Source: Luzula sylvatica
Lineage: Eukaryota > Streptophyta > Magnoliopsida > Poales > Juncaceae
Assembly (NCBI GenBank): GCA_946800325.1
Contig: OX326956.1
Location: 46,664,052 to 46,728,051 of the forward strand
Reading direction: 5' to 3'
DNA: 64,000 nucleotides
Made by a program: the position numbers and the translations under genes. Shown here piece after piece: positions 1 through 64,000 of this stretch; within the stretch, counting starts at the first letter, position 1; the number at the start of each line of letters is the position of its first letter. A model generated the notes under the pieces. That model saw nothing but the letters and a program-made list of their open reading frames with translations. It made no database searches and was not told where the DNA came from.

Positions 1-216
1 TAACCAATATATTATAACTTCAACAGTGATTGTCTTTGTTAGGCTCGCAAACATCACAGTTGGAGTGAATACATAAAAAACAATATGTGTATATTACCGA
101 AGATCGAATCTTTAGTTGATAAATCGCTAGAAATAACAGAAATGTACAAAATATTGTGAATTCGACTTAGAATTAAGAAAATCAGCGGAAAAAATGGAGT
201 AAGGGGAAAAACCAAC

Positions 217-1530
217 CTCCAAACTTCGAGCGAATTTGAGTTTTGCTCGACGAAATGAATATATTGAGTATCTAGAAATGATCTCTATTAACCAATCGAG
301 AGCAATTATTCCAGAAGCAATTACAGCTGCAATAAAAAATAAATCGAGATAGAAACAATTTAGTGATTACTTAATCATAATTAATTGTCAATGGGCCAAT
401 AGCCTAGTTGGTTGAGTGTGAGACACAAAAATCCATGTGTTGTGAGAGGTTGTGGGTTCGATCCCCATTAACATCAATGGATGGAGGACATATGAGCCTT
501 CTCCATTTATTATCAAAAAAAATAATCATAATTAATTGCCCTAATTAACATGTAATTAACCCAAAAAACAACCCAACCGAACTGAAATTAACCATAATTA
601 ATTTCAAACTTACTTGCCAAAGACGATTCTTAACATTGAACTAACCCAAAAAGCACCCCAACTAAACTGAAATTAACCATAATTAATTTCAAACTTACTT
701 ACCAGTGACGATTCTCGTTCTTTAGCTTTTGCTGAGTTCGACCACAATGAGAGAGAGAGAGAGAGGAATCGGTCATAAAATAATCATGCTTCATCCCCAA
801 TTAACACTAATAAAGTGAAAATCGAGAAAACAGTCGAATCAAGATGAGAAATCCAGTAATAAGCAAAAGAATAATTATAAAAATGGAAATCGAGCAAACC
901 ACACACACCCTATGTTGCACGGATACGGATACGGATATGGTATCCAACACGATACGGATACGGGGATACGACAATTTAAAAAAAAACATTGGATGCGATA
1001 CGGCAATTATATATAATATTTTTATATATTATGTATTTGACGTAAAATATATTAAAAATTTGTTTTTACATAGATAACTTCTTATAAATGTTTATTATAT
1101 TTAGTTATTTACTTATATGTATTACTCATATATTTCGATTTCAAATTTTTATTTTTCGTTTTTAAGTACATTTGTTTATATGTTAGAAGTATCCGACAAG
1201 TATCCGGAAGTATCCGATAAGTATCCGTTATTATTTTGAAATAAAATATTCGGATACGCCACGTGAAGTATCCGATACGTATCCAACGAATATCCGATAT
1301 GATACAACTTGATTTTTGAAGTATCCGTACAACATAATACACACCATAATTAGCAAAATCAAGAGCAAAACACCACAAAAGAGGAGAACGACACTCGCAT
1401 CATAAGAAAGTCGGAGCTTTTTACGCCAGAGCAAGGTTTTTCCCCATCGGAAGAAGCTGCCTAAAGAACCGCCAATCGCGCCGCCTTTGTAGCGCACGGG
1501 CGTCGTAGGTTTAGTCACCAGCAGCGTCAT
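217..1530 (-). CDS. Partial gene for an unrecognised small membrane protein
   Basis: The first exon starts at 1530 and encodes about 65 residues beginning MTLLVTKPTTPVRYKGG, with a basic stretch and then a hydrophobic segment (VVLLFCGVLLLILLIMV) that should span a membrane. A GT donor lies near 1344, just before a MITE that sits in the intron. A second plausible exon is 217-326: it has a TTTTTTATTGCAG acceptor and reads VIASGIIALDWLIEIIS followed by a basic helix, again membrane-like. The exons between them and the 3' end, which may lie left of the window, could not be joined in phase. The first exon is clearly richer in G and C than its surroundings. I do not recognise the family. Confidence 0.42.
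388..522 (+). mobile_element. tRNA-derived SINE with 16-bp target duplication
   Basis: The element has a pol III A-box-like TAGCCTAGTTGG (400-411) and a B-box GGTTCGATCCC (around 456-466), then a short body and an oligo-A tail. It is flanked by a perfect 16-bp direct repeat, TAATCATAATTAATTG, at 372-387 and 523-538, which is the target-site duplication. It is about 135 bp long. The tRNA-like head has no complete cloverleaf, so this is a retroposon and not a tRNA gene. Confidence 0.85.
558..714. repeat. Two-copy tandem duplication, 85-bp offset
   Basis: Bases 558-630 are repeated with a few changes at 643-714. The shared stretch includes AACTGAAATTAACCATAATT and a TTTCAAACTTACTT block. On the minus strand each copy ends in a donor-like site (GTAAGTAAG in one, GCAAGTAAG in the other), so the duplication may lie in, or have copied, a splice donor of the gene starting at 1530. 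Confidence 0.6.
913..1334. mobile_element. MITE-like element with GGATACG/CGTATCC subterminal repeats
   Basis: The left end reads TGTTGCACGGATAC and the right end GTATCCGTACAACA, a 14-bp terminal inverted repeat with one mismatch. Inside each end are several copies of (C)GGATAC in opposite orientations (about 918-970 and 1190-1330), the rest being AT-rich. Length is about 420 bp with no coding potential. It lies in the presumed first intron of the minus-strand membrane-protein gene. I see no clean target duplication, so the exact ends are uncertain. Confidence 0.65.
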
Positions 1531-2099
1531 TGTCGTTCTTCTCTTCTTCCGGAGCGTGAATGAATGAGGAGCGGCACGTGATTGAAGAGAGAAAAAGAGA
1601 CACCATTCTTTTACCTTACCTCACTATCGTAGGGCAGTAAAAAATTCAATCGGACGGTAAAGAAAAAATAAACGTGGAAGCACAAAAAAATCCAATGTTT
1701 AAAATTATATCTAAAGATAAAATATGTTTTGCAAGTAAAAATAATTTTATAAGTAGAAATTTATTTAATAAACTTATTTAATCGAAACTCCACATTCCCC
1801 CAAAAATCCGGATGCAAATTTTGAAAATCAAAGAAAAGAGCTTCAATTTTGAACACAAATTTTGAAGCCAAGTATCATTGTAAAACTCAACAAAACTCGG
1901 GGTCACCGAATGGGCCCTTAAACCCTGAAACCCCCCATTTCTTTACTTCTCTCTCTCTCTCTCCCTCTCTCTCCGTCAGTGAGTATTCCGACCATCTCTC
2001 CTCCATCCAGAGAAATGACACTGCTGTGAGCTGTGCACGATAAGATAAAATGATCTCAGTTTTCTCCAATGTTTCTTCTCTTTATCTGCGATAGTGACG

Positions 2100-2756
2100 A
2101 TGGATTTGGATCCCAAGCTTTACGAGGAAGTGGTGAGTTCCCTTCGCCTCTCTTTCCATTTCGTACGAAGCATGCGAAACTTAAATATGAAATTTCAGGT
2201 TTATCAATTTGGGTTTTTGTGGTTGAATTGATGGTTTGTTTACAAACGGACCTATTCTTAAATCTGTTTTGGGTTTCTTCATGTTGAATTTGAGAAAATA
2301 GCAAAAGTCAATGCTTTTTTAGCATCAATTAGCAAAATTTGATTTATGTATACTATTAGGGTTCTGTAATTAAGACCGGAGACGGTAAATTTCAGGTTGT
2401 TAATGATGATGATTGGAGGAATATAGTATGGTCATATTTGGTACATAATTGTTTCAAAGAAACTACCACTGGTACAGAGAACCCTTCGGTACCGTCTTTA
2501 GACATGGAAGCTCGCAAAGGTAACTTTTTTCACTCTTAATTCGATTTTTCTATACATATAATTGACTATTTTATATTTAGAAATATTTTATTTTCAGTGA
2601 TTTTGCAATTTGTTCAAGAAAAAAAAACACTAAATTTATTAGGTTTGATTTTACCATTATTGTTGATCATCCCTTTATTTCGCATTTTGGGACTTAGCTA
2701 TTGACGTCGATTTGCTGGCTGAGACAACAGCACTGCACCTCATTCTGAATGTTTTG
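2100..2756 (+). pseudogene. Truncated GID8/RanBPM-like LisH protein gene
   Basis: Three exons join in phase: 2100-2132 (MDLDPKLYEEV), 2396-2519 and 2698-2756, each bounded by GT/AG sites. The product begins like plant glucose-induced-degradation protein 8 homologues (LisH-CTLH proteins of the CTLH/GID E3 ligase complex). The LisH helix is recognisable as NDDDWRNIVWSYLVHNCFKE and the linker ends LDMEARK. The third exon resembles the start of the CTLH region but lacks the segment that should precede it. No further exon follows before the next promoter near 3187. In the family about 150 more residues would come next, so this looks like a truncated, probably non-functional copy. Whether it is transcribed cannot be judged. 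Confidence 0.6.
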
Positions 2757-3186
2757 GTACAATATATGATAGCATTCTTTATTTTTTGTTCTTGGTCATC
2801 ATTATCATCTGTTATTTTTCATAATTGAAAATAATTGAGTTAGTAAATTGCCCTTCAGAAATATGCAACATAAAAAATGTTAAAGAGTATGATGTATAAA
2901 TACAACAAATTAAGTTTTTTATTATTATTTTTTGTCTACGTTGAAATATTTATAATCTAATATATGTAACTTTTAATATATTATACTTCAATTTTTTTTC
3001 TAGTTAACAAATTTCTATACATAATCATACATGTTATATTCGTAACAGTAAAACGTAACACAAAAATCCAAAATAAATCATTTAACCGTTTCGAACAATA
3101 TAAAAAAAAACGTTTTCTTTATAAGAAAAAATTAGAACGGTCAACTTTAGAAAGGGCTTTTTTTTTTGTTCGGAAATTTCGGCCGT

Positions 3187-3193
3187 TATATAA
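3187..3193 (+). promoter_or_regulatory. TATA box of the RNase III-like gene
   Basis: TATATAA lies 100 bp upstream of the ATG at 3287 and is followed by a pyrimidine-rich leader, as is usual for plant pol II promoters. Confidence 0.6.
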
Positions 3194-3286
3194 CCTCCCT
3201 CATTCCCATTCTTTCACTGCTTCATCTCTACCTTCTTCTCTCTAACTTATCCCCTCAATTCTAAATCTATTCTCTCAATTCTCACA

Positions 3287-5137
3287 ATGGGTTGTGTTAT
3301 AGGTCGGCCAGAAAACGATATGGTTAAACCACAAGCAGCACCAGAACCACCGGCACCACTGGCGGCACCAGAACCACCGGCATCACCGGCAGCACCGGCA
3401 CCACTGGCAGCAGTGACACCAAAGAAACCACCAATGGAGGTTTCACACATCGACACGGTGGAGGCAATAATAGGGTACCAATTCTCTGATCGAAAACTAG
3501 TGGAAGAAGCCATGACGCACCCATCGTATTATTACCCCTCAGAAACCTCCGCAGCATACGAAAGACTCGAATACTTGGGCGACGCGATATTGAATTGTGC
3601 TGTGGCTCAGCATTTGTTTAGGACTTATCCTACTCTGCAACCCGGTCCACTGACACGCTTGCGAGCCGCCAATGTGGACAAAGAGAAGCTTGTAAGAACG
3701 GCTGTAGGTTGCGGGCTTCATAAATTCTTGCGGCACAACGCACCACAACTCGATTCGCAGGTTAGAGATCAGTATATCTTATTCCTTTTTGGGGAATTTT
3801 TGTTCTAAAGATTGGTTCTTTTTTTCAAATTATGAAAAGTTGTGTACGTTTTTGTTTTGGTTATTTCCTTTTTTCCTTTTGAAAAAGAATACTTTTGCAG
3901 AAAAGACCCTCGATATCTGCGAATTCTAGAATATCAACTTTTTGTTTCAGTTTTTCACCCATAGTATCAAATTTTAGTTCTTGAACATTTCAACTAATAA
4001 TTATTTACTTTTTGGAGAAGTATATGTATATAACCGAAGGGATGTATCCATAAATTAAATAAAAGTGACGGGCTTGAGTGAAAAATATAATGTTAGTTTA
4101 GGATATGATATACACCAAAAAGATGACGAATTTTTGTCACGAGCCAGGTGTCGTGTAACCAGCAGAAAGAATAGACTGTTCTCTCTTGTTAGGGGACCCT
4201 TTACTGGCTTTTTAGTACTGGCCAGTGGCTACTTGTCACACATATATATATATATCGAATATTTTAAATTTCAAAGATGCCCTTGACCTTGAAATACTCA
4301 CATTTGGTAATTTTTAATTTGTTTCCTTCAAATTTTGGAAGTTGACTATTTTTCCTTAACATAAATAGTTGGTAGTATTTTTTTTTTTTTTACTAATTGT
4401 TGAATATGTGTGTAGTTAAAAAATTTCATAGAAGAGATGGATCAGTATCCAATGCACTCGAATGGATTATTGGATCCGCCGAAGGCGGTCAGCGACTGCG
4501 TCGAGTCTCTTCTTGGTGCAATCTATGTAGACTCCAATTCCAATGACACCGTTTGGCAGGTACATTACATTTCAAGCGAATCATTTTGTTATTTACTGAA
4601 TAAATATATCGCTAGCAAATTTGGTAATCGATGAATGTTTATATTCGCTAAATTTGCTAGCGATGTCATTCAAAAATTTGAAATTTGGAATTCTAAGAGG
4701 ATTGGTTCTGGTATTAATTATGTCATACTCAAATTTGGAGAATATAGTATAAAATAATTATGTTTTAAATTTGTTTTTTGCTATCAAATTTAGCGACTCG
4801 AGAATATATCAAAATTGGTAAATTTGTTAACGACTCTAATTATAATTACTTTGTTTTATTGAAACAGATATTCAAGAGATTAGCGGAGCCATTTGTATCG
4901 CCAGAGACGCTAGGTAAACATCCTGTGAGTGAACTAAACGAATGGTGTCAAAAAACAAGGAGTACATTGAAATTCGTTCAAAACCATTGGGAGGAAGATC
5001 TAAGGGTGGAAGTGCTAGTAAATGGAGAGGTGATGGGCAGCGCAACGTACGGTTTTAAAAAGGACGTTTGTCAAAACCGCGCGGCTAAAGCCGCTCTAGA
5101 AAATTTGGCTAAAATGAAAAAAACTAGACATGGTTAA
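3287..5137 (+). CDS. RTL2: RNase III-like protein, RTL2 type
   Basis: Three exons in phase 0: 3287-3760, 4416-4559 and 4868-5137 (TAA), giving 295 residues. Residues 15-43 are an Ala/Pro-rich linker. The RNase III domain runs about 52-215, with the signature ERLEYLGDA at 92-100 and the second acidic site SDCVESLLGA with D185 and E188, so the metal-binding acids look intact. A dsRNA-binding domain follows (about 221-290, ending NRAAKAALENL). This fits plant RNase III-like (RTL) endonucleases that cut double-stranded RNA. The best match from memory is Arabidopsis RTL2, which is longer and has two dsRNA-binding domains; here only one is visible. The symbol rests on that and on the neighbouring branching enzyme gene. 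RTL3 is the alternative. Confidence 0.82.
4608..4664. repeat. 15-bp perfect inverted repeat in RTL2 intron 2
   Basis: ATCGCTAGCAAATTT at 4608-4622 is the exact reverse complement of AAATTTGCTAGCGAT at 4650-4664, with a 27-nt spacer. Related words (GCTATCAAATTTAGCGAC) recur near 4777-4797. The intron probably holds a small fold-back or MITE element. Confidence 0.6.
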
Positions 5138-5499
5138 AAGTTTGTTAGTTACGACTTCTTGTTGAAATGTTGTGCAGGGGATTATAGTGAAATATGTAAG
5201 CATCTATAATAATATCAGTATGAGCATTTTTGCATGTTAGTATTTTTATCGAAACGGAAAACAAAATTGTAGGATAGAAAGCGCATCAAATTTCTACGGA
5301 TTGAAAGGTAAAAATTTGTGGCAACATAACAAATACTGCAAAGAAACTAAAATTTCGTATAGTTAATACATATTTATATGTTATTATTTTCAAATTTTCT
5401 ATATAGGTGAAACACAAAAACCGAAAACAAGTTGGTCGAAATTGGGAAAAAAGAAAAGAAAATGAAAAACAAAGCTTCTATTTTATAATATCTGTGAAA

Positions 5500-6080
5500 T
5501 TTAAGCATGCCCAACCTCAGTTGCTTCATCTCAAATTCGTAAAATGCTAAACTAACTTCAAGACCTACAAATATTAAAAAGAAAAAGCAAAATAATTTTA
5601 CATCAAAACTTTTTATATTCTAAAATTCATCTTTAAAATTTATTTACTAAATAAGTATCCTGAATGCTTCTAGAATGTAAATTCACCTACGAGTTTCGAT
5701 ATCCATAAACACAGAAACCCGAAAATAAATTATTCAAGGGCATAAACGAAACTATCATGAAAAAATATTACAATGAATTTAATTTAATCATATCTTTTCT
5801 CGAGGGTTTTCTGATATATTAATCTCTATTGAGTATACCATCTCCTCCATGTATTGTTTCATCCGTATTCAATACTAGCTGCAGAAAATAAATAAACAAA
5901 AATTCTCAAATCATTATAAAAAATAAAAATAAAAAATCCATGTATATCATAACATATCTTCTATTCATCATCTTCCTTTACACCAATATAATAAATTTGA
6001 AAAATAATTATCCAGAAATGAAGTTAAAAATAAATTCGAAAGATCCTCTCGGGTACGATACAACCGGTTCATATAAATTA
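5500..6080 (-). pseudogene. Decayed partial copy of the branching enzyme 3 gene, last exons
   Basis: This stretch aligns by eye, in the same orientation and order, with exons 16 to 19 and their introns of the functional gene at 11130-11729. The exon 17 copy near 5780-5880 starts LVLNTDET like the original but runs into a stop. The exon 19 copy near 5528-5563 has an early TAG. The shared intron words around the exon 17 acceptor (CTAGCTGCAGAAAA) are nearly identical. The copy has no upstream exons and is not functional. Confidence 0.75.
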
Positions 6081-6589
6081 GACAACAGGATGTCGATGAT
6101 TCATCAACGGATTTTTTTTTCGTAATATACATGCTTGTTTTGCCTACAAAAATATACAACTCTTTGGTGATATTATGAAAATGACATGTTCAGACTCCCG
6201 AAATCCCAACATTGAACACAATCATTTTTTTTATATTGATTGTACCCTAAAGTATTCAACACAAATATTATTTCAAATAATTAAAAACATATTATTTTTT
6301 ATTAAAAATTGTGTCAAATATTGAAATTAAATATTCCAAACTAAAATAATGTTATATTATTTAACATATGATATTATCTAAAGTCAGGATATTTTTATAT
6401 GAATACAATATCGTGCTCACTTATTAAAAAATTGATGATATTTAAATATTATTTTGTATGAATAAAAAACTTATTATTTGAAATATTAATAAAAATATAT
6501 TTCACAATAGACATAATTTTTTTTTTCATAAAGTTGTTTAAAGATTTTTTTTAAATGTTCAATCATTTTTGTCATAAAGTTATTATATA

Positions 6590-7945
6590 TCATAACAGAA
6601 ATACAAAAAATTGAAAAAATGCAAAAAAGTGAAGTGTTGCATATTAAAAAAATATATATTTTTAATTTTTTTTTGCCAAAATTGATGTTTAAAACAAGCA
6701 AAATACTTAATTTTCTTGTTTTTGTCAAATAACTCCGCAATTGAAAAGAACATTTTTATTTTTTCTAAAATTCGAAAAAATGCAAAAACTGAAGTCTAAC
6801 ACCTTAAAAAATCAATTTATAATCATTTTCAGCAAATTCTAAAATTGATGTTTAAAACGAGCAAACTACTTTCATGTTTTCCTAAAAAAACCCGTAAAAG
6901 AAGACTAACACAAACAAATTTCTATTTTTTCCAAACTTTTGGCAAAAATGCAAAAAATTAAAGTTTAACACCTTCATAAATATCAATTTATAATATTTTA
7001 AAAAAAAATATCAAAATTGATGTCTAAAATGAGCTAAATACTTAATTTTTATGTTTTTCCCAATTGATGTCTAATACGAGCATATTTCTATTTTTTCCAA
7101 TTTTTTTTGCAAAAATGCAACAAGTGAAGTGTAACATCTTAAAAAAATAAATTAATTTTTTTTTCTAAATATGCTAAAATAGATTTCTAAAACGATATTT
7201 TTCATGTTGTTCTGAAAGAACTCCGCAATTAAGGTCTAAGAAAAGCCAATTTCTATGTTTTTTCCCCCAAAAATCGAAAAATGCAAAAATTGAAGTCTAA
7301 CATTTCCAAATAATTAGATTTATAATAATTTCAAAAAAATGCCAAATTTTGATGTTTAAAACGAGCAAAATACTTAATTTTCATGTTTTCCTACAAAAAA
7401 AAAACTTCGCAAATTTATTTATTTTTTCAATTTTTTAGCAAAAATACAAAAAGTTAAGTCTTAACACCTTAAAAAAATTAATTTATAATATTTTTCAAAA
7501 AAAATGCAAAAGTTGTGTCCAAAATGAGCAAAATATTTATTTTTCATGCTTTCCTCAAATAACTCCGTAATCGAAGACTAATACATTCAAATTTATATTT
7601 CTTTCCAAAAAATACAAAAATGCAAAAAGTGAAGTGTTACACCTTCAAAGAAATCAATTTATAATATTTTCAAATTTTCTCCAAAATTGATGTTTAAAAC
7701 AAGCAAAATAATTAATTTTCATGTTTTCTTTAAAAAAACTCCGTAATTAAGGACTAACGCTTGCAAATATCTAATTTTTTTTTCCAAACATTGTACACAT
7801 ATTCATAGTTTGAAGTCTAACAACATAAAAATTCAATATATACTAATTTCACAAAAATGTGTCTAACACGAGCAAAATACTTAATCTTCATGTTTTCCAA
7901 AAAAAAATTTCGTAACCGAAGATTAACACACGCAAATTCCATTTT
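6590..7945. repeat. Satellite-like tandem array, about 165-bp unit, eight copies
   Basis: A motif of the type AAATGCAAAAAGTGAAGTCTAA recurs with its start near 6620, 6781, 6949, 7116, 7282, 7446, 7621 and 7800, a spacing of 161-179 bp. Each unit also contains ATTGATGTTTAAAACGAGCA, then CTTAATTTTCATGTTTTCC, then AACTCCGTAATTGAAGACTAA. Units are diverged and very AT-rich, with no coding potential. The array lies between the decayed and the intact branching-enzyme copies. Confidence 0.8.
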
Positions 7946-8593
7946 TCCGAACGGAGCAACGTAGATCCTCTAAAACTTGCTTTGAAGTTACGGATTTTTG
8001 CAGCCCGAGAAACCCTAGCAGTTCTTGCAATATTCATCATTTATCTGTCCCTTTGCCTATAAAAATATCCCGAGGCCTCTTCTTTGGAGGAGACTAGATA
8101 GCCCCCGAAAGACAATAGACTTGTGGGCTTGAGAGAATTTTCATGGCTTGTAACTAAACTCACCACCTAGAGTTGAGGGTTCTTAGAGTTTTTGTATCTC
8201 GTTTGTATTAAATTCTTATAATTTGTAGTTGTATGTTTACTCGAGTGGTCATTGTTATTGGTAAACATTACTTTGATTTCCTTACGGTCCAAACCTATGC
8301 GTCTAATAGGTGACAATTTGAATAGGTACAATACGATTGTCGAAAATCCTAGCAAATCCCTAGTTAGTTTAGTGAGAGATAACTAACCGAATTCCCAATA
8401 ACGACCTAGTAGTCTAGGTAACATGAAAATCCTAAAATCTAGTCTCAATTGTTGTGAAACTAGCAAAACTCAAGAAGCAACACTCAAAATAAGAGAAGAG
8501 TACTCAAGAAAGAAAAATAAGAAAATGAATATTTTCAATTATATTTCATTGAACTCATCTTGTATTACAATGAGAAAAGAGGGGTATATATAT
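7946..8593. other. Interval with no gene recognised
   Basis: A TATA-like CTATAAAAATAT lies near 8059-8070, followed by about 300 bp with the look of an LTR or old promoter. I found no terminal repeats or open frame to support either reading. Confidence 0.3.
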
Positions 8594-9954
8594 GGCTAAT
8601 GCTACAGTAAATCCTTTTAATAAAAGGGTAATTTCGGTATTATTTTTATTATTTAACTTTATTTTTGCTGAAATCCCTACATTTCAACCATAATGGACAT
8701 CTCCATTTTCATGTTTTCTCTCTTCTTCCAGATTTGTCATTTTTTCCTTAAATTTCTTAAATGAAAAACTATATTGTGCTCCCCATTTAATTAACATGTA
8801 ATTCTTAACCAATTAACATATAATTCTTAATATTAATTCCTTGTATTAACTTAAAAAATCATTCCATTTAATTAACAAAATTATCAATATATAATTATAT
8901 ATAATAACTAACTTGTTTACTAATATTTGGTAATATTATGGTAACTTTATTCTTTTATGAGAAATTTTCGTAACTTAATTACAAATATTTTTGTCCATAT
9001 GTTTTCATTGAAATTTCGTTAACATGATTAAAAATATTTTGACATATATGGTAAATAAAAAATATAAGTAACAACTTGTTTAATATTTTTTTATACGATA
9101 ATTAACTAAATGAAATATATATATTTAACTTGTTTAACCTAATTTATTTTTTATCGGTATAATTTTGTTTTCAACTATACTAGTCATTAATAGTAATTAC
9201 TAATTACAAATACATATTTTAACATATATGATAATTAACTTGTTTATTAGTATATGACAAAATCTTGATAACTGCATTAATTTATGATAAAATTTTGGTA
9301 ACTTAGTTAACAATATTTTTGCCTATACATTTCACATAATAATTTTGTAACATACCTAATTAAGAGATCTTTAATAAAAATATATATATATTAATTAATT
9401 CGATATATCATTAGTTAAAATTAATATTTAAAATTTATTAACTAACACAGATAATTAAATCTTTGATTTAACACAATTAATATTCATTCCATATATTCAC
9501 CAATATGTCATTTAACAATTAACACAAACTCACAAATCAATATTTCAAATTTGTTCTCAAATTATTTTTCAATTACGAATTTATCAATTAATACAAATAT
9601 GTAAAAGTATGTAAATTAAGCAAATTAGTCATGTTGTTAATTACAAGTAATGGTATGATTTTGCAAATATTATTTGGAACTGTAAATTGTAAAGATTGCA
9701 AATATCGCAAAATCTACAAGTAATTAATTCACAGATCTGGAAATAAAAAAAGAAATAGGGTGATTCAATGCAAGAGAGAGGGAGAAAGAGAGAATGAGGA
9801 GTTACCAAAAAAAGATGAGAGAGCATTGAATTACTATTTTACCCTTTCTAATGAAGGATCTACCGTAAATGGATTGAATCACAACCTTTAAATCAATTTG
9901 TATGATTTAATCTTATCCATTTAATTAAGAAAAGGTTCTACTATAGCATCACCC
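8594..9954. mobile_element. Non-autonomous DNA element with long degenerate inverted ends
   Basis: The left end (GGCTAATGCTACAGTAAATC) and the reverse complement of the right end (AGGGTGATGCTATAGTAGAA) are similar, and similarity continues inward with an AAAGGGTAA block and a TTCCAGATYTGT block. A 9-bp TATATATAT flanks both ends (8585-8593, 9955-9963), which would fit a Mutator-like duplication but could be chance in TA-rich DNA. The interior is AT-rich with no transposase. Confidence 0.55.
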
Positions 9955-9965
9955 TATATATATAT

Positions 9966-10085
9966 AGTCTTATCATGGGTGGTATCCTACACAATACTAT
10001 ATGTGGTAATCTACACAATATCATGGATGACGCACATAATATATGATATCATGGATACAATATCATGGATGGTATCATGATACAT
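9966..10085. repeat. Short degenerate repeats of a TATCATGGATG motif
   Basis: TATCATGG(A/G)TG and near copies occur about six times, mixed with CTACACAATA. It is a local low-complexity expansion. Confidence 0.5.
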
Positions 10086-11129
10086 ACAACAAAACTAATA
10101 ATAATACATTCATATTCATAACATCAATATATTTTTTTATTGCATTTTGTTCTTTGTTTGAACCAACCAAACCAACATTATGATTGTTTCGACTCGACCA
10201 AACTCTTTCCTTGATTAATACAAACCCTCCTCGTGGAATGAAATCCTAAATTACACGACGTACTTATCATGCGCTTGCGATCCCTTTTAAGTGTTTTCTA
10301 GGGCTTTTTATATCGAATCGCTCCCGTAACAACGGTACCATGAATCCTAACAATTGGAAGCCCATCGAAAATCCCCTTGCTCGTCAAGATCTGGAAAATG
10401 ATAGTCGTTTCCGTTCGATTACCACAACAGATCTAAACGATCAATCAACCTTTCTCCCAAGGAAATTCAAATAATCCCCTAATGTTAATTGAATTAACAC
10501 GAAACATTGACTCCATTACCACAACAGATCTTGAAAATGATCCATAAGGCAATCGATCGAGTTCACGAATATCTAGAAGAGCAGAGAGGAGATCTAGGCT
10601 GGGGAGAAGAGAAGGCAACCGACTTTCTTTCTTCATAATATTTATTGAAGTATATCTATTGTTATTAAATCATCTGGACCGTACAATTGCCAGACCGACT
10701 GGCTGAGAATAAATAGTGACGAGGTTCGCCTATGAGCAGCATTTGATGCAAGTATTATATATAATATATAATATAATATAATATGAGCATATATGTATGT
10801 TATTTTTTTTCATGCACTTTTTACTTTCTTTAAGAAAGAAAAAAAAAATTTAAATGAAAACAATAAAAAGGTTACATGCATATTGAAAAGAAATATGGCC
10901 ACAAAACAAATATAGATAGTTTATATCATACTATATTTATGAAATATGTAAGCAAGTTAAAATATAGTACAATTAGTGTATATTTATATTTAAATACTCA
11001 TAAACTATCTATAAATTTTAAAATATAGTACAAGTTTACACAAATTTTAGAAATGAAAATGAACAAGAAAGCTCCTGTTTCGAAATATCCGTGCAAAATT
11101 GAGAATGCTCAACCTAGAGTTGCTTCATC
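10086..11129. other. Intergenic, no gene supported
   Basis: AT-rich DNA downstream (3') of the branching enzyme gene. A 44-codon frame at 10340-10474 has no recognisable motif. A phrase ACCACAACAGATCT occurs twice (near 10420 and 10517). Confidence 0.4.
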
Positions 11130-14100
11130 CTAAATTCTTAAAATGCGAACTAATTTATAGACCTACAAATATTAAAAAAAAAAATTACATAAAAAATATT
11201 TATATTTAAAAATCATCTTTTTAATTTTATTTATTAAATAACTAACCTGAGCACTTCTAGAAGGTAAATTCACCTCCAAAGAATGCCGATAGCCATCAAC
11301 CCTGAAACCCAAAATTTAAAGAAAAAAGGTCAAATTTTCATTAAGTTTAAATTGGGGCTCAAAATATATTTGTTTCAATATTAAATTATATAAAGGCATA
11401 AACGTAATTATCAAGACTATGAAGATTAAATTGAGTAAATTTAATATACCTTTTATCAAGTGTTTTTTTAGTATATTCATCTCTATCAAACTTTCCATCT
11501 CCTCCATATATTGTTTCATCCGTATTCAATACTAGCTGCAGAAAACAAATAAACAAAATTCTCAATCGATAAAAAACATGTAATAATAATGAAAGTATAA
11601 AGTAATAATTATATTATAATATACCTTATATTCACCAGCTTCCTCAACACCAACATAATAAGTTTGAAAAGAATTTTCAGGATTGAAATTAAAAATAAAT
11701 ACAAAAGGTCCTCTCGTGTACGATACAACCTGTTCATAAAAAAAAATATATATATATATAACGGGATAATTCCAATAATATTTTATAAAACAATTAAATA
11801 ATAATACCATCGTGGATTCGTCACAATGGTGAACATTTGGAGGGCTTCTGGAAACAATTTTTTCATTTGTGTCCAAGTTCATCATATCCTATAAAGAATA
11901 AAAAATTAGAAGATATATTTATATAATCAAATATTTCTAATAAATAGAAAAAATGAAGGGTATATAATTAATCTTTTACCCGGTCAAAATTGAAAATATT
12001 TTTGTGCATTGGTTCATTTAATAATTCCCACTTGCGACATGCTAAAGAATATGAGTAATCGTTGCTTTGCATTGGAAATTCAACCCCCTTTAACATTCAA
12101 ATAAGACAAAATAAATATACAAAATTCCAAAAAAAAATTAATAAATCAAAATATAAAATTATAAACAAATATCATACATTTGGGTGTGCAAATTCATTGC
12201 CCATAAAATTAAGATAAGCACGCCCACTTGTAGTAAATGTAATTAGCTTAATTAACTATATAATCAAAATTAAGTTTATCATAACATAAATATTTAATAA
12301 TCAAAATGTAGAAAAATAAATAATAATTAATATGAAATCATACTTTGAGAATTGAAATGGATCTAGAGACATTAAGAGAGGGATCTAAATGTAAATCTTC
12401 CCTTTTCGTTTTGGAAAGAATTTCAGCAAAAGATTTTCCTCCTGATATAGACTGAAAATAAATAATATTAAAGAGTAATAAATAAATTAATTAATGTTAA
12501 ATATATGATTATTTAATACCTGAGTATAATTCTCAACATAGGAAAGCATTTTTTCTTTGTATGGTTGGCTATTTACCAACACATTCATAATCTAAAAAAA
12601 TTGAACAAATTAAATAATTAATGAAAAGATAAGTACAAAATAATATTAATGAAATTATAATTTACCTTATTAACGCTCCAGTTTTTATCGGGAATATTTT
12701 CGAGATAATATAACCACATATTAGGTATAGAAAGATTAACCCAATAATCAAACCCTAATCCCCCTTTTGTTATTGGCTCACATAATCCAGGATAAAATGT
12801 CGCCTAAAAGTTGGTAATTTTGAATTTTAAAATTTTGAAATTTTAATTTTTAATTTTGAAATTTGAACTGACATCTTCGGCAATGGTGATGAAATTAGGG
12901 TGGAGTTCATGAAGCATTTCGTTTGCTAAGATTAAATATATCAAAGCATCTTTATCCACATATTGATTACTATATCTACATAAATTACAAAATATATATA
13001 TTAAATTAATATAATTAATTATGAAAAAAATATAAAAATAATATCTTACTCTTCTAAGGAACCGGTAAAAGTACCGAAACCATTATGTGTATAAATCATC
13101 GAAGCTAATGAATGAAATCTATATCCATCAATTTGATACTCACTAACCCACCTATATATATCAAATTAATAATAATTATTAATTAAATAAATAAAAAGAA
13201 AGAAAAAATATAATAATTTATTACCATTTTAAATTAGATAAAAGGAATTGTAACACGTCAACATCGCCGTGTTTGAATATTCTCGTGCCCCAATGTTTAT
13301 GATGACCTCTTTTTCCTAATAATAAACAAAACAAACTGATAAATATCATATATACCCCTATGAGAATAATTTAATCATATATACCTTTGTGAAAAAAACA
13401 ATCATTGGTTCCGTCGAAAAGGGATAAACCCACCGCTTCTTCGGCCGAGGCGTACGAATGAATTAATTCTATAAATACCAAAATTCCAAGCCCTAATTTC
13501 CCAAAAAAAAAAGAATAATCAAATTTCGAATTTTGAAATTTTAAATTTGAAATTTAAAGATACCATGGGCTTCGTCGACTAATTTTTTGAAATCATTTGG
13601 GGTGCCGAATCGACTGCTCACCGCGAAATAATTTGTAACCTAATCATTTGAGTTTTGATTTTTTTTTAAATAATTTCTTTTTTTTTTAAAAAGGAAATGA
13701 ATTAAATTAATATTAACTTTATATCCAACAGAGGAATAATCTTTGTGCTCAACGACACCGATTAATTGTATACAATTATATCCACATTCTTTCACATGTC
13801 GAAGAACCTAAAAATAATAACAAAATCAATATTATTATGTAATATAAATATCTAATGAGAAAATTAATAATTAATTAACCGTGGAAGTGAAATCATTGAA
13901 GGAAGAAATTTTGTGTTCTGATCCAGAAATTCCAATATGGCACTCGTAAATTTTGAGCGAATTTGGGATTTTTGGTCGATTATTTTTCCATTTGTAAATT
14001 TCTTCTACTGGCGGGTCCCAATGCACAGCACAAGCATCTCCCCCTTCCAGATCTTAAAATAAAAGCTTTTTATTAGTAATTGATAGAAATTAAACCAAAA

Positions 14101-15547
14101 TTTAGCCCAATTGAGCTTCAATTTGACCCAATTTCACCTCAATTTGACAAGTTTTACATCAATTTCGCTCAATTTAACCCAATTTTACCCCCAAATAACC
14201 CTGATTTCACAAAATTAATATCCAATTCGCTCAATTTAATTGAATTTTACCTGGAAGAACATAAGGAGCCCAAGCTGGGACCCGTTCTAAAGCTCCATTA
14301 GGAGTGTTGAAATAAACTTTATATTTATCTCCATGATTTAAAGTCGGTAAATATTTCTCAATCCATGCTTTTCGTCCTTTTCTCAATTCGACCCAATAAG
14401 CAAGTGGGGGTCTTTTCAATTTGAATTTCTCTTGCGACGCTTTATCGCAAATAACATCGTAAATATCCGATTTTTGTTTGCCCCCTTGAAAATCATCGAT
14501 CACTTCGTAATTGGGCTTTTTATCAAAATCTGGGTCCTTTTCTCTTTGGATTTTTAACCATTCTTGGTACCGAATTTCAGGATCTTTGATTTCCTCCAAT
14601 TCCGCTTCGGATTGCGCGCTATTTGGGCCGAAAAATTGTTCGTATAATTTCGACACGAATTCGAGGCTATCTTTTCGAGACCGAACTTCGTGTGGTTCCC
14701 AATATTCATCATTTCCTTTTTGCAATAATTCTTCGAGTGTAATTCCACTATCTCCTTTATCATAATCGTCGATGTAATTGTATTCTTGGAAGAAGTATTT
14801 TTCAGGTTCGGCTCCTTCTCGAAGATTATCTTCTAGAATGATGAACCAGTATCCAAAATCATCGTGGCCTAAATGGCCTTCTTTCGCACTGTTCGAAGTT
14901 GGTGACCATCGATTGAAATCTCCGATGAGAGCGCAGTATCTGGAGCCTGGGGCCCACTCCATGTAGTCGATTCTGTGCTGGCGATGTCTGTGCATTCCGA
15001 GAAGTTCGTAACCAGACGAGGCAACTTTGAGATCGATTAATCGAGAGAACACTTCGAAGCGCTTGTCTTTATATTCCTTGTGCCTTGCGAAAACGAAATT
15101 GGAAACCCAATAAACGAAATTCAGTATTGAGTAACGTTAATGCAGAAGAAGATATGATTAAGAAGAAAGATAGTACCTTTCACGGAGAAATTGAGAGAAG
15201 GCACGGTCGGCGATGCCGAGCTTGGTGAGGAAACCAATTGGGTCCACCTTGTCAGTTGGTGGTGCTTTCTCTCTCCGACTTGTAGACTTCAACTGGCTCT
15301 TCTGAGAAGATTGCTCTTCAGCTGAATATCGACATCTCCATTTGAAGCTTCGCTTCCATTTCTGGTGGCTTGTTTGAGCAGCGAAGGAGATGACAGTATG
15401 GTTTGAAAGCCGAGGGACCGAAGAAAGGCTTGAATGGAGGGGGGATGGAGTTGCGAGGATGAGAGAGTGAGGCATGGTGCTTTGGAGGGAGACGAAGCCA
15501 CGAGAGGAGATTTTAGTGAGGTTTAAAGGAATCAATTTAGATAGCAA
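11130..15547 (-). CDS. BE3: 1,4-alpha-glucan branching enzyme 3, plastid (BE3/EMB2729-like)
   Basis: Nineteen exons join without a break: 15177-15547, 14251-15083, 13880-14052, 13718-13807, 13564-13639, 13385-13492, 13225-13315, 13050-13151, 12873-12975, 12666-12803, 12520-12591, 12344-12451, 12178-12255, 11980-12087, 11808-11888, 11625-11729, 11450-11535, 11247-11301 and 11130-11162 (TAG). All introns are GT-AG. The product is 936 residues: a Ser-rich probable transit peptide (about 1-60), a CBM48-type region in exon 2, a GH13 barrel (about 450-790) and a C-terminal beta domain ending [10 protein letters not shown]. It matches the plant BE3 group (Arabidopsis EMB2729/BE1), not the classical starch branching enzymes SBEI/II. 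The GH13 nucleophile Asp is replaced by His593 (DGYRFHSL) and the region IV Asp by Thr718 (VENYTQ); Glu648 of IAED remains. Branching activity is therefore doubtful, though the frame is clearly maintained. Confidence 0.93.
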
Positions 15548-16123
15548 TGAACCTGGAATCTAAATATCAGAAACCAATTTCGGATTTAAAAAACCTAGAA
15601 TTCAAATCTCGAGTAGTTGACTGAAAAGAAAAACTATTTAAGTCATTTAAATTGACATGAGTTTCACTAAAAAGGTGTAAAATTGTCATATGAAATCAGG
15701 CAGAATTCAGTCATTCGTCCACCATTTGTAACTATTTGACTTGAGTATTTGAATATTTGACTTTAGAGTTAATCAAATTGGGTGAATTTTAACAACATTT
15801 TGTTGAATATTTACAAGTTCATTGAATTAATTAAATCATATATCGATCTTGTAAACTTTTCAAGAACTTTATAGAGGGCCCAAATATTCTTTTTTTAGAT
15901 AATTATGGATTTTTGGTCCATGAACTTATTTCACTTTTTAAATTTGACTTATTTCATTTGCAATTTGCAGTTTGCTACTTGACGTTTTGCTTTGTGTATA
16001 TGCCTAACTCTATTTAGATAAGAATGCTCTAAAGTAAGTACATGCTCTAAAGTTAAGTACATTCAGAAAATTTGAAGCCAAAATTTTGAAATCATAGACG
16101 TGTTTTCTCCACCAAGTTTCACC
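15548..16123. other. Promoter interval between BE3 and the STIG1-like gene
   Basis: The two genes are divergent, so this 0.6 kb presumably holds both promoters. Apart from the TATA box at 16124 I see no distinct element in it. Confidence 0.4.
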
Positions 16124-16130
16124 TATAAAT
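16124..16130 (+). promoter_or_regulatory. TATA box of STIG1-like gene 1
   Basis: TATAAAT (in ACCTATAAATACAGC) lies 116 bp before the ATG at 16246. About 20 bp further on is the word TCATGCATAACCATCT (16149-16164). It recurs exactly, in the same sense, in the leader of the second STIG1-like gene (26630-26645, minus strand). Confidence 0.65.
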
Positions 16131-16245
16131 ACAGCATTCTTTCTCCTCTCATGCATAACCATCTATCTTCTCTATTACTTCTAACAAGTTGAGCTCATTT
16201 CTAAGCCAACTTGATACAAAATCTCATTTTTTTTTATAGCTAGTC

Positions 16246-17001
16246 ATGAAGATCTTCAATGTATTTCTGTTTATTTTCACAATATTTGTCATTCATATGA
16301 TGTCATCGCTGGTTTCTTCGCACCCACTAACCGAGGAAGACAAAAAGAGGTTGTTCGAAAATCCGAAACCAGCCAATGGCTTCCCTCAAATTCCGAACTA
16401 CGAATTCCCTGAAAATGCATTTCCGTATGAGCAAGTGCCGCGAGCACCAGGAAACACATTCCCATATTATCAAATGCCTCAAGTTCCAAACTATCCATTT
16501 CCTCGCGGACAAATTCCGCAAATTCCAAACTTTCAATACCCTCAAGGGCCGCAAATTCCAAACTATCAATTTCCAAAATGGCAATTTCCGCAAAATCCAA
16601 ACTATCAATTTCCGCAAGGACAAATACCACAAATTCCAAACTATCCATTTCCTCAAGGACAAATACCGAAAATTCCAAACTATCAATTTCCTCCAAATGG
16701 TATGCCCCCATATTGGATAAACCGTCCGAGCGGGCGTGGAACTCAAGGATGCGACAAATCCCCTAAGGTTTGCAAAAACAAAGGGAGCTCGGGACCAGAT
16801 TGTTGTGGAAAACAATGTGTGGATTTGAGGACAGACGGTTTCAACTGCGGAAAATGCGGGATAATGTGTCGGTTCGGTCAAATGTGTTGCGGGGGGAAAT
16901 GCGTGGAAGTGATGTACAACCAAGGAAATTGCGGGACATGCGAAAACAAGTGCAACAAGGGAGCATTTTGCAATTTTGGGCTATGTGATTATGCAAATTA
17001 A
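16246..17001 (+). CDS. STIG1-like secreted cysteine-rich protein with proline-rich repeats
   Basis: A single-exon gene of 251 residues. Residues 1-25 are a signal peptide. Residues 47-149 are tandem repeats built on IPNYxFPxxQ, rich in Pro, Tyr, Phe and Gln. Residues 169-247 are a STIG1 domain with 16 cysteines (CC pairs at 186-187 and 214-215). STIG1-family proteins are small secreted peptides known from stigma exudate and from cell-death signalling (GRI). The repeat region is the odd part: most members have only a short variable linker there, as the second copy at 26117 does. The repeats resemble cell-wall proline-rich proteins, which suggests wall attachment; that is inference. Confidence 0.88.
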   Translation: MKIFNVFLFIFTIFVIHMMSSLVSSHPLTEEDKKRLFENPKPANGFPQIPNYEFPENAFPYEQVPRAPGNTFPYYQMPQVPNYPFPRGQIPQIPNFQYPQGPQIPNYQFPKWQFPQNPNYQFPQGQIPQIPNYPFPQGQIPKIPNYQFPPNGMPPYWINRPSGRGTQGCDKSPKVCKNKGSSGPDCCGKQCVDLRTDGFNCGKCGIMCRFGQMCCGGKCVEVMYNQGNCGTCENKCNKGAFCNFGLCDYAN

Positions 17002-18092
17002 TCATATGATATTGCTTGATTCATTAATTTATTTTTATACAAATATAGATGGTTAACAAATAACATACCCATCATTTTCTTAGAGGTTGATTATAATTTA
17101 TTTCTGTAAGTTGTAGCTAATAAATAAGCTCTGCTATAAATTTTCATCACATGTAAAGAATGATACAAATATAATACAATTTTTATTTTCTTAAGTGCGC
17201 CAACCTATAACTAGTGTATTCCCATGATTTAACTCAAGGTTTATATTTAACGCTTTTAAAAATGTGTAACATCATGCTTATCCTTCTAAAAACGGACATG
17301 TCTTATTTGTCCTTTAAAAAATCTACAATATTTATTTCGAAAAAACTACAAATCTAAAATACATTGTTGCAAATAGTTTCGCAAAACGTTACTCTACATC
17401 GATATAGATTATTTTATAGGCCAAACATTGCGGGTTGTAACTTTGTAGCCCACTAAATCTAAATAAAATATTTTTAGAAGCATTTATAAAATATCAAATG
17501 AATTTAATTAAAAATAATATTTTGTGAAAAATATATAATAATTAAAATCACTTTTTTGATAAAAAAAAACTAAAAAAAAATCATCTTATATTTAGATTGA
17601 GATGTTCTGACTTGTGGAGATGATACTTTTCAAAAAAATTATTAATTATTTATAAATTTCTATGTAAGATGTGTAATATGAATATTTATTATTTTAAAGT
17701 CTATTTTTTATTATATATTGATACTTAATTATTTTATGCGTTAAAAACTATATCATCCGGTATATCTCTCGCTATAGCGCATGCTAATCGCTATCGTTAC
17801 AAAAAAATGATCATCACGCTACCAACTAATTCGGCCCATATGTAAGGCCTGAGAAGCATGAGCTTCGGGTCTATTTTTTGTGGGGGTACAACAAAAAAAA
17901 TTTAGTGTATATATATATTCAAAAGAAATATGAGCCAACTTGCAGGCCCTAACCGCTTCTGCAACCCACTACCCGCATGGACCAAACCCCAACTCGCGAC
18001 CAGCAAACCCGACCCACGTCCCTCTTTCTCTTTCTCTCTCTCCGCGATGCATCAGCCTTCTCCAGTTCTGTATGTAGAGCTGTGAGCGATTA
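17002..18092. other. Intergenic, no gene supported
   Basis: AT-rich DNA after the STIG1-like gene, followed by about 150 bp of GC-richer sequence (17940-18090) of unknown origin. No maintained frame is seen. Confidence 0.4.
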
Positions 18093-18093
18093 G

Positions 18094-18175
<82 letters not shown>
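18093..18175. repeat. (CT)n microsatellite, about 83 bp
   Basis: A nearly pure CT dinucleotide run. On its right, a phrase ATTATGGTTTCTCCGC occurs twice (near 18180 and 18283). Confidence 0.95.
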
Positions 18176-18177
<2 letters not shown>

Positions 18178-18881
18178 CGATTATGGTTTCTCCGCAACGC
18201 TACTCACTCCGCGATTTCTCTTCTCGACGGGATTAGGGTTTCTTATGTTATGTTCTGTATGGGTTAAGATTTTCTCAACCGAATTATGGTTTCTCCGCGA
18301 CGCTATTCTCTCCGCGTTTTCTCTTCCCGAGCCTGGCACAGCGAAATGTCAGGCCCAGTCCGATCCGATCCAAAGGACCACGCCTTCGACTTCATGATAT
18401 GAATCATGCAATAATATCTAAAACGTGTCATACCTCGTGAAATTGATACCTCGTGCGGGCCCAGTTCTTGTTATTGCTCCTGCTCCGATTCTCCGACAAC
18501 ACGTGCGTCCCACGCCCGCACGATTCAACACCGTCGATGAAGCTCCGCCTCATCGTATACAGTCCGAACCGTTCCGGTTAAGCTCCGGCCTTGCTCGTTC
18601 TTGTCCTCCTTGGATCACAATGGAAAGATCTCAATTGATATCTCTCTATCTGTATCCACCTCGAGTTGTCGCCTTTCGGGTGCTCGTAAATCTTCCCAAT
18701 AAACTTATGCGTAATCTTGCTTAATTATGAATTTGAGAAACTCTTTCTCTAATTCATCTTTTTCTCTCTAATGGTTATATTATTTCTTGAGGAAGATGAA
18801 ATGTTAGAATGATTTCTTGTGTTTCTCACTCATCCAGATATGGAGATTGATCTCTATTAATATCAGATCCAATCCATTAAT

Positions 18882-19818
18882 TGTTGGGTATCGGTGTCAC
18901 TACCGAGCCGGCAGCGGATTGTGAGGCCCGGTCCGACCCAATTTCAAGGACCACGTCGACGACTCGAAAGTACGAATCATGAAATGCAACTACCTATGAA
19001 TATAACTCTTATATACATAAAGACATACCGCGTGAAATTGATCACGGAGACGGTTTGTTCATGTAGTTGATGATAGCTTGCTTCGATTCCGGCGACACAC
19101 ACGTCCCATGTCCGCGCGATTCGACACCTTGCTCGAAGCTCATTTTGTCGTATACAGCTGGAATTTCTCCGGTTCGTCTCCGACCTTGCTCTTGCTTGAT
19201 CACAACAGGAAATCTCAGGTGAGATTTCTCTACTCGTATCCACCTCGAGCTAAAAGTCTTTCGGTTGTGACAAATTCCCCTAAAATTTGTTACAAGCTTG
19301 CTCAAAATCCCTCAATCTCGAATGGAGTTCTTTTTTCTCTTTTTCTTGTCTAACAAGTCCAGATCTAGAATGACTGTGTAGAGAGAGAAGAAAGGATCAA
19401 TATCTTATATTATATCCCTCCATTAATGTCATGATTAATGAGTATCAAAACTGCTAATTCAGAATTTGGATCACAGTCCGTCATGACGCACAATATGGTG
19501 CGTCGTGACGGACGTGTCTTGAGTACTGGATCTAGCCGTTACATATGTGCTCCGTCATGACGGACAAGACAGTCGTCATGACGCACTTGAGTCTTGACGC
19601 ACTGGATGGTGTGTCACGACGCTATACTCATAGATTGGTCTGTACAGAATTACACTAGTGTGCGTCATGACGGACCGTATGGCGCGTCATGACGGACTAT
19701 GTAATTTCTGTCAGATTTGCATAATCTCATTATGCATCCAACCTTTTCGATGAACGCGTACGTTCATCTACCCTCATGTGTACAATCTACTAGTTGATCT
19801 ATAACTGTATTTTCTTCA
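18882..19818 (-). mobile_element. Solo copia LTR with TTAAT target duplication
   Basis: It starts TGTTGGG and ends TTTTCTTCA (TG...CA). The 5-bp direct repeat TTAAT flanks it at 18877-18881 and 19819-19823. Length is 937 bp, with no internal region, so it is a product of LTR-LTR recombination. It lies inside an older LTR of the same family. Confidence 0.85.
19484..19700. repeat. Cluster of CCGTCATGACGG-type palindromes
   Basis: Seven variants of KCCGTCATGACGGAC occur in about 215 bp inside the solo LTR, including the perfect 14-bp palindrome TCCGTCATGACGGA at 19551-19564. The corresponding part of the outer LTR (19875-20010) has a different set, GTCCGCTCGAACG. Confidence 0.8.
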
Positions 19819-20929
19819 TTAATTAAGGATAATTAATTGGAGAGATCTCGTAAAACTGCCAACACATAATTCGGAACATAGTCCGCTCGAACGCACCATA
19901 AGGTTCGGTCGAACGAAACTGGTACTGTGTTCCAGTTCTATACATGTCCGCTCGGACAAACCATCATAGTCCGCTCGAACGAACCATTCTTGTCCGTTCC
20001 AACGAACTGTCTCCTGGTTCTTGAATTTGTACAATCTTATTATGAACTCAACCATTCCAGCAAATATGTACGTTTGTCTATCCTTATTTGTACATTCTTC
20101 TAGTTGATCAAAAACTGTATTTCCTTCAATTTAGTTAATAATTATGTCGTAATTGATCGTAATTGGGGACTGTAATTTGCGGCTGAAATTAATTATGTCG
20201 TAATTGAAATTGATTATGTCGTAATTTGGGGCTGAAGATTAATATTTAAGTGAGATTTATTTTGGAAGTATATTTTGAATTTTATGTAATGTAACTTTTT
20301 TGTAATTTTTTTGAATTTACGGGTTTATTTTTTAATTTGGGCCGGCCCTAGCTAACCTTTATTTGCAACATTACTAAAATATCATTTGTATGCTTTCAAA
20401 ATTTACAAGATATCAAAATTATATATCCAACTTGTTAAATTGTGAGTAAATGATAATTTCAAGTTTCGTAAACGGGATACTTTCAGGGAATATGAAAAAA
20501 TATATCATGCCCCCTAACTCAAAAAAACATATCTGATGTCATCATCGATGCCATCACCACTCAATTGTGTAAGTTGATTAGCATTCCTAATTGTTTCAAT
20601 TAAAGGTTTTTAATTAACGCGTCAATTTATTTTAATATGTTAATATTAATAGGAAAATTATTCGAAAACTCCATACCTTTTCTGGAAATTGTGAAAAATC
20701 TTCTATTTTTTAGATTCCCTAAAAAAAACTCCTATATTTTTTGCTTCCTCCAAAAACTCCCTAACATTTTTAGATTCTCTAAAAATCCCCTACATTTTTT
20801 AATAAATCTCTATAATTTAATAAATAATAAAAAAATATTAAAATATAAAAAAATTGTTGAAAAATAAATTAATACATATAATTTAAAATATTTTAATAAA
20901 TAATACATAGAGCATCATCCCTTGACATA

Positions 20930-23809
20930 AGTCTCACCGTCAAAAAATTTAAGAAAATAAAAAAACCAAAATTTTCGCATACCATATATAATATGGCGTC
21001 TTTTCAAATGACTTAAATGCAATATGGTTCAGTATTAAAGCATTCGTCTCAAAAACATTCTCTCAAAATAATTTGAGTGGATCTAATTGTCTCATCTTTA
21101 TCGAACAATATCGAAAAACGTTTGATTCCATTTTGAACACACCATTCAATGGGAATTAATTGTGAAACAATTCCACAATTATTTAGATGGTCATCAAACT
21201 TTTGACTCAAATTACTCGCAATTTCGATCTGATCGAAATGCATTAATTTACTTGCCTTGTCAAGTATTTACTTCATTTATTTAAATTTCTTAATCCTATC
21301 AAAGAATTATGACTCTTGCCTCATTTTAATTAATCTTAGTAAAAATCATGAACTACTTATATTTTCTAGTATTATGATTTCATTGGTCTATACATGCATA
21401 TATACAAGTTCCAATAAATCATTTGATCTTTTTCCTACTTTTGAAAATGATCCTTTTGCCATTTAATCAAAAAAACAAGTCTTGCATATTTCATAAGATC
21501 CCAGATCGGATGGGTATAAGTTTCTCCTTATGAAGCTTAATTATACATTTCTTGTTTGTCTAGTTAAAACGAGGACAAGTAATCTTTCGTCCGATGAAAT
21601 TTAGTTATGCGGATTTCGTTTATTTAACTCAAATGACAATGCTAATTAAGTTTTATCTCAACAATTAATTCAATACCTTTTAGTATTTATGTCATGTATA
21701 TGGATTTGTAACAATTTTAATCAAGATTTAGCACATAACAATAATTTTTAATAGAACGATTTTCAATAGAATGGTTCTATTACAATTATCCTATTAGAAT
21801 GTTATTATTTATATTCCAAACAATTTAATAATCATTCAATTCTAACCTAAAATTAAAATAATATCGTTTGTACATCTCGAATTCCATAGAGATTCGATTT
21901 TACTCCCACTCGATTAGTACAGTACTAACCCATTCTCCAAGAAGGCTTACTACCGAGATACGAAAACCTTGTTTTTACTTATGACAAGTAAGAGTAATAT
22001 CCTTGAGTTTTCTTGGGATAATATACTACAACTCAAATTACTAATTTCATTGGTGTGATTAGTACAATACTAACTACACATTTCCAAAATGTGATTATTG
22101 CATTTGGTGTCCAGCACCTAAAAGTTACTAAATTAGTTTGAATAACATAACCTACGCGAAGCACAAGTTTCCAAGACTTTCTTCCGTTTTATTACTAAAG
22201 TAAAAGTAATGTTTCCTTTGTAATATTAATTCAATGAATAGGAAATGGTTGCTTCCTTTGGTTCATTGATCTTTGTCTCGGTACATAATTTATCCATGTC
22301 CTTTTGCTATTGGACTTACCTTCATTAGACTTTCTCTTCTTTTCTGAAATACCGAGACCTACTGAATAGATTTTTCGAACTTCAACATACTCCCGACTTT
22401 GAGTGTTGTTGAAAAGTTTCGAAAATGATCTCTATCCTAACTAAGAACCCATAAGAATCCAATTCTTATATTCTTATTTGAGAACCGTTCTCAAATATGT
22501 CTAAGAAAATTCCTTTTCTAATTCTGTTACTTGAGAATTGATCGTAAATTTAATCTTATTTATTTGAATTTTCTACAACTATGTAAAATATGTTTAAATT
22601 AATGAGTTACTTGAATATCTGTATTCCATATTACTGCACTCCCACTATTCTTCTCGAATCAATAACATCCACGTTAACAAAAAGGAAACAACGATACTCG
22701 TTTGTTTCTAGTAGTCAAGATCCAAATTGCATATATGTCCGAGCCAGACGAAGATCGTGAAACTCTCAAACATATATCTATTTGGTCGGATCACATCCAA
22801 TTGCATCCAAATGTAATTATTGAATCATTCATGAGATAAGCATCGAGTCCAACGCAATATTCCTTGTGTGTAATCTCACTGCATGTCCAAATTACTAATG
22901 AGCCAGACGAAGACCGTGAAACTTTCAATAAAATTGGTTAAGTCTAAACCATGTCCAAGTATCGTTCGAATGAACCACTAATGAGCCAGACGAAGGCCGT
23001 GAAACTCTCATTAGTTCCCAAACAATGCTTACTTCCCGCGCTTATTATTCCGCACACGTGTCAGACGAAAACCATGAAACACGTGAGTAAAACAAAAGCC
23101 TCGAAAACTTCAGGTCATGAAAAGCATTTACATGACAATAATGATTTAAATGGAGAAATTAATGAAATATGTAGTCACAAAATCAATTTTCAGAATATGC
23201 ATCCAATATCATTTAAATGATATCACATATCTTGTATACATTTGACCCACTTTGCTTAAACGAATCCCAGATTCCTTCAAACGAATGAATTGCCAAAAAA
23301 ATTCTTGACAAATTTATCCTTTTGCATTTAAATGATTGAATTTTGCACAAACGCAACATATTTGTTTAAACAGATTCTTGTTTCGTTTACACAAATAATA
23401 TGACCAAAAAATTATGGACATTTTGGAACCTAAGTTGTAGACAATCTTATTATCTATCAAACTCAATTTGGATCATTAAAATTGAAGTTCGTATGTGAAA
23501 ATTATGACAATTTTCCCAAAAATGTGTTTATGTTGATTTTTCACGAAAATTGATTTAGATATAGTTTTTCAACGAATCAAAATCACAAAAATCTTCTGAA
23601 ACAGTTCCAAACTAGTATAGACCATCTCAATCAATGTAATATCCAATATTAATTGATCAAAATCTTTATTAAATATAATATCTAATATTAATTGATCATA
23701 ATATTTAGGTTTCTGTTAAACCAAAGTCTTAATTATAAAAATTAAGTAAAAAAGATTTTGATCGTATCTAATACGACAAAACTATCGAAACTAATCGTTC
23801 TGATACCAC
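20930..23809 (-). mobile_element. Decayed copia element, internal region
   Basis: Near 21050-21240 a minus-strand frame still reads FDDHLNNCGIVSQL, the integrase segment of copia polyproteins, then falls apart. A degenerate primer-binding site GTTCTGATACCA (reverse of TGGTATCAGAAC) is at 23797-23808, directly before the LTR start at 23810. The leader (22700-23100) carries four copies of GCCAGACGAAG-type words, at least three of them inside hairpins. No 3' LTR was found on the left. The rest is unreadable. Confidence 0.6.
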
Positions 23810-24229
23810 TGTTTGGAATTCCCACACGCATGTATCATACATGATACGACGGAAATGCGGGATTCCCATGACCTTGGATCTTGTTTGACTATAGTTCGTG
23901 TACGGAATGAAGAGTTTTAACCATAACTCGTCAAATTGATGGTGAACGACGAGTTGAAATGCTAGTATTCCGTCTTGCACGTTTTCCTCCTTGTTTCTCC
24001 TATTTGTATCGTGTGATTGATCACAAGTCACCTTACTCGAAGATCTGTACTCATAAACCACCATGAATTCGTCTTCTCGTATAGTCAACGATCGTCATAG
24101 TTCAACCGTTGAGTACTTGTGCGTTTTATCTCACCAAACTCAAATTCAAAAATGAAGAAAGCATTTCTCTCTTGTTTTTCTCTCCTCCTGATGTAGAATG
24201 TTTGTATTGGAGGGGAAAACATGTGTCTG

Positions 24230-24310
<81 letters not shown>

Positions 24311-24790
24311 CTAGTGAAAAGATAGCTCTTGAAACATAAAAACTGCATGCACCGTTTCACTATTATGTAAAATCGAATTGATAAATCATTAAAATCGAAT
24401 CCAAATCTTCACGAAAGTTGTAGATAATTTAATTATCTTTCGAACCCAATTGGAATTCGGACCCGAAAGTTATGGCGATTGTACGAATTGTGCATAAAAC
24501 TGTCACAACCTTTCAGTATTCCATTAAAACGAAAATGATAAATCGTTCATATGAAAAATAAATCTTCATGAAAGTTCTAGATAATCTTATCTATTAAACC
24601 AAATTTTAACCATCCAAATTGGAGTTAGTGTGTGAAAGTTGTGACAGTTTTATTAAAACATGTCTACTGAATTTTTTGATTTTTATTGTATTCTTCATAC
24701 AACCGTTTATTATCAATTTAACCATGTATATCTAATATACATATGTGTATACAATATACAAATTATTAATTTTGTGTCCATCTTAATTCA
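23810..24790 (-). mobile_element. 5' LTR of the decayed minus-strand copia element
   Basis: It starts TGTTTGGAATTCCC next to the primer-binding site and shares the body of the family LTR (AAAGTTGTAGATAAT, CCGTTTATTATCAATTT, ATATCTAATATACA). The usual ...TTTCCTTCA end is missing, so the right limit is approximate. A (TA)n run at 24233-24306 lies inside. Confidence 0.6.
24233..24306. repeat. (TA)n microsatellite, about 74 bp
   Basis: A pure AT dinucleotide run inside an old LTR. The long Tyr-Ile frames on both strands are artefacts of it. Confidence 0.95.
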
Positions 24791-25029
24791 TATCCTTTCA
24801 AACATGCACTAAATTTAGGGTCAAAATAAAATATGCTTTGATATCCAAAGTCAGGAAGAAGTTAAGTGAAGGCGGATATCAAATGTTTGTGGTGAAATCG
24901 AAGATTTTTTTAAAATTTACAGTGTCGTTAAATTTTTAATCGGGAGAAGGTAAGTGTGAATGACAACATTTCGAGTTTATTGGACTACTTTGCTAGTGTT
25001 GAAAGTATTTCCCCATAAAAATATCGATA

Positions 25030-25470
25030 CGCGATACCAGAGAATTTTGTAATTTCACGATGGAAACAAAAGGCCAACGTATTTCACAAGGATTGCAAAG
25101 GGTTAGTTGAAGATAACAGAGCCGGAGAAGCCAAAAAACGGAGAATTACCCGACATTCTGAACAAGTTAAGGAATTAATTTATTTGGCAGAATTATCTTA
25201 AGCGTTCTCGAGTTTACACGAAATATATTGATGGTATGCGTGGGATATTATTGAGTACTCCCGCGATAAGGCCCGGGATATCAAGCAAGACATTATCCTT
25301 CAAAAATCTCCAACATTGGTCTCTGATCCGAATATTTCGCGTTCTAAAGGTACAAAAAATATGGAAATATGCAAACGGGACGATTTAAGAGTGGTCTTGA
25401 ATTGGCAACCAGCAAAAAGAAAAAAACAATGTAAATGTTACGAAGAAACTTGTATTACTTGATAAAAAAA
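25030..25470 (+). pseudogene. FAR1/FRS-like (MULE-derived) protein, C-terminal remnant
   Basis: The reading IPENFVISRWKQKANVFH and the following KRRITRHSEQVKELIYL resemble the 'IPxxYVLxRW' segment and downstream helix of FAR1-related (FRS) proteins, which derive from Mutator-like transposases. Further on, after frame changes and stops, DPNISRSKG and KRKKQCKCYEETC look like the family's tail with its zinc-finger remnant. No start or upstream domain is present. It may be a host FRS copy or a MULE transposase fragment. Confidence 0.5.
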
Positions 25471-25701
25471 AATTGTCCCGAGAATTCAACAAGTAAAAAT
25501 TATAACGGTGCATTTTTTTATTTGTGTAATTTTAAAACTTTCCGAATGTAGTTCACTTATATTTTTTTGTTGTTTTATTGAATATTGTATTTTTTATTTG
25601 CATATATGTCTTCTATAAATATATCATGTTAAAAAAATAAAAGCATTAGATATCCAATTACATCTTTATTAAAACTAATTTAATTACAATAAAACAATTA
25701 T

Positions 25702-25841
25702 TATTTATTTATTTATTCGAAATAGACCTAATTCACGAATCGTGAATATTTCATATTTTATTGGTAATACCAACGGGATTCGAATCCAAGATTTATGCTA
25801 TCTTATGATAAACACCTCACCTACGTGGCCGTTGATAATAA
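25702..25841 (-). mobile_element. tRNA-derived SINE with 11-bp target duplication
   Basis: On the minus strand a B-box GGATTCGAATCCC follows an A-box-like GGCCACGTAGGTGAGG about 45 bp earlier, then a short body and an A-rich tail (AATAAATAAATAAATA). The perfect direct repeat AAAACAATTAT flanks it at 25691-25701 and 25842-25852. Confidence 0.75.
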
Positions 25842-26116
25842 AAAACAATTATGACATGTTACAAAAATTATATCAAAGGCTTATTGGCAGGGCTCTACAT
25901 TAGTTTATTATAACAATTTGTACCTGTTGTATTTTTATTTGATTTGTCCATGTTATTAACAAATTATTGTTGATATATTGTTGTTATTGAAAGATTCATC
26001 ATTACATGATAATTAGTTATTACGAAATAATTGACAAACAATATAACATGATCACTGTATGATATGAGGTACCCTTACAAACCCATGTATTGTAGAAATA
26101 ATTATTTTCCTGTTCT

Positions 26117-26548
26117 CTATGCATAACTACACATGCCATAGTAACAAAAGGTACCCTTTTTGCACTTATTCTTGCATGCACCACAATTCTTTTCATCATA
26201 CAAAATATCCACACAATTACCACCACAACAAATTTCCCCGTATCGACATTTCCTACCGCATTCACCGCAGTTAAGATTATGTGTCATCACGTTCACGCAC
26301 TGTTTATTACAACAATCTGGTCCTGCACTTCCCTTAGCACGACAAACCCTAGGGAACTTATCGCATGTAGCGATTTCACGTGGCTTGTATCGACTTGATA
26401 AGTAGTTGAATCCTCTCATAGATTTCGATATTCCATTTTGCGTGGGCGAGTTTTCTGAATCTTGGTCTTTGAGAGAGTCTGGTGAGGCTAGAGAAGAAGT
26501 AATGGCAAATAATGCAAAGAAGAAAATAATGCTTTCGGCTTTGGCCAT
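26117..26548 (-). CDS. STIG1-like secreted cysteine-rich protein
   Basis: A single-exon gene of 143 residues: signal peptide (about 1-21), a short polar linker, then a 16-cysteine STIG1 domain at 62-140. All 16 cysteines have exactly the same spacing as in the copy at 16246, so the two are paralogues in opposite orientation about 10 kb apart. This one lacks the proline-rich repeats and has the normal family length. Its leader contains TCATGCATAACCATCT, shared exactly with the other copy. The CATGCA core resembles an RY-type element, but a regulatory role is inference. Confidence 0.9.
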   Translation of the reverse strand: MAKAESIIFFFALFAITSSLASPDSLKDQDSENSPTQNGISKSMRGFNYLSSRYKPREIATCDKFPRVCRAKGSAGPDCCNKQCVNVMTHNLNCGECGRKCRYGEICCGGNCVDILYDEKNCGACKNKCKKGTFCYYGMCSYA

Positions 26549-27216
26549 TGGAGACGATTTGAAGATGAAATAAGTTATTTTAGTTAGGAAATGGAAGTGC
26601 CGAAGGTATTATGAGTTATGAGGAGAGAGAGATGGTTATGCATGAAAGAATATATTAAAGTACAAAGGTATTTATTGAGAGAAACTAGGGTTTATTTGGC
26701 TTAGGTTTGAAAATTAAGGTTGTATCTTTTTTAAAGTGTCACAAATACAATGAGCTTATCAAATCTGTACAAGTAACTTCAGTTTGGCATCCTAGGATTC
26801 CTAGCCGTATAATAAACGCATATATTGATGATGCAAAAACAAAAACAAATTAGTATCTGTTAATTACCAAAAAGGGCTACTTATCCTTTGGTGTAGTAAA
26901 ATTCTTCACATATAAATTGAGGAAACAACTGCTAAATTAAAATTGACTTCTATAAAACGGTCATAACAAGTTATGTAGTGCATGACTACCTACTTAGCAT
27001 ATATAGAGGTTTGCTTATACCGTTAAATGTATATAATATGAAGTTTATAGAAAGTCAAATAGTTATATAAGTGGGTTTATGTCCGAAAACCTACCTAATT
27101 CGAATTCAAATCAAACACTCTTTTAAGTTCAAAATACTTGTACATGGAATATATATCAAAAAGAAAGAAAACAATAATTTTGGTTTGCTATTATAGAGAA
27201 TTATAGCACTCAAAAC

Positions 27217-28602
27217 TCAAAAGTATCTATTTTCATTGCTTTCCACTCCGCATGTGACCACCTTGTTGGATTTCAATCTCCTTATAAACCAAACCAGAGC
27301 TCCAATTCCTACTGCTCCAGCAACAGAAAATACAACAGTCCCTATAAACATAATTATATTTATATTAACATATGAAATAAAATTATTGATATATAATTCA
27401 TATGTGTAACAATTTTTCAAAGTTATTCATACCAGCAACCATAGTTGGCGAAGTCCCGTGCTTTGATACACTATCTGCTAAGAGGTGTGTTAAAAGAATA
27501 TCCATAGAAACAATGTAATATCCAAAAAAATAAAGTAATATAGAAAGTAAGAATGGGCTTTTTTTCTAAGGCCAATTATTGGGCTTTTAAGGTTTGCTTT
27601 CAGTTTAATTAGTTTTTCTTGTTTGTGGGCCTTTTAAGAAAATAATTGTTTCAAACATTGTTATAACCACCTAAAAAATTAGTTATTTTTAACTGACGAT
27701 TCTTTAGTGATTAACATGCAATTCGTCTAAAAATTTATTATCCTGTCATTATATCTATAAGCCAGTAGTGTCAATTAATCAAAATTATTTATAATTTTAC
27801 CTGAACAAAATGTTGTAACATTGCCATCCTGACAAAGACAAAGAAAGCTCCTAGTATCCGTGTCGAACCCGCAAACCCCTGCTCCTCTCCTGTTATCTTG
27901 GCACTCAAGACACCTAATCGTAACTGGAATATCGAAATCAACTCGAACGCCGTACTCGGGCACTTGATCGTACGGTGGGAATTTGTCTCCTATCGCTCTC
28001 CAATAAATACTTGCATATGATTGACAGTGCTTCAACATGAGTCTTAGAGACTCGGATGCTTTCGGGTTGTACGAGCAACACGTAATGTCGTTCTCTTGGA
28101 GTGCGTTTGGACAGCCTGGCATGTTGCGGCATAGATAACTAGAACTGTCACACGAAGAGCCACACCGGTCAGGAAACCGGTCACAATATGCCGGTCTGGG
28201 CTCGACTATTACCGATTTCGTGTCACAGTTGAAGAAAAGATAATTGTTCCTACTCGAAAGGGAAAATCTCTTACTAGTATCGAGACTGAATGGCGCAGAA
28301 TTAAAATTGATATCAGAAGGATTCTGACAGCTCCACATTGACGGATCGGATATGACTAGATGCGCGTCGGAGTAATCAATGGATAAAACCGGGTAGGAAC
28401 CGGATGGAGTGTGAAAATGTAGAGTTGAAGAGTTTGTACATTGGAGTATTCGTCGGTAATATGGACTTCCACACCCGTCATCTATGCTTAACGGGTATCG
28501 AATTGGGATGGACCCGCAGGAAGTGCGGCAAAGGGTTGATTGAGAGGAGACTGAGGGGATTATTAGAGTGGTGAGGAAGAGAAGCAAGATAAGATGATCC
28601 AT
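27217..28602 (-). CDS. WAK/LRK10L-type extracellular-domain membrane protein without kinase
   Basis: Three exons: 27801-28602, 27433-27477 and 27217-27341 (TGA), phases 1 and 1, giving 323 residues. A signal peptide (1-20) is followed by a GUB_WAK-type cysteine-rich domain (CRTSCGSIPIRYPLSIDDGC, about 25-90) and a second cysteine-rich WAK-associated region ending CGFDTDTRSFLCLCQDGN. Exon 3 encodes one membrane helix (about 284-302) and a 21-residue basic tail. Such domains bind pectin-type wall polymers in wall-associated kinases. Here the protein stops right after the membrane helix with no kinase, which is a known receptor-like form and not clearly a truncation. A TATA-like CATAAAAG lies at 28693-28700. 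Confidence 0.85.
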
Positions 28603-29057
28603 TGAATATTAATTGTTTTGGTAGTGTTTTTGGAGGAGGAAGCTAGAGGAGGTGAAGGGGGATAAAGTGTAAAGAGGAGGCTTGAGCTTTTACTTTTATG
28701 CTTTTGTTCACTTTAATTTGGGTGAATTGTGTATGATCTAATATACGAGTGTGCTTTTAGATGAAAATGAACTGGATAGACAACAGAGGAAAGTACTTTT
28801 CTATAAATAGATATCTTTGAATTCAAGTAAGGAACCACGCATATTATCAATCATATATGCAGGGACGTCAATGGGAGGGTTGGGTTTGGGTACGAAGAAA
28901 AAAAACCAATCGAACGTCGAGTATTTATCCGAACCACCAATTGAGTTCGTTCTTCGAATCATAGAACATGAAGAAAGTCGAAGAAAAAAAAGAGAAGAAA
29001 TTATAAAATGAAAAGTAAAATTCTCTAGAAGATATAATTTGTCAATTTACCACGTTA

Positions 29058-29990
29058 TTATTTTGAATTCAAATTTGTGCAATTTTCTTGTGTCAAATCA
29101 TCACTCGATGATACAACATAGGGCGAATCTCTTGGTCGATGGAGTCGAATCTCTAGAATTGCATGTCCGATGGAGTCGAATCTCTTGGTAGAAAGAAGTA
29201 TACGTTTTCGGATATGGCTTTTGGCTCCAAAATGATAACGTCTTTGAAATCCATCATAGGGCGGGAGAAGAGATACGTTGGAGGTTGCGACCACCACTTT
29301 GAGATTCTCCATCGAACGAAGATTAAGAAGATCAGGACCATGATGTATGACCTCGTCAAAAGAACCACAAAGTATGTCTATTCCGCGCTCGCACCATGCA
29401 CGTACCGGTAACCTGAGGAGTTTGAACTCAATCTTATGCGTGTAATGGATAACACGTGCTCCAACAGAGTTTGTCCATGGATAGAGGACAAAGTCGGCAC
29501 GACGAAGGTTGCTTGAATGCTTGTCTAAGAATTCCTCTCTTTGCACCATTAGAGGTAGCTTGAGGAGATACTTAGCCGCACCCTAATAAACGAGTTGACA
29601 GGAGGCCTTCCACTGGTAGGATCGTTGAAGTAAAATCTCAACCATGGCAAGTTCATGGCGAGCTACCAAGCAGGCATCGATGACAACCGCGGACTCTAGT
29701 TCCTCAAGTTCTTTTTTATGGTTAGGAGTGGCGCGAAGATAACAAGTTGGAGGGGATGCGATTTGAGCCGGAAGCAGGAGTTCAGGCCGAAGCTATATGG
29801 GCACCGGCCCCAATACACCGACCATGACAGCTAAAACCACAGTTCTCTTTTCGGACTGAAGCTGGAGAGGATCGAAAACCTCAAAAACTCTGTCATGTAA
29901 CTGTTCGCGATGCACGAGTAGCGGAACCCCACAGCTTATTGGACGGGTCGAAAGCGTATTTGCTTGCTGTGTTGTCCGAACGAGTGGGAC
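29058..29990 (-). pseudogene. Retroelement-type (DUF4283-like) protein remnant
   Basis: The longest readable piece (29058-29549) contains RLPVRAWCERGIDILCGSFDEV and then ENLKVVVATSNVSLLPPYDG. This is the pattern of the plant DUF4283 domain found with LINE and other retroelement proteins. Upstream on the same strand, to about 29990, codon-like sequence continues but is broken by stops and frame changes. No intact start is seen. Family assignment is tentative. Confidence 0.4.
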
Positions 29991-30060
29991 ATGCTTTGTA
30001 TAAGTGAGAGATGTAACGTAAATAATAGCATGCTCGAGGTTTTTGACAATATTCAGTCGT

Positions 30061-30074
30061 CACTACGACAAAAC
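30061..30074 (+). mobile_element. Terminus of a CACTA (En/Spm-type) transposon, split by copia
   Basis: CACTACGACAAAAC has the CACTA superfamily terminal signature. After 14 bp it is interrupted by the copia element at 30075, whose AAAAC duplication lets the sequence resume at 40591. The opposite CACTA terminus was not found in the window. Confidence 0.65.
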
Positions 30075-30566
30075 TGAAGGAAATACAGTTTCAGGATCAA
30101 CCGTAAAAGTGTACACAAGGATAAACGAACGTACGCGTCCATAGACATAAGAAACAGTTTTGGTAAAACTAGCATAATTTTCAGTGAGAAACTCCAATTT
30201 GAATGATTAAAATTGGGTTAGATAGATAATAAGATTATCTAGAACTTTCATATAGAAATATGTTTCATTTGAGCGAAGTATCAGTGTCGTTTTAATGGAA
30301 TACCGAAAGGGTGTGACTGTTTGACATAGAGTTAGTAAACCGTCCGTAACTTTCGTATCCGAACTCCAATTGGGCCAGATCCAATTGGGTTGGAAAGATA
30401 ATAAGATTATACACAACTTTCATGATGTTCAAAGTCGGTTGGGACGATTTAATATTTTCGTTTCAACAGAATACTGAAATGGTGTCTGCAGTTTTCTGTG
30501 TGAAAGGGTGTATATTGGATATACATGTTTTTTGGCCCATCCTTATCCTATATGATATAAATAGGA

Positions 30567-30618
<52 letters not shown>

Positions 30619-31176
30619 GACCAGATCATTCAGACCAATCTATGGTATTATTCAGAATATTCCAGAAATATAGAGAGACATCTTTCTAGAGAGAGAAAGA
30701 TTGCGAAGAGAGAAAACCGAGAAAAAGAGTTTTTCTCGATGTAGAGAATCGATATAATCAAGCAAGTTCGCTGGTGCAGCGTCTAGGCAGTTGCACCCGC
30801 GACCGACGAACTCCGACTCACGGTGGATACAAATAGAGGAGCGACACTTGTGGCTCTCCGATTGTGATCAAACCGACGGAGCAAAATTGTTGGCTGTGGA
30901 AGAGTGTGGACGTGGTACGCACGAAAGACAACCGGAGACGTGTCAAGACGGTGGGAGACGTGTGGTATGGGACGCACGGGCTAGTCACCAACGTGACACT
31001 GGAGAAGGAAAGGATGCGAGCGATCAACCCGTCGTGCGTGATCAATTTCACGCTGGTAATCGTCTATCCTTCTATTGCATCGTACCCTCGAAGTCATGTC
31101 GTGATCTTGGATTTTGGGAACCGGACCGGGTCTTCATATCCGCTGCGCTGGCCCGGGGACGGGTGAATTCCCAACA
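30075..31176 (+). repeat. 5' LTR of copia family A copy 1
   Basis: 1102 bp, TG...CA. It contains a (TC)n run at about 30571-30616 just after ATGATATAAATAGGATG, which is the likely TATA region. Short open frames in it recur in the other LTR copies with stops and shifts, so they are not genes. Confidence 0.9.
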
Positions 31177-31177
31177 G

Positions 31178-31189
31178 TGGTATCAGAGC
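31178..31189 (+). other. Primer-binding site (initiator tRNA-Met)
   Basis: TGGTATCAGAGC lies one base after the LTR end and is complementary to the 3' end of plant initiator tRNA-Met, the usual primer of Ty1/copia elements. Confidence 0.9.
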
Positions 31190-31820
31190 GAACGTCATTG
31201 ATTCGAGAGTCGAATCATAGTCGTATATTGGATATACGCACGGGTTATCAAAGTTCGTACCCGTTTGCATGATGCTAGATATTTAGAACGTCAATTTCGT
31301 TAAAATCACAAGTGAAATAAATTCACTAGAGATCAATCAAAAGTTGATTGAGAGTATATAGGAATGATCGTGAAAAAGTTTCATGATTTATCGTTTTGGA
31401 AACGAGCGAAAACGGAAGAAACGGCGAAATCTGCAGAAAATCAGAGTCTCTGCCGCCACGGGGGCAGTTTTTGGCGCCCCGGACGCGTCCCGGGCGAGGT
31501 TTTCTCGCGTCCCACGGGCCCCGGATGGGGCAGGGACCCCCGGAGGCTGATTTTGTTTTCGTGATAACTTTGGCTACAAAACTCGGAATTTTGAGTTCTT
31601 TATATCGATATGATCGGCATCAATCATTCTAGCATATTAGATAAATAATTATTTAGAATAATTAATTTTCCTAATTAGTACATATGCATTTATGAAAATC
31701 TTGTGATAGTGATATAATATGATTATGTCACGAATTTATTAAACATGAATGTCATGATCCCTCATAATATTTAAGTCGTAGAAATACCTTCCATGTCAAC
31801 AACCATCGAAATTGGTATCA

Positions 31821-32156
31821 CAATATGTGTGTTGTTAGGCCTTCGTCATGCACACATGTTGATGGTATTAATGGGTGGCAAACGTTAAATGGGGACTTAC
31901 GTGTTGTTAGGCCTTCGTCATGCACGTGAGTAGTCCACTTGACGATACGTTTGATATGGTTATGACTTAACCGTCCAAGCCAATCCGATTGGAGTTCGGG
32001 GCATAGTTAGAATGCACACACGGAATTGGGATTGTATATGATACGATCCATCACCGAAATTCTATAAAGGTTCAAGAGTCGTATTGGATACGATTGGATA
32101 TTAATCCTACCTAAATAAGCGAGATCTCACTCGATAGGCCTTCGTCACTTGTGGGA
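31821..32156 (+). repeat. Three leader hairpins with one shared loop and different stems
   Basis: Stem pairs: 31821-31831 with 31851-31861 (11 pairs, one U-G), 31895-31903 with 31923-31931 (9 pairs, one U-G), and 32125-32130 with 32151-32156 (6 pairs, one U-G). Each loop contains TAGGCCTTCGTCA. The stems are unrelated in sequence: CAATATGTGTG, ACTTACGTG and TCTCAC. Confidence 0.7.
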
Positions 32157-35100
32157 GGATTGCGAAATATGGATCTCGGGCGTTATGGACTTGGAGTCTC
32201 GTATCGGTATGAGGGTTATCGATTCGATAAAATAACACTACTCATATAATCATCATATAAATATATAGATTAAGTACGCACGGTTAGGAGCTTAATCTTC
32301 ATCATCCGTTTAGAATTATGTTTTCAAGCAACACCAAATATATCGATGAGATCGATATGATAGATAGCTTTTGGGCCGGAATTACCATTTTTAACCTTGA
32401 TAGTCAAAGAATAGTTCTTAGACTTAAAGGAACGTGTTGGACACAAAATTGGTAGATTCGGGGCTCGAGGCTTTGGCTTTAGAGAAAGTCGGGTTCGATA
32501 AACTTTAATAAGAAATCGAACGATATTATGTGCCTTGTGGTGGCATGTATAGACGCAAATTTCTCAAAATTGTTTTGAGAATTCGGGTGCATACGAAAGT
32601 AAAACACAACGCTCATGAAATAGTTTCAAGAGCTTGAGCACATTGAATTGTTCGATGCAGCTCAAAGAGTAGGTTAGTTTTGAGACGCCTTATGGGTCTT
32701 TGATTAACACTCATGTGTTGATGGTACGAGATTTGATCTCCGTGACCGAATATCATATGCATTCGACAGATAATTTGATCCCTAAATTGCATGAGATGCG
32801 ATTTAAATTTGAATTGGAGATGCTCGAAGCATCCGAGGAATTCAATGCATAGAGATGCATGGATGTCCTTGTAATTCAAGGTTGGGATCGAAAGAAATAA
32901 ATGTCTAAGGGTATTTTGGGAAAAAAAATTCCAAACAGAAAGTTCGGACAAAGAGTTGTCCAAACTAATGACTCGAGAATGGTGAAATCCGAGGAGGATT
33001 AAACCTAGAAGTTGATTGCTTCTTTTGGCGTTGCCATCTTGGCCATATAAACGAGATACGTGTATCTAGATTCCATATGATGGATTGCTAGAATCATTCG
33101 AATTCGATTCGATTGATTAATGCGATACTTATTTATTAGGCAAGACGACAAAGGGCTATCGGTATTTTGTGTCCAAAGGTTGGAGAAAGATCCAACGAAT
33201 TATTGGAAATTACATTAAGTTGTAAATGTTCTGATAAGTTCCATTGCAAGAGGAGGCTATCGGTATTTTGTTACGTTTAGGGACGATTAAAGTAGATATG
33301 ATAATATCTATTTAATGCGTGCCGAAACAGAGACTTTTGAAAGGTTCAAAGAGTTTCAAAAACAAAATACAAAATTGACTAAGCAAGAAAATCAAATCCC
33401 TTTGATAGGATCGAGGAGGCGAGTATTTGAGCTACGCATTTCGATAGGATCGAAGAGGCGATATTTGAGTTATGAGTATTGATGATCATTTATGATTGTG
33501 GAATCGTTTCACGATTACCTTTATTCGGAACATTGAGATGTGACCGAAAAGAGAAAATGAACGCATGTTGGACATGGTTCGATAAATGATAAGTCAAACG
33601 GATATCCCAAAAATGTTTTGGGGATACGACCTTGAGACAGCCGCACTAATAAATGGTTGCATATATGATATGGACCATAAACCTTCTAATCGGTATAAAA
33701 GACGCCATATGAGATATGGATCGGAATGGTTCCGAAGTTGTAATGTGTACATATTTGAGGATGTGAGTATATTTCGAAATTGGTTTCGATTAAACTCAAT
33801 CCCAAATCTGAAAATTGTTCGTTTATCATATATCCTAAAGGAAGCTAAAGGGTATTAGTTCTAACGTCCCGACGAAAATGAGATTTTCGTGGCTCGAAGA
33901 GATGCCTTCTTAGAGGAGGACTGGATGCGCACAAGTTTGGAACTTGATGTCGCTTATCTCTATGCGGGCTAGTGGGAGTAGAATAAATCTCGAAAGAGTC
34001 CGAGATCTGGAAAATGAACATTGTACCGATAAAAGTTGACACGACTTCATCAAGAGTTGATGAATACGAGTCGAACACACAAAGGAATTTTTCGTAGATC
34101 AAGTAGGCTATATCATAAGCCGGTAAATACGGATTTATCGTTGCTAATGATGATAGATCGAAATCATATGGTGATTCGATATCCTACAAGGATGCTATGA
34201 AAATTAACGGTTCCACATGGCAAGGTGTCATGAAATCTGAGATTCGATCCGTGTAAATTACCAAGTTTAGAACTTGATTTCATTACTTTCAGGGTTAGAC
34301 CCGTGAAATGTGAATGGGTTTTTCAAGGTGAAGAACCTACATGGATAGGAATTTGCATATTTGCAAAGCAGGGCTTGTAGCGAAGAGTTTCATGCAATTC
34401 ATAGTAAGACTATGAAGAAACGTTTTCGCATGTTGCCATGCTTTCACATTCTCGAAATTCTGCTTGCCATGGTCGCATATTATGACTATGTGATGTGGAA
34501 AAATGGATGTCAAAACCGAATTTCTTGACAGAAATTTTTGAAAGGATGTGTATTTGACACAACCTTACGGTTTTGTCGATTCATAAGAATCGGAGATAGG
34601 ATATGCACGCTTTAACGATCCATATGATGGATTAGAGAAAGCTTCTCGGAATTGAAATATTCGTTTTGACGAAGTTATAAACTGTTATGACATTGTCGGA
34701 ACGAATGGGAAATTTGTGTACACATGAAGGTTAGTGGGAGCCGCGTTATATTTCTTGTAACGACACAAAATTTAGGCGAGACCGCTTATGAATTAAGCGT
34801 GAAGATCTATAGTATAGATCTAAGAAGTTCCTCGTTCTATATTATAGCACGTATATTGACATATTGTTGAAAATGGTTTTCAACATATAACTCCTTGGCG
34901 GAGTTAAATCGAAATGTCGAATGACAGAAATTTTCTACGGCTCGATGTGAGACATCAAGTAGGGCGGAAAATAATAATATGATGCTTTACATTTGATGTG
35001 AGGATCTATTATATCTGTCATGATATGTATGTGGCTATACGTCGTACACATAGAGCGTCTAGTTCACCATCCATAAAATCCATGGGAATCACACGAGTTT

Positions 35101-35351
35101 GAATGTAATGCGATTACATGAGACTAACTCTTGTGAATGTATAATGGTTATACATATATATACATAATGGTTATGTATCTTTAAACCCATCGGGATTTGT
35201 ATTGATAGCGGTGAATGTTATCCTTGAATACTTTGCAAAAGAATTTAGGATTTTATTTTATCTATAATGGTGTGGAGGACGTGTTGGTTATAAAGAGTTA
35301 TAACAATAACAGTTTCCAAATATGGCACGTCCAAATATGTAGCACGACTTT

Positions 35352-37815
35352 TGATAAGGGAATTTTTCATCACTTTTTACATGCACAAACTATAGAATTT
35401 AAATACTTAAATATGATTAAAGTATACCAAATATTCATAATTCCAATTTATTGAGATTAAATACTTTAAATTGTGTTTTTGTATTAATGTCAGGTGAAAA
35501 GTGCAATATCTCACAAAACCAGGACTGTGGAGGGATCGGTCTCGTCGTGCCGATCGATTTGATATATCATATGATGATATTTGATGCAATCATGAGAGAG
35601 AAATCGAGCTTTTACTCCAAACGGGTCAAACTTGACTCATTCCACGAAGGAACACAAAAACCTGACGAGATTTGGCACGAAATAAAATCTTCTGTGGCAA
35701 CCAGAGTGATACAGCCCAAATAACGAGCCCAAACCCTACATACACTGACTCGCCACACGAAAGATGTACGAAAATAGCTTACACCAGGTCCCTGCCCCCA
35801 CGTGAACCGAGATGCAACCCGTTCCCCTCTCTCTTCTCTGACCCACCACATACAGGACCACGTAAAATAATCCGCAGTAAATCCTGACCTCTGACTGGTC
35901 AATCTTCCAGGATCTTAAATCCTCTGTGGTTGTCTCGATCGTAGCAACTGTGCAGTGACCCGTAAGATACTCTCCTTGATTCGACACACAAGAAGCTGCA
36001 CGACTCGAGGTACAGAATAATAACCCGCTGACCAGTCAATGGTTATTTTCTCCAGATCTTATGTGGCGAGTGAAATCTGTGATCTACGCTGTGTGTCCTC
36101 TGGCTCTCCCATTCACGCGGTAATATACGATCGGCCACAAAGTTTTGGGCGCCGAAAATCCAGACGGGTTGTTTGAACAACTTTGTTGGCTCCAACAGCC
36201 TTGAATTTCCCCTCCATTCGTTTAAAACCACACTCTCCATTTAGAACATTTAATGAAGGCACTGAACAGGCCATGGCCCACTCCTCCTCTCCGGTCACGT
36301 CTGAAATGGAGAAAATGGGAGGAATTGAACTGATTTTCGGATGGATTTAAATGATTTAATCTGGATCTGAGACAAAGATGTTCAGGGGTATTTTTGGGTT
36401 TTCTCATTCGTTAGTTGGCCAAATTGGATGAAATTTGGACCATTGGATTCATTGCCTCTGGCTTTACCTACCCATGCAAGTTGCAATCTGAGATCTGAAA
36501 ATTTTCGGACTCTTTTTCCCCCCTTTTTCTCCTATAAATAAGGTCCAAGTTCTCCCTCTCAAATCATCCATTCTACCCACTCTCTCACCTGATCAAGAAA
36601 TCCATTGATTCTTGAATCTCCATCTCTCCCAAGCTCTCTAGCTTCTCAAGCTCATCTTTGAGCCATTTTTGCCGAGAAGATCGTGTCGACGCACGGTTTC
36701 CGAGGCCGCTCCGAGGATCGATCCTCTCTCTCTCAAGCTCCCAAAGTTTCTCTCCTCCTCCTCTCATGTCCTTTCAAGGTGTGAAGACTCGAGGACCTCG
36801 CCAAGATTCGATCTTGGACTTCACTCTCTTCTTTTTCGGTACTCTCTTTTACAATTGTTGCGTTTTAATTGGAAAAATATTAGATTTGAATAAACTCTGA
36901 TTGTAGATCTGTTATATTTGATAAAATAGAATTTGTAGAATTTTTGTGGATTTTATTTCGTAATTTTCCTATTTTTCCTTTGTGAAATACTCGATTGTTT
37001 TGTGCTGTTTTGTTAATTCCATTTAAAATAGAAAATTACTCAAAAATAAGTCTTTCTCAATATCACTGTTTAGATCTAGATCTGTAGTTTAATATAGTTT
37101 TTGAATAAATCAATTTCCTGCAATTTTCTATTTGTTATTGATTTTACAAAATCAGCCTGTTAAGGAGTAAACTGTAAATTGATGAAAAATCTTAATTCTG
37201 GACCTCATTGTCTGTGCTGTTTGGATCAATTGTAGAACCGTTTAAATTCCTAATTTCACTAGAAACTTTATATCTGATATCACTCTTGAATTAGGATTTT
37301 TATTGAGTTTGTTTGATATAATTTTCGATTTGATATGAATTTCTGAAAACTGCCTCTCAATAAAAATCTTTCTGGACCTTTTCGTGATCTTCCAGGGGCC
37401 TATTTGAAATTTGCTCGTTACTTTTTACTGAAAGCTCAAAATTGTGAACTTTTTGTGCCACTGGTCTCATTATTGAATTTTGAATCTCTGTACCAATTTT
37501 TAGACCTTTTCTCAAGATTTATAAATTGTAAGGTTCATTTAATGCCTCGTGATCTGTGCATCGCAACAAATTGAAAATTGTGAATTTTAAAGTGAAACTT
37601 TGACCATCCTTGTGGAGTTAAGACCAGAATTGTGACTGAATATTGGGTGTTTTAGACACTAAGAACACTTCTTGAAATTAGAATATCGTTTATGCGCAAA
37701 ATTTCCTTGGAACGAACCTCTACTTAGCCTATTCTAGTAGTTGTTTAAAAATAAATTTTGAGTAACTCGCAAGATTGAATTTACACATTTTAACGACCTA
37801 TTTTGCGATTTATCA
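35352..37815 (+). mobile_element. Large solo LTR (TGATAAGG...TTTATCA) with ACTTT duplication
   Basis: It lies within the RNase H region of copia copy 1. ACTTT occurs at both edges (35347-35351, 37816-37820). The corresponding unfilled site is visible in copia copy 2 near 52640-52655, where the two flanks are contiguous. Length is 2464 bp, with TG...CA ends, a TATA box CCTATAAATAAG near 36533, and no coding region or second LTR. Its TGATAAG start and TATA context resemble the solo LTR at 58939, so the two probably belong to one family. Confidence 0.8.
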
Positions 37816-39449
37816 ACTTTCGATCACAAAGTGTGTACATGTTTTGCTTAAACGAAAACACGGTTATGTGGAAAGGTTCCACAAGACCAATAATTTATGA
37901 TTCTATTTACGGAGGCGAGTATATTGTGGTTATTAATCACAAAAGGAAGCGGTATGGATCAATGATGCATGACCAAACTCGAGTAGTCACGAGTTATCGG
38001 ATTTATGATTGTGTATTGCGTGAGACGCAATAGTACAAGCCAAAATGCCAAGGTCACGACCACTTATAGCCAATACTCAGAAAAATTTTATTTGATCCAT
38101 GAAATTTTGTGAAATGATGTGATCGTAGGTATTGGAAATGTTCCAAACCTGATGATGATTAACACTAGCGGGAACGTGCGGACCCGTTTACAAAACCGCT
38201 CTCTCTAGTCGCGCGTGACTGTCATGCGATGACTATGGGTATGAGATATCTAGAGGAGGAAGAAGAGAGTAGAGTGTAGTTATCTAATACGATAGTCCTC
38301 GCAGGTTATGGGTATGGAGATACCCATAGGTAAACGTTGTATCACCCAAATACTTAATCCATATGAATGCATCCCTTTTAAAAATTTTGTTTACTTAAAT
38401 TTTTTATGCATTAAAATGAAATATGAAAATTGTGTGCAGGTTGTGTAATTTGATTACATGAATCCTGATTTGAGCTTGTGTGGACGCCGGCATAATTGAG
38501 GATTATGTGCAGCAAAACCGTCACACCTAAAGTTTCATTTCTAAACATTCCTAGTCGCGGGTCAGTTTGCTTAAGAGAGAAGCATTTCTATTAAAAGGGA
38601 ATAGACTGAATGCGTACACTAGTACGTTAGCCGAGGAGATGATTATGTTTTGCTAATCATGGGACAAAGGTGTTTGTCGAATCGGGAACGTAGATATATG
38701 CAAGGTGACATATATTGGATATGACCGAAGCCGCGAGACCATGACATGGTTTAGTCATTATGGATGGACTCGCGACGAGTAGGGTATTAGGTTCTTCATA
38801 CTTTAGGGGACCATTGATTGCGTTACGTGCGTAACACAATGCTTTGATACGATCTTACGCTCACCTTAACATGGAGTTAAAACGGTCATCATTGGGTATT
38901 GTCCGAAACACGGAATTCAATGTGAGTCTCCAAGATAGGAATTGTTTATTCCGAAAGGAAGAGATATCTCTTAGGCCGCTCGATGAATTGATTAACGAAA
39001 ACCATGGCCACAGTCAATGATATTAATGGTTAATATCGATTGAAATTGTTAACTCAATTCGGAAACGATGAATAAGTATAGTTAATCAAAATATAAGGAT
39101 GACTACCACCATGCCTTTTGATTAACGGATATCACTAACAAGAGAACTAATAACCGTTATTCGAGATAGGCACAATGATCACAATCATTTTTCGTGTTAA
39201 CATGGGTAGCCATGATGGAGTGACTAGATCCCGCTCATGGGCTTGTAGTGCTTTGGAAACAGCCTACTTCCATCGTTAACCGAACATACATGGTCACACA
39301 ACGAGTCGTACTAAATCGGGCTTGATTATAAAGTTGGCACATAAGATGTGCATAGCTTGGTATTTGATACGCAAGCTATATTCTCTAAAATCGTGCATAT
39401 TGGATATGCATGAGTACCTTTTAGGTAGATCTGAAATTGAGTGGGAGAC

Positions 39450-39945
39450 TGAAGGAAATACAGTTTCAGGATCAACCGTAAAAGTGTACACAAGGATAAA
39501 CGAACGTACGCGTCCGTATGCATAAGAAACAGTTTGGTAAAACTGGCATAACGTTCCGTGAGAAACTCCAATTTGAATGGTTAAAATTGGGTTAGATAGA
39601 TAATAAGAGTATCTAGAACTTTCATATAGAAATATTGTTCATTTGAGCGAAGTATCAGTATCGTTTTAATGGAATACCGAAAGGGTGCGACTGTTTGACA
39701 TAGAGTTAGTAAAACGTCTGTAACTTTCGTATCCGAACTCCAATTGGGCCAGATCCAATTGGGTTGGAAAGATAATAAGATTATCCACAACTTTTGTGAA
39801 TGTTCAAAGTCGTTTGGGACGATTTAATATTTTCGTTTCAACAGAATACTTTCTTAAAGGGTGTCTGCAGTTTTCTGCGTGAAATGGTGTATATTGGATA
39901 TACATGCCTTTTGGCCCATCCTTATCCTATATGATATAAATAGGA

Positions 39946-40027
<82 letters not shown>

Positions 40028-40585
40028 GACCAGATCATTCAGACCAATCTATGGTATTATTCAGAATATTCCAGAAATATAGAGAGACATGTTTCTAGGG
40101 AGCGAAAGATTGCGAAGAGAGAAAACCGAGAAAAAGAGTTTTTCTCGGTGTAGAGAATCGATCTAATCAAGCAAGTTCACTGGTGCAGCGTCTAGGCAGT
40201 TGCACCCGCGACCGACGAACTCCGACTCACGGTGGATACAAGTAGAGGAGCGACACTTGTGGCTCTCTGATTGTGATCAAACCGAAGGTGCAAAACTGTT
40301 GGCTGTGGAAGAGTGTGGACGTGGTACGCACGAAAGACAACTGGAGGCGTGTCAAGACGGTGGGAGACGTGTGGTATGGGACGCACGGGCTAGTCACCAA
40401 CGTGACACCGGAGAAGGAAAGGATGCGAGCGATCAACCCGTCGTGCATGATCAATTTCACGCTGGTAATCGTCTATCCTTCTATTGCATCGTACCCTTGA
40501 AGTCATGACGTGATCTTGGATTTTGGGAACCGGACCGGGTCTTCATATCCACTGCGCGGGCCCGGGGATGGGTGAATTCCCAACA
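39450..40585 (+). repeat. 3' LTR of copia family A copy 1
   Basis: 1136 bp. It is longer than the 5' LTR mainly because of a longer (TC)n run (about 39952-40024). The ends are identical to those of the 5' LTR. Confidence 0.9.
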
Positions 40586-41103
40586 AAAACATCGCATTTG
40601 CTACAATCGAATAGTATTGGCTACAACTCTGTAGCAAATAAGGGATCATTAGCTACAGCTCGGTTCGCTAATAGATGTTCTTGTATCTAATGCACGACTT
40701 TTTAGCTACAACCTCTGTAGCCAATACTTACCCATAGCAAATAATTTTATTAGCTTCAGCTGACCCCCTCGCAAACAAGTCTTGGTGCCAATAATATTAT
40801 TAGCTACACAAAAAATTTCATAGCTAATACTTTTCAAATGTATTTAATGTTTGAAACTTACTTATCCCAAGTTCACGCGTGACCATATTCCATGCATTTG
40901 AGAAACTTACTTATCCACGACAGGTGAGTAGGAGCGAGAGCAAAGCTAGTTTCCAAGTCCGGAGTGGGCAAAATACCCGCGGAGTGGTGGATGGGTGAAG
41001 AGTTTGCCGGCGAGTGTTGTCTCTTCTTAGGCAGCAAGTGTTGAGAAGAAGATGCAGATGGATGAAGGTTGGCGTAAGTAGGAGGGACCGGTTTCCATTG
41101 TTG
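40586..41103 (+). mobile_element. CACTA element, subterminal repeats and interior
   Basis: Continuation of the CACTA end at 30061. From 40591 to 40830, words of the type AGCTACAAC...CTGTAGC(C)AATA occur about five times in both orientations, as is typical of CACTA subterminal repeats. From 40860 the sequence becomes GC-richer and could be captured gene sequence. It continues beyond the young copia insertion at 49167. Confidence 0.6.
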
Positions 41104-41737
41104 TGAAAGAAAATATGGCTTAAGAATTAACTTGGAAGAATTTTTATTATGTAGGCAAATCTGCAGTCAGAATTGGGCCGTTAATATTATTAGGGATTTA
41201 ACCTAATTTCAGATAATTAGGATTTAATCTAATTTCGGGCCCATTCAGACCATTCAGATAATTAGGGTTTTAACCTAATTTCGGCCCAATCCGAAAGCTC
41301 GGGTTTTAACCTAATTTTGCCTATAAATATAATTCTGATTTCGAGTTTCTCTCTCCTAAGGGCTGCCGAATTTCTGACCTAATTCAGCCAAAATTTCTTC
41401 TTTCTCCCACAGAGTTTCAAAGTGAGATCTAGAGAAAAATAGAAGAGAGATCTGAGTAATTTCTTGAGAGATATAATCGCAACACTGACTAGAACAGTTT
41501 TGGCGGTTCTGATCAGACGAAATCGAGGTGGACACAAGTAGAGGGAGTGCAAGAGCAATCCTTGGAGAAGGTTCACGAGATCTGGAGGAGAAGGCATCAC
41601 GTACTAACTTGTACGAGGTAAAATTCTTATTACTTTTCCTTTTTCGATGTTTTTCGAGTGTGATCCAGGGTAGAATTAGGTTATACATACGAAATAATTC
41701 CGCTGCAAACCTCTAAATTCGTGTGTATAATCCTACA
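41104..41737 (+). repeat. 5' LTR of the young copia element
   Basis: 634 bp, TGAAAGAA...CCTACA. TATA-like CCTATAAATATAA near 41321. It carries several copies of TTTAACCTAATTTC. Confidence 0.93.
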
Positions 41738-41759
41738 GTGGTATCAGAGCAAACGCTCG

Positions 41760-42128
41760 TTAAAACCATCGAAAATTAGATTTTCAGATTTGTAGATTAG
41801 AATTTTATAATTTGAGAAATTTTAGAATTTTTGGGCTAAATTGCAAAATTACATAATATAAATTCTGTTGAAAATTGGATTTTCAGAAAAATTAGATTTT
41901 CAGAATTAATTGTAATTATTACAGATTAGATCTGGTTAAAATTATATTTTCAGAAAAAATTAGGTTTTCAGAAAAATTAGATTTTCAGAATATATTTTGT
42001 ACAGATTAGATCTGTTGAAAATTGGTTTTTCAGAAAATTAGATTTTCACAATATATGGTAATAAATACAGATTGGATTTGTTATAAAAATTTGGATCTGT
42101 TAAATATATTTTAATAAATACAGATTTT

Positions 42129-42168
<40 letters not shown>

Positions 42169-42575
42169 GAAATTTTTCTGTCGTTTCTCGATCGAACTTG
42201 GAGTTGTGATCGTATGAACAAAATTCTGGACAACAAAAATTTTTTTCTGTCAAAAATGCCCAAAAATTTAAAATTTTCAATTTATAAATTCAATTCGGTA
42301 TAGCATATAGCCTAAAACGGGGATGATTGTTTGTGAATGTTTGTATGTGTGTTGTGATTGTTTGTATGTGTGTTGTGATTGTTTGTATGTGTGTTATGTG
42401 GGGGCCAGTGAGCTTTCCAAATTGTAAACTATTTTAATATGGGGACCGGTGAGTCTTCCAAATTGTAGTAGAATAGGTTTAGTTTTGAAAAAGGCACCTT
42501 CAAAGCAAGACGACACGAAGATTGGATCTTCAAGAAAAGACGCACAACGCGAAGATTGGATCTTCAAGAAAAGTA
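41760..42575 (+). repeat. Leader built from short duplications and a 36-A run
   Basis: ATTAGATTTTCAGAA-like units recur about ten times (41760-42130), followed by 36 consecutive A (42130-42165). Next come GATTGTTTGTATGTGTGTT three times (42328-42387), GGGRCCRGTGAGYTTTCCAA twice (about 42402-42468) and CGAAGATTGGATCTTCAAGA twice (about 42517-42575). Confidence 0.75.
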
Positions 42576-42793
42576 CAAGATCATCTTGGGTTTTAGGGTT
42601 GGGAATTTAGGGTTTTATGATTGCTCATAAAACTAAAAGGCCTATATGCTATACCGTACAATATTTTATTTTTTGTTTTATGCATGAATAAAATAAAAGT
42701 TCAGTAAATGATTTTATTAAAAGAAAATCCTCCCACGTAATTATCAAGTAAAATGCCTCCCAAAGTGGAACCTTCGAAACTAATATTTGTTTA

Positions 42794-42904
42794 TTTGTGT
42801 TGCATGGCCATAGTCTGACAAAAAAATTTCAAATACGTAGCATTGAAGGCATGCATTGATTAGGAGTTGACGTGTTGCATGGCTTTAGTCTGGCATGTCA
42901 ATTC
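42794..42904 (+). repeat. Two leader hairpins of the shared-loop type, young copia
   Basis: The second hairpin pairs 42864-42874 with 42894-42904, 11 pairs including two G-U, around the 19-nt loop TTGCATGGCTTTAGTCTGG. The first pairs 42794-42798 with 42818-42822 around TTGCATGGCCATAGTCTG. The stem sequences differ. Confidence 0.7.
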
Positions 42905-43294
42905 GCTAATTGAATGATACTCCATTTGTGGTTTGGACTTGACCAATTAACTAGCTAGGCTAGTATTTGGGGCAAGGAGTGAGGAACACATACTCTGGTT
43001 TTGAGTTGGACTCAATACCGGACCTCGCGAATAAAGCAAGAATCGTCTTAGAGATGATTGGACTTCGTCCTACCCGACGTGACATATCTTCTGAGTTGTT
43101 GGCCATAGTCACTTTAGAAATACGTTACATAGGGATCTTGTCCATTATGAGATTTAAGGTATCGAATCTCCGTTTCAATAGTGGGGGCTATTTGAAATGA
43201 TAAAATAATGGGTATTTCAAGTTGTTTAAAAATGAATTTAATATATGAAAGATCACGCTATTAATTACATTATTTTTCAAAAATTGTAGATTTA

Positions 43295-43993
43295 ATGGCT
43301 TTACCAAGTAATAACCGCTTTAGTTTGCGTTCCATTTTGGAAAAGGAACGAATGAACGGAAAGAACTTTCTCGACTGGCAGAGGAATCTGGGATTCGTTC
43401 TGAAACAGGAAGGAAAGGCACACGTCTTGGAGACGCCTATCCCTCCTGTGCCAGGGGATGAAGCAACTGGGGATGCCATATTCGAATATCAGGCCATGAT
43501 GGACGATTCGAATGATGTCACATGCCTCATGTTGGCTACTATGACTCCTGAATATCAAATCCAGTTTGAGAAACAGGATGCATACGAGATTATGAAACAA
43601 CTCAGGGAGATATTTCAGGTTCAAGCAAGGGTGGAGAAGTATCAAGCTCTTGGCAATGCGACGCAATGCAAGATGCAAGAGGGTACACCCGTTAGCTCGC
43701 ATCTTCTCAAGATGAAAGGATATTTCGATCATCTTGAGAGGCTTGGCATGAAATTCGAGATGGAGTTACAAACTGATTTGATCATGTTGTCACTTCCACC
43801 GAGTTTCGATTCGTTCATTTCGCATTTCCACATGTCAGACATGAAAAGGACCATTCCCCAGCTTTTCGGAATGCTCAGAACATTCGAAAGTGACATGAAA
43901 CCGCGGTACATGAAGTCTAGGACTTCGGAGGTATTGGTGGTTCAAGGGAAGAGTCGAAACAATGGGAACAAGAACAAGAAGAGGAAGGCATAG
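43295..43993 (+). CDS. Copia Gag, capsid part, ends at an in-frame TAG
   Basis: 232 residues starting MALPSNNRFSLRSILEKERM. It has the UBN2/gag-type capsid fold pattern (FLDWQRNLGFVLKQ, YEIMKQLREIF) and a basic tail KSRNNGNKNKKRKA. It stops at TAG 43991-43993, but the same frame continues into the zinc knuckle, so this is probably an interrupted polyprotein and not a separate gene. Programmed readthrough is possible but not supported by anything seen. Confidence 0.88.
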   Translation: MALPSNNRFSLRSILEKERMNGKNFLDWQRNLGFVLKQEGKAHVLETPIPPVPGDEATGDAIFEYQAMMDDSNDVTCLMLATMTPEYQIQFEKQDAYEIMKQLREIFQVQARVEKYQALGNATQCKMQEGTPVSSHLLKMKGYFDHLERLGMKFEMELQTDLIMLSLPPSFDSFISHFHMSDMKRTIPQLFGMLRTFESDMKPRYMKSRTSEVLVVQGKSRNNGNKNKKRKA

Positions 43994-44554
43994 GGCAACA
44001 AGGTTGCGCCTAAGCCAGTGAGCAAGAAAGCCAAGGATGACAAGAAGTGTTTCCACTGTCTCAAGGAGGGGCATTGGAAGCGTGATTGCGAGATCTTCTT
44101 GAGGGAGAGCAAGCAAAAGACCGCTTCCTCGGACACACCGGCATCAGGTATTTCCGTTATCGATTCTTATTTCTTTACTTTATCATCATGGGTGTTGGAC
44201 ACTGGATGTGGGACTCATATTTGTAATAATATGCAGGGCCTAAGAAGTAGAAGATCGTTGATTCGTGGCGAAGTTGATTTACGCGTCGGGAATGGAGCTC
44301 GAGTAGCAGCATTAGCCGAAGGGACGTATGATTTAACTTTGCCAAATGGACTTATTTTAGTTTTGAATAATTGTTGTTATGTACCTACTTTGAGTAGGAA
44401 TATTATTTCTGTTTCGAGACTTATTGCGGATGGATATGAATTAGTTATTGGTACTAATGATTGTTTTATTCGCAAGAATGACATTTTCTTTAGTAATGTT
44501 CTAGTTGAAAATGGTTTATATGTCTTGGATTTAGAAAATAACAACAATAATTAG
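43994..44554 (+). pseudogene. Copia zinc knuckle and protease, same frame, ends at a second TAG
   Basis: Continues the Gag frame. A CCHC knuckle (CX2CX4HX4C, CFHCLKEGHWKRDC) is at 44048-44089. The aspartic protease motif WVLDTGCGTHICNN follows, with its DTG at 44198-44206. The frame closes at TAG 44552-44554. Confidence 0.85.
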
Positions 44555-46369
44555 TCCATTTATAACATAAATACCACTCAAACAAATGAAACATACTCAT
44601 GGCATTGTCGTCTCGGACACATAAACGAGAAACGCATTGCTAGACTCCAAAAGGATGGAGTACTAGATTCTTTTGATTTAAAGTCAATAGAAAATTGCGA
44701 ATCTTGTTTGATGGGTAAGATGACAAAGACACCTTTTTCCAAGAAAGGAGAAAGATCGAAAGATGTGTTGGCCCTCATACATTCCGATGTATGTGGACCG
44801 ATGAGTGTCGAGGCTAGAAATGGGTATCGCTACTTCGTGGCTTTTACTGACGATTATAGTAGATATGGATATCTCTACTTAATGCGTCACAAAAGTGAAA
44901 CTTTTGAGAAATTCAAAGAGTTTCAACACGAGGTAGAACTTCAACTGGGCAAGAAAGTAAAAGCCATTCGATCGGATCGAGGTGGCGAATACTTGAGCTA
45001 TGAGTTTGAGGACTATCTTCGAGATTGTGGTATAGTATCACAATGGACTCCACCCGGTACACCCCAATGGAATGGAGTGTCCGAGAGGAGGAATCGGACT
45101 TTGTTAGACATGGTTCCCTCGATGATGAGTCGAACAGATTTGCCAAAGTCATTTTGGGGTTTCGCGCTTCAAACGGCCGCTCATATACTGAATAGAGTTC
45201 CGTCCAAATCGGTTGACAAGACACCATATGAGTTATGGCATGACAAGGTGCCATCATTGTCTTATCTTAAGATTTGGGGTTGCGAGGCATACGTCAAAAG
45301 GTTATTGACGGAAAAACTCGAGCCAAGATCAGACAAGTGTTTATTTGTGGGGTATCCTCAAGAAACAAGAGGATACTACTTTTACTTGCCAAGCGAAAAC
45401 AAGGTTTTCGTGGCTCGACGTGGACACTTCTTAGAGAAGGAATTCCTAGATCGTCAAGCCAGTGGGAGTAAAATTGATCTCGAAGAAATTCGAGAACCAC
45501 AAAGTGAACAGGTTGATTTGGAACAAGATTCTGAGTTACCATTGGATGGTGAACCAGAATCCAATACACAAGCTCTACGTAGATCTGGTAGGATTCGTCA
45601 AGAACCTGAGAGATATGGATTTCTCATTAGTAATGACGATGATGAGTTGACTCTAGATGATGAGCCAACCTCCTACAAAGGTGCTATGTCTAGTTTGGAT
45701 TCCTCGAAATGGCATGACGCCATGAAAACCGAGATCCAGTCCATGTATGATAATAAGGTTTGGAATCTTATTGATCTACCTAATGGTGCTAAGACCGTTG
45801 GGTGCAAATGGGTTTTCAAGAAGAAAACCGACATGGATGGTAATGTACACACTTTTAAAGCAAGACTGGTGGCGAAAGGTTTCAAGCAAATTCATGGTAT
45901 AGACTATGATGAAACGTTTTCCCCAGTAGCCATGTTTAAAAGTATTCGCATTCTTCTAGCGATAGCTGCATATCACGATTATGAGATATGGCAGATGGAT
46001 GTCAAAACCGCTTTCCTTAACGGGAACCTTACCGAGGATGTGTATATGACACAACCCGAGGGTTTTGTCGATCCAAAGAATACGAATAAAGTGTGCAAGC
46101 TTATGAGATCCATTTATGGATTAAAACAAGCATCTCGTGCGTGGAACATACGATTCGATGAGGTTATCGCAAAGTATGGTTTCATTCAAAATATCGAGGA
46201 ACCTTGTGTATACAAGAAATTCAGTGGGAGTTCGGTTGTATTCCTCATCTTGTACGTGGACGACATCTTACTCATTGGAAATGACATCCCGATGCTTAAC
46301 CAGGACGACATCTTACGCAATGAAGGACTTAGGAGAAGCTGCCTATATTTTAGGTGTGAAGATCTATAG
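44555..46369 (+). pseudogene. Copia integrase and reverse transcriptase, frameshifted at the end
   Basis: The same frame again: GAG-pre-integrase HCRLGH near 44605, the integrase core from DVCGPM to TPPGTPQWNGVSERRNR (about 44780-45110), then the reverse transcriptase with YVDD at 46253-46264. About 30 bp after YVDD the frame is lost. The sequence GACGACATCTTAC occurs at 46259-46271 and again near 46306, and the expected segment before MKDLGEAAYILG is missing. This points to a repair event between short repeats. Confidence 0.88.
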
Positions 46370-47228
46370 AGATAGATCGAGGAGACTTCTCGGACTAAGT
46401 CAAAGTACATATATTGACAAAGTGATAACTAGGTTTCACATGGAGCAATCCAAGAAAGGATTTCTGCCAATGTCACATGGCATCACTCTCACTAAGGCTC
46501 AGTGTCCTTCAACGGACGCTGAACGTGAGCGAATGAGTCGGATCCCATACGCTTCGGCTATAGGATCGATCATGTATGCCATGATATGTACTATACCAGA
46601 TGTCGCATATGCGTTGAGTGTGACTTCCCGCTATCAGTCTGATCCCGGGGAAGCTCACTGGTCCGCAGTCAAGAGCGTTCTTAAGTATCTCAGGAATACT
46701 AAAGATATGTTTCTTGTCTATGGTGGTTCGGAAGGAGATCTGATTATCCAAGGATATACAGATGCTAGTTTCCAAACTTGCCCGGACGATTTCCAATCTC
46801 AAAGTGGTTACGTCTTTACGCTCAATGGCGGAGCTGTTGTTTGGAAAAGCTCCAAACAGAAGACGGTGGCTGATTCTACAACTGAAGCGGAATACATCGC
46901 GGCTTCTGAAGCCGCGAAGGAGGCTGTCTGGCTACCACAGTTCGTGATGGAACTTGGCGTTATGCCAAGTATCTCGGGTCCCATGGATGTCTATTGTGAC
47001 AATAACGGAGCAATAGCACAATCTAAGGAACCGCGAGCGCATCATCGGTCCAAACATGTACTCCGGCATTACCACTTGATTCGTGAGATTACGAAGAGAG
47101 GTGACGTGAAAATAATGAAGATACCTACTGAGGATAACGTGGCCGATCCATTTACGAAGCCACTATCACGTGCCAAGCATGAGCAGCATGCTAGGGCGAT
47201 AGGATTGGGATATCTATCGCAGTGTTAG
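46319..47228 (+). pseudogene. Copia end of reverse transcriptase and RNase H, shifted frame
   Basis: Reading resumes one frame over at MKDLGEAAYILGVKIYRD and continues to the RNase H motifs (ADSTTEAEYIAASEA, then the segment with YCDNNGAIA) and the C-terminal EHARAIGLGYL. Stop TAG at 47226-47228. The domain itself looks intact. Confidence 0.85.
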
Positions 47229-47496
47229 ATTGGGTGTTTTATTTATGTTTCTTATTTGTATAAGGGGATTTGATCTGCCTAGTGCAAGTGGGAGAACATT
47301 TATTATGCCCTAGGCGTGTTATTGGAATTGTATTTGTTTATGAGACAGATATTTATATTATTATTCATCATATGACCTAAACCTTCATATTTCAAAAATT
47401 TTAAATAACAAGAAAGTGTGTGAGAGGTTATTCGATTATAATAATCGGATAGACCTTGAGTTTTATTCTAGTTTAGTGCATCGAGTCAGTTGAGAA

Positions 47497-47529
47497 TAAT
47501 ATGTTGCATGGCCTTAGTCTGGCATATTG
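47497..47529 (+). repeat. Shared-loop hairpin in the 3' untranslated part of the young copia
   Basis: Stem 47497-47503 with 47523-47529, seven pairs including one U-G, around TTGCATGGCCTTAGTCTGG. The loop matches the leader hairpins of the same element, but the stem is different. Confidence 0.65.
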
Positions 47530-48429
47530 ATTCGTCAATTGAATGATAGTAAAACCACTAAACGGGATGAATATAATTCTAAAACGTCCCTCGTGTATAA
47601 AGTTGTTCATAAATTGAACCAGGTAGTCCATTCGCTGAATGGAGACTTTTATATACACCGGCATATTCGTAGATGAGATGATCAGGTTTTACTGATCTGA
47701 GACGGTAGCGTCGATTCTAGAATATGGATATACGCGGCGTCGTATATTGGACTGACCACTATATGAGTTTGTGACATGGTCAGAGTCATTGGAGACAAAC
47801 TCATATCCAGATAGTGCGTTTTAGTCCTTCATACTTGAGTGATCTCACGGATACCTAGTGTGTGAAAAGACAATGCTTTGATGTAATTAACCCTACGCGT
47901 AACTGTGTAGCAGAGATTATTATTGAGTATTGTTTTTAGCATAGGCAAAGGATGTGAGATTGCAAGATAGGAATTGTTCCTTTCTAGCCTTGAAAAGGAT
48001 AGAGGGAGATATCTCTCGGGCCCCTCGATTGAATTGAGATTGATGAAATGCTTGGCCAAGCTCGATGGAACTCAATAGAGTTCGCATTGTTATAATCAAT
48101 CTAATTCTTATTGAGAAAGAGTATATCTGATCAAAAGAAAAGATGATGACTTGAAGTTTTAGGCTTCACCGTGACTCTTTTGATCGGAAGATATCGCGAA
48201 CAAGAGGACTAGTAACACTTATCTGAGCCAGGTATGAAGATGTACTGCATATTCATAAAGGTGTTCTCCACCTTTTTCGTTCTAATTCTGGGTAGGTATT
48301 AACGGCAGTCTAGTGATCGCAATACCTTGTGGATTGCTGCCATATCCACTGCCAGTCTTATACGAACCTACAACGGTCACACCAAGATTTCGTAACATAT
48401 CGGATTCTCAAGATAATGCTCACCAATAC

Positions 48430-48493
48430 GTTTGTTGGACAAACAAAATGAAATCACGTGTGATTAGATCTCACGACATATGTTGGACATATG
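48430..48493 (+). repeat. Two perfect hairpins with loop TTGGA and different stems
   Basis: GTTTG-TTGGA-CAAAC at 48430-48444 and CATATG-TTGGA-CATATG at 48477-48493, close to the 3' LTR of the young copia. The loop is the same and the stems are unrelated. Confidence 0.75.
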
Positions 48494-48527
48494 GCCAGTT
48501 GATTAAGTCTTAATCCAAGAGGGAGTT

Positions 48528-49161
48528 TGAAAGAAAATATGGCTTAAGAATTAACTTGGAAGAATTTATATTATGTAGGCAAATCTGCAGTCAGAATTGG
48601 GCCGTTAATATTATTAGGGATTTAACCTAATTTCAGATAATTAGGATTTAATCTAATTTCGGGCCCATTCAGACCATTCAGATAATTAGGGTTTTAACCT
48701 AATTTCGGCCCAATCCGAAAGCTAGGGTTTTAACCTAATTTTGCCTATAAATATAATTCTGATTTCGAGTTTCTCTCTCCTAAGGGCTGCCGAATTTCTG
48801 ACCTAATTCAGCCGAAATTTCTTCTTTCTCCCACAGAGTTTCAAAGTGAGATCTAGAGAAAAATAGAAGAGAGATCTGAGTAATTTCTTGAGAGATATAA
48901 TCGCAACACTGACTAGAACAGTTTTGGCGGTTCTGATCAGACGAAATCGAGGTGGACACAAGTAGAGGGAGTGCAAGAGCAATCCTTGGAGAAGGTTCAC
49001 GAGATCTGGAGGAGAAGGCATCACGTACTAACTTGTACGAGGTAAAATTCTGATTACTTTTCCTTTTTCGATGTTTTTCGAGTGTGATCCAGGGTAGAAT
49101 TAGGTTATACATACGAAATAATTCCGCTGCAAACCTCTAAATTCGTGTGTATAATCCTACA
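48528..49161 (+). repeat. 3' LTR of the young copia element
   Basis: 634 bp, preceded by the purine tract AGAGGGAGT. Four substitutions relative to the 5' LTR. Confidence 0.93.
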
Positions 49162-49166
49162 TGTTG

Positions 49167-50032
49167 GTGCGGTGGAGGGGGTTGGTTGTGGCCTTGAGGG
49201 CGTCCGGTGTGAGCTCTTGCTTGCATTCTTGTTGAACGTGGAGAGTGGGAGGGTGATTTTGTTTCCAGAGTGTGACCGTTTGGAAGAGAGGAGTGCAAAC
49301 TTACTTATAGCCGTTATAGGAGGTGTAAGGAAGGTCATGAGCCGATGGGTAGAGCGAGTGATAGTCCACCATCCATCTTCATGTGATGGGATTTTTTTGA
49401 GGTGACCTCTTTTGAAATCTCTATTTTTCCTTTTAGAGTCGCCCTAATTTTTGCCTCCTCTATTTTATTTTTCACTCATTGCCTCCTCCTTGTTCACCAA
49501 CAAATTCGAACTTGATCTTAACCTCAAATATATAAAATATCAATCCTTAGATCTTGCTGCGAATATTTTACCACAAAAATTTGTCCACTGATTTCACGTC
49601 TATTCCATTCATTATAATATTCCAAAATTCGGCATATTCACCGTTAGATTGGCATATTCACCGTTAAATCGGCATACCTCTTCCAAAGAAACTCCGGCAT
49701 AAAATCGCCATGGCAAAAGAAAACTTGGTCCACGAGAGGACCACTAAAGACAAGAGTCTTCTTATGGCTATCTTTCCATAACCGTATCAACACGGCCGAC
49801 ATCCTTATAAAAAAAAGGTGGCCAAATACGTCACTATGCTCATTAGGTCACCAAAATTTAAAAACGAGAGACCACTTACTAATAACATGTCCCTACACGC
49901 AAGCAACTTGGAGACTAGTCGAAAGAAATAGCGGGGCTAATCGGAGACTTGGGGGACAAGACGAGCTTGAGAGTACGTGGGAACATAACTGTTGGTTAAT
50001 TCTAACCTAGAGGGGAGTGAATAGGTAAACCT
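49167..50032 (+). other. Continuation of the CACTA interior, possible captured sequence, then another repeat
   Basis: Joining 41103 to 49167 restores a continuous GC-rich stretch. On + it stays open for about 80 codons to 49405 (a segment reads VILFPECDRLEERSANLL); I recognise no family. From about 49985 a different repeat begins (TTCTAACCTAGAGGGGAGTG), which is split by the next copia and resumes at 60371. Confidence 0.35.
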
Positions 50033-51150
50033 TGTTGGGAATCGATCCGAGCCCAGGCCCGCGCAGCGGATATGAAGGGCCGGTCCGGTTCCCAAATCAC
50101 GAGATCACGCCTCGACTTCGAGAGTACGATGCAAAGTAGGATAGACGATTACCAGCGTGAAATTGATCACGCACGACGGGTTGATCGCTCGCATCCTTTC
50201 CTTCTCCGGTGTCACGTTGGTGACTAGCCCGTGCGTCCCATACCACACGTCTCCCACCGTCTTGACACGTCTCCGGTTGTCTTCGTGCGTCCCATGCCCA
50301 CACGCTTCCACAGCCTTTTATCTGTTTACTTCTTCGGTTGGATCACAACGAAGAGCCACAAAGTGCGAACTCCTCTACTCGTATCCACCGTGAGTCATAG
50401 CAACTCGGTCGCGGATGCACCTGCCTAGACGATGCACCGGCGAACTTGTGCATGATCGCGTTTGATTCTCTAATCCGAGAAAACTTCTTTTCTCTTTCTC
50501 TCTTTCTCATCGCACTCTTTCAACTCTTTGATAGAAAGAATTATATGGATTGGACTTCAATTGACTTCAATTGACTTCAATTGTCTGAATGGAGGAGAGA
50601 GAAATATCCTATATATTCTATATAGGATAAGGATGGGCCAAAAAATATGTATAACTATTATACACCTTTTCACACAGAAACTGCACACACCCTTTCAGTA
50701 TTCTGTTGAAACGAAATTGTTAAATCATTTAAACCGACTTCAAACCTTCACGAAAGTTGTAGATAATCTTATTATATTTCCAACCCAATTTGGCCCATCC
50801 CAATTGGAGTTCGGATGCCAAAGTTATGACGGTTTTACTAACTGTATGTCAAACTGTAGCACCCTTTCGGTATTCCATTAAAACGACACTGATACATCGC
50901 TCAAATGAAATATATTTCTACATGAAAGTTCTAGATAATCTTATTATATATTTAACCCAATTTGAACCATTCAAATTGGAATCGTTATCTGAAAGTTATG
51001 TCAGTTTTACTAAAACTGTTTAAACTGATTTTCTGGTTTTCTTAATATAACCGTTTCTTATCAATTTAACTATGTATATCCAATATACATATGTGCATCT
51101 AATATACACATTATTTATGTCCACGGACGCATGCGTTCGTTTATCCTTAT
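50033..51150 (-). repeat. 3' LTR of copia family A copy 2, tail deleted
   Basis: It starts TGTTGGGAATCGATCC. At the right it stops after CGTTTATCCTTAT and runs straight into the purine tract (reverse of GTGGGAGAC). The TGTACACTTTTACGG to TTCCTTCA end found in other copies is missing. Confidence 0.8.
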
Positions 51151-52769
51151 GTCTCCCACTCAGATTCAGATCTAACTAAAAGGTACTCATGTATATCACA
51201 TATACACTATAGTAGAGAATCTAGCCCACGTATCATATACGCTAAAGCCATGCACATCCTATGTTCCAAAACTTGCAATCAAGCCCGACATAGTACGACT
51301 CGTTGTGTGACCGTGTAGGTTCGTTTAACGATGGCAGTAAGCTGTTACGTATTACAAGCCCATGAGCGGGATCTAGTCACTCCATCATGGCTACCCATGT
51401 TAAAACGAAAAATGATTGTGATCATTGTGCCTATCTCGAATAGCGGTTATTAGTTCTCTTGTTCGCGGTATCCGTTAATCAAAAGGCATGGTGATAGTCA
51501 TCCTTATAGTTTGATTAAAAACAGTTATTCCCCGATTCCGAGTTGAGTTAACAAATTTCAATCGATATTAATCGTTAATCGATCTCATCGAGCGGCGCCT
51601 AAGAAATATCTCTTCCTTTCGGAATAAATAATTCCTATCTTGGAGACTCACATTGAATTCCGTGTTTCGGACAATACCCAATGATGACCGTTTTGGCCCC
51701 CTGTTACGGCAGGCGTAAGATCATATCAAAGCATTGTGTTACGCACGTAATGCAATCAATGGTCCCCTCAAGTGTGAAGAACCTAATACCCTACTCGTCG
51801 CGAGTCCATCCATAATGACTAAACCATGTCATGGTCTCGCGGCTTTGGTCATATCCAATATATGTCACCTAGCATATATATACGTTCCCGATTCGACAAA
51901 CACCTTGTCCTATGATTAGCAAAACATAATCATCTCCTCGGCTAACGTACTAGTGTACGCGTTCAGTCTATTATCGGATAATAGAAATGCTTCTCAGCTC
52001 TTAAGCAAACTGACCCGCAACTAGGGATGTTTAGAAATGAAACTTTAGGTGTGACGGTTTCACTGCACATAATCACATATTATGCCGACGTCCACACAAG
52101 CTCAAATCAGGGTTCATGTAATCATATTACACAACCCGCACACAGTTTTCACGTAAGGTGAATGCATACAAATTTAAGTAAACAATTTTTTTTTTTTTAA
52201 ATGCAGTCATATGGATTAAGTATTGGGGTGATGCAGCGTTTACCTATAGGTATCTCCATACCCATAACCTGCGAGGACTATCGTATTAGATAACTACACT
52301 CTACTCTCTTCCTCTTCCTCTAGGTATCTTCATACCCATAGTCATCGCATGACAGTCACGCGCGACGAGTATTGGATAGAAGTGGTTGTGACCTCGATAT
52401 GGTTGTGACCTCGATATTTTTTTTTGGCTCGTACTATTGCGTCTCACGCAATCCACAACCATAAATTCGATAACTCGTGACTACTTCGAGTTTGGTCATG
52501 TATCCTTGATCCATACCGCTTCCTTTTGCGCAATATACTCGCCTCCGTAAATAGAATCGTAAACCATTGGTCGTGTGGAACCTTTCCACATAACCGTATT
52601 TTCGTGTAAGCAAAACACGTACACACTTCGTGATCGAAAGTGGTGTTACATGTTTGGAAACTGCCGTTGGTAACACCATTATAGACAAAATAAAATCCTG
52701 AATTCTTTCCCAAAGTATTCAAGTACAAACTTCACCGCTATACATATAAATCCCGATGGGTTTAATATA

Positions 52770-53155
52770 AATCCAGAGATACTTCCGTTGTGACGGACCA
52801 AAGTTCCGTTGCAACGGACTAAACTGTGAATTCTAGATCAAAATCCAGAGACATTTCCGTTATAACGTACCAAAGTTCCGTTACAACGGACCAAACTGTG
52901 AATTCTGGATCAAAATTCAGAGACATTTCCGTTGTAACAGACCAAAGTTCCGTTACAACGGAGCTCAAAAGAAGCCATAGGCATCCCCGCATCCTCGTAT
53001 CCTATACAAGGTCCGTTATAACAGAATTCCTTGTCCGTTATAACGGACTATGCATTTTTCACAGTCATCCCCGCATCCTCGTATCCTATACAAGGTCCGT
53101 TACAACGGAACTCCTAGTCCGTTATAACGGACTATGCGTTTTTCACAATTTTATG
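52770..53155. repeat. Tandem units carrying CCGTTATAACGG-type palindromes
   Basis: Three units of about 68 bp (52770-52960) contain pairs such as TTCCGTTACAACGGA. Two units of about 83 bp follow (52984-53145) with GTCCGTTATAACGGAC. The array lies between the RNase H and reverse transcriptase relics of copy 2. There are at least nine palindromes, differing mainly in the central four bases (TTGTGA, TTGCAA, TTATAA, TTACAA). Confidence 0.8.
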
Positions 53156-53969
53156 TTATGTATATTAAACATATAACCATTATACATTCACGAGAGTTAG
53201 TCTCATGTAATCGCATTACATTCAAACTCGTGTGATTCCCTTGAATTTTATTAACGGTAAATTAGACGCTTCATATGTACGACATATGTCCACATATATA
53301 TATATATATATATATATTCAGAAATACGGTGCGGCTCCCACTAACCTTTATGTATACACAAAGTTTTCATTCGTTCCGATGTTGTTATAACATTTTATAA
53401 CTTTGTCAAAACGAATAATCCAATTATGAGAAGCTTTCTTTAATCCATTGTATGGATCGTTAAAGCGTGCATATCTTATCCTTGATTCTTATGAATCGAC
53501 AAAACCGTAAGTTTGTGTCAAGTACACACCCTTTTATAAAATTTCTGTTAAGAAATTTGGTTTTGACATCCATTTTGCCACATCACATAGTCATAATACG
53601 CGACTATGGCAAGCATAATTTCGGAATGTGAAAGCATGGCAACATGCGAAAACGTTTCTTCATAGTCCAATTATGAAATACTTGAAACCTTTCGCTACTA
53701 GCCTCTCTTTATTATATGCGTATTCCTATCCGTGTCGGTTCTCTTCTTGAAATCCCATTCATATTTCACGGGTCTAACCCTGAAAGTAATGAAATCAAGT
53801 TCTAAACTTGATAATTCACACGGATCGAATCTCAGATTTCATGGCACCTTGCCATGTGGAACCGTTACTTCTCATAGCATCCTTGTAGGATATCGAATCA
53901 TCATATGATTTTGATCTATCATCATTAACAACGATAAATCCATATTTATCGGCTTATGATATAGCCTAC

Positions 53970-54978
53970 TGTTAGGGAATATCCCCGACCCCGGGCCCGC
54001 GCAGCGGAATGAAGGCCCGGTCCGGTTCCCCGATTCCCGAGATCACGCCACGACTTCGAGGGTACGATGCAATTAGAAGGATAGATCTATACCAGTGCCA
54101 AATTGATGGCACACGAAGGGTTGATCGCCGCCTTCTATTTCCTGTCACGTTGGTGACAATCCGCGCGTCCCACACCACGCGTCCTTCACCAATCGTTTGC
54201 TACGCCGGTTCACTCGACTTCGTCTTCGTGCGTCCAAGCGTTTCTACCGTCTTTCTCACTTGAGTCGATCACAATCGAAGAGTCACAAGCGTCACTCCTC
54301 TACTTGTATCCATAGTGATTCGTAAGACGTCGGTCGCGGATGCACCTGCCTAGACGATGCACCGGCGAACTTGCTCGATCTAATCGATTCTCTATTTCTC
54401 TCTCTTCGTACCTTTTCACTCACGAAAGATCAAATATGAATTTGCTCTTTTCTTAGTGTCTATGGCAGAATGAACTAATTAGAATTTCTTAGTAAGGAGA
54501 GAGAAAGTATCCTATTTATATCTAATAGGATCAGGATTAGCCAAAAGGCATGTATATCCAATATACACCCTTTCACACAGAAAACTGCATGAACCTGGTC
54601 AGTATTCTGTCCAGACTAAATTGATAAATTTCTCTGACAGAAAAGCACCTAACATGAAAGTTTTAGATAATCTAATTATCTACAAAACCCAATTTGGCCC
54701 AGACAAATTGGAGTTCGTATGCAAAAGTTATGACTGTTTTACTAACTGTATGTCATACTGTTGCACCCTTTCGGTATTTCACATAAACGACACTGATACT
54801 TCGTTCATATGAAATATATTTCTACATGATGGTTATAGATAATCTAATTATCTATCTAACCCAATTTGAACCATTCAAATCGGATTTTCCTACTGAAAGT
54901 TATGGCTACAAATGTACGCTTACATTCGTTCATCCACGTGTACACTTTTACGGTTGATCCGAAACTGTATTTCTTTCA
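53970..54978 (-). mobile_element. Solo copia LTR, same family, CCTAC duplication
   Basis: It starts TGTTAGGGAATATCCC and ends GTATTTCTTTCA. CCTAC flanks it at 53965-53969 and 54979-54983. The host element's pol relic is continuous across the junction. 1009 bp, no internal region. Confidence 0.9.
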
Positions 54979-57047
54979 CCTACTTGATCTATGAAAAATT
55001 CCTTTGTGTGTTCGACTCGTATTCATCAACTCTTGATGAAGTCGTGTCAACTTTCATCGGCACAATGTTCATTTTCAGATCTCGAACTCTTTCGAGATTT
55101 ATTCTACTCCCAATAACCCGCGTAGAGATAAATGGCATCAAGTTCCAAACTTGTGCGCATTATGTCCTCCTCCAAGAAGGCATCTCTTCGAGCCACGAAA
55201 AACTCATTTTCGTCGGGACGTTAGAACTAATATCCTTTGGTTTTCTTAAAGATATATGATAAACGAACAATTCTCAGATTTGGGATTAAGTTTATCTGAA
55301 ACAAATTTCGAAATATACTCACATCCTCAAATCTGCACAAATGACAATTTCGGAACCATTCCGATCCATATCTCATATGGCGTATTTTGTACCGACTAGA
55401 AGGTTTATGGTCCATATCTTATATGCAACCATTCATTAGTGCCGCTGTCTCAAGGGCGTATCCCAAAACATTTTTGGGAGATCCGTTTGACTTATCATTT
55501 ATCGAACCATGTCTAACATGCGTTCATTTCCTCTTTTCGAATACATCTCAATGCTTCGAAATAAAGATAATCGTGAAACAATTCCACAATCATGAATGAT
55601 AATCAATACTTATAACTCAAATATCGCCTCTTCGATCCTATCGAAGTGCGTAGCTCAAATACTCGCCTCCTCGATCCAATCAAAGAGCTTTGATTTTCTT
55701 GCTAAGTCGATTTTGTATTTTGTTTTTGAAACTCTTTGAACCTTTCAAAAGTCTCTGTTTCGGCGCGCATTAAATAGATATTATCGTATCTACATTAATC
55801 GTCCGCAAACGTAACAAAATACCGATGGCCTCCTCTTGCCTCGGAACTTATCGGATCATTTACATCTTAATGCAATTTCCAATAATTCGTTGGATCTTTC
55901 TCCAACTTTGGAGAATGACGTCCTTTTTCGTCCAACCTAATAAATGAGTATCGCATTAATCAAACGAACCTAATTCGAATGATTATAGCAATCCATCACA
56001 TGGTATCTAGATATGCGTATCTCGTTCATATGGCCAAGACGGCAATGCCAGAAGAAACAATCAACTTCTAGGTTGAATCCTCCTCGGATTTCACCGTTCT
56101 TTGAGTCATTAATTTGGACAACTCCTTGTCCGAACTTTCTGTTTGGAAAACATTTTCCCAAAATACCCTTATACATTTATTTCTTTCGATCCCGCCTTTG
56201 AATTACAAGGACATCCCCGCATCTATATGCATTGGATTCCTTGGATGCAATTTCGGGATCGACTTATCTCCAATTCAAATTTAAATCGCATCTCATGATA
56301 TTCGATTACGAAGATCAAATCTCGTACCATCAACACGCGAGTATTAATCAAAGACCCATAAGGCGTCTCAAAATTAACCTACTCTTTGAGCCGCATTGAA
56401 CCATTCAACGCGCTCTAGCTCTTGAAACTATTTCACGAGCGTTGTGTTTTACTTTCATATGCACCCGAATTCTCAAAATAATTTTGAGAAATTTGCGTCT
56501 ATACATGCCACCACAAGGCACGTAATATCGTTCGATTTCTTCTTAAAGTTTATCGACCCCGGCTTTCTCTAAAGCCAAAGCCTCGAGCCCTGAATCTACC
56601 ATTTCCGTGTCCAACACGTTCCTTTCAGTCTAAGAACTATTCTTTAACTATCAAGGTTAATTACGGTAATTCTGACCCAAAAGCCATCTATCATATCGAT
56701 CTCATCGACATATTTGGTGTTGCTAGAAAACATGATTCTAATTGGATGATGAAGATTAAGTTCCTAACCGTGCGTACTTAATCTATACGCTTACATGATG
56801 AATTATATGACAGTGTTATTTTATCGAATCGGTAACCCTCATACCTATACGGGACTCCAAGTCCATAACACTCAAGACCCATATTTCACGATCCTCCCAA
56901 AAGTTGCTTTGGCAGACGGGTGGGATCTCGCTATTTAGGTAGGATTATATCCAATCGCATCCAATGCGACTCTTGAACCTTTATAGGATTTCGGTGATGG
57001 ATCGTATCATATACAATCCCATTTCCGTGTGTGCATCCTATCTATGT

Positions 57048-57245
57048 CCCGAACTCCAATCAAGTCGGCTTTGGCTTTAACCCTTATTGGCTTGGACGGT
57101 TAAGTCACAACCATACTCAACGTATCGTTCAAATAAACTACTAATAAGTCGGCTTTGGCCTTAACCCTTATCAGTCCCTATTTAACGCTTGCCACTCCAT
57201 CGATAGCTACAATAACCCATGTCGGCTTTGGCCTTAACCCATGTG
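57048..57245 (-). repeat. Leader hairpins of the shared-loop type, copia copy 2
   Basis: Arms 57056-57064 with 57083-57090 (8 pairs, one bulge) and 57140-57148 with 57167-57175 (8 pairs plus one that is U-G in the sense RNA) enclose AGTCGGCTTTGGCCTTAACC-type loops. A third, weaker one is near 57216-57238. Confidence 0.6.
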
Positions 57246-57505
57246 AGACATAGTACCGAATATAGTGGTTGTGAATATGGAAGGCATTTCCATGACTTAA
57301 ATATTATGAGGGATCATGCCAATGCATGTTGAATTTTGACATAATCTAATTATATCAATATCACAAGATTTGATTCATTATTAAACTTTAATAATGAGTT
57401 TATATGCAAGTATGAATGATGCCGATTTTATCGATATAAATAACTCAAAATTTCGAGTTTCGTAGCCAAAGTTATCGCGAAAACAAAATCAGAATCCAAA
57501 AGGGG

Positions 57506-57521
57506 GTCCGTTATAACGGAC
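57506..57521. repeat. 16-bp perfect palindrome GTCCGTTATAACGGAC
   Basis: It lies in the leader of copia copy 2, next to a variant CATCCGTTGTAACGCAC. The equivalent position in copy 1 (31440-31530) has unrelated GC-rich palindromes such as CCCGGACGCGTCCCGGG. Confidence 0.85.
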
Positions 57522-57829
57522 TGCCCCATCCGTTGTAACGCACGGGCCCTGGGGCGGCAGAAATGCTGATTTTCTGCAGATTTCACCGTTTCTTCCGTTT
57601 TTGCTCGTTTCCAAAACGATATATCATGAAACTTTTTCACGATCATTCCTAGATACTCTCAATCAACTTTTGATTGATCTCTAGTAAATTCCACTTGTGA
57701 TTTTAACGAAATTGACGTTCTAAATATCTAGTATCATGCAAACGGGTACGAACTTTGATAACCCGTGCGTATATTGAATATACGACTATGATTCGACCCT
57801 CAAATCGATGGCCTTCGCTCTGATACCAC

Positions 57830-60365
57830 TGTTGGGAATCGATCCGACTCCGGGCACGCGCAGCGGATATGAAGGCCTGGTCCGGTTCCCAAATCTCGAG
57901 ATCACGCCTCGACTTGGAGAGTACGATGCAAAGTAGGATAGACGATTACCAGCGTGAAATTGATCACGCACGATGGGTTGATCGCTCGCATCCTTTCCTT
58001 CTCCGGGGTCACGTTGGTGACTAGCCCGTGCGTCCCATACCACACGTCTCCCACCGTCTTGACACGTCTCCGGTCGTCTTCGTGCGTCCCATGCCCGCAC
58101 GCTTCCACAACCTTTTATCCGTTTACTTCTTCGGTTTGATCACAACGAAGAGCCACAAAGTGCGAACTCCTCTACTCGTATCCACCGTGAGTCGTAGCAC
58201 CTCGGTCGCGGATGCACCTGCCTAGACGATGCACCGGCGAACTTGCGCATGATCGCGTTTGATTCTCTAATCCGAGAAAACTCCTTTTCTCTTTCTCTCT
58301 TTCTCATCGCACTCTTTCAACTCTTTGATATAATGAATTATATGGATTGGACTTCAATTGACTTCAATTGTCTGAATGGAAGAGAGAGAAACATCATATA
58401 TATACTATATAGGATGAGGATGGGCCAAAAAGTATGTATAATTATTATAAACTTTTTCACACAGAAAACTGCACACACTCTTTCAGTATTCTGTTGAAAC
58501 GAAATTGTTAAATCGTTTAAACCGACTTTAAACCTTCACGAAAGTTGTAGATAATCTTATTATATTTACAACCCAATTTGGCCCAGCCCAATTGGAGTTC
58601 GGATGCGAAAGTTATGACGGTTTTACTAACTGTATGTCAAACTGTCGCACCCTTTCGGTATTCCATTAAAACGACACTGATACATCGCTGAAATGAAATA
58701 TATTTCTACATGAAAGTTCTAGATAATCTTATTATCTATTTAACCTAATTTGAACCATTCAAATTGGAGTCGTTATCTGAAAGTTATGTCAGTTTTACTA
58801 AAACTGTTTAAACTGATTTTCTGGTTTTCTTAATATAACAGTTTCTTATCAATTTAACTATGTATATCCAATATACATATGTGCATCAAATATACACATT
58901 ATTTATGCCCACGAACGCGTGCATTCGTTTATCCTTATTGATAACGGTCTTTTTGCACGTCTAAAACGCGTATCGTTGTTTTAAAGTCCCGTAATATCAA
59001 ACAAGTGAATTATATGGTTGTATAGCAGAAAATAATAGATTCGTTCCACGAGGAGTATATGCGTCAAATAATGAACAAAATTCAGATCTTTAAAATAATT
59101 ATTTCGAAGTTTCCAAAATTAATGAAAATTTGTGTAGAGATAGGTCTGAATATTATCAAATTTATCCTAAAATTTCAAACAATTTGGACAACGGAATAAA
59201 AAGTTATTAACGAATTACAATCAGGTCTCTAAAAAAAACAGTCCCTGGAAACAGCAGGTTTTTAGTTTAAGTGACAGTTTTCAAAAACTCGTATCAATTC
59301 AAATATTTCATGAAATTCAACGATTCAAAAAGTTCCCGAAACTAGAAATCAAGATCTACGCAATGAAAGAAACAATTTTAACTTTCCAGATCTAGAATAT
59401 ACAGAAAGTAAACAATCATAAACAAAGATTCAAACAAAGATTCATTCTTCACACAACAAAATCCAATCAAACAACAATTAATCAAGTAATTAAAAAAGAG
59501 TACACCTAATTGAGAAAGCCTCGAAGTGATGCTCCTTGTCTCCTTGCCTCGCACCGAAAGATCCTTGCTCCTTGTCTCGAGAGTGATCGATTGTACCGAA
59601 AGGATGAAGCTCCGAGTCACGGATCACAATCACTTCGAAGAAACGCGGATCGAGTCACGGCACTTCTTCTCAAATCCACCGTAGGGAATAGCTCCTTGTC
59701 ACGGCCCGATCTTCGAAGAATGAGAAGGATTCGTCGAAGGGATGAGATCCCTTGTCTCGACTTGTCCTCGAGAGATTTTTCTTGATTGATCTTGAAGTAT
59801 CTTGAAGGTTCTTGATTGTGCTTGGAAGAGAGAGAGAGAAGAAAGGGGAGGGAAGAAGAAGCAAATCCTGCCCAAGGACTTTGGGGTCTTATTTATAGTG
59901 TCTTTGAAGCTCTCCCATTGGCCAAGAGTTGGATGAGAGGATTGAGGGTAGTTTGGGGATTATAGGTGAGGTAGGTGGGCTGGATAGTGGGCTGGATAGT
60001 GGCTATGGTGTGAGTGGTTTTCGTGTAGAGTTTGGTGTAGACTCTTATGTTGAAGATTATTTGCCTCCTCCCTCATACGTGCACCGAAATGATCGGTGTG
60101 ATATACCGATTTCATCGGCTCGAGAAGACGAAGGCAACTACACTCTTGGTTTTGCCGAGAATTTCCACCTAAAACCTGTAATTAAGCGATAAAACACACT
60201 TAGTGAAGAAATATTCTTGTTATCTCAAATATGAACAATTGTATATATAAAGTTGTGATTCAAAAATGCTAAAATCCCCAAATTAGATATCAAAAAGGTG
60301 CTTTATTTTTCTCTTATCACTTATATGTACCATTTTACCGTTTATCCAAAACTGTATTTCCTTCA
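57830..60365 (-). repeat. 5' LTR of copia family A copy 2, interrupted
   Basis: It starts TGTTGGGAATCGATCC beside the primer-binding site and ends ACTGTATTTCCTTCA. Without the inserted solo LTR and one copy of its duplication it is about 1150 bp, close to copy 1's LTRs. Confidence 0.88.
58939..60319 (-). mobile_element. Solo LTR (TGATAACGG...CTCTTATCA) with CTTAT duplication
   Basis: CTTAT flanks it at 58934-58938 and 60320-60324, and the host LTR is continuous across the junction. 1381 bp, TG...CA. A TATA box CTATAAATAAG on the minus strand (near 59890) sets its orientation. No coding region is maintained. Confidence 0.85.
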
Positions 60366-60370
60366 AACCT

Positions 60371-61500
60371 AGTATGCAATTTTCGCACTACGGTATACAA
60401 ATTCTTAATTAACGCGGAAGCAAAAATGATATGAATTAAATTATGCAAATACCGAGCAAATTGGACACAAGATGTTTGATGACGGAGTTCGGTAGGTGGT
60501 TGCTTTGTAGCTTTAACTCACCGTCTACTTGCTCAATCGACCGATTCGATTGAATACAAGTATCTACGTCTCCGGGGATGCCTTGCGGCTTTTTCGGCTT
60601 TCAATTGAATTCCCGAATCACTCGTACAAGGTTTTGCCTAGATCGATTTACACATATTGAGACCACTCAATCTTTTTAGACTTGAGTGGGGTCTATTTAT
60701 ATAACTCATAGAGACCACTCAATCTTCATCTAAATTGCACAGTGCGTTCGAACGCACAGAACGGTCTGATCGAACGCACTGCAATTTGAACTAGACGTTT
60801 TATATGTGTTATTCATAAACACGATGGGTTCGTTCGAACTGACCAAACAGTTCGTTCGAACGTACATGAAATTTGAATTAGGTTCAAGGTTCGTTCAATG
60901 AATTTTGAGGTGTGTCCTGAACGAACTGTGAAGGTGGGTTCGAACGAATCAGTTTCTACGTTCGAACGAACGGCTTGATACTAGTCAAGTCCATAACGTG
61001 CGTTCGAACGTTGAGATGGTTCGTTCAAACATACATGGTGAGGTTCGTTCGAACGTATGAATGTTTGTTCGAACGAACTATTTGTTTGTTTTTTATTGTG
61101 TTTATTTACTCCTATCACCAGGATTAGGTTCGTTCGAACATAGTGTAAAAGTTCATTCGAACGAGAGGTCCGTTCGAACACATAGTGTAGTTCGTTCGAA
61201 CGAACCATATCCTGGCATGGTGACTCACCATTTTCCATTTCATCATGTTTTGAATATTTCTTTTGATCTTGATAAATGTGAGATGTTTCTTGGAATACCT
61301 AGGGTTTTATTTTGGTGATCCCAACTCACGGAAGGCTTCGATATCTTCGATTCTTCAATCGTCTTGACGTCTTTCCTTCCTTGTTGATTTATGTCTTCTT
61401 TAATCTTGAATAATCTTCATGATCCTCCACTTGTGTTTTTTTTAATCATCTTTCGTATATTGTACCTATATCTCCTACAAGTTGTTCTTAACACAAATCG
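60371..61500. repeat. Unidentified repeat carrying a TTCGTTCGAACGAA palindrome cluster
   Basis: Right part of the repeat that begins near 49985. From 60735 to 61206 there are about a dozen variants of GTTCGTTCGAACGAAC, including a perfect 16-bp copy at 61190-61205. The left half (AACGCGGAAGCAAAA, then an ATCTACGTC block) has an LTR-like flavour, but I found no matching ends. Confidence 0.6.
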
Positions 61501-62390
61501 TCAGTAATACGGACAGTTGTTTTGATATAATCAAACCGTAGGATATTTGAATCAACAATAACCTCCGAAACAAGATCAAAAAAGAAAGAAAGGTATGGAA
61601 AACATTATTCTTGACGGTTATGTGGAAAATTTGAAAAGAAATAAACCAACCAATTTTTTGACAAAAATTCAAACTACCGGGACAAATAGCGACAAAAGCC
61701 TTGGAAGAAGCTAATACATGGAGCAAATATAAAAACTAGATAACAAACATAGTTACAAATCTAGGACTAGGAATAAGATTAAAACATAGGATTGTTTACC
61801 TTTGTTTTTAGGAAATCATTATATTGTAAATATCTCTTTTCATATTTATACAAATCACGGACTGGACAATCGTCAACTCCATCAAAAAAAAAATATTCCA
61901 AAATTCCCTTGTTAAATTTTATTGATAAAATCATCTATCTAATGATTTATTTTATCCATTTTGAATTTTGGTAAAAACGTCTTTTGCAGATGACATATTG
62001 TTGTCCATTGTATCTATCGAATTTGATATTCAATTATTTATTCAAGTTAAAAAAAAACTAAAGAGATACAAATGCAATGATTGTTTTTAATTTTTGTGTT
62101 TTAAACATGTCAATTTTTGTTCAACAATCTCATGTGTGTATATGATAGTAATTTCGGACCTGTTTCATTTTATATAGTTTTTGTGTGAAGTTCGAATTTG
62201 AGTTTTATGATTTTTAATACATTCGATTAAGTGGAGTAATTGTTACTTGTATACAAAAAAAATACGAAGTCAATTTGATATTTTTCTGAGAGCATTCAAA
62301 ACTGTTGAGCCGTCCTGGTGACAGATTTTGAGCCCTTGTCACGACTCACTAATGTGAAAGGCTATGTGGTTGTACGTACCATCTGTACTA
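61501..62390. other. Intergenic, nothing recognised
   Basis: AT-rich DNA without a conserved frame, repeats or element ends that I could see. Confidence 0.4.
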
Positions 62391-63000
62391 AATGGACCGA
62401 ATGATAATATTCGAATATTTATTCTTATGTTATGTTATGTAGGAACACGTTTCATGTTAATATTCATTTCATTAAAATTTAATAAGTAAAAATAGTACTT
62501 AATAATGTAATAGTAATTTGTGTGTGTGTTGGGAACTTGGGGTGGGGCAAACATGAATTTTTCTCATTTAATTTGACTAGACGAGCACATAAGTAATGAG
62601 CACATAAGTTTTGACTAGATGAGCAAGTTAATCTTGATTTGGAATCACACTGACTACTGCTTGACAATGAAATCTTCATATATTTCTAAGTTGGTTTTTA
62701 CCTAATATTAACTCTGAAATGGACCGAATGATAATAATCCGGATATTTATTCTTATGTTATGTAGGGACACGTTTCATATTAATATTCATTTCATTAAAC
62801 TTAAAAATAATAATATGCGATAGTTATTGTTTTGTGGGGGCAAACATGAATTTTCCCATTTAATTTGACTAGATGAGCACACAAGTAGTTAGCAAGTAAA
62901 TGTTTGATTAACTTTAAATCACACTGACAACTACTTGACAATGAAATGTGCATAGATTTCTAATTTGGCTTTTAGCTAATATTAATTCTGAGATAAATTA
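62391..63000. repeat. Tandem duplication, about 320 and 285 bp copies
   Basis: Both copies run from AATGGACCGAATGATAATA through ACACGTTTCAT, GGGGCAAACATGAATTTT and ATCACACTGAC to CTAATATTAAYTCTGA. They lie downstream of the Bet v 1-like gene. Divergence and small indels are visible throughout. A GTGTGTGTGT stretch is present in the first copy only. Confidence 0.8.
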
Positions 63001-63638
63001 CAGATAAATTATAATGATAAATCTACTCATAAATGGGATTTGGTGTGGTATTAAAAAGGGAAAATATACTCTGCCCCCAAAACTCATCCCAAGACCCTGA
63101 TCAGATGGCAAAAAAAAGTGAGTTAGTTTAGTATTTCTAATTGACATAATCAAATTTTAATTGACACGTTAATAATTTATAATATGTTATTATTAGTACA
63201 TGTTAATTGACGTGTCAATTTAATTACATTACATGATCAATTCAATCGCTAATCGGATCAATTAGTAATACTAATCGACCCAATTAACTTTCTTTCGCCA
63301 TCTCATCAAGAATATTTTTTGAGTTTAAGGGTCACCATATCAAACCCCTATTAAATAGGGTAGATGTATAGTTTTAGGTTCAAATATTAGACCTATCAAT
63401 TTTGCTAAATTATTTATCAGTCTCAACAAATTAAATTTGGAATTACCAGACAGAACGTGTTCCTTCCATGGTTATTTAATTATACAATCATTCTCTTATA
63501 TGGAAAGATTATACAATATATCAAACATTACAAACACACACACACAACTTACTCAACTCGCTAAAGCAACTTTTCTCACTGTGTAGCTGCTTCACCTTTA
63601 TTCGTTTTAAACAAAATTCAAATAAAACCGCAATAATT

Positions 63639-63928
63639 TTAGTTATAAGCATCAGGATTCGCGACAAGATAAGCCTCCGCAGCCTTCATGACACCGGTAA
63701 ACTCCTGTTTTGCCATATCTATTCCCTTCGGATCAAAAGTGGGCAATGGTGTATAAGTCGCGACAATCTTGGCCACGCATCCTCCATCTTTGGACTCGAT
63801 CTTGATGTGGGAAGCAGTCGACTCGAGATAGATACCAAGTACACCACCCTCTACGAGAGTACTCTTGGCCTCACAGTTGTCAACGTCGATGAAGTCTAAG
63901 CGTTCCTTCACGAAGCTGAATGGTAGCC
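63639..63928 (-). CDS. Bet v 1/PR-10 family protein, last exon
   Basis: The exon starts after a TTTACAG acceptor at 63929 in phase 1 and reads (G)LPFSFVKERLDFIDVDN..., ending AYLVANPDAYN and a TAA stop. The intron position before PF.(Y/F)VKER and the C-terminal ANPDAYN are typical of Bet v 1-type proteins: small cytosolic proteins with a hydrophobic ligand pocket, many stress-induced. The first exon (about 60 codons) lies beyond the right edge. The region CVAKIVATYTPLP fits the last beta strand. Nothing suggests it is broken. Confidence 0.9.
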
Positions 63929-64000
63929 CTGTAAATTTAATGTATTATCAAAGAAGGTATTCAAATCATGAAAAAAATTCATGCATCAATTTTGTATTAA

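What the first reader, a model, noticed from the sequence alone, without database searches (positions are those of the whole stretch)
22731..57175. Hairpins with a conserved loop core and hypervariable stems in the leaders of four copia copies
In sense orientation the loop core is GGCCTTCGTC (copy 1), GGCYWTAGTCTG (young copia), GGCCTTCGTCTGG (relic at 21-24 kb) and GGCCAAAGCCGAC (copy 2). At least nine instances are flanked by arms that pair. Clear stems: CAATATGTGTG and ACTTACGTG (31.8-31.9 kb), GAGTTGACGTG (42.9 kb), AATATG (47.5 kb), ATATATGT (22731-22738 with 22770-22777), ACTAATGAG (22977-22985 with 23007-23015), CACGTGT (23055-23061 with 23079-23085), ACTAATAAG (57.1 kb). The stems share no sequence, yet pairing is kept, with several G-U pairs. 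Such covariation suggests selection for an RNA structure, or a mechanism that rewrites both arms together. A role in packaging, dimerisation or priming is only a guess.
Basis: partly seen in the sequence, partly recalled or inferred. Interest (0 to 1): 0.88.

Follow-up and report, generated by a model that had tools for sequence, protein, structure and literature searches.

The report
Swappable loop-tagged hairpins in retrotransposon leaders
Copia-type jumping elements in this plant-like genome carry a row of RNA hairpins before their genes, mostly with nearly one loop on different stems, and elements without long genes but with the same body carry the hairpin sets of different gene-bearing families, so the hairpins are likely tags by which a coat protein would pick its RNA.

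Summary
The hairpins are real, and their RNA pairing is under selection. Arms of 16 sites in four copia elements pair with their own partners far better than with each other's (0 of 100,000 permutations, also with four dropped sites added); 4 of 16 do not stand out. Copies show compensatory changes. Wobble pairs outnumber A·C mismatches 28 to 6 on the sense strand. Stems are stable within a family. Between families the tips differ (55-60% identical, linkers 87%) while spacing persists. One Y hairpin lies after pol. The hairpin cassette is exchanged: bodies without long frames, 92-96% alike in the pairs compared, carry either of two cassettes, each matching gag-bearing relatives with the same loops. 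In four quartets, 320 of 324 informative cassette sites follow loop type and 422 of 436 beyond it follow the body (quartets share two members). I favour Gag recognition and packaging (0.58, inferred; raised from a draft 0.5 by this result). No Rfam family matches, and my literature searches found no description.

The parts
31821..31861 (+). C1-H1 hairpin; arms 31821-31831 / 31851-31861, loop TTGTTAGGCCTTCGTCATG
31895..31931 (+). C1-H2 hairpin; arms 31895-31903 / 31923-31931, same loop
31980..31992 (+). C1-H3: coreless palindrome CCAATCCGATTGG where C2 has a full hairpin
   Evidence: also coreless in gag-bearing L009
32125..32156 (+). C1-H4 hairpin; core GGCCTTCGTC; arms 32125-32130 / 32151-32156
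   Evidence: weak alone (z 0.46)
42784..42834 (+). Y-H1 hairpin (pairs poorly in this copy, better in other copies)
42864..42904 (+). Y-H2 hairpin; arms 42864-42874 / 42894-42904, loop TTGCATGGCTTTAGTCTGG
   Evidence: (z -3.77)
43080..43128 (+). Y-H4 hairpin
   Evidence: E 0.35
47494..47533 (+). Y-3' hairpin, between pol and the 3' LTR; shares loop and downstream flank with Y-H2 but has another stem
57206..57255 (-). C2-H1 hairpin (weak), core GGCCAAAGCC
57133..57182 (-). C2-H2 hairpin; arms ACTGATAAG / CTTATTAGT
57055..57097 (-). C2-H3 hairpin (filled form of the C1 coreless site)
   Evidence: does not stand out
56887..56932 (-). C2-H4 hairpin; inner stem TGC/GCA instead of GGC/GTC
56853..57293 (-). 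C2 hairpin cassette, about 95% identical to gag-bearing relatives L122 and L133, less so on both sides
23045..23095 (-). Relic R-H1 hairpin
22970..23022 (-). Relic R-H2 hairpin
22887..22939 (-). Relic R-H3 (arms decayed)
22726..22782 (-). Relic R-H4 hairpin; inner stem GAT/GTC
41104..49161 (+). Element Y: LTRs 41104-41737 / 48528-49161 (99.4%), PBS 41739, gag/pol pieces 43265-47228 with in-frame TAG at 43991 and 44552
30073..40585 (+). Element C1: LTRs 30073-31176 / 39448-40585 (92.9%), PBS 31178, no long ORF, decayed pol remnants
50033..58938 (-). Element C2: LTRs 57830-58938 / 50033-51150 (94.8%), PBS 57828, no long ORF; a different LTR lies inside at about 53968-54978
20970..24770 (-). Relic R: LTR-like 24334-24770, PBS-like site at 23808, integrase remnant down to 20970

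Best explanation
The leader RNA of these copia elements carries three to four stem-loops at near-constant spacing, each with a variable outer stem, an uneven internal loop, a 3-bp inner stem and a 4-nt tip that are mostly alike within one element, and these are likely docking sites at which a matching Gag (nucleocapsid) protein would select the RNA for packaging. The stems are predicted to act as scaffolds, so that only pairing matters, while the loop would carry the specificity. C1 and C2 have no long reading frame and would borrow Gag; their cassettes match those of gag-bearing relatives with the same loops, and elements with the same body exist with either cassette, as if the body had changed helpers by capturing another 5' end. 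Shown: structure, covariation, sense-strand bias, spacing, family-specific tips, and mosaic cassettes. Inferred: Gag as partner, packaging as the step, the gag-bearing relatives as helpers, and capture by template switching.
For: Arm permutation 0 of 100,000. Covariation against shuffles and slides. Modal stem positions 166 Watson-Crick, 28 G·T, 6 A·C, 18 other, with G·T and A·C scored alike (p 2e-4). Variants shared by two or more sequences keep pairs more often than singletons (19 keep, 10 break against 18, 47; p 0.001), as if selection acted before insertion. C1 alone gives 11:5 against 10:23 (p 0.015, double changes counted as keeping), though 11 of 14 C1-loop elements checked match a body without long frames at full length, which argues against a role in translating own genes. 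Spacing persists although the Y leader has no blastn match to C1 or C2. Exact cores in the genome: 220 (C1), 1157 (Y), 1339 (C2), reversed controls 0. Gag-bearing relatives exist for both loop types: L122, L109, L133 with the C2 loop (gag model PF14223 in each frame tested) and L009 with the C1 loop (tblastn to Y gag in two pieces, 1.6e-37). C2 of the window against L122: LTR 0.81, leader 0.82, hairpins 0.95, gag part 0.69. Position between PBS and gag fits: Ty1 packaging sequences lie within the first 580 nt (PMC4974528, passages), and parasitic BARE2, which makes no Gag, is said to be packaged and to keep dimerisation and packaging signals (PMC3735527, passage).
Against: No binding or packaging data exist. 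In some elements (L118, L110) not only the cassette but also LTR and leader match L122 (90-91% and 95-96%), so promoter or other 5' sequences could be what was captured. The island in C2 could partly reflect constraint rather than exchange. The C1 helper rests on one locus with gag in two pieces, and no functional helper is shown. One Y hairpin lies 3' of pol. Four of 16 sites do not stand out and ten of 15 single folds have z above -2. The model did not find C1-H4, C2-H3 or C2-H4 in the window at E up to 5. The wobble test without the shared/single split was not significant (42 against 34, p 0.42); in Y alone the split gave p 0.11, and C2 gave no shared variants.
Confidence: 0.58

Rival explanations
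1. The loops bind a host factor for RNA export, stability or translation control, as retroviral transport elements do.
For: Selection acts on the RNA, and the Y-3' hairpin lies downstream of pol, as some export elements do (recalled).
Against: A fixed host partner should keep one loop, but loops differ by family and differ in all leader hairpins together between C1 and C2 cassettes.
Confidence: 0.16
2. The loops pair with each other between two RNAs and start dimerisation (kissing loops), as modelled for Ty1 (PMC5454406, abstract).
For: GGCC, self-complementary, is in 9 of the 16 window cores (my count from the listing). Family-specific loops would also give family-specific dimers.
Against: Seven of 16 lack it, while the inner stem is intact in 14 of 16 (same listing, my reading). 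In Y-H2, 6 of 22 sequences lose GGCC but keep the inner stem. In C2-H4 the inner stem is kept by a double change and GGCC is lost.
Confidence: 0.12
3. The hairpins act in reverse transcription, or merely travel with an exchanged LTR and leader that matter for other reasons.
For: In L118 and L110 the whole 5' end matches L122. Y has hairpins on both sides of its genes.
Against: In window C2 LTR and leader do not match L122 as the cassette does. H1 lies about 595-1067 nt beyond the PBS. The loops tested (Y, C1, C2; relic not tested) have no complement longer than 9 nt within their own element. Hitch-hiking does not explain covariation.
Confidence: 0.1
4. DNA palindromes: transcription-factor sites, or arms rewritten together by template switching between arms.
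For: Inverted arms are typical of both. L064 joins the H1 5' arm to the H2 3' arm with the join inside the loop, so switching between hairpins happens.
Against: G·T exceeds A·C on the sense strand (28 to 6); own-arm pairing is stronger on the sense than on the antisense strand in 15 of 16 sites (Y-H1 the exception); neither explains family-specific loops.
Confidence: 0.04

Closest known systems
Retroviral packaging signal, in particular the gammaretroviral double hairpin (spleen necrosis and Harvey sarcoma work seen only as titles in the reference list of PMC5086612, otherwise recalled)
   Same: Hairpins in tandem between PBS and gag with a repeated tip and different stems
   Different: Tips here are CUUC, YWUA or CAAA on a 3-bp stem above an uneven internal loop, not GACG; three to four hairpins; loops specific to a family and exchanged as a cassette
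Ty1 5' packaging and dimerisation domain (PMC4974528 passages, PMC5454406 abstract)
   Same: Copia superfamily, cis-acting structured 5' RNA
   Different: Ty1 uses a pseudoknot and two complementary hairpin tips; here repeated hairpins with one loop, H1 about 595-1067 nt downstream of the PBS
BARE1/BARE2 of barley (PMC3735527, passages)
   Same: Plant copia; a member without Gag is packaged and is said to keep dimerisation and packaging signals
   Different: No repeated shared-loop hairpins appeared in the passages I saw
LARD elements (PMC7215508, passages)
   Same: Large LTR elements without protein coding, said to specify conserved RNA structures and assumed to be mobilised in trans
   Different: C1 and C2 still hold decayed gag and pol; a shared-loop hairpin set was not mentioned in the passages seen

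Membership tests
Ty1/copia LTR retrotransposon (Y) | Paired LTRs, tRNA-type PBS, copia gag, integrase before RVT_2 | tested here: met
Non-coding LTR element of LARD type (C1, C2) | Paired LTRs, PBS, no long reading frame | tested here: met
   Window copies: longest internal sense ORF 100 aa (C1) and 95 aa (C2); C1 pol remnant with 30 stops in 522 aligned positions. Other copies: longest frame 45-73 aa in the 520 nt after the leader in 25 of 28 elements, the other 3 bearing gag; LTRs of those copies were not tested
Non-coding LTR element of LARD type (C1, C2) | Mobilised by a coding partner | not testable with these tools
   Gag-bearing relatives with the same loops exist, but mobilisation cannot be tested; the genome-wide gag search stayed unanswered
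Retroviral-type packaging hairpins | Located between PBS and gag | tested here: met
   Y: PBS 41739, hairpins 42.8-43.1 kb, gag frame from 43265; L122: gag frame begins after the hairpins; the Y-3' hairpin is outside
Retroviral-type packaging hairpins | Bound by nucleocapsid and needed for packaging | not testable with these tools
   needs RNA binding and particle data
Gammaretroviral double hairpin | GACG tetraloops (recalled) | tested here: not met
   tips CUUC, YWUA, CAAA
Kissing-loop dimerisation signal | Self-complementary tip in every hairpin | tested here: not met
   GGCC in 9 of 16 window cores (listing)
Any Rfam family, including hammerhead retrozymes | Match at gathering score | tested here: not met
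   0 matches among 4227 families over the window

The most novel reading that the evidence does not exclude
The loops are an RNA identity code. Elements are sorted into packaging groups by one loop repeated on the leader hairpins; parasites without genes change helper by capturing another family's hairpin cassette, and the conflict drives the hairpin tips to diverge between families while scaffold stems and spacing persist.
Probability: 0.35. Interest if true: 0.88.

Novelty: new variant of a known kind. Interest (0 to 1): 0.7.

Why it matters
How plant copia elements pick their own RNA, and how gene-less relatives steal the service, is poorly known; the BARE authors say fairly little is known about packaged RNA for other LTR retrotransposons (PMC3735527, passage). 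A repeated, family-specific loop gives a short candidate signal that can be tested with synthetic RNA, and a way to match gene-less elements to helpers. The two-by-two of bodies and cassettes in one genome is a natural experiment on that match.

Tried and rejected
Chance or artefact: rejected by arm permutation and covariation. DNA palindrome or arm rewriting: disfavoured by the wobble bias. GGCC kissing as a general rule: absent in 7 of 16. Long-range pairing of loops inside the element: nothing above 9 nt in Y, C1, C2. Known RNA family: none at gathering score. Relatives elsewhere: none in viral contigs by protein. Pattern hits in viral contigs (1) and prokaryote genomes (11) were taken as chance and not studied. 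Duplications at L061 and L102 do not join inside loops by my reading; L064 does. A first wobble count was not significant. Its split version used a structure that favoured G·U, so I replaced it, where C2-H4 gave no voted pairs. Paralog alignment A3 put R-H2 and R-H4 out of register; they were dropped before the count on A4, and Y-H4, C1-H4, C2-H3, C2-H4, R-H3 and the GGACTTCGTC site were never in it. Copies without a loop match and duplicate sequences were dropped. Tip limits (tips 61/121, linkers 387/446) were set after seeing the alignment; one search uses a uniform rule. In the H3 tally my expression missed 17 of 49 C1 and 29 of 30 C2 contexts; that C2 has H3 rests on the 84-85 nt spacing. 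The model search was given 57 of 133 loci; I did not check its 113 matches one by one. One search used 18 of the 28 elements, plus L009 and the two window copies; its part left of the hairpins aligned badly and is not used, except that window C1/C2 gave an unclear 15 to 8 to 6 there.
Full report
Setting. The window lies in an unnamed 445-Mb assembly. It holds a young copia element Y (LTRs 99.4% identical), two longer elements C1 (LTRs 92.9%) and C2 (minus strand, LTRs 94.8%), and an old relic R. All four have the primer site TGGTATCAGA, which I recall as complementary to initiator methionine tRNA. Pieces of Y match copia gag, zinc knuckle, integrase and reverse transcriptase. Related gag proteins are named from Orobanche, Centaurea, Beta and Arctium. 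The window copies of C1 and C2 show no sense frame over 100 aa in their internal regions, only decayed pol.

Check of the observation. I took 16 sites by core resemblance. Own arms give a summed duplex energy of -282.4 kcal/mol against a permuted mean of -157.4 and a best of -232.9 in 100,000 permutations; adding four core matches that I had left out, or removing three late picks, leaves 0 of 100,000. Nine of 16 rank first against swapped arms, three rank third or fourth, four do not stand out. Among 103 generic core-like sites on both strands, 7 of the 10 best-paired are these hairpins. Folding alone is modest: 5 of 15 stretches have z of -2 or below. A covariance model from eight hairpins finds 12 matches in the window at E up to 5, all at these sites. 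Five were not in the model: R-H2 5.6e-7, Y-H1 1.6e-6 (another copy of it, in L050, was), R-H3 0.028, R-H4 0.17, Y-H4 0.35; it misses C1-H4, C2-H3, C2-H4 and the GGACTTCGTC site.

Anatomy. Each hairpin has an outer stem (closed by G-C in H1, H2, C2-H3, Y-3' and the relic, with rare exceptions among Y-H1 and C1-H2 copies, and by C-G in most H4 of C1 and C2); an uneven internal loop (5-8 nt 5', 2-4 nt 3'); a 3-bp inner stem GGC/GTC or GGC/GCC; and a 4-nt tip (CUUC, YWUA or CAAA). Inner-stem variants stay paired: TGC/GCA in all 9 distinct C2-H4 sequences, GAT/GTC in R-H4 (listing). H1 to H2 is 75 (Y), 72, 73 and 75 nt in the window; H1 to H4 is 295, 299, 318-319 and 317 nt (Y, C1, C2, R; coordinates). 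In the fetched loci the loop-to-loop distance is 74 in 39 of 41 Y pairs, 72 in 48 of 49 C1 pairs, and in C2 73 (30 pairs), then 84-85 (30 pairs); overlapping loci count twice. Y carries a further hairpin after pol that shares loop and flank with Y-H2 but has another stem.

Covariation. H2 in 27 C1 and 5 C2 sequences: 98.1% of 480 cells paired, 26 cells changed on both sides against 6.4 in shuffles (0/500), score 0.272 against at most 0.114 slid; the number of pairs with a double change (5 against 3.4, 63/500) and of further pair types (14 against 13.1, 192/500) did not stand out. H4 in 17 C1 and 9 C2 sequences: 11 double cells against 3.9 (0/500), score 0.232 against 0.135 slid at best; the count of such pairs did not stand out (300/500). 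Eight paralogous hairpins: 93.2% paired, 7 of 11 pairs with double changes (3/500), 18 double cells against 6.9 (0/500), score 0.627 against at most 0.214 slid.

RNA rather than DNA. Scoring G·T and A·C alike, the modal stem positions are 166 Watson-Crick, 28 G·T, 6 A·C and 18 other (28 against 6, p 2e-4). Variants in two or more distinct sequences: 19 G·T, 7 A·C, 3 transversions; singletons 18, 23, 24. Pair-keeping against pair-breaking p 0.001; G·T against A·C p 0.025. C1 alone p 0.015, Y alone p 0.11; C2 has no shared variants. A simpler count without the split was 42 against 34, not significant.

Tips differ between families, not within. By a uniform rule (18 nt before to 16 nt after the 10-nt core) C1 and C2 are 71/130 identical in tips and 255/294 in linkers with C1 as reference (p 3e-12), 92/154 and 234/270 with C2 as reference. 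C2 against gag-bearing L122 is 168/176 and 258/272, C1 against L009 120/132 and 263/290, with no difference. C1's loop TTGTTAGGCCTTCGTCATG has its place taken in C2 H1 and H2 by GGTTAAGGCCAAAGCCGA, in H3 by a close variant (coreless in C1), and the H4 core GGCCTTCGTC by TGCCAAAGCA.

A cassette that is exchanged. L122, L109 and L133 carry the C2 loops and frames that match the copia gag model (L122 268 aa). L009 carries the C1 loop and a gag match in two pieces. Of 28 elements classed by the sequence after the leader, C1-loop elements match the body of window C2 best (7, one over only 65 nt), of window C1 (5) or none (2); C2-loop elements match the body of window C2 best (7), of window C1 (2, one over 235 nt), gag of L122 (3) or none (2). 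In the pairs compared, bodies without long frames are 92-96% alike whichever cassette they bear, and 68-73% like the gag of L122 or L009, over part of the length. Over four quartets (C2-cassette body, C1-cassette body, L122, L009), 320 of 324 informative sites in the cassette group by loop type and 422 of 436 beyond +350 group the two bodies; the quartets share L122 and L009 and so are not independent. The change lies near +375 to +450 after H1, near the start of gag. On the other side the limit varies: in window C2 LTR and leader are less like L122 than the cassette is (0.81, 0.82, 0.95), while in L118 and L110 the whole 5' end follows. Purifying selection alone does not explain this, since the same stretch is the least similar part between C1 and C2 (0.76 against 0.81-0.92).

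Genome abundance. Exact cores: 220 (C1), 1157 (Y), 1339 (C2), 1 (relic), reversed controls 0.

Mechanism. Selection in elements without long frames points to a role on the RNA itself. Position between PBS and gag, repetition of one loop, change by family and exchange of the cassette between gag-bearing and gene-less elements fit recognition by an element-encoded Gag best (inference). Host-factor binding, dimerisation, a role in reverse transcription, and hitch-hiking with a captured promoter remain open. Literature: searches gave no paper whose listing describes such hairpins in plant copia leaders. One search gave the BARE paper and the Ty1/Ty3 review, of which I read passages only; I saw the abstract of PMC5454406, passages of PMC7215508 and reference titles in PMC5086612. 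The library lacks most subscription journals, so absence from print is not shown.

Noticed in passing
window 52769-53147 and about 57500-57560: C2 holds short palindromes of the form TCCGTTAYAACGGA, in 72-nt and 84-nt tandem arrays and in its leader, where C1 has GC-rich sequence instead.
   Followed up: no
L064 (G000:C1:32588044-32588500): A Y copy in which H1 and H2 are fused through the loop, giving unmatched arms: a deletion or template switch between loop repeats.
   Followed up: partly
L061 and L102: Tandem triplication of the Y-3' hairpin and tandem duplication of C1-H1; the joins are not in the loops.
   Followed up: partly
window 53968-54978: A different LTR, about 74% like the C2 LTRs, sits inside C2.
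   Followed up: no
window 41871-41990 and 42331-42395: Two short tandem arrays (17-nt and 21-nt units) in the Y leader upstream of the hairpins.
   Followed up: no
window 30571-30616, 39950-40025, 24232-24306: TC runs of different length in the two C1 LTRs, and an AT run beside the relic LTR.
   Followed up: no
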